Part shown: positions 1 through 64,000 of the stretch, piece by piece
Position numbering within the stretch: position 1 is the stretch's first letter
Layout: each line of letters begins with the position of its first letter
Assembly: GCF_949628265.1 (NCBI RefSeq)
Contig: NC_088787.1
Span: 6,376,501-6,440,500 of the forward strand
Origin: Cloeon dipterum
Taxonomy: Eukaryota > Arthropoda > Insecta > Ephemeroptera > Baetidae
Direction: 5' to 3'
Length of the DNA: 64,000 nt
Notes under the pieces: generated by a model
What the model saw: the letters and a program-made list of their open reading frames with translations, nothing else
Database searches by the model: none
What the model was told of the DNA's origin: nothing
Position numbers and translations under genes: made by a program

Positions 1-32
1 AGGGAAAAGGACCGACACTCGTGACGAGAGAC

Positions 33-1919
33 CTATGACGTGCTGACCACTTGCACACCGCTGGCGGCCCTTGCTCGACCTCGCTGACATCGTGCCTTGA
101 TTCGTGAATAGCAATCTTCAGGCCTCTCTGGGATGATCAGGAACGGCTCAACTATAAGGAATAAAAACGTGAAACAAAATATAATATAAATATCCTACAA
201 TTCGTGCACGCACGTCCCGGTCCCTTCTTAGGTGATTTTGTGGTCCCGGGCGGTAATCCCGAATAAATAATTCTTTCGGTGACAGGCCCATCATCTAAAA
301 TTAATGTAATTTTGTAGTCTTAAATTAGTCAATGACGAGGTAAAAATCAAATTGTTGCCTTAATTTGCTTCTAAATTATGCATAAATGTCAACACTCACT
401 TTTCGTAGTTTTGGGACAAGGTTGGCACTCATCGCTGTAAAAAAGACGTAATTATTCATTTATTAAAATTAGGTAAAATTTTGCCTTTACCTCAGCTGAG
501 CATAACTTTTACGAATGGCTCTGAGTTCATTTTCACATCCATCTTTGGTACGGTTTATTTGTGCAATTTCGTTCTTCAGATTTAGTACCAAATTTCTTTC
601 CCGAATCAGTTGGGCCCTAACATTCTTCAGTTTTTTCCTTATGACTTCAACCAATTCGTTGTCCTGGTTAATTTGCACCGTTGCATTTTCCAGTTTTTCC
701 TTCAAGTTGTCCATCAATTCATTTTTCTGTTCTAATTGTTGCGTCAGGTCCTTCAGTTCTTCCTTTTTATCTTCTTGGCCTAATTGTTCCGTTGCGTTTT
801 TCACATCTTTCTTCACGGCTATGTAAGGCTCATTTCTCAGGTTCAATTGCGCCGTCAGCTCACTTAGTTTTTCCTCCTTTTCTTCCAACAAAACCTTGTC
901 TAGGCCAATTTTCTCTGTCGCATTATCCAGTTTTTCTTTTATTAGACTCAATTGCACCATTGCCATGTCGAGTTTTTCCTTCAAATCATTCAGTTCTTTC
1001 TTTACGTCTGCACATGGACTGCGAATTTTTAGCACAGTTAAAAGAGTCTGCATTTTTAAGCCGAAAGGCACTTACTCAGCAGAATCATCATAATCATAGT
1101 TTGGAGCTGTGTGTTCATCATCATCAGATAAATACTTCTGAAAATAGTAATTAAATTTATTATACGCACTTATAGTACATTTAAAGGCAACGATGTGCAT
1201 GAAGTCGACACTCGTACGCAGATGTGAATGCTTTGACTCACAATCAGTCACACGATAGTAGCATTTTTTTATATAATTTTACTTACTAAAAATATTGTAC
1301 TATCCAGTATCCACTTCGCATTTACGAGAAGGCCGCTTGGATTTTTTGTTAATTTTTGGGGGGTTTAGAAAATTTGTGGGTCTGCAAGTCGAAAGGATCC
1401 TTGTTTACTTCATAAAATCAGGAAACTGATTAAAATTTCGACTGTCTAAATATTCAGGCAATCAAATTTTCATGGAATAAGAATGGAATTTTAATTTTAA
1501 ATACGATTCTTAACTAAGAAATAAATCAAGCAAGCCAGATTTACAAAAATGTTATTAAAAAAATAATCTAAAAATTATGGTCACTTAAAATCCCATCTCT
1601 ATTTATTTATTTATTTATTTATTTATCTTTTGTTTTAAATTACAACCGTCTCTTAATATTTTAATTTTTTTATCGATATCAATCCTACAATCCTGGATGA
1701 TTTTCACAACAAATAAATAGTATTTCCATAGTACAGCTATTATATGAAGCAATGTGAACAGTTTCATTTGTTTCAAATCGAAGACATAAAGTCTACTAAT
1801 ATAAATACCTCGTCGGAGTTTGGAAATGCAGCCGCACTACCCTCAGGCTGCTGCTTAGCCGTCAATGCGTCATGGCTGAAGGACAGAAGCACTAGCAAAA
1901 TAATGCTTTTCCTGTCCAT
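33..1919 (-). CDS. Secreted coiled-coil protein with a degenerate C-type lectin end
   Basis: Paralogue of the neighbouring gene at 3486-7188. Exons read from splice sites and alignment to that copy: 1809-1919 (signal peptide, start MDRKSIILLVLLSFS), 1076-1137 (acidic, SDDDEHTAPNYDYDD), 491-1018 (coiled coil), 400-434, 214-294 and 33-151. They sum to 312 in-frame codons ending at a TAG at 33-35. The coil is built of 21-residue units, several carrying an N-glycosylation sequon. In the last two exons the lectin part is shifted: exon 214-294 is 81 nt against 71 nt in the neighbour. The reading frame that still resembles a CTLD (GLKIAIHESRHD) contains a stop. The lectin domain therefore seems lost and replaced by about 60 unrelated residues. 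Whether the gene is expressed without it or is a pseudogene is unknown. The position matching the neighbour's TATA box is also degraded (near 1990). Confidence 0.55.
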
Positions 1920-2417
1920 GCTTTAGTAGGACTACAAACGAGCAAGAGCTTTTTCAGACTAGCAAACGAGCGCCTTTATCGTTTTCGCTTTACATGCTCT
2001 GCGTCTGTTACAACATCTTATCAGTGACCCTTTGACATCCCGAATGATGCGTCATTCTTAAAAATTAAAAGTAAATACTAGCTGCTTAAACTATTTTATA
2101 ACATGAAATATATACCAGCCTGTTCAGCCTGTTGGCTCGCATTGTTAAGGCATTGTCAGGAGTGTCAAAGCAATTGGGGAGGTATTTGAGCAGTTGGGAG
2201 ATCTACTGGCTACCCAACGTTAGAGATGGCAAAAAGTGGTTAGTTTAGTGACTCGAAATGCTCAAATTGCTCAACGGGCTGGGAGGCGCACCGGCGCCGA
2301 CTCGCCACTTGCTGGTTTTCGCATCTTTCCAGCGGCTTTATGGACAAATGTCTGGCGTTTTCAATGTCAGTCCTCGGTGCGGAGGCAAGTAGCCCTTGAG
2401 TGGGCTGGGTCCCTGAA

Positions 2418-2645
2418 ATGTGCGGCCTGGTGCGCCCATGTTATCCGTTCGCGGTGTTATTGGCACTCGTGCTAGTGCAGTGCGCGCCCTCCCCGGTCCG
2501 AGAGGACAGGGATGAAAAGAGCAAAAAAAAAAAAAATAAACAAAAATGTGGGAAACATTTTCTTGGTCAAATAATTTACAAAACTACGAAGAAGACGGTT
2601 AAAAGATTTCAAATAGCGTTGGGAAATTTTGTTAAAATTAAATAA
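2418..2645 (+). CDS. Candidate small secreted cationic peptide (75 aa)
   Basis: A single-exon ORF starting at the ATG at 2418. Residues about 10-22 are strongly hydrophobic (FAVLLALVLVQC) and resemble a signal peptide. Next come a short charged stretch (SPVREDRDEK), a lysine run and a basic amphipathic tail (CGKHFLGQIIYKTTKKTVKR). This is the shape of a cationic antimicrobial peptide precursor, but I recognise no family. The tail has a decayed homologue near 7365-7480, upstream of the second coiled-coil lectin gene, where the signal-peptide part is missing. The ORF could therefore be chance, or the second copy could be a relic. A short poly-A stretch encodes the lysines. Confidence 0.33.
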   Translation: MCGLVRPCYPFAVLLALVLVQCAPSPVREDRDEKSKKKKNKQKCGKHFLGQIIYKTTKKTVKRFQIALGNFVKIK

Positions 2646-3485
2646 AATCCTCCATGTGAAATTAAAAAATAAAATACGTCTCTCTTCCTGTAAGGTTGGC
2701 TAATTTTTGTAAATTCATGTATGATAATTTTTTGTTTGACAGAAAGTAAATTTAAATTTTGAATAACCTCCGAAATTCACAAAAATTGGCGAGGAAATAC
2801 TTATAAAAATAGAGGTGCGCAGAATGATATTTTCAACAGCCAGCAAAAACGAATAACTTGAAAGTCTAAACCGATGCATATGCAACCTGCACTGGAATGC
2901 TGCTTGGCGGCACAGTTTCCCTCTCTTGACAAGGCGCATAAGACAGAAAAATGTATTTTCCTGTAATTATATAGGTTCTATCCGCAGTTAATTATGAATT
3001 ATTAAGGTAAAACTGAGCTGCTCTTTTTAAACTGATTGTGAGTGAAGCCTTAAACTTGCTTTGTACAGTCACAGATCCTCGGCAATTTTCAGTCAAGAAG
3101 GTAAAAATGGCTGTGCATATTTCGGGCTCCTGTTTGTGGTGTCGCAGCAGAAGAACTTGTTGAGGTTGCAGAATTTTTATTGCTATCAAAAATGCATAAA
3201 TTGCATCCAAATTGATTTCTGGAATGATTACATTTTGTGTAAAGCACAAGGAATTTTAATAAAAGTAATTAATTTAAAAGGAACAAAGAGCAAAGAAGGT
3301 TTTTATTTTATTTTCTAATTAACCTTGGTTTTGAAATTCTGTGACTAATCAAATCCATTATGTATATTTATATATTCAACAATTTTAAACACATAATTAA
3401 ATTTTTGATCCTCTTATGTAACCAAAAATTGTACTGACTTCAAAAGCGTTAAATTTATTAATTTCTGAGCGAATTGAATGCAGTT

Positions 3486-6400
3486 TTACTTATTTAAAAG
3501 TTCACCACAAACTTTCATCTCGCAAATAAACAAGTTTTTCTTTTCACAATGATAGTCATTCCAATAAAGATCATATCGATGTGAACGAAATTCGACTTCA
3601 AGACAGTGCTCCTTATCTCCAGCATTATTTGGCTCTCCGATGTTAAATTTAGTGAATCCCTGAATAGGTTTTCCTGTTCCAGACCAATAAAACCTCCCTT
3701 CTGCGCCCAAATCTGTGCCAGAAATCCAATAGTAGCTTGAGGGAAGGATATTCTTACCTACATTAAAATTAAATTAATAAATCATTTAGATGACGAAATT
3801 TCACTCACTGATAAATTCATGGAGTGCAGTATTTTCATCCCTTGACTCGATGATAGCCAACTCCATGCCGAATAATTTGCAAAACTGTCCTGCCATGTGC
3901 CAGCTCAACTAAGGAATAAAAACGTAAAGCAAAAATTATTATAAAAATATCGAAGAGTTCATGCACGCACCTTCTGTTTGCTCAGGTAATATTTTGATCC
4001 CGGGAAAAGGGGCAATAAGCTTGAAGAAATTCTTGAATCATCTGAAAATCAATTTGGTAATTTTTAATGAGTGACGAGGGAAAATCAAATTATTGCCTCA
4101 ATTTGCATTTAAATAGATGATCAATCACTCACTTTTCGTATTATTGGTACAGGTTAATTGTACGATTTCGTTCTTCAGTTTTACTGACAAATTTTGTTCC
4201 CGGATCAATTGAACATTTGCGTTCTCCAGTTTTTTCTTCACGAACTGCAATGAATCATCTTTCAATTTCACCTGCGCTGTTGTGTTTTCGAGTTGTATCT
4301 GCGTGACTTCTAGTAACCTTTTTTCCTGGCTCAATTGGGCCGTCAGCTCCTTCAATTTTTTCTCCTTGTCTTCTAACAACGCACTCTTCTGGGCAATTTG
4401 TAGCGTTGAATTCTTTAGTTTTTCCTCCACGACTTCCAAAAGTTTAACATTCTGATTTAATTGTTCCTTCAAGTGCTTCAGTTCTTCCTCCATGTCTCCC
4501 AAAAGCTTAATTTTCTGGTTTAATTTCTCAGTCAGGTTCGTCAGGTTGTTATTGTCTTTGATGATTATCATCTCTTTGACCTGAATCATTTCCACCGTTG
4601 CATTTTCCAGTTTTGCCGTCAAGTCTTCAACTAATTCCTTTTCCTGTTTGAATTGCATCGTCACATTATTCAGTTCTTCCTTCTTTTCTTCCAGTTTTGC
4701 TGTCAAGTTGTTTACTTCTACCGTTGAGTTTTTCAGCTTTTCATCCACGATTTTGAACAACTCTTTGTCCTGGATCATTTGCACCGTTGCATTTTCCAGG
4801 TTTTCCCTCAAGTTGTCAATCGATTCATTTTTCTGGTCTAATTGTTCCGTCAGGTCCTTCAGTTCTTCATCTTTTTCTTTTAACAACGCTTCGACTTGGC
4901 TTAATTGTTCCGTCGCGTTCTTTAGATTTTCCTTCAAGCCTTCAACCAATTCCTTTACCTGTTTTAATTGCATCGTCATATTATTCAGTTCTTCCAGTAT
5001 TGCTGTCAAGTTGTTTACTTCTACCGTTGAGTTTTTCAGCTTTTCCTCCACGATTTTGAGCAACTCTTTGTCCTGGCTCATTTGCACCGTTGCATTGTCC
5101 AGGTTGTCCTTCCAGTTGTCAATCAATTTATTTTTCTGGTCTAACTGTTCCGTCAGGTCCTTCAATTGTTTATCTTTGTCTTTTAACAACGGTTCGACTT
5201 GGCCTAATTGTTCCGTCGCGTTCTTTATTTTTTCCTCCGTGTCTCCCAAAAGCTTAATTTTCTGGTTTAAATCTTCCGTCAGGTTCATCAGCTTTTCGTC
5301 TTTGATTGTTAATGACGCGTTTTGCTGAGTTATTTGCATCGTTGCGTTGTCCAGTTTTGCTGTCAAGTCGTTTTTTTCTTTCGTTGAGTTTTTCAGCTTT
5401 TCCTCCACGATTTCGAACAACTCTTTGTACTGGATCATTTGCACCGTTGCATTGTTCAGGTTTTCCCTCAAGTTGTCAATCAATTCATTTTTCTGGTCTA
5501 ATTGTTCCGTCCTGTTCTTTAATTTTTCCTTCAAGTCTTCAACCAATTTCTTTTCCTGGTTTAATTGTATCGTCACATTATTCAGTTTTTCCTTCTTTTC
5601 TTCTAACAACAATTTTTCCTGAGCCACCGCGTTTTCCAGGTTTCCCTCAGTGGCTTTTGCCAATTCTTTTTCTCTACTCAGTTCCTCCAGTGCGTCTTCC
5701 AGTTTTGCTGTCAAGTCTTTTTTATCTACCGTTGAGTTTTTCAGCTTTTCCTCCACGATTTCGAACAACTCTTTGTACTGGATCATTTGCACCGTTGCAT
5801 TGTTCAGGTTTTCCCTCAAGTTGTCAATCGTTTCATTTTTCTGGACTAATTGTTCCGTCAGGTCCTTCAATTGTTTCTCTTTTTCTTCTAACAACTCTTT
5901 GTTATTGTCTAATTGCTCCGTCACGTTTTTCAGGTCTTCCTTTACGGCTATATTAAGCTCAATTTTCAGGTTCATTTGCATCGTTGCATTGTCCAGGTTT
6001 TCCCTCAAGTTGTCGATCGTTTTATTTTTCTGGACTAATTGTTCCTTCAGGTCCTTCAGTTCTTCCTCCTTATTTTTTAACAACGTTTTGTCTTGCTCCA
6101 TCGTGGTATTCAGAAATGTCTGTTCTTCCTTCAAATCATCCAGTTCTTTCCTTAAGTCTGCACATGAACTGTAAATTGTTAGCACGCAGTTAAAAGAGTC
6201 CGCATTTTCGAGCCAATTAAGGTACTTACTCGACAGGACCAACAGTACTAACAGGACCAACAATATCATCATAATCATAGATTGGAACATCATGTTCACC
6301 ATCAGATAAATACTCCTTTGAAAATAAAATAATTATTTTTTTTTCTACACATCTTTTAGTTGATTTAAAGGCTAAATGATCATGAAGTTGAAACTCGTAC

Positions 6401-7188
6401 GCGGAAATTACTCAGTCCTACAGTAGCATTGAATTTTTTATATAATGTTATTTACTTAAAAAATGTTTACTATCCACTGCGCCACGAGGCCGCTTGGATT
6501 TTCCGTTAATTTTATAGCTTTTAAATTTTAACGATCCTCATTATAGTTTTCAAAAGCTGTATCACAAAAAGTTGTTAATAATGCAATCCTAAAAGTACAC
6601 AAAACTCGATCCGATGGGTACTGTTTTAAAAATGACAAGAGCTTATTTCAGCAAATTTGTAGGTCTGCGTCTGCAGGGCGAAAGGATCCTCGATTACTTC
6701 ACAAAAGCAGGAAACTCATAAATAATTCGGCTGTAAAAATATTTTGGCTAGAAAATTTTCATGAAATAATAAAGGAATTTTAATTTTAAATAAATATTCT
6801 AAGTTTAGAAACACATCAAGCAAGCCAGATATACAAAAATGTTAACCAGAAAACTAATATACAAATTTTTTAAAATCAAAATCTATTTTTTTAATAATTA
6901 TAATTGCGCTCCTAAATATTGTAATTTGTGTATCGATCCTGGATGGTTTTCACCGCAAATAAGAAACCCTGACACTTATTTAGTATTTCCATAGTATAGC
7001 TAACATTGTATATTGTGCGAACGTTTCATTCTTTTCGAATCCAAGACAAAAAGTCTAATAATGCGTATATATACCTCGTCGTAGTTTGGAAATGCAGCCG
7101 CATCACTTTCCTCGGGTTGCTGCTGCTTAGCCGTCAATGCGTGGCTGAAAGACAGAAGCACCAGCAAAATAATGCTTTTCCTGTCCAT
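3486..7188 (-). CDS. Secreted long coiled-coil C-type lectin (about 892 aa)
   Basis: Six exons: 7075-7188, 6230-6315, 4133-6168, 3971-4041, 3809-3908 and 3486-3757. They total 893 codons including the stop, all in frame. Exon 1 encodes a signal peptide (MDRKSIILLVLLSFSHALT). Exon 2 encodes an acidic linker with a VGPVSTVGPV repeat. Exon 3 encodes some 678 residues of coiled coil in 21-residue units, many with an N-x-T sequon. The last three exons form one CTLD: it begins near GSKYYLSKQK, continues QFCKLFGMELAIIES, YYWISGTD, EPNN, EHCLEVE and YWNDYHC, and ends LFICE. The EPN and WND motifs are the calcium and mannose-type sugar ligands of classical C-type lectins, so carbohydrate binding is plausible. 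The product is probably secreted and oligomeric, collectin-like in layout. A TATA box lies about 70 bp upstream of the start. Confidence 0.85.
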
Positions 7189-7257
7189 CCTGTAGCTGGA
7201 CTACAAACGAACAAGAGCTTTTTTCAGACTAGCAAACGAGCGTCTTTATCGTTTCGC

Positions 7258-7265
7258 TTTATATA
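7258..7265 (-). promoter_or_regulatory. TATA box of the coiled-coil lectin gene
   Basis: On the minus strand this reads TATATAAA, about 70 bp upstream of the ATG at 7188. The paralogous promoter near 1990 has CATGTAAA at the aligned position. Confidence 0.55.
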
Positions 7266-7788
7266 TGCTGTGCGTCTGTAACAACATCTTATCAGTGACC
7301 TTTTGACGTCCCGAATAATGCCACTCTTAAAAAGTAACAGCTGAAATTATTTATAATGTGAATTGATATGGAAAACATTTCTTGGTCAAATAATTTAAAA
7401 ATTTAATTAAATCAATGAAGAAGATAGTGAAGAGACTTCAAATAGCCGTCCCATTGAAGAACTTTCTGCTATTTTATTAATAAAATTCCGATGACGCTGT
7501 GCTCTCGTGACGAATAAATTTTTTATCAACTCGGGTTGCGACACCAAAAAGTCTAACAGCCGAGAGGAGGAAAGTTTGCGAAAATTCTGTAAGTGTAAAG
7601 TTCAAAACAGCTAAAAAATAATCACTTTCTTTGAGAAAAAATAGTTAAAGGGTTAGTATAAAAAATAAGCACACATGGTGCGTTAGGAAACTCTGTTAAA
7701 ATTAGATAAATTCCTCTCTATTAATAATTTTATAGGACCAAAATTGTACATTCAAAATATTTCTGCATTATAGCTGTGACAATTGCGA

Positions 7789-8115
7789 TTAAGCTTGGCA
7801 TTTTTTATCATCATCCTCTTGGCGGCTTTGTTGTGAGAAGAAAAAGGCCTTCTTATTTCTGCTCTTCTCTCCATGCCGGCCATCGCGAAGGTGATGACGG
7901 ATCAGGTTTATTGTCCTCAAATAAATGCCACAAATCCGACATTTTAAACTGTCTTTTGTTCTATGCTTTTTGTGTTTCGTCTTGAGGCGTTGAATGAGCC
8001 GGCTTTCCTCGCGGAACGTCTTCACACAGTCGAGACATTGAAACATCATCATCATCTTGAATTGCAATAACCAGCTAAAATTACTATTTTTTTCAAGTTT
8101 TTCAGGTTTTTGCAC
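7789..8115 (-). CDS. Short C2H2 zinc-finger-like ORF
   Basis: An ORF of 108 residues with one good C2H2-like unit (CRICGIYLRTINLIRH, with a second His at the end of HLRDGRH) and a preceding poorer unit (CLDCVKTF, ending LKTKH) that lacks one histidine. The spacing suggests a nucleic-acid-binding finger pair. No other exon was identified and the start is uncertain; the MMMM stretch just before the first finger may instead lie at a splice acceptor. It could be a terminal exon, a small gene or a gene fragment. Confidence 0.4.
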   Translation of the reverse strand: MQKPEKLEKNSNFSWLLQFKMMMMFQCLDCVKTFREESRLIQRLKTKHKKHRTKDSLKCRICGIYLRTINLIRHHLRDGRHGEKSRNKKAFFFSQQSRQEDDDKKCQA

Positions 8116-8928
8116 CTCCTAATTTCGGATTCTAAATGCATTATCAGCAATTGCAAATTAATAGCACCCGTATACCCACCGTTGTAATCTCTTTGACCTT
8201 CTCTTAGCAGCTGAAGTTTAGGGATTCTTAATTTCCACCCTTAAGTGGGGAATACCGGCGTTCGCTTTTATCATCAAAATTGGATCATAATGGGGATTAA
8301 AGTGGATGATGACCCTTTAGCTGGTCAGGGGAGATTTGAGACGAGTCCAACGATGGGTGGATTTTGCAATTCTGATGATAAGGACCAAAAATTTCCAATT
8401 TTGAAAAATAAATTTTTTAATTTTGATGCACGGAATTTCTTGATAACAAAAAAACCGCCTATGAAATTTTCCGCAAAGTTCAAACATGGGACAGTATTTA
8501 AAAACATTTTCTATTTTTCAAAAATACATTCAGATTTTATACTTTTAAATACATTCTGAACCCTTCAAAATGTGTTTTTTATTAAAATAAATTTAAAGCA
8601 ATCATATTTGATCCTTTTTATACACAATGAGAAAAAAATATATATTCGAATTGTAGCTGCACGCGTATTTTTGCCGCCACCAACCCTTAAAAAAATCTTC
8701 CCTGAGCAATGCGACCATTCTCTCCCTCCACCTGACGGCGAAGGGAGAGAACTGGGTTTTTGTTGTTGTTTTCCACTCTCGCATCGTGGCCACGTGAACA
8801 ACAAACAAAATTCAATAGTCTCGTCAATTTCGGCCCGAATTTCGCGCACAAATTAGTTGTTGGACGGACAAGTGGCTGAATCAAACGCCCAATTAACAGA
8901 TTCGTGAGTTCAGATCACCTTTGCAGAC
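8116..8928. other. Intergenic; upstream region of the first LRR gene
   Basis: I see no gene here. The part from about 8570 to 8928 is the upstream region of the LRR gene starting at 8929. It is duplicated, in diverged form, at about 48120-48530, so it probably carried promoter sequence when it was copied. Confidence 0.5.
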
Positions 8929-11389
8929 ATGTACGATAAAATAACGAAAATAATACGGCACCGAAAATTCGCCTCGGATCGCATTCGAGCCGCAGCCGCG
9001 GATTGGGAAGTGAAACTCGAGCCCAACTTCGAGCTTAATCATTTTCCTCAGTTGCGTAAGTATTAAAATTATATTCTTACCTGGGATCATCACATTTTAG
9101 TGGGTTTTGGGGGGTTTTTCGAATTTTTTTTCATCACAGGTCGTAGATTTCTTTTGGTATTTTGATAAATTTATTTTCTTGGCAAAGAAATTTTAAAAAT
9201 TATGAATATTACACTAAATTCTAATTCTCTAATTTTTATTTTGTAGCAACAGACCTGATTGCGAAGATTGTGCTCAAACTGATGGCAAAAAAATGCACCA
9301 AGCTTGTGAGGGAGAAAGAGGAAATGGAAGTTCTGATGCTCCCAGCCCTTAGCCTCTTCCTCGCCATGAGGCCTGCTAAAATTGATCTAACCGCTTTTCT
9401 TACATTTTGTCCGATGCGTCTGAAATGTCGGTATTTCAAAGAGGTAACTGTAACAAAATAATAAATTCATCTTTAAATTTAAAATAATGTTTTAGGCGGT
9501 GATTCAAATCTCTACGAAGAACCCGGAGGTGGAAGAGTTGTCTCTGGCCACCCTTGCAAATCGATTCTTCCTCACAATTCATAAAGTAGCCGATGCTGAG
9601 CTGTTGGAAGCTCTGGGAAAATTAACCCGGCTTAAATCTCTGAGAATTGAGGAAATTTTTGAATTTCGATTGGTCGACGTGATTGATCTATGCAAAAACC
9701 TCCCGCATCTTGAAAACATCAAAATAGTGCTGGAAAAACAAACGACGCGCCTCATTCTTAAAAAACCGAAGATCGCCCAGAAAATGAAAACTGCTATGTC
9801 AAAGCTAAAGGTTTTCATGTTTGACACGCGTGGGATCAACATCAATACCAGCCTGATCAATCTTTGCGCTGAACATCTGCCCAATTTGCGAGTCATTGGC
9901 GACTTTTCGGACGGATTCAGCAGTTTTGACGACTGCAACATGATGGCTGACATCGCCGCCGATCCTGGAACCTCTAATCTACGCCATTTGCTGTTAGATT
10001 TTTATGCCATTGAATGCTGCGATGAAATACAGATTGCTAAGTTTCCTTTGGCTCGTCATCTCAAGGTAAAGTATTTTTTTTAAATTATTATTAAAGACCC
10101 ATCTTTGACGAAAATTTTGAGCACATCTATCTACTATTTTTGAGGGTCGAATTAGGTTAATGTAGATAATTTTTCCGACCAAAACGTCGAGCGCGACATG
10201 CGTCTCACATAAGTATACAACATTTTTCCTGCTAAAACAATACGAATGCGTGAATTGCGCATGCGTCAAAGCTAGTTTGAGCACTTGCAGAGAGAACAAC
10301 CTGTACATGAACGACGAATGAATTCTTTTGTCAGATTAAGCCATATTTGACGCATGCCCAGATCTCACATAATCTCACATACGCATGTTCTGGAGGTAAA
10401 AGGTCCATTTTACCGAATTTGACCTTCAAAAATCGATTGGTGTGCTCAGAAATTTCGTCAAACTTTAAGTCTTTAATAATTTTTCCTAATCAATAGTTAA
10501 ATTTAATTTTCTTCGTATATTAATTAAAACCCTTATTTTCTAATTTAATCAGATCAGCACTTGGCCGGACGATGGCGTTGAGGAGCACTACTTGGAATCT
10601 TGGCTTTCGCAGTTGACAAACTTGGAAAGTTTGCAGATTGAATTTTGTGTCCCGCCAGACGTAATTCGCCGGTTTCTGGAAAAATTTGGACCGAGTTTGA
10701 AAGCCCTGAATATTATATACTGCATCGACGATCCCAACGAAACGAATTTATCGTTCAGCGATATTTTCGCTCTCTGCCCGAAGTTGGAGCGCCTCCACTT
10801 GGGCGGGAACATCCTTGAGGACGCGGCACCTCTCACGACTTTCAGCCACCTCAGAGAACTCGGATTGGAATTTTTTCGGTAACGAAAATTAATTTACTCC
10901 CTTCATTGACACTATTTATATAATTTGAATTCGCGTAGGAAGTTTAACAACCGAATTAAACTGAGTGAAATTCTGCGAGCGCCCCTCTTGGAAAAAATCA
11001 CCTTTGAAGGATCCTGTTTGGACTTTGAAGATCTGCAGAAAACCACCGCTTTAATAGCCGACAAGACAATATTGAGAGGATTAAAAACTCTCCATGTTAG
11101 TGATAATTGGCGTTCATTCAGTGGCTTGAAAGCTGAATATTTCCAAGAAATTTCCAAGTTCATCAAATGTGCCGTGACATCGATTCCCGGTTTAAAAGAT
11201 GTAAAATTTGACGTTAATAATCTGTGCAGTGGCTACTCAGTGCTGGCAAGGAGCATCAGGGATGGAAAAACTCAAAATAATGATGTTCCTGGCGTCACCC
11301 AATTTTTCGCGGGTCAAACCATCGATGACGAACTATTGAATTTGTACGTGGATGAAGAGTTGATTCAAATGCTTGATAAATTTTTTTAA
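8929..11389 (+). CDS. Leucine-rich-repeat protein, possibly F-box-like (556 aa)
   Basis: Five exons: 8929-9055, 9247-9443, 9496-10065, 10553-10878 and 10939-11389. They sum to 557 in-frame codons with stop. There is no signal peptide, so the product is probably intracellular. After a basic N-terminus comes an LPTDLIAKIVLKL stretch, weakly like the start of an F-box. Irregular leucine-rich repeats then run to the end (for example LGKLTRLKSLRIEE, LPHLENIKIVL, CPKLERLHLGGN). A substrate-recognition subunit of an SCF ubiquitin ligase is one possibility, but the F-box is not convincing. The gene at 31792-34952 is a paralogue with the same five-exon structure and matching intron phases. A poly(A) signal (AATAAA) lies at 11432. 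A decayed copy of exon 1 and upstream DNA lies near 48120-48680. Confidence 0.8.
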
Positions 11390-11431
11390 TGGTTGCCATG
11401 CGCTTTCATATGTTAGTTTTTTATGGTTTTT

Positions 11432-11437
11432 AATAAA
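11432..11437 (+). terminator. Poly(A) signal of the first LRR gene
   Basis: AATAAA 43 bases after the stop codon. Confidence 0.5.
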
Positions 11438-11743
11438 ATTTTCGAAAGAAATACGAACCATTCATAGTTTAATTGATAATAAAATATACCTCTAAATTGC
11501 GATGGTTTTGAGTAGAGGTCTCATAGCTAGACAGTTGATTTCAATGTGATTTATAAATGTTTTATTTAATACTAAAAGAAATGTGTAAAAAAAGATGAAT
11601 AATGAAAGCACAGCTGATTTTTGAGGTCTTTGGAAATAGGAAATAAACATGTTTTAGTTCACACAAAATTATCCAACTTTATAAGCCAAAAAATAACAAT
11701 GCGAAATTTCAAACAAACTCGGATAAAGTTAGACTTTTAATAT

Positions 11744-14700
11744 TTAAAAGTTAATCTGCTTGCATAGCGTTAGGAATGAATGATCGAATTTGCAGAAAAA
11801 AATGGGCACTTTAGCTTTATCAAAATAATCATTGTGGGAGACACGAACAGGACTCGGTTCTTCGCTGCCGAACTGTTGGAAATATTGGGAGCTCATCTCT
11901 TCGGATTGGTTTATTGGCTTCATATAGGCAGGAACCTCTTCTGAAGTGCTGCACCAGCGCACTGCTCCTTTCGAGTCTTGGAAAGTTTCATCCAAGAGAA
12001 CAAAATTTTCATCTGTTGCGAATAAACCGCGTGTTTAATCTGGTCTTAAATCAATTTTGTTCTAATGCGTACTCCAAGGAACTAGGACGCCATCTTTGTT
12101 TTCCATGAATAAAGATTTCTTTTTGACAAATTGATGGAGCATTTTCATTCTGTCGAGCGTGGATTGCGTCACTGTCACCAAGGTTCCGTTTGCTGCCGCA
12201 CACTTGGAGGCAGCGCCCGCAGGAGGGAAGCCCTGTGACAAAAGCTGTGAAAAATTCTAGTTTAAAAAAAACGGGACTAATTGCCTTTTTATCATCAGTG
12301 ATTTTATTCGTAAACACGTCGTTCAAGGGGGTTGGTTTAAAATTTTCCACTGCGAGGAATCAAATAAAATGATAAAGAATTTTTTCTAATTTTAATATTA
12401 CTCAGTTCCATGCAAGCTTCCTTCCAAGTCAAATTTTTCGGTTGCAAATATTTAAAGATGCATCGAGAGCTGTTGAATTACCAAAATACTTATAAAGAGA
12501 ATAATGAAAGAACAGAATTATTTTTTTTTAATTGGTTGTTTCAATTCAACTGTTTTAATTTTAAATTTCATTGCATACCTAACAGCCTCCTCCGTGTATG
12601 ACACTTTATTCACATACTCTACGTAGGTCCGAATGTTATCATCGAGGAGAACTAAATAATTAATTAATTATTTTCGTTTTCTTATTTCTGAAATTGATCA
12701 TAAGAAAATACCTCCATCATATGGAATATTAGTTTTCTTGTAATAGTTGTATGCAAGTAATGAAAATTTCATGCTGTAGGAGAAGTCTTTAGGTCCAAAT
12801 GCGTTATTTAAGTTCAGATTCCAGAATTGGTCTAGGAAAGAAGCAGATCCGTTGGTCAAACATTTGATAAAATCGTGAATGAAGGAGCATTTTCCTTTCT
12901 GGTTGCTCAAATTATCTGCAAGCATGATACAAAATTTATAAATCGTGCATAAAGATGATTTTGATTAAAAAGACCAACCTCTTTTGTTACATTCCTCAAA
13001 TCTATCGAGAGCCTGGTTTACGTGAAGTGTGGATTTCCAGGCTTCTTGTTTGCTCTTTTCTCGCAACATCATTCTTCCAGCAGCTTCCTTTTTTAATGAA
13101 CTGCTGGAGTATTTTTTCACAATGGATCGAAAATCTGAAAGAGTGTATTTAAAACAAAAATAGATTCAACTGCAAAAATGCTATTGACCTTCGCTGGCTC
13201 CAGGTGATTTTATTTTTTTAATCGCTCTTTCTACATTTTCCACCCAAAATTTTCCACCTTCATAAAGCTTAGAGAATTTCATGTTTTATTACGGAAATGC
13301 GTGATAATTTTTCTTACAAATCCCAAGAGCTCAGCCATGCACGTCAGTAAGCACTATAAAAATAATTTTTGGGTGAAGATATTCTGGCAGGAGATGTTAA
13401 AATACTTTCATTTTGAAGGAGGAACTATCCAAATTCATAGATCTCAATTTGTCGATTTCCCCTTAATTATAAGTAAGGAACAATTAATTTTTATTTTTAT
13501 AATATAATAAATCATACGCTGCCACACGCGATGAGTTAATTTGCATTCGTTAAAAACCTCTTGCAAATGAGACTCTGCCGGCAGTCGAGCCTTGTGAAAG
13601 TCATATTGAGCATTAAAATATTAAAAAAAGGATTCCGTTACCTCGCAAAGAGCATACAGTTTAATCTCGCAATCATCAACACTCAGACGAACGCCTTCAG
13701 CCTTTGAATTTTTCGCTTTCACGCATCTCTGAGGAACCTCCTCTGACACAAATACGTGAATTAATTAGAAATAAAAGGCAAAGTTTACTAACTGCCTGAA
13801 TAGGTGCTGTTGAGGTTGACACTCAGTTTCACAAAGTCTTTGAATTCGGCGGAGCACCATCTAAATAAAATTAGATTAATGAGAGTTAATTCCAATTAAT
13901 AATAGTTACCGGTATCGTCGATTTGCGCAGTAGTCGTCGGTGCCTGATGTCCAGAACTCTAATTCTTCATTTGGTACAACGCTCTCCAAGCACATCAGCT
14001 TCTCAAAAGACTGGATCGACACAAGACGCATTCCCAGAGAACAACAAAAGTCGAGCGAATCTTTCCAACACAGCTATGTAGAATAAAATGATAAAAATTA
14101 CGCTGTGATCTGTGTTGTGAAAAAAACTAACCTTGCTTTTTGATATCAAAAATCGAACGCCGCAAGAGGTCTTCCACTCACCCAGCCGATAGGCCTCTTT
14201 AATTTGTTGAATATTATATTTAATTTTTAAAAGTTAATTAAAAGCAAGGAACACATACTCGATAAAATTCGTTCGCCGTTCTCAATTAGTATGGCGTAAT
14301 CCAACTGGAATAAAGAGAAAAAAAAATTAAAAAATGACCCAATTTAAAGATTTGTAAAACTTACATTTAGTTGACAATAATTCAGGCTTAAACAAATTGG
14401 GGTCTCACACAGAAGCGGATCCTGGAAAAAAATAAAAAGTGCCAAAGATCCTTAAATTAATCAAGTTTTTACTTTTAATTAATTTGATCATTTCTGACAT
14501 AAAATGTTTAAAATAAAATATAAATGAAATTAACACGCTCTTACTCGCTCAATAATTGGAGCTGGAGTAGGAGCAGAGATATCAATGCCTAGAAACACAT
14601 AAATTCCGAGATGATCTTCCCTGATCACTTGCAGTAAAGGTTTTCTGGTTGAGCTCGAGAAAACTTGTTGATCTGCTTTTTGTGCTGCCGCTGATGATGA

Positions 14701-16605
14701 TTCTGCTTCATTGACCAATACTTCATCCATTTGGCAGGCGAAATTGGCCGTGGGCGCCGAGCACTGCACCTGGCGCACCCCGAAAGGCGCCCCTTCCTTC
14801 GCGTACTGCCGGTCGACGACCAAACACGAGCCGTCGTCCCGCGGGTTTATCATGTCCCAGAAGTCGTCCGTCGAGTCCCAAGGACCCAATTCGTCGTGCA
14901 AGCAGAATCGGTATTGTCCAGCGCACCCTTGGCGAGTCGCGGCCGTCCAGAAACTCGTTTTAATCAGCTCGCGGTCAGTTGAATTAACTGCAAATAGGAA
15001 TGATTCTGAGGATTTGAAGAAATTAAATTGTTTCACTGATGAAAAAAAAAATGTTCAGGCACAGTTTTTACCAAGAATAAATAAATACAAACGGAGCCAT
15101 AAACACCATAGCAAATAAAAATATTTCACTGACCGGAATTTTTAAAAAATGTAATTGAATCTTTAGAGTTGAGAGCAGCGAGGAGCTTGTCTGTGACTCT
15201 TATTGGCTTCATTCCAATGCTGCAGCACAGCTTCACGCTCTCCGCCCAAGAAGTCTATTGAATTTCGTTTTAAAAATAAATTAATTCCTAAATATTCAAG
15301 CCAAACATACCTTTTGGTAGCCGAATATGTATTTCGTAACGGAGATTTTTCGCAGTTTTGGCGTTTGCTGCCACTCCGCCCAAACGCCATTGAGGGAATC
15401 CCCTTTAAAAGATTTATTTTAATTCATTCAACATTCAGTGTGAAGTGAAATACGGTCTAATTTTCCCGCAGCATCAAAGTAGGTTATCTGTAAATTATTT
15501 AAATTAAAATTTATAACTAGGAAAAGGTAGAGAAAATCCCACATTTCGAATACAGGCTTCTCTGTTTACGCAGGAGACCCTGCTTTTACATTTGTACTGC
15601 GAAAGTAAAATTAATAAAATGTATTTTTTACTATAAACTATTGCCAGCTTACTTCGCAGAGGAAATAATTGCGGTCGTTGCAGTTCATTCGGACGAGCGT
15701 CTTGGTCATCATGGACAGCACCAGGCATCTTTCCTCTCGACTCACCTCGGCAGGGAGATCGAATTCCGCGGTCCTGATGCTGCTCCTATTTCCCGAACAC
15801 CAAGAATACGCCGCGTTGCCGCAACTTCTCGCCTCAGCCATTCCACTCGTCCACATGAACATGTATTCTGATCACCAAAATCATCAAAATTGTTCCTTTA
15901 AAAATCGCGAGGGTTACTTTGCTTCTCGATGGTCATTTTCTCGAAATTGTGCGCCAGACAATTCATGTTGTTCTCGCCGTCTTCCATTGCAACAAGTTGC
16001 ATTTTCCTTTTGGCGCAAACGAGAACCGCCTCAGAAAATGATCCCTAATTAATCGTTTAAATTCCAGAGTGGATTTTAGATTAAATTAAAAAAAAATGTA
16101 TGGAACTGAGTGTAAGCGTACTTGATTATTGCTTCTGAAGAAGAGCCGGCCGCATTTGTAAAAAATTTCTCCAATCTCCAAACTCGATGAAGCGAAAGCT
16201 GCATGGTATAAAGAAAAAACAGAAGAAATATTAAGATCTCTGTTTTTTAATTAGATTAACCTACAAGACTCAAAAACGGATGTAAAATCTGTGAAAATTT
16301 TAGCCTGATAATTAAATGGGTTAGTTTTTTATTAAAATAATAATTACCGTCCTTAATGGCGGTGCTGAGGAAATTCTAAAATAAAAAAAACAATGTTTAT
16401 AGTTTGTAAAATTTATTTAAAAAAAACAAACACTGAGTTTTGAGTCGTGCAGAGAGCAGTCACCCGCCGTGCAGGCTTTTGGGGTCACTAACGCATTCTT
16501 GCAAAAGATAAAAATTAATTAAATTTATAAGTACAAAATTAAATACATAATATATACAATTGCTTCATTAAACAAGAGCAATATCAATATTTTTGTCGGA
16601 TTCAT
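11744..16605 (-). CDS. Multi-CTLD/OBP fusion protein, array copy 1
   Basis: Many short exons, read by splice sites and alignment with three paralogues. Order from the N-terminus: signal-peptide exon 16558-16605 (MNPTKILILLLFNEAI); cysteine exon 16434-16497 (CTAGDCSLHDSKL); CTLD1 about 15640-16375 (AKRKMQLVAMEDGENN, then MFMWTSGMAEA); linker 15540-15594; CTLD2 about 14533-15400; linker about 14365-14420; CTLD3 about 13670-14310 (DFCCSLGMRLVSIQS, EFWTSGTDD); an OBP-like module about 12707-13610; CTLD4 11744-12650, ending FLTLCKQINF. The OBP-like cysteines are C-x27-C-x3-C (CLLTC), then C4 in FEECNK, and CSFIHDFIKC (C5-x8-C6). None of the CTLDs shows an EPN/QPD plus WND calcium site. Predicted size is roughly 1,000 residues, secreted. 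Function unknown; extracellular ligand recognition is inferred. Confidence 0.75.
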
Positions 16606-18143
16606 GACTGTCTCGCTATTGCAACATATGATTTAGAGCACGGCTGAGGTACTGAATTTATTATTTTTCTGCTGCATCGTCATGCCTGCTTTTCCGCTCG
16701 CTCTTTTTCAAGGCCATATACTGTATATGCCCTCATTAAAACTACTTATTTTGTAGTTTACTCCTTGATGTTTGAATTAAATCCTAAATTTTCAAAATCC
16801 ACAATTTTCGAGAATAGAAATTATATAAGTTCTTAAATTAAATGTGCAAAAAGAGTGTGCATTAAATTTTATTTTCCACGTATTCGCGGGACACATCATC
16901 CTGCCAGAGATTCGCGGTATATCAGTGATAGGAGGATTGCGAAATTCGCTTGCTAATGATGCAGCAGCAGAGGAATGTTGCTCGTTGCAAAACGTGATGG
17001 CGACTCATTTTTCAATTTTATTTCCTGTACAGCGGAATTCTCTTCTCCAACGTTGTAATCCATGCCACATTGAAATTTTCTATTATGTAGAATTATTTAA
17101 ATAATATCATTTAGTGAAATTCAATTGCATAATGAAAATCAGGGTTTAAAAATATCTTAATTACGAGGTAATAAACAAGTAATTAAAAAATTGTTCGTCA
17201 TACAGATTTATTTTCAAATTTTAGATCAATCAAATTTTATTACTTAACATTTAGGCAAAAGTTCCTTAATAAATTTTAAAAAACAAAAAGGAATTTAAAC
17301 ACCTGAAGAAGCGAAAACGACAACTATCGAGCACTTCGTTTGTAACTGCGACCAAGCTATGCGATCGTCCCCGCGACTTATTACGCGCATAAAGAAAACA
17401 GACTGGTTAATTAATTCTTGTCCTGGGGCATTCGAATCACATAACCCAGGTTCAAGGTAGCAGTGCTCGGCAATTCCCTGCTCTCTGCTGCTGTTTACAC
17501 TGCACAAAAGCTGTGGTGACAGAATTATTTTGCATCCAACATTACCATGAAAACAACGAATAGAATTTGTGGAATAAACCAAATCGAATTTTTGTGACAT
17601 TTTAGTAAATAAAAGGCAGGAGCGGCAAAAAGCCGTCCTCGGCGTGTGTTCTGCCACTTTTCCCTTTAAGTAATTTTCATCCTTTTTGATTTGGCAAGCT
17701 GCTTTTCACTTGTAATTTAAATCGGCCTATCAATGTCATTTTTACATTTTAAAGCTTGTGTTTCAGCTGGTCCGAACTCTGTTTTCCGCGGCAAGGGCTC
17801 ACGCTGGCGTTTTTAGTCGGTTTTGAGGAGGGTTTTTATCAAGTGCATTGCCCAAAAGTATTGAAAAGAATGCTCTTTTCTAAAATAATGTTGTGCGCAA
17901 TCAACATTTCAAGTTTTTCTGCGAAGCGGATCATCAAACGGACTGAAAATGACTTTGAAAATGAAGTTCTGCTCTCTAAATGAGAAGCAAAAGTGGCCGG
18001 CCGCTTCTCGCTTTCAATTAAGAGCCGATTTTTGCTCTCATAATGAGTGTCAAGTCCTTTACGTCAGGAATTTTAAAACGAATTTGTTTTTATTCACAAG
18101 TGATCGAGTAAAATATTTAGGTGGTTCATAGACAAAAAAAAAA
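16606..18143. other. Intergenic, nothing recognised
   Basis: AT-rich DNA between array copies 1 and 2. The longest ORF (17295-17657, minus) resembles no CTLD or OBP exon and has no paralogue in the other intergenic regions, so I do not call it. Confidence 0.4.
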
Positions 18144-21100
18144 TCAAAATTTATGTTTGCACAGCGATAAGAAATCAGTATCAAATTGACAGAAAAACAT
18201 CAGTAAAGGATACTGAGCTGATTCTTTGTAGCTAAAATATAAATAAGCTTCTTTATAATCCTGAGAAGAATAGTAAAGAAAGCGATCTGTTGCTCCACTT
18301 GTTGCCTGACCAGCAAACTCGAGTAATTCCTCTGATGTGCTACACCAGCGAACAACTCCTCTTGAGTCAGTGAAAGTTTCATCCAACAGAACGGAGGCTG
18401 CAGAACAATAACTCTCAATTAATTTAATAAATTCTAAACTTGAATTTTGTTGTTTACTGTATTTTAAAGAGTAATTATCGAGGATTACAGATGCTTTTCC
18501 GATATTTTGCACGACACTGTCATAAGAATCCAGGTCAACATCACTCAAAGAAATCTCAGACATAACAACATAGGCTGCAAAACAATAAAATTATTATTTT
18601 AATAAGCACACTTTTATAATTAACATACGGTTTATCATAGATCCTACAAAGTTTGTTGTTACTTTGCTCAAGATTTCCTTTAAAATTCTGATATAAGCGA
18701 GGCTGGACAGTGTTACTACTGGCAAGGTCCCGTTTGCTCGGGCGCACATAGCAGCTGCAACCGCCGGGTGAATTCGCTACGAACAAAATTAATATACCGG
18801 GAATATGTGGGGGAAGAATTAATTGCCTTTTTTGGATCGGTGATTTTATTCGCATAAAAACCTTCCACGGGAGTCTGTTCAAAGTTTTCCGCTGGAGGAT
18901 TTTTTATTTATTTATTTATTAATTTATTTATTAATAATCTCAGGGTGTTTTCTTACCTATTTGGGAGCATGCATCTTCAAGAGTAAAATTTTCAGGACGG
19001 AAATATTTGAAGTTACAAGAAGAACTGAATTTTGTTTAAGATAGTTTAATATCGATATCTTCCAGGGAGATTACCTGACGAATTCTTCAGAGTTTGACAG
19101 TTTATTCACGTACACTGCGTAACTCCGGGGGTTTGGATCAACCGGGGCTGCATGGTTTGTTTTTAATTTAAATGTTTTTTTTTTCAAAGAGAAAATTTAA
19201 AACCTCCTTCAAATAACACGTTTTTGCCTGTCTTCAGTGAATCGTTATAGTAATAACCGCTCGGTATTCGCAAGCTGAGAGCGTAGTCTCTCCAGTCAAA
19301 TAGGTTGCGCAAGTCCATTTCCCAGAATTTTGCCAATGAAGGAGGTCCGCTGGTGAAGCACTTTATGAAATCGTGTATGAAAGTACATTCTCCTTGCTTC
19401 TGGTTGGACTGAACTGGAAAAAAATAAAAAAGAAGCAATTTTAGGATTAAAAATCTAAAATGTATTTGATAAAAACAATTATTAATGTTTTTAATTTCGT
19501 TCTTGTTTAATAGGGTTTGCCAAAAACCCGAATTTCCCGTAAAAACCGACTGCATTGCCAAAAACTGTTTTTGGAGTTTTTCTGCAATTTTGCGATTTTT
19601 TCCCAAAATGTGCTTAAATATGAATTTAGCAAACTCTTTATTAAAGCCACTGGTTTCACCAAAAGACCGAAAACTTTACACTCAAAGTAATTTTCCAAAG
19701 TTCCTGGCATATTTGGCGTGTAATCTGACTTTTTCAGGGACAAATTCGGAAAAACCCAAAATTGGCGGTTTCCCCCAGCTGGTTTTTCGCGAAAAAAAAC
19801 CAGTGGTGCGTTTTTCTTGGCGAAACCTGTTTTTTAACAATAAAAAGACGTTTCTTTCTTTTGACTTATTCCAAAAATATTCATTTAGAGATAATTAGAA
19901 CTGTATTATTTTGAAAATTTTCTGCCAATTACCCATTCGGTTACACTCCCAGAATCTGTCGAGCGCCTGATTAACGAGAAGAGTGGATTTCCACGCCTCT
20001 TGTTGATTATTTTCCATCATAATTATCCTTAGAGCGTCCAAATTATCGGCTGCCTTTTTAAAAAGACTGGTCGGATATTTTTTCACGACCGATCGAAAGT
20101 CTGAAATAAAAAAAGAAATCATAGAAAAGCACTCTATTCCAGAATTTTCTAGACTATTTAACCCTCTTCAATAGCTTGAGACCCTTTATATCTTCTCATC
20201 GCTTTCTCTACATCGTCCTCCCAAAATTTTCCTCCTTCGTACATCTATGTTTCAATGGATTTCTGCGATTAAATTCGAATTTTTAACTATTCTCACCAAT
20301 CCTAAGAGTTCGGCAATGCACGTTGCAAAGCACTAGATATTTATCAAATTATAGTTTAAAATTATATTTCCCCGTTTCAATTTTACTTTCATTTTGTACG
20401 AGAGCCTATCCAGCAAACCTGTACTCTTGAATTTTTCGAGTTCACCTGCGGTTTTCAATTACATTTTAATGTTAAAATCGATTTTTCAAACCTTACGTTC
20501 CGAGACGCGATGGGTCAATTTGCATTCGTTAAAAATCTCTTTCAGATAGGATTCAGCCGGTAAACGAGTCTATGGATCAAAGGCGGGAATTAATTTAAAA
20601 TGCCATTAAAAATTATCTATTTTATTACCTCGCAAATAGGTTGCAATAAGTTACTTGCGCAATTGACAGCGTGCAGAGTTGGCCCTTTTTCATCTGTGTT
20701 TATCAGTTTTAAACAAAACTGTGCCTGGTTTTTGTCTAAACAATTTTAAAATTTAATTTTAAATCCTGTATTTTATAATTATGTGCACTCTGACTGTCAG
20801 AGTAGTTGAAACTGAGTTTAACCCAGTCCTTGAACTCAGGAGAACACCACCTACCAGTTCAAAGATGCAATAATTGATGTATTATTATCTTGAAAAAAAA
20901 ATCACCTGAAACGGCCATTGCTACATTCATCGTCTGTCCCTGATGTCCAAAATTCTCTTTTCTTCGGTATTATGTCGGCAAGGCAAATTGTCTTTTCATA
21001 AGACTGAACAGACACGAGACGCATTCCCAAGGAACAACAAAATTCGAGAGAATCTTTCCAAGACAACTTTAATAAAATATTTAATGCAGCATTAACACCC

Positions 21101-24080
21101 AAAGATTAAATTTAAACCTCTAACTTTTTCTTTGTAAAACAAATAACGCACTCCGCAAGACGTCCTCCACTCCCCCAGACGGTTAGGCTCTATAAAAATT
21201 GAAAATTCTTGATAAATCACGTAATATAGAAAAGCTCTTACTCAAAAAAACTCTCTCATCCTTGTTCTCGAATGGAACCGCATAATTTCCCTGCAATTAC
21301 AAAATAAAAAATGTCAAATGTATCATTTAATCACAAGATAATTACATTTATTTCGCAAAACTTCATTTTGGAACAATTGGGTTGATCACAAGCAATATTA
21401 ATCTGTCAGATTAATTAATATTTTAAATTAAATCTTTCTCCAATCCAACTAAAACCTGTTGATCAGTTTTCCCCGATCCTGAATTGACTACGTCATCGAC
21501 CCTTTTGCCGTCCGTCTGACAAGCGAAATTTCCTGTAGGTGACGAGCACTGCACCTGGCGCACCCCGAACGGCACCCCTTTTTTCGCATATTGCCTGTCG
21601 ACGACCAAACACGAGCCGTCGTCTCGCGGGTTGACCATGTCCCAGAAGTCGTCCGTCGAGTCCCACGGACCCACGTCGTCGTGAGAGCAGAATCTGTATT
21701 GTCCAGCGCACCCTTGGCGAGTCGCTGCCGTCCAGAAGCTCGTTTTAATCAGCTCCCGGTCTTCCGAGGCATTCACTGTACGGATTAATCAGCTCTTTTT
21801 TTAAACTGTTTCTGTTTGTGAAAAGGAAATAATCTAAAAATGTCTAAAAGTAAGCCAAAGAACTTGTAGCAGTTCAGGAGCTTTGTTGTGAGCCAACAAT
21901 TGAATAATTTAATTGTAATTTTGCTCTATTGTTAAAAAGAGGAATGATACTGGAAAAGCCTGGAAAATGCTTGTTGCCAATGCATAAACTCATCCCTTAG
22001 GATTCAGTTGAAGCCTAAATTGACCTAAGAAGTACTGTAATTTTTTGAGAAAATTGGCTGGGAAGTTACCGTGCTTTTCAAATGGTAATGGCTGTCTCCT
22101 TACTTGAAATCCGAGTTAAATTCAAAACCAAGAGTTTCCCCAATACGTGGCATACACCGTTGGACAGATCTCTACGAGAGGAATCGGAATATGCCAAGAA
22201 AATATGTTCAAGCACTCTAAATTTTGGAGAAAAATGGCAAAATTTGAATTTTTACTGTAGGAAGGTCATTTTTATTATTGCAAATTGTTGAACAAATTGT
22301 TTATCGGTCAATTGTTTAAGGCATCCAACAATTTAAATAGTTTTCAATTGTTGCCCAGTATCATTCCACTTTAATTGTGCAGAATCCGATTCAAAGGGGT
22401 GAGTTCAACCGTCAGTTTAGGTTCCATTAATTTTATTGTAAAACAATTTCAGTTCTGAGTGTCCGATCAGATTTAGACTGTAAAACCATTTTGCATCAAC
22501 AAAATTCTTCATATAATTCATCAGTATTATTTCTACCCTTTTCTCATCCCCAAACATTATTTATTTGTTAACTTACCAGGATTTTCGAAAATGGTGATGT
22601 CATTGTTGGAGTTGAGGGCCGCTAGAAATTTATCTGTGACCCTGACGGGACTCATTCCAATGCTGCAGCAGAACTTCACGTTTTCCGTCCAGGTTACCTT
22701 AAATATGTACATAGTATTGTATATTTAATATTGATTAGTTTTGGATGAGGATTGCTCACCTTTTTGTTCCCAAATATGAAAGTCGTGAATGAAAACTCAC
22801 TGATCCAGAAGTTTTTCTGCCACTCCGCCCAGACGCCATTTAACTTATCACCTTTTTTAATAAATCTCTTTACACGCATCCATTTCAACAAAATTTATAA
22901 ATTATTTCCACCTACGCTCCAACCTTTTTGAGCCGTCAAAATACAAGCTCTGCCAGTTTTAAAATACTGACTTGTACATATTCAATTTTTATTAGAGCAA
23001 AAATCATACATTTTTAACACAGATTTGTTCCTTCAAGCAGGAGACGGTCTTGCAATTGTACTTCAAATGCAAATATTACAAAAAACTCCTCTCGTAATTT
23101 GGCATACCTCGCAGTAGAAATAATTTTGCCTTTTGCAGTCCATGCGGATGAGTGTCTTGGTCATCATGGACAGCACCAGGCATCTTTCCTTGCGATTCAC
23201 CTCCAAGGGCAGATTAAATTCTTCGGGCCTGATGACGGTTCTGTTTCCCGCACACCACGAATACGCCACGTTGCTGCAGCTCCTCCCTTCTGCCATTCCA
23301 CTCGTCCAGATGTACGCATACTCTGAAAGATAATTTAATATTGCTAATTAACTAAAACAAATATGTCCAGCGATTTACTGTAGCTATTTTGATCCTCGAG
23401 AGACATTTTTTTCAAATTGGGCACAAGACAATTCATGTTGTTCGCTCCTCCTTCTGCTGTGACCAGTTGCATTTTTCGTTTGGTGCAAATTAGAGCGGCA
23501 TCAGCAAAACTTGCCTGTTAAAATAGATAATCTCCTGCAGTATCACTTTGTTTAAATTTTCAACATACTTGATTGTGGCTTCTGTAGAAAAGGCGTCCGC
23601 ACCTGTAAAAAATTTCGCCAATCTCTACGTTGCTGGAAATAAATGCTGAAAGTGCGGCTAGAAAGAGAAAAAGGGGTTTCGGATAAATTCTAAATTTAAA
23701 AATAATCAACTAACAAGTTGCAAGCACTGATGTAAAATCTGCCTCATAAATGTTACGGTTAGAAATTTCACAATTAATTTAAATCAAATTTTTTACCCTC
23801 CGTTATTGCGGAGCTCAGAAAATTCTAAAAAATTAATCCTGATAAATTCTTCCCTGGAGCATTATTAATAATATTTCTACCTTGAGTTTTGCATTGTGTA
23901 AAGAACAGTCACCCGCAGTGCATTTTCTTGGTTTGGTAGTTTTATTTGTTAATATTTCCAATGCTCTCTGTCAACGGCAAAAATTCATGATATAAATCAA
24001 GGAAATTTTTTATTTCTTACAATCGACTGGAAAAGTAACAGAAAAATGAAAGCTGCTGCTGCTGCTGGAAACGCCGCCAT
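18144..24080 (-). CDS. Multi-CTLD/OBP fusion protein, array copy 2
   Basis: Same order as copy 1. Signal-peptide exon ends at 24080 (start MAAFPAAAAAAFIFLLLF); CTAGDCSLHNAKLK exon about 23880-23970; CTLD1 about 23060-23830 (YIWTSGMAEGRSCSN); CTLD2 about 21425-22860; CTLD3 about 20630-21290 (FWTSGTDDECSNGRFR); OBP-like module about 19190-20580 with C-x28-C-x3-C (CFATC), C4 in RFWECNRM, then x12 and CTFIHDFIKC; CTLD4 18144-19110, ending FLSLCKHKF. The last coding exon may run without interruption to about 18577, because the intron that precedes VLLDETF in the other copies can here be read through in frame. The intron in the OBP module holds about 400 bp of unrelated insert (about 19500-19900), and the CTLD2 intron carries a TTAA-flanked transposon. 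The other copies are tandem neighbours in the same orientation. Confidence 0.75.
21936..22370. mobile_element. Non-autonomous piggyBac-like element, copy 1
   Basis: Lies in the CTLD2 intron of array copy 2. Inverted ends (AGAGGAATGATACTGG at the left, the complement with one change at the right) are flanked by TTAA on both sides. No ORF. A reverse-complement copy of similar length is at 42290-42694. TTAA target sites are typical of the piggyBac superfamily. Confidence 0.65.
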
Positions 24081-25762
24081 TCCGCTCTTTCGAATGGTAG
24101 AGCTAAGCGCAAAAATATTTCACATTCGATTCTGCTTACAAAGCCAACGTTTCGCTTCAACGGAAACGAGGACGTTTGGCAGGATGTCAATGACTATCAC
24201 AGTCAGTTCATTTTTCAAGCACAGACGGGAATTCAGTCCATACATTTTCAGTTTGAGTTTTGAGTCACTGAATATAATATTCGATGATTTCTTTCTCTTG
24301 CAGAAAACATATTCAACGAAACTAACAATGAGTTATAAATATTATTTTTTTTAAATAGGAAATAAAATACCAATGCCACTCTTTTAGCAGTAAAATCAGT
24401 TATATTTTGTTAAAATTTTCCCGCAAAAAATTGCAAAATATTGGTTAATCTGGACGGGGAAAATTGGCCGCTTGGTATCAAAACTTAAGCGATTTATTTT
24501 TTTAACTTACAGAAAGAGAGACTGTGCCGGCGAGCAGACCTTCTGCGCGGGTTGCATATGTGTCAGTCCAGATCGAACAGTTTTTATCCGTTTTTATCAC
24601 AGTTCCTGATTTAATGGGCCCTCTCAAACCAATTAATATAATCAGGGGATATTTTAGAGAGATTGAATTATTTTAGGCTGAAATTAAACCGCCTGGTCAA
24701 TCTTGAAACGAGTATTTCAAACGTTACGATACAAAAATTAATTAATTAATTTCTGCTCATCTTTTCAAAGTTGTGCGTCAGACAATTAATGTTAACGAAA
24801 TTAATTAGTATTTGTTAAAATTTAAACATGATTTATTTATTTTATTTTTCTCGCCATTTAATGTCTGGATGCGAGGCATTATCCGAAAGGAGGAACATGA
24901 TAATTAAAGAGTTTTTGGCTTAATTACCTAACTGATGTTTTATTATTTTTTAATTTCTTTCATTTTGCCTACATTCGGCTCCACCAGGACTGCACCATAA
25001 CGGAAATGAGGCGTCAACATTGTTGCCTCATTATACTCGTCGCTTTGGCTACGCGCTGGTTCGAAAATTTATGTCACACTGGACGTGCACGCTGTGCCGC
25101 TGAGCAGAGCGTTTTTGCAGGTTGCATATAGTACAAGTTACGGTTTATTCCAACACCTGTAAAATTTAATAAATTTTACGAAACCATTGAATTTTATACA
25201 GGTCTCTAGAATGGCGAAAAGAAAATACCGGAGCTTAATGGATGGTTTTAAATAAAAAATATCATTGCCGGAACCAGCGGGGGTCAGAGATGTGCGATAA
25301 AATTGGTTCGCACTGCGCAGATCCAAGATGGCGTCTGAATGTGGGAAAGAAAAAGCTCTCTTTGGATTGCCGTACGAGTGTAAAAGTTTGTTTTTACGAT
25401 CCAAAAGACACAATTAGTAAAATTAATGCAAATTATAAGTCACAATTTTGAAAAAAAAAACTTGCTTCTTTTCGCGCATTTTCACGTGGCCGTTTTTTCC
25501 GCGCCATACTCCTCCGGATGCCATATCTGCGCGTCGCACGAATCTGGACCCCGCTGACCGGAACAATACTTAACTAAGCCACTTTTCAAAATTAATTTTC
25601 TCTTTGGAAAAATGTAAAAAAAATCGGAATAAACCAGCTATCAAACTATCAATTTAATACAATTTTTTAGATAATTTAGAAATATTAAATTGGTTTTATA
25701 ATTCAATGGGATCAATTCTAGAAAACTAATAAGAACGGATTAAAATTTAAAATATGAATTTA
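24081..25762. other. Intergenic with small repeats
   Basis: No gene seen. It holds a hAT-like element (25275-25556) and two copies of a dispersed motif of about 45 bp with the core CTGTGCCG...GGTTGCATAT (about 24520-24562 and 25088-25132). Confidence 0.45.
25275..25556. mobile_element. Non-autonomous hAT-like element, copy 1
   Basis: 282 bp with inverted ends CAGCGGGGGTC and its near complement. The flanks are 8-bp direct repeats, GCCGGAAC and ACCGGAAC (7 of 8 identical). Eight-base target duplications and CAG-type ends fit the hAT superfamily. Related copies are at 35342-35616 and 46596-46847, in the opposite orientation. Confidence 0.7.
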
Positions 25763-28700
25763 TTAATAATTCAGTTTGCACAGCGATAGGAAATCATGGT
25801 CAAATTTACACAAAAATGCCGATACATATGCATAATCTAAGTTGTAATAATCGCCTCCTATAGATTCAAAACGGTGTTCATTTGTGCGTGACATATAGTA
25901 GAAGTGAAACAGAACATTGTCACGTCTAGTTTCGTTCAATTTGACAAAAGCAGGAACTTCTTCCAGAGTGCTGCACCAGCGAAACACCCCTTGCGAATCC
26001 TCGAAGGTTTCATCCAGTAAAACAGAATTTTTAGCTGCAAAATAAGATTTAAAGCTTGATTTAAATATTTCAGTTTTAATCACCATCAAAAAACAGGCTA
26101 TGCAAAGAGTTTGGGTCACTGGCTAAATTACGAAGAATGGCGAAACTATCGAGAGTGGCTTCTGTCACTGTAACTAAACTCCCGTTCGCTTGGGCGCACA
26201 TTAATGCTGCGAGCACCGGGGAAAACGTCTGCAATTAAATTAGTTATTTACAAGTAACATTTCCCAGATACCTCGAATACTTGTTTATTGACTGCTTTTT
26301 TTGCTAAAATTTCGTCTACTGGGGTAGGTATGAAGTTTGCCACTGCGAGGGAAATAAATTCATTTTGTATTTAATTTTTTTTTCTCCGTAAAATTGAATT
26401 ATACCTAATTTCATGCAAGCATCTCTAAGAGATAAATTTTTCGGTCGCAAATAACGAAATAGGCAACGTGAACTGAAAATTTAAATTATGCAAAATGGTG
26501 AAAACAATCAAATTATAATGCTAACACAAAAACCAATTTAATGAAATGGCGTTGCATATTTCAAATTTTTAACTGGTTTTGATTTTTTTAAAATTTAAAC
26601 AGGAATAGATGTTAAAGTATTAAAAACTTGTTCCTTTTGATATAGATCTTTCAAATGGTTAGCTAAGCAAATTTAAGACTGAGTAAGTATTTTTAATTTG
26701 GTGTTTTTTGTCGATTTTAAATTCTAATGTGCTTTCCAAACGTTAAATCTGAAAATTTACTGTTTAAAAAGGATAAAAATTCATCGTTCTACCAATTCCT
26801 TCAGAGCTTTAGCATTTATTGAAGAAATATAATAATAAATAAATACACACGCATTACCTGACCACGTCTTCCTGGTACGAAATTTTATTCACACTTTCGA
26901 CGTACGTCCGGATATTCGGATTGAGGGGTGCTAGTTTAATTTATCGTTATTATTTTCAAAACCGATTTATAAATATAATTATAGCTACAGCCTTCACGGA
27001 AGGGCATATTTCCCTTAACGTATTTATTGTAAATTTCAATGGGAAATTGTAATGCATATGAGACATCTCTTCGCTCGACAATGTTGTGCAAATTTGAGCT
27101 CCAGAGATTTTCCAGTGAACTATCGTTGGTAAAACATTTAATGAAATTTTGTACGAAAGAACATTCTGCGTCGCTGGCTTGAACTGCAAGTGTACAAAAA
27201 TTAATTTGTTTGCAACTAATTGAAAAAATAAACAAACCAATTCGGTTACATTCCCAGAACCGGTCAAGCGCTTTGTTTACAAGTAGAGTAGATTTCCATG
27301 CCAGTTGCTTTCTCTGTTCTAAAAACAGTAGTCTCAGAGCATCCATCTTATCAGTAGCCTTTTTTAATATGTCAATTGAATATTTCTTCAATAAAGATTG
27401 GAAATCTGAAAGATTTGAGTTAAAATTTTGTATTCACGCTCCATTAAGTTGTACCGGCGATAGCTTCAGGCACTTTGACTTTCCTCATCGCTTTTTCTAC
27501 GTTGTCCTCCCATATTTTGCCACCGTCATAAATCTAAAAAATTTATTTTTCTCCTAAAATTAGGTAAACTTTTATAAATTTATAGTTTTTACAAATCCCA
27601 GGAGTTCAGCCATGCACGTCATTAAGCACTGATTAAGATTATTTCATTGTAAAAACGTGGTGTACATTTTTAGAATGTAGAAAATACTTTCATTTTGAAC
27701 GAAAATCTGTCAATCTCAGAGGTGTTGAACTTTTCTACTTCACCTGTTAAATTATTTGACATTTAAGAAATAACCTCTTTTATATTTTATTTACGTTGTG
27801 AGACGCGGTGTGTCAGTTTGCATTCGTTAAAAACCTCTTGCACGTGTGATTCTGCCATTACGCGGGTCTTAAATCATATATTTTAATGGAAATAAAGTGA
27901 ATTCCTTGTCAAGGTGTTTGATTTTACCTCGCAAATAGGTTGGAGAAGCGTTTCGTAGCAATCAGTAACGCTCAATTTGACACCCTCAAACGTGTTTCTC
28001 GCTTTCACGCAGTATGTCGCATTTTGAGAATCTTTAAAAATTATTGCTATTCATTGAAAACTATTTTTTAAATACGCACTCCCCGTGTAAGTGGTGTTTA
28101 AATTGACGTCCGGCTTCACAAAGTCCTTGAATTCGTGTGAGCACCACCTTAATTTTGTTAATAAGGCATGCAAATATCCAAAAAACTAATCAAAATAATT
28201 ATAATTACCTGTAGCGATTATTCTTACAGCCATCGTTGGTGCCAGATGTCCAGTATTCTCCGTAATTTGGAATCACATTGTCCAAACAGTTCAGCTTTTC
28301 AATCGACTGGATTGACAAGAGACGCATTCCCAAGGAACAACAGTAATCCGCAGCAAATATCCATCTTCGCTGTAAAAAAAATTTATAATTTTGATTTTTG
28401 CATATTTGAGATTTTAGCGTGGTTCATTCTGCTGAAATATCACGTATAAATATCAAATATGTGTGTTTTTTTTTTTTTGTAAAACTCACTGTAGTATTAG
28501 CGATCAAAAAGCGAACCCCACAAGACGTCTTCCACTCACCAAAACGATAGGCCTCTTTAATTTTGTGCATTAATTATAAAAGTTAATTCATTAGGTTTGA
28601 ATGCGCGACGAATAAAATTTATTTTCTGGCAAAAATGTAATTAAATAATTACTTAGCAAAACTCGTTCGCCGTTTTCAATGTATACAGTGTTTTCCCACT

Positions 28701-30903
28701 GCGATAAAGAAAATAAATAGATGTTGAAACTATAGCGTAATTTTGTTAAATTTCAGAACTTACGCTTAGTCCGCAATAATTCAATGTTGAACAGTGAGGA
28801 AGATCACATGAGAGAGAGTTCTGAAAGATCGAAAAGTAAATTTCTGATTTTTCATGTTTCTAGTGATCTCGTTCCAATAGCAATCTGACAATTTGTATCA
28901 GATTTTTACTCGTCTTAAATGTGAAAATGCAGATCACACTCTTTTTTATGAATTTATTTCCCTATAAACTTAAAAAAGGATCTGGTTGCTATCAATATCA
29001 TGATTAAAACCTCAGATTTGTCTGCTGATCCTGCATTGACCAGGTCGTTGATCCTCTTGCCGTCCACCTGACAGGCGAAATTGGCCGTGGATGCCGAGCA
29101 CTGCACCTGGCGCACCCCGAACGGCGCCCCTTCCTTCGCGTACTGCCGGTCGACGACCAAACACGAGCCGTCGTCCCGCGGGTTGACCATGTCCCAGAAG
29201 TCGTCCGTCGAGTCCCAAGGACCCACGTCGTCGTGCAAGCAGAATCGGTATTGGCCGGCGCACCCTTGGCGCGTCGCGGCCATCCAGAAGCTGGTTTTTA
29301 TCAGCTCGCGGTCGGTTGATGCCTTCTCTGGATAAAAAGAGATTATTATTTTTGAGATTAAAGAGTTTTTCAACATGTCTAAATGAGCTATCAAGGATAA
29401 ATAATTATTAAAAAAATGACAATTCACCAGGATTGTTGAAAATATTGATGCTGTCATTCGAGTTGAGCGTGTTTAAAAGTTCATCCGTGACTCTAATTGG
29501 CTTCATTCTTAAACTGCAACACAGCTTCATGTTCTCCGCCCAAGTTACCTAAAATTCTTACTGCTATAAGACGTATAAAGATCTATTTAAACAAATTTGC
29601 ACCTTCTGTTTTCCAAAAATAAAAGTTTTATAAAACGTTTTGCTCATCCCAGATGTTTTCTTCCATTCCGCCCAAACGCCATTCAATTTGTTCCCTTTAA
29701 AAGTTATTTAAAGATTTTAAAAATAAATTAAAACATTATAAATTACGATCCAGCTTATTTGTTGCGTCAAAATAAGATTTCTACCAATTTAACTCTATAA
29801 ATCTCTTTACGGAGTTGATCAATATATTTTTTACATTTTGCACGCAGGCTTCGGCCTTTATGCAGGAGATCGTTTGGCATTTGTACTGACCGACAATGAG
29901 AGAAGAGTTATTATTTTAAAATCCAACTTTTAAAGCAGCGTACTTCGCAGTAGAAATGATTTCGCTCATTGCAGCTCATGCGGATGAGTGTCCTGGTCAA
30001 CAAGGAGAGCGCCAAACACCTTTCCTTGCGATTTACTTGCAAAGGAAGGTCGAAATCCTTCGCCCTGATGCGACTCCTGTTGCCCGCGCACCACGAGTAC
30101 ACGGCATTATCGCAGCTTTTCGATTCCGCCATTCCACTCGTCCACATATAAATGTATTCTAAAATTTACGCCTAGAGTTGAAATCCCAAAATATTTCCTC
30201 ACTCAGGTATTTCTGCTCCTCAAGCGTCATTTTCTCAAGGTTGGGAACCAGACAATCCATATTTTTCGCTCCACTTTCTACCGCAACCAGTTGCATTTTC
30301 CGCTTGGCGCAAGTGAGAATGGCGTCAGTAAATAATGCCTGTTAAAATATAAAAACTACAATAACTATTGCTATTATTTACTTGATTGTGGCTCCTGTAG
30401 AAAAGGCGGCCGCACTTGAAAAATATTTCCCCTAGCTCCACATTATTTGTCGAGACCAAAGCTGAGAGAGCGGCTGAGAAAGATCCAAAAATCTTAATTT
30501 CATTTAAATACATACAAATTTTAACTCACACTCTTGCAGTACTGACGTGAACTCTGTTAAATTTAACGTTTCAACGAGCAATATTAAGAATCATGCAATA
30601 CATTTACCTTCCGCAATCGCAGAACTAAGGAAATTCTAAAATAAAGTATAACACTTCATAAATAAATTACTACTTGCAAATAAAATTTAAATACTTTGAT
30701 TTTCAAATCGAGCAAAGAGCAGTCACCTGCCGTGCACTTTCGCCCTTTTGTAGAATTTGTAGTTTTAAAGGCATTCTTCCAGTTGCATTTTTTTTTTGCA
30801 AGGAGAAGAAAATTAAAAAACAAGCAAATTTCACGCCACATGTTACGCTTACGATTGGCAGCAAAAATAAGAGGCTAAATACATAAATTGCATGCAGAAT
30901 CAT
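25763..30903 (-). CDS. Multi-CTLD/OBP fusion protein, array copy 3
   Basis: Start at 30903 (MILHAIYVFSLLFLLPI, signal peptide). Next exon about 30700-30770 (KGRKCTAGDCSLLDLK). CTLD1 about 29930-30650 (IYMWTSGMAESKSCDN); linker with YKCQTISCIKAEAC; CTLD2 about 28955-29700; CTLD3 about 27930-28700 (NYGEYWTSGTNDGCKN); OBP-like module about 26955-27870 with FNECKLTHRV, KMK-CLMTC, RFWECNRI and CSFVQNFIKC; CTLD4 25763-26930, with AALMCAQANGSLVTVTE and an end at LSLCKLNY. Exon order and phases match the other copies. Predicted secreted. The gene is separated from copy 4 by an LRR gene (31792-34952) inserted in the array on the same strand. Confidence 0.75.
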
Positions 30904-31220
30904 GATCCTATCGCAGTATTTGATTTTAAACAGAAAATTTTCTGCTTCCACGGAAATTTCCACTATTCTGCCTAAGCTCACGTTGACGGGTATTGCGACC
31001 AAACGGAAATAGGAGCAATTATATTTTGCCTGCACAGTGCGTGCGTCAGTAACAGATAATTGCTTCAATAATTTTCCCATCCGTAATTTGGAATAAAATA
31101 TTAAATTTTAATTTTTCTTGACGCATTGTGAGAGTTCCGAAACCTGAACAATGTGTTTTAAGTAAAATAAATCCAATGATCTTTAGTTATCAATTTTTGA
31201 TATTAAATTCGTTAAATTCA

Positions 31221-31622
31221 CCAGTTGCATAAACCCTAAGTGTTTGAAGCCGCCAACAGATGGCGCCACCTTAGACTTTAGATTTTAAGGCACTTCTGCT
31301 ACGATTTCAGACTCAATTAATTAAAATTCAATTAATATGCTTTTTTGACGTGTTGAAAACCAAAATCGGTTCAGCCAATCGCCGCAGAATCGTAAAAAAC
31401 TATTTTTGAAATAAAAAAATCTTTTCCAACGTTTCTACGGCGAAAGGCTGAACCGATTTTGGTTTTCAGCGCATCAAAAGAAAGCAAATTAAAAGAAAAA
31501 TGCTAAATAGCTAGATTGTGACTGAAATCGCAGCGGAAATGCCTTAAAACACAATTTTTTAAGAAAGTCTGTAGTTGCGCCATCTGTTGGCAGCTTCGAA
31601 CACTAGGGGTTTATGCAGCTGG
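31221..31622. mobile_element. Full-length palindromic (foldback) MITE, copy 1
   Basis: About 400 bp, and nearly the whole element is one inverted repeat. The left arm begins CCAGTTGCATAAACCC and the right arm ends with the near complement. Conserved internal blocks include AACCAAAATCGGTTCAGCC and its complement. No ORF. Other copies: 49900-50325, a truncated one at 36773-37152 and a badly decayed one at about 37165-37378. The target duplication could not be fixed by eye. Confidence 0.75.
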
Positions 31623-31791
31623 TCAATTGTGATTTATATATCAACACATTGTGCATAAGTAAACTATCAGTTTTATAACTTTAAATAATATAGGACGATA
31701 AATTATTTTATAAGAGAATGTTAGGAAAAGTAGAAAAATATATTTCCCTACCTTTTTTATTTAAAATATCTATACATCCAGCATTACACAA

Positions 31792-34700
31792 TCAGACATA
31801 CTTGTCGAGAATGCTGATCAGTTCCTCATCCACAAACTGTTTTATATTATTTTCAGGAATATTTTGCAGTTGAACATTTTGAAAAAAGTGTGTAATTTTT
31901 GGAATTTCCACATTTGTCAGCCTCCCATGCCGCAAGCTTTTGGCTAGCAACGAGTAGCCACAATCGAGGGAGTCCAGGTCATATTTGACCATTGTCAATG
32001 CTGGCAGTGAAGCAACAGCACTTTTGATGAACCAAGCCATTTCTCTAAAATAATTGAAATTGACTTCGTGGAAAGAGCGGACATTAGAGACAATTCTAAG
32101 AGTTTTTAGTCGTTGCAGGATTTTTTTTCTGTTGATCAAAGCGCCCAAGTGCCAAATTACAAGGATATCCGGCATACTTAAAGTCGCAACCACAGTCAGA
32201 TCCTCTAGGTTTGGTGCTTGCAGCATAGCTGTTTCTGGAAAAACGATCATTCCCGGGCTAAAACAAAAGGTATATATTTAGATGACACCTGCCAATTTAT
32301 TAGTTGAAATACTCACAACGTCAGCAGTTGCAGCTCTTTTAATTGGGGTAAAAAAGAACAGGGCAATAATCGGTCAATGTAGGAACCTCCTGTTAGCAAA
32401 AGTTTTTCCAGTCTTGGACAGATAGTCACTATCTGATGGGGAGACAAATGGGTAGAAACGCTCGTAGGCGCGTTTACGATGGTCAGTGTTTTTAGGGCAG
32501 GTCCGTATTTTTGTATGAAGAGCATGGCAATGGGTGCAGGTAAACTGAAGAGTGACAAACTAGTGATGTGTTCAAAAAGCATAGATATGTTGTGTATGTC
32601 CTGCCCGCTTCCAGGTACGTTGACCTCCATGCCTTCATCAATCTGGATAACCTGGGAAAATATTTTCAATTTTATACAAATAAAAGTCGCAACATAGTAC
32701 CTAAGAGCTAAAAATACTTTTGATAAAAAATTAGACTTTTTCTCCGTCACGCACATATTTTTATGATAAGTGTCATACACTTGAAATTTTCAGGTATAGA
32801 CTAACGTGTGATTTATTGAGATTTGATCTTCTAAATTGTCGTTTACGCGCTTGTATATAACTTAAATAATCAAATCAGCCTATCGCGAAAAGATTTTATC
32901 GTCTCGAAAAATTGTTTTTTGGGGAATTTGCGTACAAAGATTCAAAATTTGTCTGGTTTTAGTTTCTAGCTCGTCATAATAAGTCAATTAAAAACCAACC
33001 GCATTAGCGGATCGAATCTGAAATCAATCTGGAGAATTGGCCGAAAATGCGAAAAAAAATTGCGGCGGCAGCATTTGTAAAAAGCTACTACATTCTTTAT
33101 AATTTATGGTAATTACCTCAAGGTGACGAAGGAAAGGATGTATCAAAAGAAAGCGATCGTCGTGAGGTGCCTCAGGGTCCCTCGCAAAGGCTTTGAAGAA
33201 GCGGCCTATTCTTCGTCTATCGTAGAACATTAGCCGAAAGTTGTCCTGCGTCATCGCTACGACTTCATTGATCCAACTTGATAAATTTTTGCTATTTTTG
33301 TCATCGGCAAAGTCAATAAAATGAACATCGGGCAGATGCAGCACGAAATACCGGTAAAGAGAGAATGATTGTTCAAAACTTAGTGCATCATATACGAGCA
33401 TTTTCAAGTTTCGTAAGCTTCTCTGCAATTGTTCGCCAATAGGGTCTCGTCCATTGGATTGAACCAAAACAGATTCATCCTCCAAGGCAATAAAGAGACT
33501 CCGAAGTTTCGGTAGTTGATTGCCAAGTTTAATCAAGTCTTTCAGACTGAACTTGAACGTTTCCCTGATACTCAGAGTTTTTAACCGAGTTAGTTTGCCC
33601 AGCGCCTTAAATATTTCACTGTCCAGGAAGATGTAATCATCGAATCTTCTAGTAGGTTTGTAAACTTCCCACAGCAGTTCCTCTACTCGCGGAACAGTTT
33701 TTGATATTTCAGTCAATGCCTGTAGAATGGACAAAGAAGGGAAATTAGCATAAAGCATTGAAAAAATTATATAATTATCGCCCTCAGCTTTTGATACCAT
33801 TCACCATTTATTTGCATATCAAGATTTTATTTCGGGCTGAAAAATCATACCTCTCTTTGTGCCTGATTAACTTTTAACTTAGTGTTAAATAAGTATTTTT
33901 TTTCCTAAATAAAAAATAAGATTTTGTTTTGTAATTTGGCACGAATCCAGGAATTAAATGTCTGTATTTCTTAAAAAATGTGTCACATTTATACCAACAA
34001 ATTTTTTACCTCTATGAAGAAACGAGATTTATGGTTATTGGGAGAATATGACATGAACGCCGTCAAGTCGATCACTTTTGGCATGTTGGCGAGCCACAGT
34101 TGTAAAGCAGGCATCATAACAATGTTCATATCTTCAACACTGCGATCCAGACTGGTGCAGTTCTTGGTCATCAAGTGGCCGACCACCTTCAAAATTAAGT
34201 CCAATGCTGCCAAAAGAAAAAATTACAAAAATTAAATATCGTACTTGGAGCTGCATAGTTTTAATTTTTAATTTAATAATTAATTTTGTCAAATAATTAT
34301 ATGAATCAAAAATATCCCAACAAATATTATAAATTGAATAAAAGCTTGAAACTAAAATATAAAATCGCGTGGTTCGCACAACATTATTTCCAAGGCTATA
34401 GATTTTTGATAGTACTACATGAGATCCTGGCTTGACCACCTGTACGAATAAAATGACTTCTTGATAGATATCCGCTCTTGTTGACTGATGAGAAGCACAC
34501 AAATAAATTTATTAATTCTTCGATCGTGTAATGTAATGTAACTTCGAAAATAAGTTTGGGAAAAATCAATTCAGAAACGGGAATTTTGTGAGTGACTCGA
34601 GCCGCGCCGTGAGCCATCAGAAACCTATAATAGCTGATAGGAGAGCCGCCGTCGCCGCGAGATCTATAAATGCAGCGCATTCGGCAAAAATTATTGGCAG

Positions 34701-34952
34701 CTCAGACCTCTAATCACATCTAAAAATTGCCTAATTTGTTTTTAATATTGCCTCCCTCTCAGGATATTACAAAATTGAATGGAAATGTTTTTACTGGAAG
34801 AAATACTCACGCAAGTCCACAATATGATGGGCTTGAAAGCCGCGCTCGAGAGAAACTCCAAAGTGCCACGCGACTTGTCTGATTTTTTCCGCGGCAATTT
34901 CTCTGTGCCGCTGGTGCTCGGCCACTTTCAATAAATCCAGTTTGAAGTCCAT
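31792..34952 (-). CDS. Leucine-rich-repeat protein, paralogue of the 8.9 kb gene (580 aa)
   Basis: Five exons: 34811-34952, 34010-34206, 33117-33719, 32317-32651 and 31792-32257. They sum to 581 in-frame codons including the stop. The N-terminus (MDFKLDLLKVAEHQRHREIA) aligns with that of the gene at 8929. Exon 2 matches strongly (MMPALQLWLANMPKVIDLTA against MLPALSLFLAMRPAKIDLTA). Leucine-rich repeats follow (LGKLTRLKTLSIRE, CPRLEKLLLTGG). The proteins share the same C-terminal pattern (VDEELISILDKYV against VDEELIQMLDKFF). No signal peptide, probably intracellular. Sitting between lectin-OBP copies 3 and 4, it suggests that LRR and lectin genes were duplicated together. Confidence 0.8.
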
Positions 34953-35341
34953 GGCCACAATATTTTCGTGGGTTTACGTTCGTAACGCGTAAAATTCGCG
35001 GTATTTTCTCACTCAAATCAAGGAAAGGTTTCACGAAACACACACGCACTTCATACACATCACGCACTTCGCACACATATATCACGCACGTCATTCACAA
35101 CACCGTACGAGAGGCTATCCAGCAGTTGATGTCAGCTGATGGGAGGGAAACAACAGTGGTGTAGTTACCTCCCCGAACCTTCAGGTGGCGGACAGGGTGT
35201 TTCCATTACTCTCGCAGGCTTTAAAGTAAAAACGGTGCGGGAAAAGGGATGCTCTCAGAAAAAAAACGCTCGACACAAAGATGACGTTGTACCCAAAGTG
35301 TGTTAAATTGCATTCCTTTTAGCAAAATAAAATATTTTTAC

Positions 35342-35616
35342 CAGCGGGGGCCAGATTCGTGCGACGCGCAGATATGGCGTCCAGTGAAGTATGGCGCGAA
35401 AAACGGTATCTTGAAAATGCGCGAAAAGAACCAAGTTTTGGTCAATATTGTGACATTATTTGCATTACTCTTAACTAATTGTATCTTTTGGATCGTAAAA
35501 ACAAACTCTTGACACTCGTACGGGAATCCAAAGAGAGCTTTTTGCTTCCCACAATCAGACGCCATCTTGGATCTGCGCAGTGCGAACCAATTTTATCGCA
35601 CATCTGGCTCCCGCTG
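35342..35616. mobile_element. Non-autonomous hAT-like element, copy 2
   Basis: 275 bp with ends CAGCGGGGGCCAGATTCG and a matching complement. It aligns to 46596-46847 over its whole length and to 25275-25556 as reverse complement. It lies directly beside a kinase gene fragment. A clean target duplication is not visible. Confidence 0.65.
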
Positions 35617-35635
35617 CCTTTTTCAGTTATAGATG

Positions 35636-35935
35636 GCAAAAATTGGATAGGGCACCTTTGGGAAAGTCGAGTAGTTTCTCGAATTTCATGACAGTTGAAA
35701 TTTACTCCTTTTTCATTGAGATCTATATTAAAGGAAGAGACAGGAAAGACCCGAGAGGAAATTTGTGGCCCTAAAAAGGGTGCTGATGGATTGTTTCTCT
35801 TTCAGCAAGTCAATGCATCAACTACAAATCAGCTATCAGAAGATCACGGTCCTTCTGTGGATCTATGGGGATTATGGCTGAAATGTGGACCAGGAGACCC
35901 AAAATTCAGGTTAAGACGACCTGAATGCGTTACCA
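35636..35935 (+). pseudogene. Fragment of the CDK9-like kinase gene
   Basis: Part 1 (about 35636-35800) aligns with the 53880-54030 region: the end of kinase exon 1 (CAAAAATTGGATAGGGCAC), the whole first intron with its conserved TCTCGAATTTCATGA, and the start of exon 2 (GTGGCCCTAAAAAG). Part 2 (about 35850-35920) aligns with exon 6 (TTCTGTGGATCTATGGGGA, GAAATGTGGACCAGGAG). The intron is present, so this came from DNA duplication and not a retrocopy. The intervening exons are missing and the frame is broken, so no function is expected. Confidence 0.75.
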
Positions 35936-36491
35936 AAAATTAATATCCAGAAATATTTAGAATGTCCTTTATTTAGAGAAGGCATAAAACGATTTAATTT
36001 AAACAATAAATTTTTACTGTTATCTATTGTGACTAAAATTTAAATTTATATTCATACACAAAATACCAGTGTGGCACATCATATACTAAGACATAAAACT
36101 ATACGTTTTTTTATAAAATGAACTTAACAAAAGGGATATTCCAATATCAGCAAAGAACATTATTAATGGATATTGACAAATTCTCAAAGTTAAATAAAAT
36201 CAGCAGAATCACACACTCTCAAACTGTGCAGCAGCTGTTTCAGCCTCGCTAGCAAAACAAAAAAAAAATCAAAATAGAGCTAAGTGTAGTTGCAGCGAAT
36301 ATTGAATCTGCAACCGTTGATTAGGTCGCTCGCATAACTAAAAATCTCTGTGTCGTGATCCCACAACGTAAAGAGAAAAATGTTGATTAATTTTTAATAA
36401 TCTAAATTAAAACTGATGAAACAAAACATTCCGCGAAAAGAAAAAAGCCAAATATGCTTATATGAAACTAATAAAACTTAAAACTCAATAT

Positions 36492-39400
36492 TCAATATTT
36501 CTGTTTGCAAATCGATATAAAGGCCATGTCAAATTTACAGTAAACCAGCGGCACATTATAAAATTCACTCGATATGTATTTGCCGAAGATGTAACCGGGT
36601 GTTCCCTCTTCTTCGGTGTAGTAAAAAAATGCATCAAGAGCATTAAGGGAATATTCGTCCAAACCGTCGGGCGCGTACACCTCTTGGGAGGTGCTGCACC
36701 AGCGAAACTTTCCTTCAGAGTCAACATACGTTTCGTCCAAAAGAACTGAAAAAGCAATAAGTCATTTTTTTTGTGTTCAAACAGATGGAGCCACCGTATA
36801 CTTTCTTAATGAATTTCATTTTAAGGCACTTCCGCTGTGATTTTAGACTCAATTCTGCCACTGTGCATTCTTCACTTAATTTTCTGTCTTTTGACGTGCT
36901 GAAAACCAAAATCGGTTTAGCCATTCGCCGTAGAATCGTGAAAAACTAGTTTTTGAAATATTAAATCTTTTCCAACGTTTCTACGGCGAATTGCTGGACT
37001 GATTTTGGTTTTCAGCACGTCAAAAGAAAACACATGTAGTGAAGAATGCTCATCAGCAGGATTGAGTCTGAAATCGCAGCGGAAGTGCCTTAAAATTAAA
37101 TTTATTACCAAAGTATTCGGTGGCGCCATCTGTAGGTGGCTTATGCAACTGGTGTATTTAGGAATTTTCCGCTTTGAATTCGGTCTTAATCCTGCTTTTA
37201 TTTATTTTGATGGGTTGAAAAAACATAATCGGTTCAACCAAGCGCCATTGAATACTAAAAATCTTTGGAATTTCACCGGCTGATTTTTGTGTCTAGCGCG
37301 TTAAAAAATATATTTAAAATTCACATAGTGGCACGATTAAGTCAGGAATTGCAAGTAACCGGTGGCGCTATTAAACACTAATATAGAGGAATTTACATTC
37401 AGCAAGCGTAACTTGATCAAGATTGCGGGTAATATTTTTCAGGATAGCGTTCAAAATTTTTAAATCTGCGACGTTAGATTCCGTTACTGAAAGCAAACTT
37501 CCGTTTGCTCGGGCGCACATGGTCGCTGCAAGCGCAGGAGAATAAAGCTACGAGATGAAATTATAATTATTAGCTAGGAATTTAATTTATTTTGCGTTCA
37601 CTGCCTTTTTGTAGTCGACGATTTTACTCATAAAGACACCTGCCACAGGAGTTGGATCGAATTTCTCCACTGAAAATTTTTAATTCCTAGCTTTGGGATT
37701 TATTTTATAATTAATTTATTACCTATTTCAAAACAAGCATCTTTTGTGGTCAAATTTTGTGGGCGAAAGTGTGGAAAGGTGCAAGGTGAACTTTTTTACA
37801 TATTATTAGAGATTACTCAAGTTTTAATTGGCGAAATACCTGACCATCTCCTTCAAAAACGACACTTTATTCACAACGTCTATGTAAGTACGAGGGTCGG
37901 GATTGAGATATTCTAAAATTGATTAATTTATGTGTTACTTGGTCTATTTATTATTTAAAATAATATTAACCTCCTTCAAACTTCATGTAACGTTGTAAAT
38001 CTTGAAACTCATAGTATCCCACCTCGATTCGCATGCTATTCGAATAATCTCTGGGATTGAAGAGGTTGCGCAAGTCCATGTTCCAGAATTTTTCAAGCAA
38101 AGTAGATCCATTCGTGAAACATTTGATGAAATCGTAAATGAAAGAACACTCGGTTTTTGTAGGTTTGAATTCAACTGTGAGCATGAAATGCAAATATTTT
38201 TTGAAAATTACAATGATGGAATTAATTATTAGATTGAGTGAAATAATTTGAAAAAATGGCAAACCGATGCGGTTGCATTCCCAGAACCGGTCCAGCGCCG
38301 TATTCACGAGAAGAGTGGATTTCCAATCCCGTTTCTGACTTTCTTCTTGCAACATCATTCTCAGAGCATCGATATTGTCGGCTGCCTTCTTGAATAAACT
38401 GGCGGGGTACTTTTTCACAATGGAACGGAAATCTAAAATAATAATTAACATTTGAATTTATCTCCAAATGAATGGCTTTCAACCTTCAAGGCCTTCAGCT
38501 GATTTAACTTTTTTAATTGTTTTTTCCACAACGTCCTCCCAAAATTTCCCGCCATCATACATCTGTAAAAATTGCTTGAGTTTAGAAAATAAAAATTTAA
38601 AAATATTACAAATCCAAGAAGTTCAGCCATGCATGTTGAGAGGCACTTAAAATAAATTGTTTAAAATTTCTCGATAACCATTTTTCGTGGGATTTTTATA
38701 CTTTCATTTTGACCGTGAAACTATTTATACCAGCGGAGTTAAATTTATCGATTTCCCCTACAATTATTGAGTTTCAGAATCACACGAACTGCGTAAAAAC
38801 ATAAAATCATACGTTGCGAGACGCGGTGAGTCGATTTGCATTCATTAAAAACCTCCTGCAGATGTGATCCGCCGAAACCGCGAGCCTTTATTTAAAGTCA
38901 AAATTTAATCAAAGGTCAAAGGTCGCTAACTGTTTTAATTTACTTCACAAATTGGTTGAAAATTTTCAAAGCATTCAACCGGGGCCAGAGTGGGACCGTC
39001 AGCGACCGAGTTATTTATTTTCAAACAAGCCTCGAACTTGTATCGACGGGAATCCTCTACAATCAGTCAAATTTGAATAATATTAAATTATATAATTATA
39101 GTCCTTCCGCATTGGGTCTGACTGTATTTCTTGTATTTCTCTGCGGTGTCATTTTTTAATACGCTTGGTTTCACAAAATCTCTGAATTCGGGAGAGCACC
39201 ACCTGATTGTTTGTGTAACAAAATATTCAATTGATTGAGTTCTATAATTATAAATCACCGGAAACGATAATTCTGGCATTTATCGTCGGTAGCCGATGTC
39301 CAGTAAAATCCGTGCTTTGGAATTACTCTGTCCAGGCAAGCTAGTTTTTCAAAAGACTGAACCGACAGCAGACGCATTCCTAAAGTACAACAAAACTCGA

Positions 39401-42400
39401 TAGCTTTTTCCCAGACCATCTGCGAAATCAAAATTATTTCAGAGTCAATTCTAAATCTAATTATTTTCTTGTTTTTTAATTTAATGACAAATGTCGAGAA
39501 AATAATATTATCAGCACTGAAAACGTAACAATTTAATTAAATTCCAGCTCTTTTTGATCAGCGCTTAAAAAAATCGAATGGATATTAAATTTCCTGACTT
39601 TTTGGCTTTACCATCAAATAATTTATTTTCAACAACCTACGTCTTTGTTATGTATCAAAAAGCTGACACCGCAAGAGGTCTTCCACTCGCCCAAACGAGA
39701 TGGCTCTTTAAATTTGATTAATTTATTTAGAAAAAATTTTAATGAGGGGAATTTTAACTGTACTTATCAATACTCTTTCGCCTCTCTCCATTGTTAACGC
39801 GACATCCTTCTGTATAATTGAAATAAGTGCATGAAAATGCATTATTTGAAATGTCCAGAACGGTACAAAAAAAATACATTAATATCACATAGCGCACTCC
39901 CAAGTGAACAATGCGGCTGCTCACAAGCCAGAGAAGTCTGTCAAATTAAAAAAATCAAAATATTAAAATGAAAGAAAGTAGTCGATTATTTCTAATAAAT
40001 ATATATAAGGCTAATAATTTTTATCTTGGATATTTACATTATTTTTATTTGATCCCGCATTGACCAAGTCGTCGATCCTTTTGTTTTCCATTTGGCAGGC
40101 GAAATTTGCAGTGGGCGCCGAGCACTGCACCTGCCGCACCCCGAAAGGCGCCCCTTCCTTCGCGTACTGCCTATCGACGACCAAACACGAGCCGTCGTCC
40201 CGCGGGTTTATCATCTCCCAGAAGTCGTCCGTCGAGTCCCAAGGACCCAATTCGTCGTGCAAGCAGAATCGGAATTGGCCTGCGCACCCTTGGCGAGTCG
40301 CGGCCGTCCAGAAACTCGTTTTAATCAGCTCGCGGTCATCCGATGCATTTGCTACAGGAAACATAGTAAAAGAAATAGGATAGTTAAGATGTTTTGGGCT
40401 AATTAGTCCTGTTTAAATGTGTTCTTGGGTGATTTAGGAATAGTTTATAGCAACATTCAGGCTTTAACCAAAACATCTTTATTTTTCACCTTTTAGAATT
40501 ATTCTTGAAGAATGCAATAAATTTGTTTAAAATAGAATGACGGGGTTGGCTGTCGAATCATTTTCTTGATTGTAAATTTCCACAAATTAGACAATACATT
40601 TTTAATTTAAAAATTCAATTTGCAAGTTAAAATTTCTCACTAAGAACCACAAATTTTTACATTATTGTATTTGAAGTTATTGTCTAATATATTTTAATTT
40701 TAGCAGGTATTTTTTAATCGATTATTGTATAAGAGAAATATTTATCCCCAACCTTGATTGTTGTAAATAATACTAAAGCTGCTGTTTGAATTGAGAGCAG
40801 CGAGAAGCGCATCTGTGACTTTGACGGGCTTCATTCCAATGCTGCAACACAGCCTCGTGTTTTCCATCCACGTTATCTTAAAAAATGAATCATCTTTTTG
40901 ATTTCTACATGTATGATTTTCATAATTTAGCTACCTTTTTGTAGCCAAATATGTACGTCGTGTAAGACATCCTGTTGATTCCCAAGTCTTTCTGCCATTC
41001 TGCCCAAACACCAATCAGCTTATCGCCTTTTTAAAGCAGGGATGAGTTTCTTAATTTGATTTCTTTATAAATAAATAAATTAAAACAGAATATTACGGTC
41101 CAATTTAGCTGTGGCATTGTTGTCAAAATATATTTTCTATAATGCATTTTCAAAAATTAATCTGGAGTTTTAGATCGTTCTAGATAGTTTATCAGTATAC
41201 ATTTTGTATACACTCCTCTTTCTTCATGCAGATTGCAGTCTTGCACTTAAACTTTAGATTATTTATAAGCGTTTTTTTAACAAACCTCAATATGTGAACA
41301 TTTGCAATGGATCGAGTGTGTTTAATATCTTAGGAATTTTTTTCTCAAATTCTGGACTTCATAAATACACCTGATAATAAAAAAAGGAAATTTATCAGCT
41401 TACAGAATGTGAAAATGTGTACTTTTTTCTATAACCAATAAAAACTTTCAAAGTCCAGTAGAAGATTTTCTCAGACTGTTAAAAATTACCAACTAATAGA
41501 TTTGTCTCTTTAAACACTATGTTCATGGAATAAATTTCAAAATAATTAAGAAATTTCTGTTTTAAAATCAATTTTAAAGTTATTAGCAATTTTTCCAATA
41601 AAACGGTGGAATATCAGCTATTTATAAAATGCCTCCTTTGAGCAATCAACAAAAAATATCCAACCCCTAGATTTTTTTTTAATTAGGGAACACCTTTTTA
41701 AAGATATGTATTACTCCTTATTGTCCTTGCAGAAATGTTCGTTTCTAAATTACGCGTACTTCGCAGTAAAAATGATTGGTGTCATTGCAGTTCATGCGGA
41801 CGAGCGTCTTGGTCATCATTGACAGCGCCAGGCATCGCTCCTTGCGATTCACCTCCAAGGGCAGATCAAAATCGGCGGGCCTGATGTTGGCCCTGCTGCC
41901 CGCACACCACGAATACGCAACGTTGCTGCAGTTCTTCCCCTCGGAAATGCCACTCGTCCAAATAAAAATATATTCTGATCGGTACATACACCTGTATTTG
42001 ATTCTGGGTATAAGAAAAGAGAATTTCAGCTTACTCATGTTCTCTTGCTCCTCGAGTGTCATCTGGTCAAAGTGGGGGGCTAGACAGTTCAGGTTTTTTC
42101 CTCCGCCGTCAATTGTTACCAGTTGCATTTTTCGTTTGGCGCAAATGAGAACAGCATCAGAATATTTTACCTTTTTAAACGAAAAATAAATAAAATCCTG
42201 ATAAAATCAGCCGCAGGTATTGAAATTCCTTACTTATATCTGTTTAAATAAGAAATACTGAAAATAACTCCTGGATGGAAAATAGTTAAAGTGGAATGAT
42301 ACTGGGCAACAATTGAAAATGATTTAAATTGTTGGATGCCTTAAACAATTGACCGATAAACAATTTGTTCAACAATTTGCAATAATAAAAATTCAAATTT

Positions 42401-43761
42401 TGCCAATTTTCTCCAAAATTTACAGTGCTTGAACATATTTTCTTGGCAGATTCCGATTCCTCTCGTCGAGATCTGTCCAACGGTGTTATTGGGGAAACTC
42501 TTGGTTTTGAAATTAAATCGGATTTCAAGTAAGGAGACAGCCATTGCCATTTAAAAAGCACGGTAACTTTCCAGCCAATTTTCTCAAAAAATTACAGCGC
42601 TCATTAGGTCAATTTAGGCTTTAACTGAATCCTAAGGGATGAGTTTACGCATTGGCAACAAGCATTTTACAGGCTTTTCCAGTATCATTCCTCTTTAATA
42701 TTTTCCTTTTTTTCTAAATCTTTCATATGTTGCAAAGTTTGACTCTACTGTAATAAAGTATTATTTCAGTGTTGGCATTTGTTTCTAAAATTTATTTTAA
42801 TTCTTGTTTTTTTAAAATTAGCTTTTTTATCTTCTTGCTTAAAAATATTTTAAAATTTGCAAAATCGGCTTACTAATGCTGGGAATGATTTCATTATTTC
42901 ATAAAAAATAATAAAGTTAATTGTTAAGCCAACGTTTGGTATCAAACAATTCCTAAATTTATTTAAACACTCTCAGATGCGACCAGAAGTAAAATCAAAA
43001 ATTTCCGGGAAAATTCCGTAACTTTTGGGAAGGATTTAGCTCTACTTTAAATTGTTCGCGTAGGTTTATAAAAAGTTGAATTACATAATTGTCTTATATC
43101 TGAATACACTTGCTCAAAAATGGATTAATTTTATCAGAGATTCTTAATGTGGGATTTTCAAGAGGCCATTATTATTTCCAATTCCAAAAAGCTCTTAGTT
43201 AAATTATATTATTATTATTATATAGCGCACATACTTTGAAATGGCCTCTGTAAAAAAGTCGTCCGCATTTGCTGATAACCTCCCCTAGCTCCATGTTTCC
43301 AGAGGTAAATGTAGATAATGAAGCTAAAGAAAAAAAACGAGGAAAATAAGTAGTTTGATTAAATAAAACTATGTAGAATTTTATAATTTTTTTCAACTCA
43401 CAGGTTTTTAGAAATGAAGTATAATCTGTTACATATTTATACAAAAATTTAGTATTTAAAATGCACCATTTCCACCTTAAAAAATACCTGTTTCAATCGC
43501 AGTGCTTAAAAAACTCTAAAAATTAAAGTATTTGCAGAATTTTCCTGCACAAATACCATTATAACTTATTACCTTCAACTTCATATCGTGCAGAGCGCAA
43601 TTTCCAGCCGTGCATTCTTGCAATTTAGGTGCTCTTGTTGTAGACAATGCATCCTTGTATAAAAATTAAGACATAATTCTTCAATTTTTTTTAAATAATA
43701 TATATGAATTTACAACTGGTAAGAATAAGAAAAAACCAATCAACAAATCAAAGAGAATCAT
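36492..43761 (-). CDS. Multi-CTLD/OBP fusion protein, array copy 4
   Basis: Signal-peptide exon ends at 43761 (MILFDLLIGFFLFLPV). Then an ECTAGNCALHDMKLK exon (about 43572-43650); CTLD1 about 41755-43530, with large introns (FIWTSGISEGKNCSN); linker FKCKTAICMKKEEC; CTLD2 about 40011-41035; CTLD3 about 38945-39815 (FYWTSATDDKCQNYRFR); OBP-like module about 37970-38890 (FNECKSTHRV, KMK-CLSTC, LDRFWECNRI, CSFIYDFIKC; spacing C-x27-C-x3-C-x85-C-x12-C-x8-C); CTLD4 36492-37915, ending AFISICKQKY. This is the longest copy because a TTAA element (42290-42694) and foldback MITEs (36773-37378) sit in its introns. The exons keep open reading frames, so it looks functional. Confidence 0.75.
36773..37152. 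mobile_element. Foldback MITE, truncated copy 3
   Basis: Same family as 31221-31622; the right end is complete (TTATGCAACTGG) and the left end is shortened. It lies in the intron before the last exon of array copy 4. Confidence 0.65.
37165..37378. repeat. Strongly decayed relic of the foldback MITE
   Basis: Retains scattered blocks such as AATCGGTTCAACCAAGCGCC and GGTGGCGCTATTAAACAC. Divergence is far greater than in the adjacent copy, so it is probably an older insertion. Confidence 0.45.
42290..42694. mobile_element. Non-autonomous piggyBac-like element, copy 2
   Basis: 405 bp, the reverse complement of 21936-22370. Ends AGTGGAATGATACTGGG and its near complement, flanked by TTAA at 42286-42289 and 42695-42698. 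It lies in a CTLD1 intron of array copy 4. Confidence 0.7.
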
Positions 43762-46142
43762 CGCGAGTGATATTGTACTCAGCAAACGCACGTCTATGAC
43801 TTGTATTTTCCATTAATTTCAACTCCGCGTATTTGCCATTTCCCCGTTTTCCGCTGATTCCACCCAAGTGGCGTCACTCGCTTATTGAGCAATTTAATTT
43901 TAATTATTCTAGTTTGCAGCGTAAACCGCTGGCAGTTCATCTTTTGAAATGCGAGCATGGATCTGCAGTTGATTTGGGTTACAAAATTTAACTGAAAATA
44001 TACTTCCCAGATGTCACATTCACTTTTTATACTCCAAAAAGAAAACTTGTAATTTGCAATGGAGCTTTTTCTAATAACCAAAATACTTTTAACTGGAAAA
44101 TAGGAAAAAATAATATTTTTGTCATGGAAAATAATTCCTCCAGTTTTATAAATTAAAAAAAAATCACTTGGACCTGAATTTTGCACCTTAATTAGAACGG
44201 ATTTCTTTGCCAATTTAGATTTAGATTGTTTGGCCAGCGGTTGAAGGTTTTAGATTATTTTAACCATGTTATAAGTAAATCAAATTGCATGATGTGAGCT
44301 CATTTTATGGTTCCTTGACGATAGGAATAAGCTTGGAAAAACTATGGTCGTCTAAAATTCACAGTCCACTTAAAATATTAATAATTTTAAGCGGCATTTT
44401 ATAACTCAAAGAACCATATTTTTTAATCAAAATTTTGATTTGAATTTAAAAACTTGAATAGGATTATAATAAAACAAAGAAGTTTATTTTATTTCTTATT
44501 GTTAGACCTATCTATTCGCACTAAAACTCTTCATTTAATTTCATTTGAATTTTAGATGTTGCAATTCTTTCATTGAATTATGTTTCAGCAGTAGAGTTAA
44601 ATTGCAAAATTGATATACCGCCACTTGCGTCAGCAAAATAATTTTCATTTCATAAAATGCGCACGTCGCACTGGTTCTCGTCCTCGTCTGCTCTATTGTC
44701 TAGTTAATAACCATTTTCCGTACAGTCTCTCGTTGAAACGTCCTCAAGCGTGGCACGCTTTACTGTAATTATTAACTACCGCCGCCATAGACGATGTTGC
44801 AATGAAACATTTTGCACGGAACTCATAAATTACGAATGATTTTTGTTATTGTATTTCAATTTTTCGATAATTCTTCACTTCAACTACCAATTTTTAATTT
44901 TTATGGAAACGGAGAACAAAATTTAATTAGGTGGAAGGGAACAGAAATAACAAAAGGCATGGGTTTTTAATTTATATTCGAGAGATGTACGAATTATTAA
45001 AAAATATAAATTTAATCCTCTAATGAAAATGAAAAAACTGGCTTGAAATCCAATCATTAATAACTTGATCCAAAATTTCTACAAAAATTAAAAAAATATT
45101 GCTGATTTGAAACGAAATTTTGTACTTTTTCTCATAATTTCACGCTTTTTGACAGTTAATAATTTCTTTAAATTGCATAATTTGGGCTCATTTGACCATC
45201 TAATGACGATTGGAATGTCAGAAAAAAATACAACTGTCCAAAATTCACAACCCTAATTTTATGGTGAACAAATTATTCTACAAATTATTCTCCGCAGATG
45301 AAACAATGAAATTATGCAACCCGCGCTGTAGTCTTGTTCGGCGGCACAGTTTCCCTTCTTTTGCTAGGCGAACACTTGTTTGCATATTTTTCTGTATTTA
45401 ACATGTTGTTTAGTGACTTTTCTCACTTCTCACTCTTCTTTTTTCCAACCAAAGAAAGAACGCTGTGAGAAACCTTCAGTTAAACTGCAAAACTAGCTTA
45501 AAATTAGTATATGTATATTTGAGAATGAGTGATGAAAAAGTTGTCGGATGAACTTTATAAAATAAGGGTCGCCTAATTTTGAGTTTTGCTTTAACCTAGT
45601 ATTTATTTATTTATTAAAGTTCTTACTAATTTAATAAATTATTTCTCACAGTATCTGCCATATGATATGTTTAAACAAGGTATTTTTAAAACTAATTTAA
45701 TTTAAATATCATTAAAAAGCAAATTTTTCTAGTAGTTTAAAGGGTGAGAAAATTTAATTTTAAAATGATTTTTCATAACGAGAACATTTTTTTGCGTATT
45801 ATCCAATCTGGATTGCAATGGCCGTGGATTTTCCCAGCTTTGTCTATTGATAAAATAATTTAAAATTATTTGTTGAGGGTCATTTAACCAAAAATATTAT
45901 CATTTTAGAACGCAGGTTTAATTTTATTTTTCGAGAATATTTGAAACTTGATACTGTTGTAAATTGTAAACAAATTTATTTTTAAACTACAACATTTCGT
46001 AGCGATATGAAGCTTACATTTTCTTATCAGCCAAGCCAAGTAACGAAATGAAATACAGAGGGCCGAGGATTATTAAGAGATTAGTTTGGGCTTTTCTTTT
46101 GTTACCCAAAACATAACTTGTGTAATGAAGAATAATCTTACT
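43762..46142. other. Intergenic, mostly featureless
   Basis: AT-rich. The only item I can point to is a copy of the dispersed motif of about 45 bp (about 45306-45372, minus orientation). No convincing exon was found; the ORF at 43794-44213 has no recognisable domain. Confidence 0.4.
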
Positions 46143-47114
46143 CTAGAGCGTTAAGCATTTTCGAATGCAATCCTTTATTGGTGCAATAAGGGATTCACAA
46201 ACTTCTTCGGTGGTGGCTTGAAAAAATAGAAACATTTTATTCGAGAAGCTATAATAAAAAAATATATTTGTCTTACCCGGAACGGAGCACCGGGTGACCT
46301 TCGAGGCTGGCTCACACGTTTGGCTGAGTTCGTGGTAGAGGAATCCACTGGCGCAGAAGAAATTAGCGCTCTCAAAACCGAACTCTGTCTTGTAGCACTT
46401 GTAAAAGCCAACACAGCCGGGCAGTGGGAACACACCCTCGGTGGTGCAGTTTAGAGATCTTGTTATTTTTAAAAATTCAAGAAGCATTTTTAACTTTGTC
46501 CAAGCAGGTTTTTCACAACTGTAACTTCGGTAATTCTATACAACCAAATTTCATCAATTTATAAAATGAAACTGTCACATCATGAAATAAATTTCCAGCG
46601 GGGACCAGATTCGTGCGACGCGCAGTCATGGCGTCCGGTGGAGGATGGCGTGAATAAACGGTACGCGAAAAGAACCAAGTTTTGATCAATATTGTGACAT
46701 AATTTGCATTACTGTCTTTTGGATCGTAAAAACAAACTCTTGATACTCGCACGGCAATCCAAAGAGAGCTTTTTGTTCCCCACATTCAGACGCCACCTTG
46801 GATCTGCGCAGTGCGAACCAATTTAATCGCACATCTGGCCCCCGCTGATATCAAATAAAAATTGAAGATTAAAATAAAATTGGTACAAACATTGGCTATT
46901 ATGAAGACTTATATTAAAAAAAAAAACATAAAAGTTGTCATCAATGAAAAAATAAAATAATTTTCCTTCTGTTTGAATTAGATTAAATGAGATAAAATGC
47001 AAATAAACAACAGACAATAAACGACAGATAAAAAAAAAATTTTACCCTTTCTGTGGACGAAAAAGCGACGATGCAAAGGAGAAGGACACCCGCGGTGAAC
47101 TTGAGATTAGCCAT
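46143..47114 (-). CDS. Small secreted chitin-binding (peritrophin-A/CBM14) protein
   Basis: Exon 1 ends at 47114 and encodes a signal peptide (MANLKFTAGVLLLCIVAFSS). A second exon (about 46265-46520) carries one CBM14 domain with six cysteines in order: LNCTTEG, LPGCVGFYKC, SANFFC, QTCEPAS and VTRC. The last exon (46143-46220) ends in KDCIRKCLTL. Such proteins bind chitin in the gut lining or cuticle. The donor of exon 1 (AAAGG then GTAAAA) does not give a clean phase into the next exon, so a small extra exon or a different junction is likely. The intron contains a hAT-like element at 46596-46847. Confidence 0.7.
46596..46847. mobile_element. Non-autonomous hAT-like element, copy 3
   Basis: 252 bp with ends CAGCGGGGACCAGATTCG and a matching complement; in the same orientation as 35342-35616. 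It lies in the first intron of the chitin-binding gene. Confidence 0.65.
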
Positions 47115-47164
47115 GACTCTCGCTGACTTTTGAGGTGATTGTGCCTGGTAGTGGAAGCTCTCGC

Positions 47165-47176
47165 CTAATATATATA
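47165..47176 (-). promoter_or_regulatory. TATA box of the chitin-binding gene
   Basis: On the minus strand GGTATATATATT lies about 50-60 bp upstream of the ATG at 47114. Confidence 0.5.
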
Positions 47177-48061
47177 CCGCTCAAAAACGGTGATAACATC
47201 ATATGGTGTGGTTTTATGGCTATTTTTCCCATTGTCTAATTTATCACCCACTAAATATCCACGTAAATTAAAAAGTTTTACGCAATTCCGAGAGGCAAAA
47301 GCGCGATTTTTACTCATTTATTATCTTTATATATTTTATCTCAGCGTTAATGGTCTGAACTGTACTAAACTTAAAATATATGAATCATATTAAAATTGTT
47401 CTTATATAATATGCACAAACTCAATAAAGCATGCACCGACTGTTTTTTTTTTTAATTCAACTTGCCATAACAAATGGTAACAATTTGATTCCATGTTAAT
47501 GGATTAAATGCGATCAAAACTGTAGCTCAAATAAATATTCATGGATATATGCAATTTAATTTTTATCCTAACAATAATTATTACTTTTATTGGGCTGCAC
47601 CTTTTTGTTTTTCAATTTGCGGTAAAGCAATTGATTGTTTACAATTGTGCTTTCCGAAGGTTGTATTTAATAATGGCTTAATTACCTACTAATCTTTTAA
47701 CAACCGCACATGCTGTTAAAAACATTTCAAAATTAAATCTTATTTCCTTTATTGTAAAAAATGTTATTTTTACTCAGCTGTCATTGGTGTTAAAACAATT
47801 TCATCCCTTTCAAAATTAATATCAATTTATAATGCAAAAAATAAAGTCACAAAATTCCAGGTTAAAAAAGTTATCCCTCATGCGGAGTTTTGATTTAATG
47901 ATGCGTAGCGTAACCTAGAAAAAAATTTTTTCCTTCAGTGTCGTGTTAAAACATATGAGATTAAGTGCTAACTTTTGAAAATAAAGCCCCTTAGGTCTGC
48001 ATAGGCGCATGTTAGGGCAGTTCGGGCCGAGTAATTTCACGACATACATAGAGCGACTCTC

Positions 48062-48680
48062 GTTCTAGTCCCTGATGTCCAGTATTCTCCGTAATTTGGA
48101 ATAATAACACATTGAAATTTAATTCTTGACGCAATAAGGGTTCCGAAAACTAATAAATACTGTGTTTTTAAGTAAAATAAATCAAATGATTTTTTTTATT
48201 AAATTGCATTCCTTAGCAAAATCTAAGGTTTTTACGAACAGTGTGGCTGCACGCACGTTTGCCGCCAACCCCTAAATCCTCCCTGAGCAATGCAACCGCC
48301 TCCTGAGGGCGAAACGAGAGAAATATGACTGTGCGTGGTTGTTTTTCGACTCCTTTCTCGCGCCCATGCGAGCAAAATTGATTTTGGAAACATATGCAGA
48401 CTCCGTATTTCAACCGTCTCGTCAGCAAGGACCAAATTCCGCGCACAGTGTTCTTCGGACTAGCAAGTGGCTTGATTAAAACGCCTTAATTGCAGATTCA
48501 TGAGTGAAGATCGCCTTTGCAGACATGTTGCACTGCAAATTAACGAAAATAATGCGGCACCGAAAAAAACGCCGGTGGTCGCATTCGAGCCATAACCGCG
48601 ATGAACGTCGTCGAGGCTGATTTTGAGCCGAATAAGCCCGCCAAGAAATCGGATATCCGCGGATAACTGTCCAAAATTTC
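48062..48680 (+). pseudogene. Duplicated block: lectin exon scrap plus decayed 5' end of an LRR gene
   Basis: 48070-48102 nearly matches the CTLD3 exon of array copy 3 (28245-28275; codes YGEYWTS on the minus strand). 48088-48190 then aligns with DNA at 31080-31190 upstream of copy 3. 48230-48660 aligns with 8660-9050, the upstream region and first exon of the LRR gene (shared CACGTTTGCCG-, CCTGAGCAATGC-, AACGAAAATAATGCGGCACC-like blocks). The ATG is kept but the reading frame runs into a stop after about 23 codons. No later LRR exons follow. The mixture implies a past rearrangement joining pieces of both gene families. Confidence 0.65.
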
Positions 48681-48854
48681 AAAGTTTGAGTTAGAGTTAA
48701 TTTAAGTTTCCTGATGAAGTACATTTTAATTCCCTTCAACCCCCAATGCTCACAAATTATCAGATCACCCTTTAAAACGCGTTTATCCTATTCGGATAGA
48801 ATTTTGCATATCTTTTGGATATCATCAGAAGATAAGTGACGAATTACGGTCATC

Positions 48855-49150
48855 CAAAATTGGACTAATTTTGGATAGCATTTTGCACAACCTTAAAAAT
48901 GCTTTTTTCCGTCATGTTGTATTTTAAATCAAAAATATTTGTATCCCAAATTGGATATCTGATGGATATCAATTGGATATCCAATAGCGATCAAGTCCAA
49001 ATTGTGACCAATTTTGGATAGCATTTTGCACAAAATTAAAAATGCTTAATTACGTCATTTTTAATATTTTTATTCGAAAATATTTGTATCCAAAATTGGA
49101 TATCTGATGGATATCCATCGGATATCCAATGGCGGACGATGAACTTAGAA
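48855..49150. repeat. Two diverged tandem units of about 150 bp
   Basis: Each unit has AATTTTGGATAGCATTTTGCAC, then AAAAATATTTGTATCC, then AAATTGGATATCTGATGGAT and a cluster of GGATATCC palindromes. No coding potential. The GGATATCC palindromes might bind a protein or form structure. Confidence 0.6.
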
Positions 49151-49721
49151 AAATTGGATCAAAAAAATTGTATGACACATTATTTCCTTATTCTTTCAAG
49201 AAAAGTACAAAACTTATTAAAATTAAGAATTTAAAATGAAAAATAATACTATACAAGTACACACGGATCTCTCATGCAATTTAAAATTTTTATTTAATTC
49301 CAGGAAAATAGAATTATATAATTTATATAATATTATTTTGAATTGATTAAAATTGCCTTTGTCCTTTAATACATTTTATATCATAATAATATTAACTATC
49401 GTGTTTCCTATATTTTTAAATAATATTTCCAATCAAATGAAATGAGAAGAAAGAGTAAAGAGAATTTTAAGATAAGCGCGTGCGACTCATTCAGAGCAAC
49501 ACGCCGCAAAAGCGCGTTTAATTCAAAGTCATGAAACGCGTGCGAATGAGCTGCAATATTTTTCGTCCTGAAACCGCACCGAACCGCACACAACGCATCC
49601 ACACCCGCTCAACCAGAGTTGCCAGCTTCGCGCGCAGGCTGGCTTCACTTCATTCCAATCCACAAGCGCACAGTGTGAAATGGCAACAGCGCGGACGAAC
49701 TCGGCACTCGCAGCAGCAGAG

Positions 49722-50963
49722 TAGTGCTTTGCGCGGGTCGCGGGTTTGAGGGTTGAACCCGCAAAACCCGCACCAAACCCGCGGTTGCGGGTCCAGATTT
49801 TGCAAATCCAATATGGCGGATTGCGGGTGCGGGTTGGTGTTGTGCGGTTTGGTGCGGGTGCGGGTTGACTCGGCAAACCCGCAACTTTTATGTAATTGAC
49901 CAGTTGCATAAACCTTTAGTTATTGAAGCCGCCAACAGATGGCGCAACCACAGACTTTTTTTAAAAAAAATTTTGTTATAAGCGGTTTTAAGGCATTTTT
50001 TTGCTGCGAGTTCAGACACAATCTAGCTATTTTGCTTTTTTAAATTATTTGCTTTTTTTGACGTGCTGAAAACCAAAATCATTTCAGCCATTCGCCGTAG
50101 AAACGTTGAAACATATTTTTTTATTACAAATAATAGTTTTTCACGATTCTACGGCGATTGGCTGAACTGATTTTGGTTTTCAGCACGTCAAAAAAAAGCA
50201 AATTAATTGAAGAATGCACGGTAGCTAGATTGAGTCTGAAATCGCAGTGGAAGTGCCTTAAAATCGAAAGTCTACGGTGGCGCCATCTATTGGTGGCTTC
50301 AAACACTTAGGGTTTATGCAACTGGTGAATTGAGCCAAATCTCTGAACTCAACAAATTGTTGTCCAGGGGTCGATGGATTTTGATGAATTTTTTTGCTTT
50401 AAATTTGCCCTAATTGAACTAAAAATTAGTTGAGAAAAACCCGACTTTTCAATTTTTGCGGGTTTTGCGAGCGTTCAAAGATCAAAATCTGGGAATTTTG
50501 AGTATTTCATAACTTTGCTCAGGGTGGTCCTAGAACAAAAATTAAAAACCCCGTAAACTCGTCTTAACAAGACAAACAACTTTTATCGTGACCTCAAAGT
50601 GGTAGGTCAAAGGTCAAGGTAAAAAAATTAATTTTTAGATTTTAAACTCAAATTTGAAAATGAATATATTGAAATTTTTCCCGCAAAACCCGCAAAAATT
50701 GGAAAGTCGGTGTTTTCTCAACTGTTTTGCGCGGGTCGCGGGTTTGAGGGTTGAACCCGCAAAACCCGCACCAAACCCGCGGGTGCGGGTCCAGATTTTG
50801 CAAATCCAATATGGCGGATTGCGGGTGCGGGTTGGTGTTGTGCGGTTTGGTGCGGGTGCGGGTTCAAATTTTGAAAAAAATATGGGTGCGGTTTGGGTGC
50901 GGTACGAAATAAGCGGGTTCGGTGCGGGTTTGGGTTGAAAATTTGTACCCGCGCAAAGCACTA
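49722..50963. mobile_element. Non-autonomous hAT-like element with perfect 8-bp target duplication
   Basis: Ends TAGTGCTTTGCGCGGGT and ACCCGCGCAAAGCACTA are perfect inverted repeats, flanked on both sides by CAGCAGAG (49714-49721 and 50964-50971). Both subterminal parts contain dense GCGGGTGCGGGTT-type repeats. No transposase. A foldback MITE (49900-50325) is nested inside it. Confidence 0.85.
49900..50325. mobile_element. Foldback MITE, copy 2, nested in the hAT-like element
   Basis: 426 bp of the family at 31221-31622, near full length with both CCAGTTGC and GCAACTGG ends. It interrupts the host element, so it inserted later. Confidence 0.75.
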
Positions 50964-51050
50964 CAGCAGAGTGCGAGTGCATTTTTGCTCATTTCGCTAT
51001 TTCGCTCGCATTCTTAGTTCCAGTTGATAGAGGATAAGTCGTTTTTGAAT

Positions 51051-51590
51051 ATGTGTAGTGCGGTTCGAGTACCTGCGTTCATCGAATTTTACAATGATTT
51101 GGCTCGATGCAGCATCTCCAGATTATCTACCATACATCGGACATGTAAGTACATACATACCTTATGTATTAATTATTACATAACATTCATTAATATCGCG
51201 TATGTATCTAGTGTTTTATTGTGCAATCGCAAAGCTTTTCATAGAAAATTATGTTTTAACATGATGTACATTATGTACACTACATTGGTTACACATGAAA
51301 TTTGAATAATTTTGCTTGGAAATCTTTGTAAATAAATATATGTATAATACATAATTATGCGTACCAGGCGCGCGTGAGGCCTGTGGCCGCCGATTTTGCT
51401 TAACATTATTTTTTATTTCTTCGGTCAAATTAACTGTTGTCCATCTGTTTTATGTTGGCAAACTATCGCTGATAGCACGTTTTTTCTTTCAGTACTCTTT
51501 ATAGAGTTTGATATGGAAACCCGCAGCGTGGGAAGTTTTCATTCGCAACTGAGCCGAGACTTTCCCTGGAAAGTCTTCCAAGTAGGTAAA
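51051..51590 (+). other. Possible 5' exons upstream of the kinase gene
   Basis: An ATG at 51051 opens a frame (MCSAVRVPAFIEFYND...) to a good donor (ACAT then GTAAGTAC near 51148). A good acceptor (TTTTCTTTCAG near 51492) begins an exon continuing in the same frame (METRSVGSFHSQLSRDFPWK) to a donor GTAG-GTAAAA near 51590. Preceding DNA (49490-49721 and 50964-51040) is GC-rich and CpG-rich like a promoter. These could be untranslated first exons of the CDK9-like gene with an upstream ORF, or a small separate gene. No domain recognised. Confidence 0.35.
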
Positions 51591-52641
51591 ATTTAATTAG
51601 GCTACATATATATTTAAAAACCCCACTAACCCATAATATTTTGAGCATAATTAAGAAATAATTTTTCTCAAATGTATAACGCATGAATGGTACTCTTTCT
51701 GTTGTTTTCCCGTTTCAAGAGGTGTCTTTTTCCTAAGGAAAATCATTTTTTGTAGGAAATTTTCGCTGCTTAGTGAACGTCGATCGGTGTTCGGAGTTCG
51801 GACTCTCGGATGGGATATAAAACTACTGGACTATTCAGCCTCTTTAAATTGGTAATTTTATATGCAATTAAATTTACTCATTTAAGCCAATTTTTGCAAG
51901 TTTGAACAGTAAAAAATCCAGACATTTTTTTACCAGCTTTATTGGAACTTGGAACACTTTGTGTGTAAACCAGAACATTGAATATTACAAGAATTGAATG
52001 CTTGGAATAGGGTATTCAATAATTATTGTAAAATGTGTGTTGCTTTTCTTGCCAAACTTTTTTGCTATAACTTTTCAATACATACTATAGTTAAGATGGT
52101 AAATTTAAAATTAATAAATATATTGAAATTAAGAAAATTAAATTTAATGCTGTTCATCTGGGAGTAATCCAAATTTTAATAGTTAAAACCTGACCACTGC
52201 CAATTTAAGCACAGACAACCACCGGGTGGCGGATTAAAAAGCGAGAGTGGTCGCCAAACAGATTCGTGTAGCAGCAGCAATGATCATGGGTTTCAAATGA
52301 AGCAAACGATTCTTGGACATCACGTCCACGCCAAAGAAGGATGAGGTGGCAGGCGGGCTCTGGAAAAAATACTAAATAAACTTTTAAGCCGATTTATTGA
52401 GCGCCGCCATATTTATTGTTTATCTTGGTTACGCCCCCCTCTTCGGCGTCATATTTCTATTTCAGCCGTTTTCACGCCTGACATTTCGGTTCCTTACGCA
52501 TAAAAAATCTTTGTTTAATACAAAAAAATCCCGGTGCAAAAATTCGAAGAAAATAATCCCTTAATGTTCGTAGCGGAAGTCGCACTCCCTAATCCGTAAA
52601 ATGAGTCACGTAGTAGTGAAGCTCATTGTTAATGACGATAA

Positions 52642-52802
52642 AACTAGAGGACTGGCGGACACCGCCATTTTTACAGACGGGAATATTTTCCCCTCTCGCC
52701 ACGGCTATGCGGCCTGCGGCGCAGAGTGCGATAGCCAAATAGCCGAGAGAGGGGAAAAGAATTCATCGTCTGTAAAAATGGCGGTGTCTGCCAGTTCTAG
52801 TT
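52642..52802. mobile_element. Small foldback MITE of a third type
   Basis: 161 bp with arms of about 65 bp: the left arm begins AACTAGAGGACTGGCGGACA and the right arm ends GGCGGTGTCTGCCAGTTCTA. The arms differ at several sites. No ORF of interest; the central loop is GC-rich. Confidence 0.65.
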
Positions 52803-53616
52803 CCTAGTTATACGAGTCCTAACTCATAGTCAACGCAGCTCTGCTCTGCGTCAGTGTGCGCGTCTGCTCTGCACCTGGCTACCTGCAGTGATGCAGTCTA
52901 CAGCTCTCAATAATTATTAAGCAGTAAGCAACTGGCGTCAGGCGTCTTTACGTTGTTTTATGTAGCTATAAACCTTTCGCCCCAGCTTATATAGTTTTTT
53001 TTTAAATAATTAATGTTGTGCGCTGTGCTAGTTCGGGCTGCTCTCGGGTTTTAATCGGATATAAATATATCTCCGGGTTTGGGACTTAAGACTACTTTAC
53101 CCTGCCGCGGATAGTGGCCTGGCCTGTTTTTTGAAAATCTGAAAAGGCAGGTTTAGAGTTTGCCGGGTTTTTGGTCCCAAAATTTAATATGGGTTTATTG
53201 GTAAATCTCGGGGTTTTATTAACTGCATCGTTGTATGACAGTGAATGCCATTTATATAGTTGAAGAGACGCGAGCCTGCGCATCTGCGCGCGAGCCATTA
53301 AGTGCGCCTAGTAGTGCTATCCGTGAGACAATATGGCCGCTATTCATTAACATACACGTTACGCACGTTACCTTAATAATGATGCCTCTTTAATAATTCA
53401 GACCAAAATTTTTCCAACTATACCATAAATGATTGTATGCATATCCTCTTATGCTAACGTCAATCGTCTATATATACATTTATTTATTTATATGCGTCTG
53501 TACACAGGAAGCAAGAGCCTTTCACACTAACTGCTGAGCTCCAAGAATCGCTTAAGTGACTGAGAGGAAAATCACTAAGACTGACGAAAGGAGAAGGCGT
53601 ATTTCAAATTTTTGAT

Positions 53617-56600
53617 ATGACCACTTCAAGTACTATCAGCAGTGAACTCCCATTCGGCTCGTCCAGAATTAATATTGACCCTCCAATATCGGGATTGTGC
53701 CTTCCAACGGAAATCATGGAAAACATGGTAAATTACTTGGACACTCTTACCTTAAGCTTGGGTCATCAGCTGGCAACTTTTCGCTCTTGTCAAACTCAAC
53801 CCAGCAAATTGATCCCCCATCAAGAGATCGACAACTTTCCTCCTGCTATTTGTATGGACGTGGGGAAGTACAAAAAAATCGCCAAAATCGGAGTGGGCAC
53901 ATTCGGGTAAATCGCGTAATTTTTCGAATTTCATGAGAGTTGAAATAAATTTTCTTTCAGTGAGGTCTTCAAAGCGAGAGACTGGAAAGACTGGACAAAA
54001 TATGTGGCCATAAAACGAGTGCTGATTGAAAAAGAGGGGGAAGGCGTAAGGAATTATTATCGTACATTTCTTCATTTGTGGACATTTTGCTCTCGCATAT
54101 AGTCCTTACTTTTTATGCACATATAATACTTAGCCTTTTAAATTTTTGGCAATACACGTCCTGGTCGTGGCAAATTTGTACATTGCCCAACAAATATATG
54201 TATATATACACAATTGTTGAATAGATTATTATCTCGATCCATGTAATATGGAGGTAAATTTGAGTTTGGTTGCTGAGCAATGCGCAATTTCTGCCATTTG
54301 GACAAATAATATCATAATGCCTTACATATTCTTGAAAAAAAAAGGTAATTCTTACTAATCTTATTGTTATTCTTGCAGTTCCCAACGTCATTCTTGAGAG
54401 AGCTGACTTTTCTGCGACATCTCAAGCATGAAAATATTGGGAATCTCATCGATATCTGTTGCTCGAAACGTAAATTACTCAACAATAATATATTTTCTAT
54501 TTGTTGTCATTTTTTGTTTTTTTCTTTCAGCACACCCAAATACGCCTTTTATATCCACCTACTTGGTGTTTGACTTCTGCGAGCACAACCTTGCCGATCT
54601 ACTCTCAAATGCCAATGCCCAGTTAACATTGGGCGAGATTAAAAATGTGATGCAACAATTGCTGACTGGAACCCATTACCTCCACCTAAACAAGGTATAA
54701 ATCACAAATTTCCACACTTTGTGCTCCTTCTGGTAGCGCAGAAATTACGCGACGCGCGCTTAAAAAAACATTATTTTAAATTGTTTTGTTGCCCTTTTCT
54801 TAGTGAAGAAAAACGAGTTTAGGGTACGAGAGCTATAATTATGCGCAATTTTTCCAGTATATATGTATTCTAAAGAACAGAAAAACTCAAATTATTTTTT
54901 CAGATACTTCATAGAGACATGAAGACGTCTAACATTCTTGTGAGCAAAAGTGGATGCATCAAAGTGTCCGATTTTGGTTTGTCCAGAGCTTTCAGTGTCC
55001 TAGAACCTATGGAATCAAATAGGTAAAATTCCTTTATCCCTAGCAATTAATTCTCTCTAAACTTAACTTCACTTACAGTTACAAGAATCCTTTTGTGACT
55101 CTTTGGTATCGTCCACCTGAACTGCTGCTTGGAGAACAAAATTACGCTTCTTCTGTGGATATGTGGGGAGTTGGATGTGTCATGGCGGAAATGTGGACCA
55201 GGAGTTCCATAATGCAGGTAAAACATGCATGTGTGCCATTAAAATTATTAATTTTTGGTTCTTTATTCATCATATGTTTCTACGTCATGAACAATGATAG
55301 GTAACAAAAAATAGTGCCCAAAATTGTTTTAATTCCTTAATGAGGCCAACTATCAATATCCCGCATAAAAAAATATAACCCAGGAATATCCTGATTAATC
55401 CTAGATTAATCTAAATTTATCTGAAAAAATTAATCCAAAAAAATGTTCCAGGATTAATCCTGGATTAATCAAGATTAACCTAAGATAGTTTAAGATCAAT
55501 CTAGAGATCAATCTACAGGAAATATCCTCTGATTATTCTTTGGATCTATCTAAGATTAATCCAAAAAAATAATTTCTGGAATGTTCCTGGAATGAATCCT
55601 GATTAACCTTAAAATGTTCTAAAGTCAATCTAGAGATTAATCTACAAGAATATCCCTAGAATAATCCCAAGGGGGAAATTTGAATAAAGTTAAATAGAAT
55701 ATCCCCAGATTATTCCATGGATCATTCTGAGATTAATTCAAAATATTTTTTTAATGTTCCTAGAATATTCTTTAAAAAACCCTAAAAGAGAAGAACTTAG
55801 ATATTTTTCTTACAATTAAAAACACAAAATTAAATATGAAACATAATTTAATCAAGAAAATTAACTGCCATACTGTTAAATATTTTGAAATCATTATCAC
55901 AAAAAAAAATTTCTCGCAATTTTTTTTAATTAATGCGATGGATTAAATTTTTATATTAAAACCTAACAAATTTTTCATTATCTTAACAAAAAATTATGAT
56001 GCCTTTATTTTTCAAAGAATCTGCCCAGATTAAAAAAGGTAAAAATCATAAATTCGATTAAATAAATTAATTTCTTAACACAAAGAGTCTTAAATTAATG
56101 CTACCGACAAACGGGCAAATTTGAAAATAAAGGTCAGAAGACCAAACAAGGGTTAAAAGGGCGATTTTAGTGTGCGCGTGGTAGCGGCGGCTGCACATGC
56201 ATGCACGCACTTGCATGGAATGCCTGCTGCCTGCCTGCCTGTGTTGTGGAGCGGGGGAGGGGCGACGGGCGCTGGCAGCAGGACTCGCGAGCAGCAGCAG
56301 CAAGAGACTTACAAAATCCTGCTTCGCTCTCTTTGTCTAACGCGTCAACGGTCAACCGCCGTTCAAAGTTAAAGTTATTAACGGACGCAGGACGCCGGAC
56401 GCCGCCAGTATGGGACAACACGGACGTCCCGCGGACTCGGACGGATGGCCTGGATCTTGCGGTTAACAGGGTAAGTCTCATTTTATAGATTAGCGTCCAA
56501 AGAAATTAGTAAAGATCGCGCAACTTTCAAATCCAACGGTTTTATGGTAAAATTTAACTTTTTGCTGCTACTTATGCAGTTTTCGCCACCAATATTTTGA

Positions 56601-58056
56601 TATGGGCTTCTCGCAAGTCCTTAAGTTATTAATTAGAACCCCATAAATAAGTTTGGGTGGCGGAAACTGTAAGTCGGTGATGAAAAATGTGTAATTTTTC
56701 TATGTAAATCGCGGTGGCATTTCTGGATCTGTTCTTGTCATGCTGCCTTTGCCAGAACCAAATCATTTTGTTGCACAGCCTGTCCTTCATTCTTGTTCTT
56801 ATTGACATGAACTGTATGATTAATTTAGTCAAAAGCAGTATTTTGATTTGTGTTTAATCTTAAATACTGATATTTGTGTAGTGCCCAAAATGTTTGGATG
56901 TATATTATGCACTCTGTCATTGTGAAACCATAATTATTATGCTCTACTGCCTGTATGTGAAATTAAAAATAAAATAATTATTCTTGGAATAAATATATAT
57001 GTTTAATTATTGTGTAAATCCCAATTAAAATTCAAGACAATAATAAATTAAATTTTATGAAAATAAAGAGCCAAGGACTAATTTTTTTCACGTTTGAAAT
57101 TGATCCTGGATTAATTTGAGGAAGTTCCTAAGAAAGACCGAAGAATGTTCCAGGAATATTCTTAGGAGGAACGCAAGAGTTTTCTGACATCCCCCTAAGA
57201 ACATCCCTGGGACATTCTAGGATTATCTTTTTGGGATGTTCCTCGGATTAATCGAAAAACACGAAAAAGCGTCACCAATATCAGCCCATAATTGTTCCTG
57301 AGGATTAATCCTCGAACAAAGAGGTATAATCCTAGAACAATCCTGGACTAAATTTTTCTACGCGGGATCATTGTGACAACTTAAGGGCCACAAAGCCTCC
57401 ACTACTGCAGTGAAAACTATAGAGACTGTGGAATAGATTTTTTAATTCCAATTTAAAACATCTTGGAGATCCAAACATGTTGAACAATAAAATTGATATG
57501 ATAACAAACACTTTTTTTAAATAATTTCTGGCAAAAAAGTGTCACCATAAGCATAGATTTACATACACAAAATATAATCGACAGTCTTTCGTACTCAATA
57601 TTCATTAATATTCTGGTGTTCAATTCACAGGGTCATTCCGAAATAAATCAACTCACTCTCATCTCTATTCTCTGCGGCTCCATCACACCTGATGTCTGGC
57701 CTGGTGTTGACAAACTTGAATTGTTCGGCAATTTTGACCTGCCTCGAAACCAAAAGCGCAAGGTCACTGAACGCCTACAACCTTACTTAAAGGACTCTTG
57801 CGCATTGGACTTAATAGACAAGCTATTGGTGCTAGATCCAAAGAACCGAATAGACACTGAAACTGCTTTGGATCACGGTTTCTTTTCGACCAACCCGATG
57901 CCAACTGGCTTGTCCAAAATGCTAGCTAATTACACGCAGAGCTTGTTCGAATGCAAAGTGCCACCTAGACGTCAAAGGCGTGGGAAAAGGGGGGCTTCCC
58001 ATTCGCAGCAAGACGCCCAGGCTGAGAACCTTAAGGAATTAAAGCACCATTATTGA
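53617..58056 (+). CDS. CDK9-like protein kinase (437 aa), divergent
   Basis: Seven exons: 53617-53906, 53961-54045, 54379-54469, 54531-54694, 54904-55022, 55079-55217 and 57631-58056, totalling 438 in-frame codons. After a novel N-terminus of about 85 residues come the glycine loop (IGVGTFGEVFKA), the VAIK lysine, the helix PTSFLRE (PITALRE in CDK9), hinge [10 protein letters not shown], catalytic [11 protein letters not shown] ([10 protein letters not shown]), [12 protein letters not shown] and the CDK9-type C-lobe ([45 protein letters not shown]). CDK9 with cyclin T (P-TEFb) phosphorylates RNA polymerase II and releases pausing. Here the activation segment reads NSYKNPFVT where CDK9 has NRYTNRVVT, so the phosphorylated threonine is a lysine. 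It may be a fast-evolving paralogue. Intron 6 holds a 2 kb transposon. A fragment of the gene exists at 35636-35935. Confidence 0.85.
54168..54297. repeat. Small palindromic MITE, degraded copy
   Basis: Arms GTGGCAAATTTGTACATTGC and TGAGCAATGCGCAATTTCTG are imperfect inverted repeats. It is related to the element at 59973-60101. Lies in kinase intron 2. Confidence 0.45.
55358..57368. mobile_element. 2 kb non-autonomous DNA transposon in kinase intron 6
   Basis: Inverted ends ATCCCGCATAAAAAAATA and the complement of TTTTTCTACGCGGGAT. Both flanks of the element are filled with variations of AGGATTAATCC and GGAATATCC, typical of subterminal transposase sites. No transposase ORF. The middle (56150-56480) is unusually GC-rich and ends in a good splice donor (GGGTAAGTC), suggesting captured host DNA. 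Superfamily not determined. Confidence 0.6.
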
Positions 58057-58735
58057 TGGTGCAGTGACTAAAAAGATTTTATGTTCTCGAAAAGAATTAT
58101 AGTTTAACATAGAGCGCCAGATTTTTAAGTGACGTCCTTGCGTTACGGAACATGGCGCTCTGGCCTCCCTCTCTTAGAAAAATTAATTAGATATCAAATT
58201 ATGAAAATTTGCTTTCAGTATAAACTTAGTTTTAATATTTTTATTGATTTTATATAGTTTCTCTATAAATCTCTGGCATAATCATGTGTTCGCCATGTCC
58301 GAGATTTTATCCATAATTTTTAAAACGTGTCTTTCATGTACAAGAACTGAATAGGATTTTTTATCTGTATACTCTTTTACACTTCCTTACAAAACAGTTA
58401 ATATATAACAAAATGTGCATGGATTTGCTCACGCTAATGTCTGATTGGGTGTTGTTGAATTGTCACTATATATATTTAACTACCTCATGTGCCTGATAGA
58501 TTTTGATTTCAAGACTTCAAGAGACAAATTTTGAGCTTAAAACTATGCACTACTCGATGCCATGGTACTAATTGTGAAGCTTTGTTAAAGCATTTTTGAT
58601 CTTGGTGAAAGTAATTGAAGCTCAAAATATACAACGTATTCCTCAATTTATTATGTGATAATGAACTGGGAATTCACCAAGTTAACTAGACACAGCTGGA
58701 ACATATTTTTAGGATGTGTTATGTAGATTATATTA

Positions 58736-58741
58736 ATAAAG
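58736..58741 (+). terminator. Poly(A) signal candidate of the kinase gene
   Basis: AATAAA about 680 bases past the stop, followed by GAATGAAATATAAAATG. Confidence 0.35.
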
Positions 58742-59134
58742 AATGAAATATAAAATGTTTATTAATTATGTTTTAGTTTCATTGCTAAAATCACTGACCG
58801 TAATTTTACCATTTTTTTAATTTTTACTAAAATTCTTCACTTCAACTACCATTATTTTTTAATTAATGAAAAACTAATTTAGCTTATAATATTATCTGGC
58901 AGTAGGTCGCAGCAGACAGATAATATAATAGACACAGTTTTCGCGCCGAAACCGGCTACCGCTCATAAAGGGGGCGTGGCTTCCATGCACGATTTGATTT
59001 TGTTTACATTCAGTAAGAAGCTGCCGCAAACAATCTGTAGTAATTATTATTTCTTCTTGGCTAAGTCAAAGTTTGTGTTTTAAACACCGCAAATGTTTTA
59101 GAACGAACGAAAATAGAGTCAGTTATTCGGCGTA

Positions 59135-61096
59135 ATGGCAAACAGGACGGTAAAAGACGCCAAGTCCATCAAGGGGCAAAACCCGCAGCACTTGATCGAA
59201 AAAATCATCAGGTCGAGGGTTTACGACTGCCGGTATTGGAAGGAAGAATGTTTTGCCCTGACGGGTAAGGCTTGTTTAGCACGCTCGAAGAAAAATTATA
59301 ATATGATAATTTTGGTTTTCAGCCGAGCTGCTGGTGGACAAGGCGATTGAGCTGCGGGCCATCGGAGGCGTTTTCGGAGGCAACATTCAGCCAACCAACT
59401 TCATCTGCCTAGTCCTTAAAATGCTGCAGATACAGCCAGAGAAGGACATAATCATAGAGTTCATAAAGAACGAGGAGTTTAAGTACGGATTAGAAACATC
59501 TGAATGTTGACCGAAGACTGATTTGTTTTTATTTTAGATATGTGAGGGCCTTGGGAGCCTATTACATGCGTTTGACCGGAACTTCTCAGGACATTTACAA
59601 GTACATGGAACCTCTTCTGAATGATTACCGCAAACTTCGGATGATGAACCGAGAAGGCCGTGAGTTGGCATGAAATTATTTCCAATAATTAAATCATGAT
59701 TAAGCTGAACGGCAGACGAGCCTAATTTAAACCTAAAAATTCGGATAATAAATTATGCAGGGTTATTTAACCTTATGTTATTTAAAAAAATGTCTTCCTA
59801 ATTCCTCAGAATACGTGGTGATCACCATGGACGAATTCATAGACAATTTGCTGCGTGAGGAGAGATACCTGGACGTAATTTTGCCTAGAATACAGGTAAT
59901 AATTTAGTTGTTTGAGCCAAAGCTGCATTTTTATCTCATTCAAGATTTTATATTTTTTTTCCTCAAAAATTTGTGCCACAAAAATTGAGCATAGCTCAAC
60001 AACCAAACGCAATTTTCTTGCTGCAAGAATAGGGCAACAATAAATTCGACAGTGAAAATTGTTGTGTTTGTTTGTTGAGCCATGCGCAATTTTTACGGCA
60101 CCAAGGCAACTTGCAGTCTTATTACCGGCTTATATTTTAAACAATTTCAAATATTTTTCTGTTTGACAGAAACGCCACGTTCTTGAAGAGAGCAATGAGC
60201 TTGATCCGCGGGTGTGCGTCCTGGACGAGGACCTGGAAGCCAGCGACTCGAGTGAGGAAGAAGAGAAGCCAAAAAAGCCAGCCAGGGAGGCTGAACGGAG
60301 GAGATCAAGGTCTCGCTCACCAAGACCCAAAAAAGACAGAGAATTGGATAGAAGGTGAGCGACCTAACCCATATTTTTGTGTGGCCAAACACGCAAGGTT
60401 CCTTTTTGTAATGGGAAAGAAATTAATGCACCTGACAAATGTAGAGTTATGTTCAAAATTTTCCTAAATCGACGTTTTTAGTTTGAAAAATTTAATTCGA
60501 GACAAAAACTAAGTATTTTCTTGAGAGACAGAAACGTCCATCAGGGTCGGAAGAGCTCCTCTACTAAAAAAAACGTTCAAAATATTTAATTACCCCTGAT
60601 AAAAAAATTTAACTGTAGAAAACGTCTTAAATCAAATAAATTCACCACTTAACAGTCTCATAATGAAAGTATGTGTTTCTAAATTAAATTAAAACCAATT
60701 TTAAAAACATAATTATCTATTTCCAGACGTCGGGATAAAGAGAGAGATCGGGAAAGGGACAACCGAGACAAGCGGCGGCGCAGTCCAGAAAGGAGCAAAA
60801 GGCGATCCAGGTCGACCTCCCCTTCAGGTAAGACCTAAAATCCAATTAAATCTCCTGGAAATAACAATTCATTTAACTCCACAGGTCGGCACCGCAGCCA
60901 GCGTGAGATTGATCACAGGAGGAAGAGTGAAAAGTCGAAGCGGGACAAGGAGCGCGACCGAGACAGGGACAGGGAAAAGGATCGGGATCGTAGGCACAAG
61001 GACAGCCGCAGAGACAAGGATAGCACGAACGTGGACCAAGAGGTTGCCGAGGCGAACGCACTCAGGGCCAAGCTCGGCCTGCCTCCCTTGAAATGA
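59135..61096 (+). CDS. PRPF38A: Pre-mRNA-splicing factor 38A (331 aa)
   Basis: Exons 59135-59264, 59323-59482, 59538-59659, 59810-59895, 60170-60354, 60727-60827 and 60885-61096, giving 332 in-frame codons. The N-terminal 180 or so residues form the PRP38 domain (MANRTVKDAKSIKGQNPQHL, YDCRYWKEECFALTAELLVD, VFGGNIQPTNFICL, RALGAYYMRLTG, EPLLNDYRKLR, VITMDEFIDNLL). The C-terminus is rich in Arg/Ser, Arg/Asp and Lys (a charged RS/RD tail) and ends in LRAKLGLPPLK, as usual for this protein. It belongs to the spliceosomal B complex and is needed for its activation; nuclear. Length and layout match animal PRPF38A. A poly(A) signal lies near 61182. Intron 4 carries a small MITE. Confidence 0.95.
59973..60101. 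mobile_element. Small palindromic MITE in PRPF38A intron 4
   Basis: About 129 bp. The left arm GTGCCACAAAAATTGAGCAT and the right arm ending GCGCAATTTTTACGGCAC pair along almost their full length. A degraded relative is at 54168-54297. Confidence 0.6.
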
Positions 61097-61329
61097 TCTG
61101 GGGCCTGGGTGTGCATCTTTTAACTTTAAATTTAATTTCCTCTCATAATTAGTGATTAAATCAAGCAAGTTAATTACCTGTAATAAAATGTTTGGTCCTG
61201 AATTTTCAGAAGAACTCAAAGGTTTTATTCCTGTTTTCCATGTATGTTTTTTTCAATGGAAGCACAAAATATATTTTGATTCATTTTTGACGGTGAAATG
61301 TAATTTTCATGCTAATTAGAGCCAAAACG

Positions 61330-61560
61330 AGTGTTCAGCTGTGAAGCTCTCATACTTTTCAAATGATGAGAGAACAGAACTGTCTCCCTACTTGAAATCT
61401 GATTTTATTTCTCAACAAAGTGTTTGCCTCCAAAGGTTTCATACACCTATCAATAGACCTTGACGAGAGGATTCGAAAACTGCCAAGAAAATATGGTTAA
61501 ACACTCAAAAGTTTGGAGAAATTTCGCAAAATTCGAAAGATTTTAATTGCAATCAGAAAA
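61330..61560. repeat. Old relic of the TTAA (piggyBac-like) element
   Basis: Internal blocks match 22080-22250 (CTGTCTCC-TACTTGAAATC, TGCCAAGAAAATATG, GTTTGGAGAAATTTCGCAAA) at lower identity. Ends not recognisable. Confidence 0.5.
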
Positions 61561-62118
61561 AGGCTAGTAACAAACGGAGCAGAGGCCTATCGGCGAACTT
61601 CACCTTAAATAAGATGAAAATGAAAACGTTTTGACCTATAATTACCTTATTTATATAATTACATCAAAGCTTTGCATAAATTCTTATATTTTCACTGTAA
61701 AAATAGTCGAGAATTCACCAAAGCGATAACTCCGTACCTTACCTGCCAGACACGAATGCTAGATCCACGCCCACTTTTAAAGCAAACAAGCAGAAAAGTC
61801 TCACAACAAAAACAAACAGGTGAGAACCTTCTGATCATTATTTATAGTTTTTGGTTAGTTTAAAAAAGAACCAAAAGTACCGGAACTAAAATTTCGCATT
61901 AAATTTCTTGAATTTATAGAAATTCAGTACAATTTAGCGTTGGCTGAAATGTGACATTCATTTATAAAATAAATGGTTAAGAGAAGGAATATTCTTCCTG
62001 CCTCTTAGCCAAAAAATGAGGTGCAGTATAATGAAAAAATTTCTAGTTTTTAATCATTCATAATTTTGAAACAGGAGATAATGAATCGTGTTGAACCGAC
62101 GAGATGATGTGAAAGAGA

Positions 62119-64000
62119 ATGCATGCTTCGTCGGCATGGAGCCGTACGATCCTCGGGTTGATCGTCATAATTGCTGGGCTTCAAGTTTTGCATTTAATTA
62201 TGCTGAGCCGGCTTGAGGGCCACCAGCAGCAAGAGGTGGAGATCGTCAACAATGTCCAAAGTTACCAGGCGGAATTTGAAGAACGGCCTGTTATTACGGT
62301 AGCGAATTTTAATTTTTTTGCACGCTTGATAATTTGTTTATTTCTACTCATTCACTTAAAATATAATTAACCAAATCAAAGCCTGTGTCCCATTGCTTTT
62401 TCCCCCTAATAATAGTCGAGGACATTTATTTCATTAATTCCATACTTAATTAAATAAATAAAAACCATTTTCAGGTTGAATCCGAGTTCTCGGACTTGCT
62501 AAGAATGCTCCAGCGGGGTGGAGTCCTGGACACGAGCGGCCAGTACCGCGTGGTGCCGGCCCTGGCGGCGGCCAACGGCCACGCGACCGCCCTGGACCTG
62601 ACGCTGGTCACGCAGTGTTCGGTGCAGCACCTGAGCAAGGTCGCGCGCCTGGCCGAGCGCTGGCAGGGCCCGCTCTCTGTGGCCGTCTTCGCCGAGGAGC
62701 AGGACCTGGGACGCGTCCTCTGGGGGATTGCGCGTCTCAGGGTTTGCCGACCTGCCATCAGGCAGCACGTGGCATTTCATCTAGTCAGTCCGCTTGGCGC
62801 GGCTGTTCATCGAACGCCCATCCTGCCGCCAGGCGCCGACGCCGGCTGCCACCCTGACGACACCGACCATCGACAGGTATTTAATAAACTCTTTCAAATA
62901 CTAAAACGCATTGCGTGGTGGAGTGTATTTTTGGAAAAGTTATAGTAAAAAATAGACGGTTTCTGAACCCATACCCTGGTGTTAAACCAAGTCTAGAAGG
63001 TTTTTGGCGATGAACCCTTGGACAGGATTCGTAAAAACTCGCATTTTTCCAGAAAAAAACCAACTCCGTCGCCCCTTTTGGCGCTTTCCCTACTTTATTC
63101 CTTTCAAAACCCACACCAATAGACACGCAAGTGCTTGTAGAATAAAATAAAATTATTATTCGTGGTAACTTTTTACTAAAATCAAATTCTCTATCGATAG
63201 GACAAAAATTACGCCCGCTCCAGAGTGCCATATCCTGTCAACCTGGCGCGCAACGTTGCTCGCAGGGCCGTGCAGACTGAGTTTGTGTTTGTGGTCGATG
63301 TCGACATGCTGCCCTCTGCCAAGCTGCGGGAAATGTTTCTTGCCTTCGCAGCCCAGGCTAAATTATTCGACAAATCTCAGCGGGATGACAAGACTGTGTA
63401 TGTCGTGCCGGCTTTTGAGGCAAAAGAAGGAACTGAAGCCCCGTCGACAAAAAAGCAGCTCCTGCAGATGGCCAAGGAAGGCTTCATTCGACCCTTTTAT
63501 TTCGAACTGTGCTGGAAGTGCCAGGTAATTTCTAAATTAATTTAATTTTACATTTTTCTCAAAAAAATTTATTTAATAATTTAAACTTGCTTCAGATGCA
63601 CACTGACTATGAGGCCTGGCAGAAGGAATCAACTAATCAACAACACTTGGCTCCATTTTTTGAAGTTCTATGGAAAGATCCGTGGGAGCCATTTTTCATA
63701 TCCAGAAATTCCGCGCCTCTCTATGACGAGCGCTTCAAACAGTATGGATTTAATCGGATTAGCCAGGTACTTTTGCAACTATTCTAAAATAGCATATAGA
63801 TCATAAAATAAATTAACTCTTTGCTAGGTTTGTGAACTTCACGTTGCTGGTTTTAAATTTTCTGTGCTAGACAACGCTTTCCTGGTACACGACGGCTTCA
63901 AAACGGCTGCCACTTTTCACAACACAAAGGAGACTGAGCAAGAATTAAACAGAGTTTTGTTCAGACAGTTTAAATCTGAGCTGAAAGACCGCTACCCAGA
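62119..64000 (+). CDS. B4GAT1: Beta-1,4-glucuronyltransferase 1-like glycosyltransferase (5' part)
   Basis: Exons 62119-62298, 62475-62876, 63201-63524, 63596-63766 and 63828 onward, cut by the window end; all internal introns are phase 0. Residues about 10-30 are a membrane anchor ([19 protein letters not shown]), giving a type II Golgi protein. The lumenal part is a family GT49 (LARGE/B4GAT1) catalytic domain: [13 protein letters not shown], the metal-binding DxD in [12 protein letters not shown], then [20 protein letters not shown] and [21 protein letters not shown]4GAT1 adds glucuronic acid to xylose to prime matriglycan synthesis on dystroglycan in mammals. Exon 2 is strongly GC-rich (62480-62870) compared with the AT-rich introns. 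A short upstream ORF (ATGATGTGA at about 62103) precedes the start. A related GT49 member cannot be excluded. Confidence 0.85.

Follow-up and report, generated by a model that had tools for sequence, protein, structure and literature searches.

Four complete genes lie in tandem on the minus strand of the window (the whole 64,000-nucleotide stretch of Cloeon dipterum DNA analysed), running from 43761 to 11744. The sequence-only reading had proposed four same-strand genes between these limits, and this was borne out. Both limits are exact: 11744 is the stop of g1 and 43761 the ATG of g4. The gene models are:

Gene g1: 11744..16605, minus strand, 28 exons, 1017 aa.
Gene g2: 18144..24080, minus strand, 28 exons, 985 aa.
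Gene g3: 25763..30903, minus strand, 28 exons, 977 aa.
Gene g4: 36492..43761, minus strand, 28 exons, 990 aa.

The proteins (977–1017 aa; about 112–116 kDa) have one domain order in common: a hydrophobic N-terminus, three C-type lectin-like domains (CTLD1, CTLD2 and CTLD3), an odorant-binding protein (OBP) module and a C-terminal domain. Their positions are:

CTLD1: g1 15591..16178 (residues 55–189), g2 23625–23055, g3 30438–29880, g4 43291–41246, minus strand.
CTLD2, recognised by profile: g1 14725..15400 (residues 218–375), g2 22849–21510, g3 29692–29062, g4 41024–40086, minus strand.
CTLD3: g1 13585..14188 (residues 473–603), g2 21181–20564, g3 28546–27862, g4 39697–38880, minus strand.
OBP (PBP_GOBP) module of g1: 12776..13590, minus strand, exons 18–23, residues 602–781.
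OBP module of g2: 19277..20569, minus strand, residues 575–759.
OBP module of g3: 27056..27867, minus strand, residues 570–749.
OBP module of g4: 38038..38885, minus strand, residues 582–764.
C-terminal domain: g1 11747..12580 (residues 827–1017), g2 19076–18147, g3 26859–25766, g4 37841–36495, minus strand.

The last two residues of g1 CTLD3 come from the first OBP exon.

The g1 model was made by hand, and those of g2–g4 are alignments to g1 and hence guided by it; the aligner admitted GT or GC donors only and AG acceptors only. Where the raw alignment differed, the first exons and the exon 11/12 linker borders of g2–g4 and intron 22 of g3 were set by hand. In these guided models a single 28-exon pattern fits all four genes, with the same phase at 27 of 27 junctions, and no internal stop was found in any of them. 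For 26 of 27 exons, identity was higher than in the intron that follows, and for exon 17 the two were equal; the comparison covered intron pairs with both members shorter than 300 nt. Pseudogenes were ruled out, as all four models are intact and constrained. Searching the exon-masked window by tblastn for further copies of the array gave, besides a neighboring CTLD gene, only short scraps at 24793–24755 (E 0.14) and 48135–48058 (E 0.001 with g3, 0.91 with g4); three other matches (E 0.44–0.60) were taken as chance. One pattern scan for relatives in viral contigs returned 93 pattern matches, of which none was confirmed.

Selection was assessed as pN/pS from uncorrected Nei–Gojobori proportions, with high pS, so that the ratios are rough. 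Values were below 1 in every module and pair tested, and show purifying selection acting on the four predicted genes. The OBP module, at 0.28–0.35 over six pairs, lies toward the low end of the range for the protein, and the C-terminal domain changes fastest (0.52–0.64).

Lectin_C matched the four proteins with E-values of 5.7e-9, 1.7e-7, 4e-5 and 3e-7, all above the curated cut-off. When the domains were searched separately, 8 of 12 matched Lectin_C at E up to 10; these are presumably CTLD1 and CTLD3 of each gene, with CTLD2 having no Pfam match. Profile comparison by hhalign gave CTLD2 a probability of 96.7 against CTLD3, 94.9 against CTLD1 and CTLD3 combined (score 50.5, reached by none of 100 column shuffles) and 0.2 against CTLD1 on its own. 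CTLD1 and CTLD3 are thus firm predictions, and CTLD2 is a putative CTLD relative as judged by profile comparison alone. Three lectin-like domains and a divergent fourth had been proposed from the sequence. The first three stood; the fourth has no Lectin_C match in any of the four C-terminal domains and gave an hhalign probability of 8.7, with other comparisons ranging from 0.2 to 29.2 (local) and 0.0 to 0.4 (global). Its local score was 26.1, the highest among 100 column shuffles being 20.4, and the domain may be CTLD-like, at most weakly. In a PDB search with the CTLD profile, the best matches were mosquito mosGCTL-1 (E 1.2e-7) and mosGCTL-3 (E 7.1e-7); of the 57 rows up to E 0.1, two integrin alpha-L rows (E 0.016) are not CTLDs.

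PBP_GOBP matched the four proteins with E-values of 1.8e-8, 1.3e-7, 6.9e-9 and 3e-8 (32.1–36.2 bits against a cut-off of 22), and the OBP module on its own was matched in all four (best E 8.5e-12). Likeness to insect OBPs (PBP_GOBP, PF01395) extends to the cysteines, exactly six per module and all invariant among the copies, spaced C1-x27/28-C2-x3-C3-x81..86-C4-x10..12-C5-x8-C6. The spacing read earlier from the sequence held for C1–C2, C2-x3-C3 and C5-x8-C6; C4–C5 is x10 in g3, and C3–C4, which had been left out, measures 81, 86, 85 and 85 residues in the four proteins. The C3 context (CMAELLGF, then D/E-GGKFW) departs in g2 (CIAELLGL) and g3 (GGKIW). Classic OBPs have about 36–46 residues between C3 and C4. 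At roughly twice that value, this is therefore, on sequence grounds, an OBP-family module and not a Classic OBP. Tested alone, the C4–C6 half was matched by Pfam in one of four cases (E 0.043), in the right register at profile positions 80–111, and the firmly matched part of the predicted module is limited to its C1–C3 half.

A PDB search with the OBP profile gave an odorant-binding protein, 5dic, as the best sequence match (E 1.6e-5). The seven rows up to E 10 comprise five OBP or pheromone-binding chains (1.6e-5, 0.00098, 0.0048, 0.2 and 0.5), a PYD domain (0.0097) and CpoB (0.48); on this listing the match is modest. The long C3–C4 segment, the weak second half and the PYD row might suggest some other helical six-cysteine module that resembles an OBP by chance. 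We regard this as very improbable: PBP_GOBP exceeds its curated cut-off in all four proteins, no competing Pfam family within the module does better than E 0.022, OBPs take the top three places among the PDB sequence matches, and helix-like periodicity was seen in 31 of 42 windows, counted with no control set alongside.

That lectin-like and OBP parts are fused, the central observation of the sequence-only reading, was borne out in the gene models, both Pfam families occurring in one reading frame. The profile search that it had proposed as a check placed Lectin_C and PBP_GOBP above their curated cut-offs in all four proteins (8/8 matches). The intron between CTLD3 and the OBP module (intron 17) is 51, 59, 60 and 58 nt long in the four genes and of phase 0 in each; introns 18–22, within the module, measure 47–63 nt, except for intron 22 of g2 (519) and g4 (90). 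Because one reading frame runs across the 51–60 nt intron, one fused gene is predicted to be far likelier than two. Since the introns are short, the phases agree and the OBP exons show no signal peptide of their own, it appears unlikely that these exons would split off as separate genes. Gene structure, Pfam and the PDB sequence match all favor the predicted fusion. That each model falsely joins two genes, one for CTLDs and one for an OBP, is scarcely credible. In favor of it, the g2–g4 models were guided by g1, from genomic DNA alone, and AATAAA/ATTAAA-type hexamers lie in intron 17 of three of the four genes, though such hexamers are found in numerous further introns as well, the DNA being AT-rich. 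Against it, the junction intron is short and of constant phase, no signal peptide was seen at the OBP exons and the coding sequence runs on into a further conserved C-terminal domain.

In Ca2+-dependent sugar-binding C-type lectins, EPN or QPD occurs together with WND. Scanned throughout, none of the four proteins contains EPN, QPD, EPD, WND, WID or FND. Glycan binding, suggested from the sequence as one half of a dual function, is not supported because no EPN, QPD or WND motif occurs, and canonical lectin activity is likewise not supported, in comparison with the CTLD gene adjoining the array (3908–3486), which carries both EPN and WND. EPN, QPD and WND are three motifs also searched in PMC6275457.

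The hydropathy maximum at the N-terminus is 1.48–2.21, compared with 1.18–1.35 elsewhere in the four proteins; g1 has the weakest N-terminus (1.48 versus 1.32 elsewhere in g1). A signal peptide, judged by hydropathy only, is putative in all four, and the hydropathy profiles contain no second strongly hydrophobic segment.

The predicted architecture shows a tandem family of disulfide-rich proteins, each chain with one PBP_GOBP module and at least three CTLDs. We lean toward secreted scaffolds that attach to a surface or partner by their non-canonical CTLDs, with a small hydrophobic ligand held by the OBP module. The proteins would be secreted, and the CTLDs, stabilized by disulfides, would bind a protein or surface and would not act as Ca2+-dependent lectins. 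The ligand would be held beside the surface bound by the CTLDs, the enlarged C3–C4 segment would reshape or cover the OBP pocket, and the ligand or partner would vary among the four copies, chiefly through the faster-evolving C-terminal domain.

A tentative alternative is that the array encodes insect CTLD-type pattern-recognition molecules that are secreted, the OBP module binding a hydrophobic microbial compound and contact with microbes being reflected in tandem duplication and unequal evolution. The tandem arrangement, the CTLD content, the mosquito CTLDs as best PDB relatives, the fast C-terminal domain and the CTLD gene next door are consistent with this. Nevertheless, the canonical sugar-binding motif is absent and no pN/pS value exceeded 1. 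Equally tentatively, the OBP module may have lost its ligand pocket and act only as a disulfide-stabilized helical spacer in a protein of extracellular matrix, mucus or cuticle. The doubled C3–C4 segment, the poorly matched C4–C6 half and the CTLDs lacking a sugar motif point that way, whereas the invariance of the six cysteines and the low pN/pS of the module argue against it.

Research on OBPs has centered mostly on small, single-domain proteins that carry smell or pheromone molecules. Their fold has six helices and three interlocked disulfides, which pair C1 with C3, C2 with C5 and C4 with C6. The proteins described here have 977–1017 aa and contain CTLDs. D7 salivary proteins and double-domain ("Dimer") OBPs are secreted, larger than one OBP and repeat OBP-like modules. 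They likewise place an OBP-type module in a larger protein; here a single one is combined with CTLDs. Among secreted insect CTLDs, which also include the immulectins, the listed mosGCTL chains (PDB 9t9z, 9ta0) headed the PDB sequence matches of the CTLD profile; they have 151–198 residues, whereas the proteins of the array are far longer, include an OBP module and have no EPN/QPD or WND. The CTLD profile also matched the mannose-receptor family (DEC-205/LY75, PLA2 receptor; E 2.4e-6 to 7.1e-6), whose members are membrane receptors with several CTLDs per chain and other domains. Unlike these, the proteins here have no strongly hydrophobic second segment and carry an OBP module.

"Dimer" appears as an OBP class name in PMC13205551, which reports 10 OBPs of 135–252 aa from the mayfly P. 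youi; those of full length carry a signal peptide. In contrast to the OBPs as reported there, the module here is one part of a chain of about 1000 aa and lacks a signal peptide of its own; its C3–C4 spacing is 81–86. No report of a CTLD–OBP fusion was found among the titles and abstract openings listed from the open-access PMC literature; the architecture is undescribed in those matches, which is not proof of its being undescribed. For Cloeon dipterum, PMC7250882 reports 191 OBP genes found by BLASTP, HMMER and TBLASTN searches, and expression of 82 of 167 OBPs in gills. More speculatively, the OBP fold may be mobile in this lineage and occur in large CTLD scaffolds outside olfaction, part of the 191 being such fusions and not small odorant carriers. 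A conserved OBP-in-multi-CTLD family would show reuse of OBP modules outside olfaction, and would warn that OBP counts based on profiles can take in other kinds of protein. It would also offer a testable protein, with two types of binding domain in one chain, for addressing what OBPs do outside olfaction, which is an open question.

Exon 11, in CTLD2, is strikingly conserved among the copies, with pS of 0.13–0.39; pS is 0.45–0.86 in CTLD1, CTLD3, the OBP module, the linker and the C-terminal domain. Gene conversion or constraint could account for the low synonymous difference in this exon.

The four same-strand lectin-like/OBP (odorant-binding protein) fusion genes proposed by the sequence-only reading were confirmed as intact minus-strand models with a common phase pattern; phases were identical across all 27 junctions and no internal stops were found.

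16605-11744, minus strand, g1, 1017 aa, 28 exons
24080-18144, minus strand, g2, 985 aa, 28 exons
30903-25763, minus strand, g3, 977 aa, 28 exons
43761-36492, minus strand, g4, 990 aa, 28 exons

The g1 model was built by hand, and g2-g4 were obtained by spliced protein-to-DNA alignment with g1 as guide. Manual placement replaced the raw alignment where the two differed: in g2-g4 for the first exons and the exon 11/12 linker borders, and in g3 for intron 22 as well. The 108 introns comprise 105 GT-AG and 3 GC-AG, a count that is partly by construction because other intron kinds were barred in the aligner. Borders are least certain for the GC-AG introns (g1 introns 16 and 26; g2 intron 26). Uncertainty also attaches to where g1 exon 11 ends on its 3' side, as the exon was taken longer than in g2-g4. 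Protein identity among g1-g4 is 55.9-58.7% (six pairs).

Separate lectin-like and OBP genes would be the alternative to a fusion. The intron between the last exon of CTLD3, the third C-type lectin-like domain, and the first OBP exon is 51, 59, 60 and 58 nt in g1-g4, respectively, and is in phase 0 in all four. No signal peptide was seen at the first OBP exon of g1-g4, and downstream of the OBP module the reading frame runs through a linker and the C-terminal domain to a stop. Exon identity exceeded that of the following intron in 26 of 27 comparisons and equaled it for exon 17, intron pairs with either member of at least 300 nt being omitted. The hexamers AATAAA/ATTAAA occur in intron 17 of three of the four genes; being common among introns here, they are uninformative on one versus two genes. 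As far as gene models alone can show, the lectin-like/OBP architecture is real, an apparently new combination of known domain families that was tandemly amplified and kept intact.

The HMM check with OBP and CTLD profiles suggested by the sequence-only reading matched both families in all four full-length proteins, Lectin_C and PBP_GOBP each above the Pfam curated cut-off. Eight of the 12 separate CTLD pieces (CTLD1-3 of g1-g4) were matched by Lectin_C; from the stretches matched in the full-length proteins, we infer that these are CTLD1 and CTLD3. CTLD2 would then be without such matches. Its profile gave a probability of 96.7 to CTLD3 and 0.2 to CTLD1 alone, and this likeness to CTLD3 suggests that it belongs with the CTLDs; the three-CTLD claim held on unequal grounds.

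The fourth, divergent lectin-like domain was not established. Pfam found Lectin_C in none of the four C-terminal domains, and hhalign probabilities were low: 8.7 in a first comparison; 15.7 to CTLD1+3, 29.2 to CTLD3, 0.2 to CTLD1 and 1.0 to CTLD2 in a second; and, with alignment switched to global, 0.0 for CTLD1+3 and 0.4 for CTLD2. Nevertheless, the local score of 26.1 exceeded those of all 100 column shuffles (maximum 20.4). The C-terminal domain thus appears at most weakly CTLD-like.

The OBP-like call, made from cysteine spacing and the C3 context, held with corrections. Each module has six cysteines (C1-x27/28-C2-x3-C3-x81..86-C4-x10..12-C5-x8-C6), and PBP_GOBP matches the isolated module in all four (best E 8.5e-12). 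The classic C3-C4 range is about half the length seen in these modules, and C4-C5 varies from 10 to 12 residues. The best Pfam stretch in g1 aligns module residues 7-89 with profile positions 10-89 of 113, and there is a second stretch too; with the C4-C6 half tested alone, only g1 was matched (E 0.043, profile 80-111). Searched against PDB sequences, the OBP profile gave seven matches up to E 10, headed by odorant-binding protein 5dic (E 1.6e-5) and further OBPs at 0.00098 and 0.0048. The rest were a PYD domain (0.0097), an OBP (0.2), CpoB (0.48) and a pheromone-binding protein (0.5). Of 42 module windows, 31 had a larger hydrophobic moment at 100 than at 170 degrees, a count without a control; windows against this pattern fall near C2-C3, within some of the inserted segment and at a few other points. 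This periodicity lends weak support to helices in the module.

The N-terminus is hydrophobic, though only slightly so in g1 (1.48 versus 1.32 elsewhere). The g1-g4 proteins show no other strongly hydrophobic segment, and each has 44-45 cysteines. On these features, the products are best read as a secreted disulfide-rich scaffold. By family membership, the OBP module would carry a hydrophobic ligand. The proposed glycan binding was not supported, because a motif scan found EPN, QPD, EPD, WND, WID and FND absent from all four proteins; EPS at g1 residue 980 and QPN at g2 residue 414 lie outside CTLD1-3. EPN and WND are, in contrast, present in an adjoining CTLD. A passage of PMC6275457 describes most CTLD proteins as lacking carbohydrate binding.

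3908-3486, minus strand (as the array), CTLD with EPN and WND, Lectin_C 4.3e-17
about 7340-3486, minus strand, gene with long coiled-coil repeats (open frame of 735 aa, 4125-6332), then the CTLD with EPN and WND
about 2071-1, minus strand, related tandem gene, truncated by the window end

The 5' parts of this tandem pair reach 75.6% DNA identity over 729 nt.

To our knowledge, OBPs are restricted to hexapods. The eight non-insect arthropods tabulated in PMC6275457 each have 0. Among the papers listed by searches of open-access PMC, none was seen to describe a CTLD-OBP fusion, and as far as could be searched the architecture is undescribed. Reported counts are 10 OBPs of 135-252 aa in the mayfly Parafronurus youi (PMC13205551) and 191 OBP genes in Cloeon dipterum, with 82 of 167 expressed in gills; the latter count came from HMMER searches using Pfam-based profiles, together with BLASTP and TBLASTN (PMC7250882). 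Words beginning with "lectin" are absent from the main text of both papers. That some of the 191 genes may be CTLD-OBP fusions is a testable idea.

Uncorrected Nei-Gojobori pN/pS (six pairs among g1-g4) was below 1 for every module tested: 0.24-0.42 for CTLD1, 0.23-0.38 for CTLD2, 0.34-0.51 for CTLD3, 0.28-0.35 for OBP, 0.38-0.58 for the linker and 0.52-0.64 for the C-terminal domain, values that are rough because pS is high. Exon 11, within CTLD2 (14689-14988, 21474-21773, 29026-29325 and 40050-40349 in the four genes), is 84-88% identical in DNA to one copy, far above the rest of the genes, with pS of 0.13-0.39, pN of 0.01-0.06 and GC3 of 0.70-0.85 versus 0.49-0.51 overall. This likeness would fit gene conversion or strong or unusual constraint.

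Other elements were observed in the window.

33800-31792, minus strand, between g3 and g4, locus with three open frames
9496-11389, plus strand, beyond g1, related locus with three open frames
31215-31629, 36780-37142 and 49894-50332, both orientations matching, dispersed foldback or MITE-like element
25275-25556, 35327-35616 (two array spacers) and 46582-46847 (beyond g4), repeated sequence near 280 nt in length, copies 81-88% alike
48058-48194 and 24755-24793, minus strand, two scraps similar to array-gene exons 15 (35 nt, 94%) and 5
62454-62945, plus strand, open frame matching Glyco_transf_49 (E 2.7e-18) and regarded as a gene of its own

The first two loci are 31-42% identical piece by piece, and one frame of each has a weak LRR match under the Pfam cut-off. 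The scraps are perhaps relics of lost array copies. One foldback or MITE-like copy lies within the last intron of g4.
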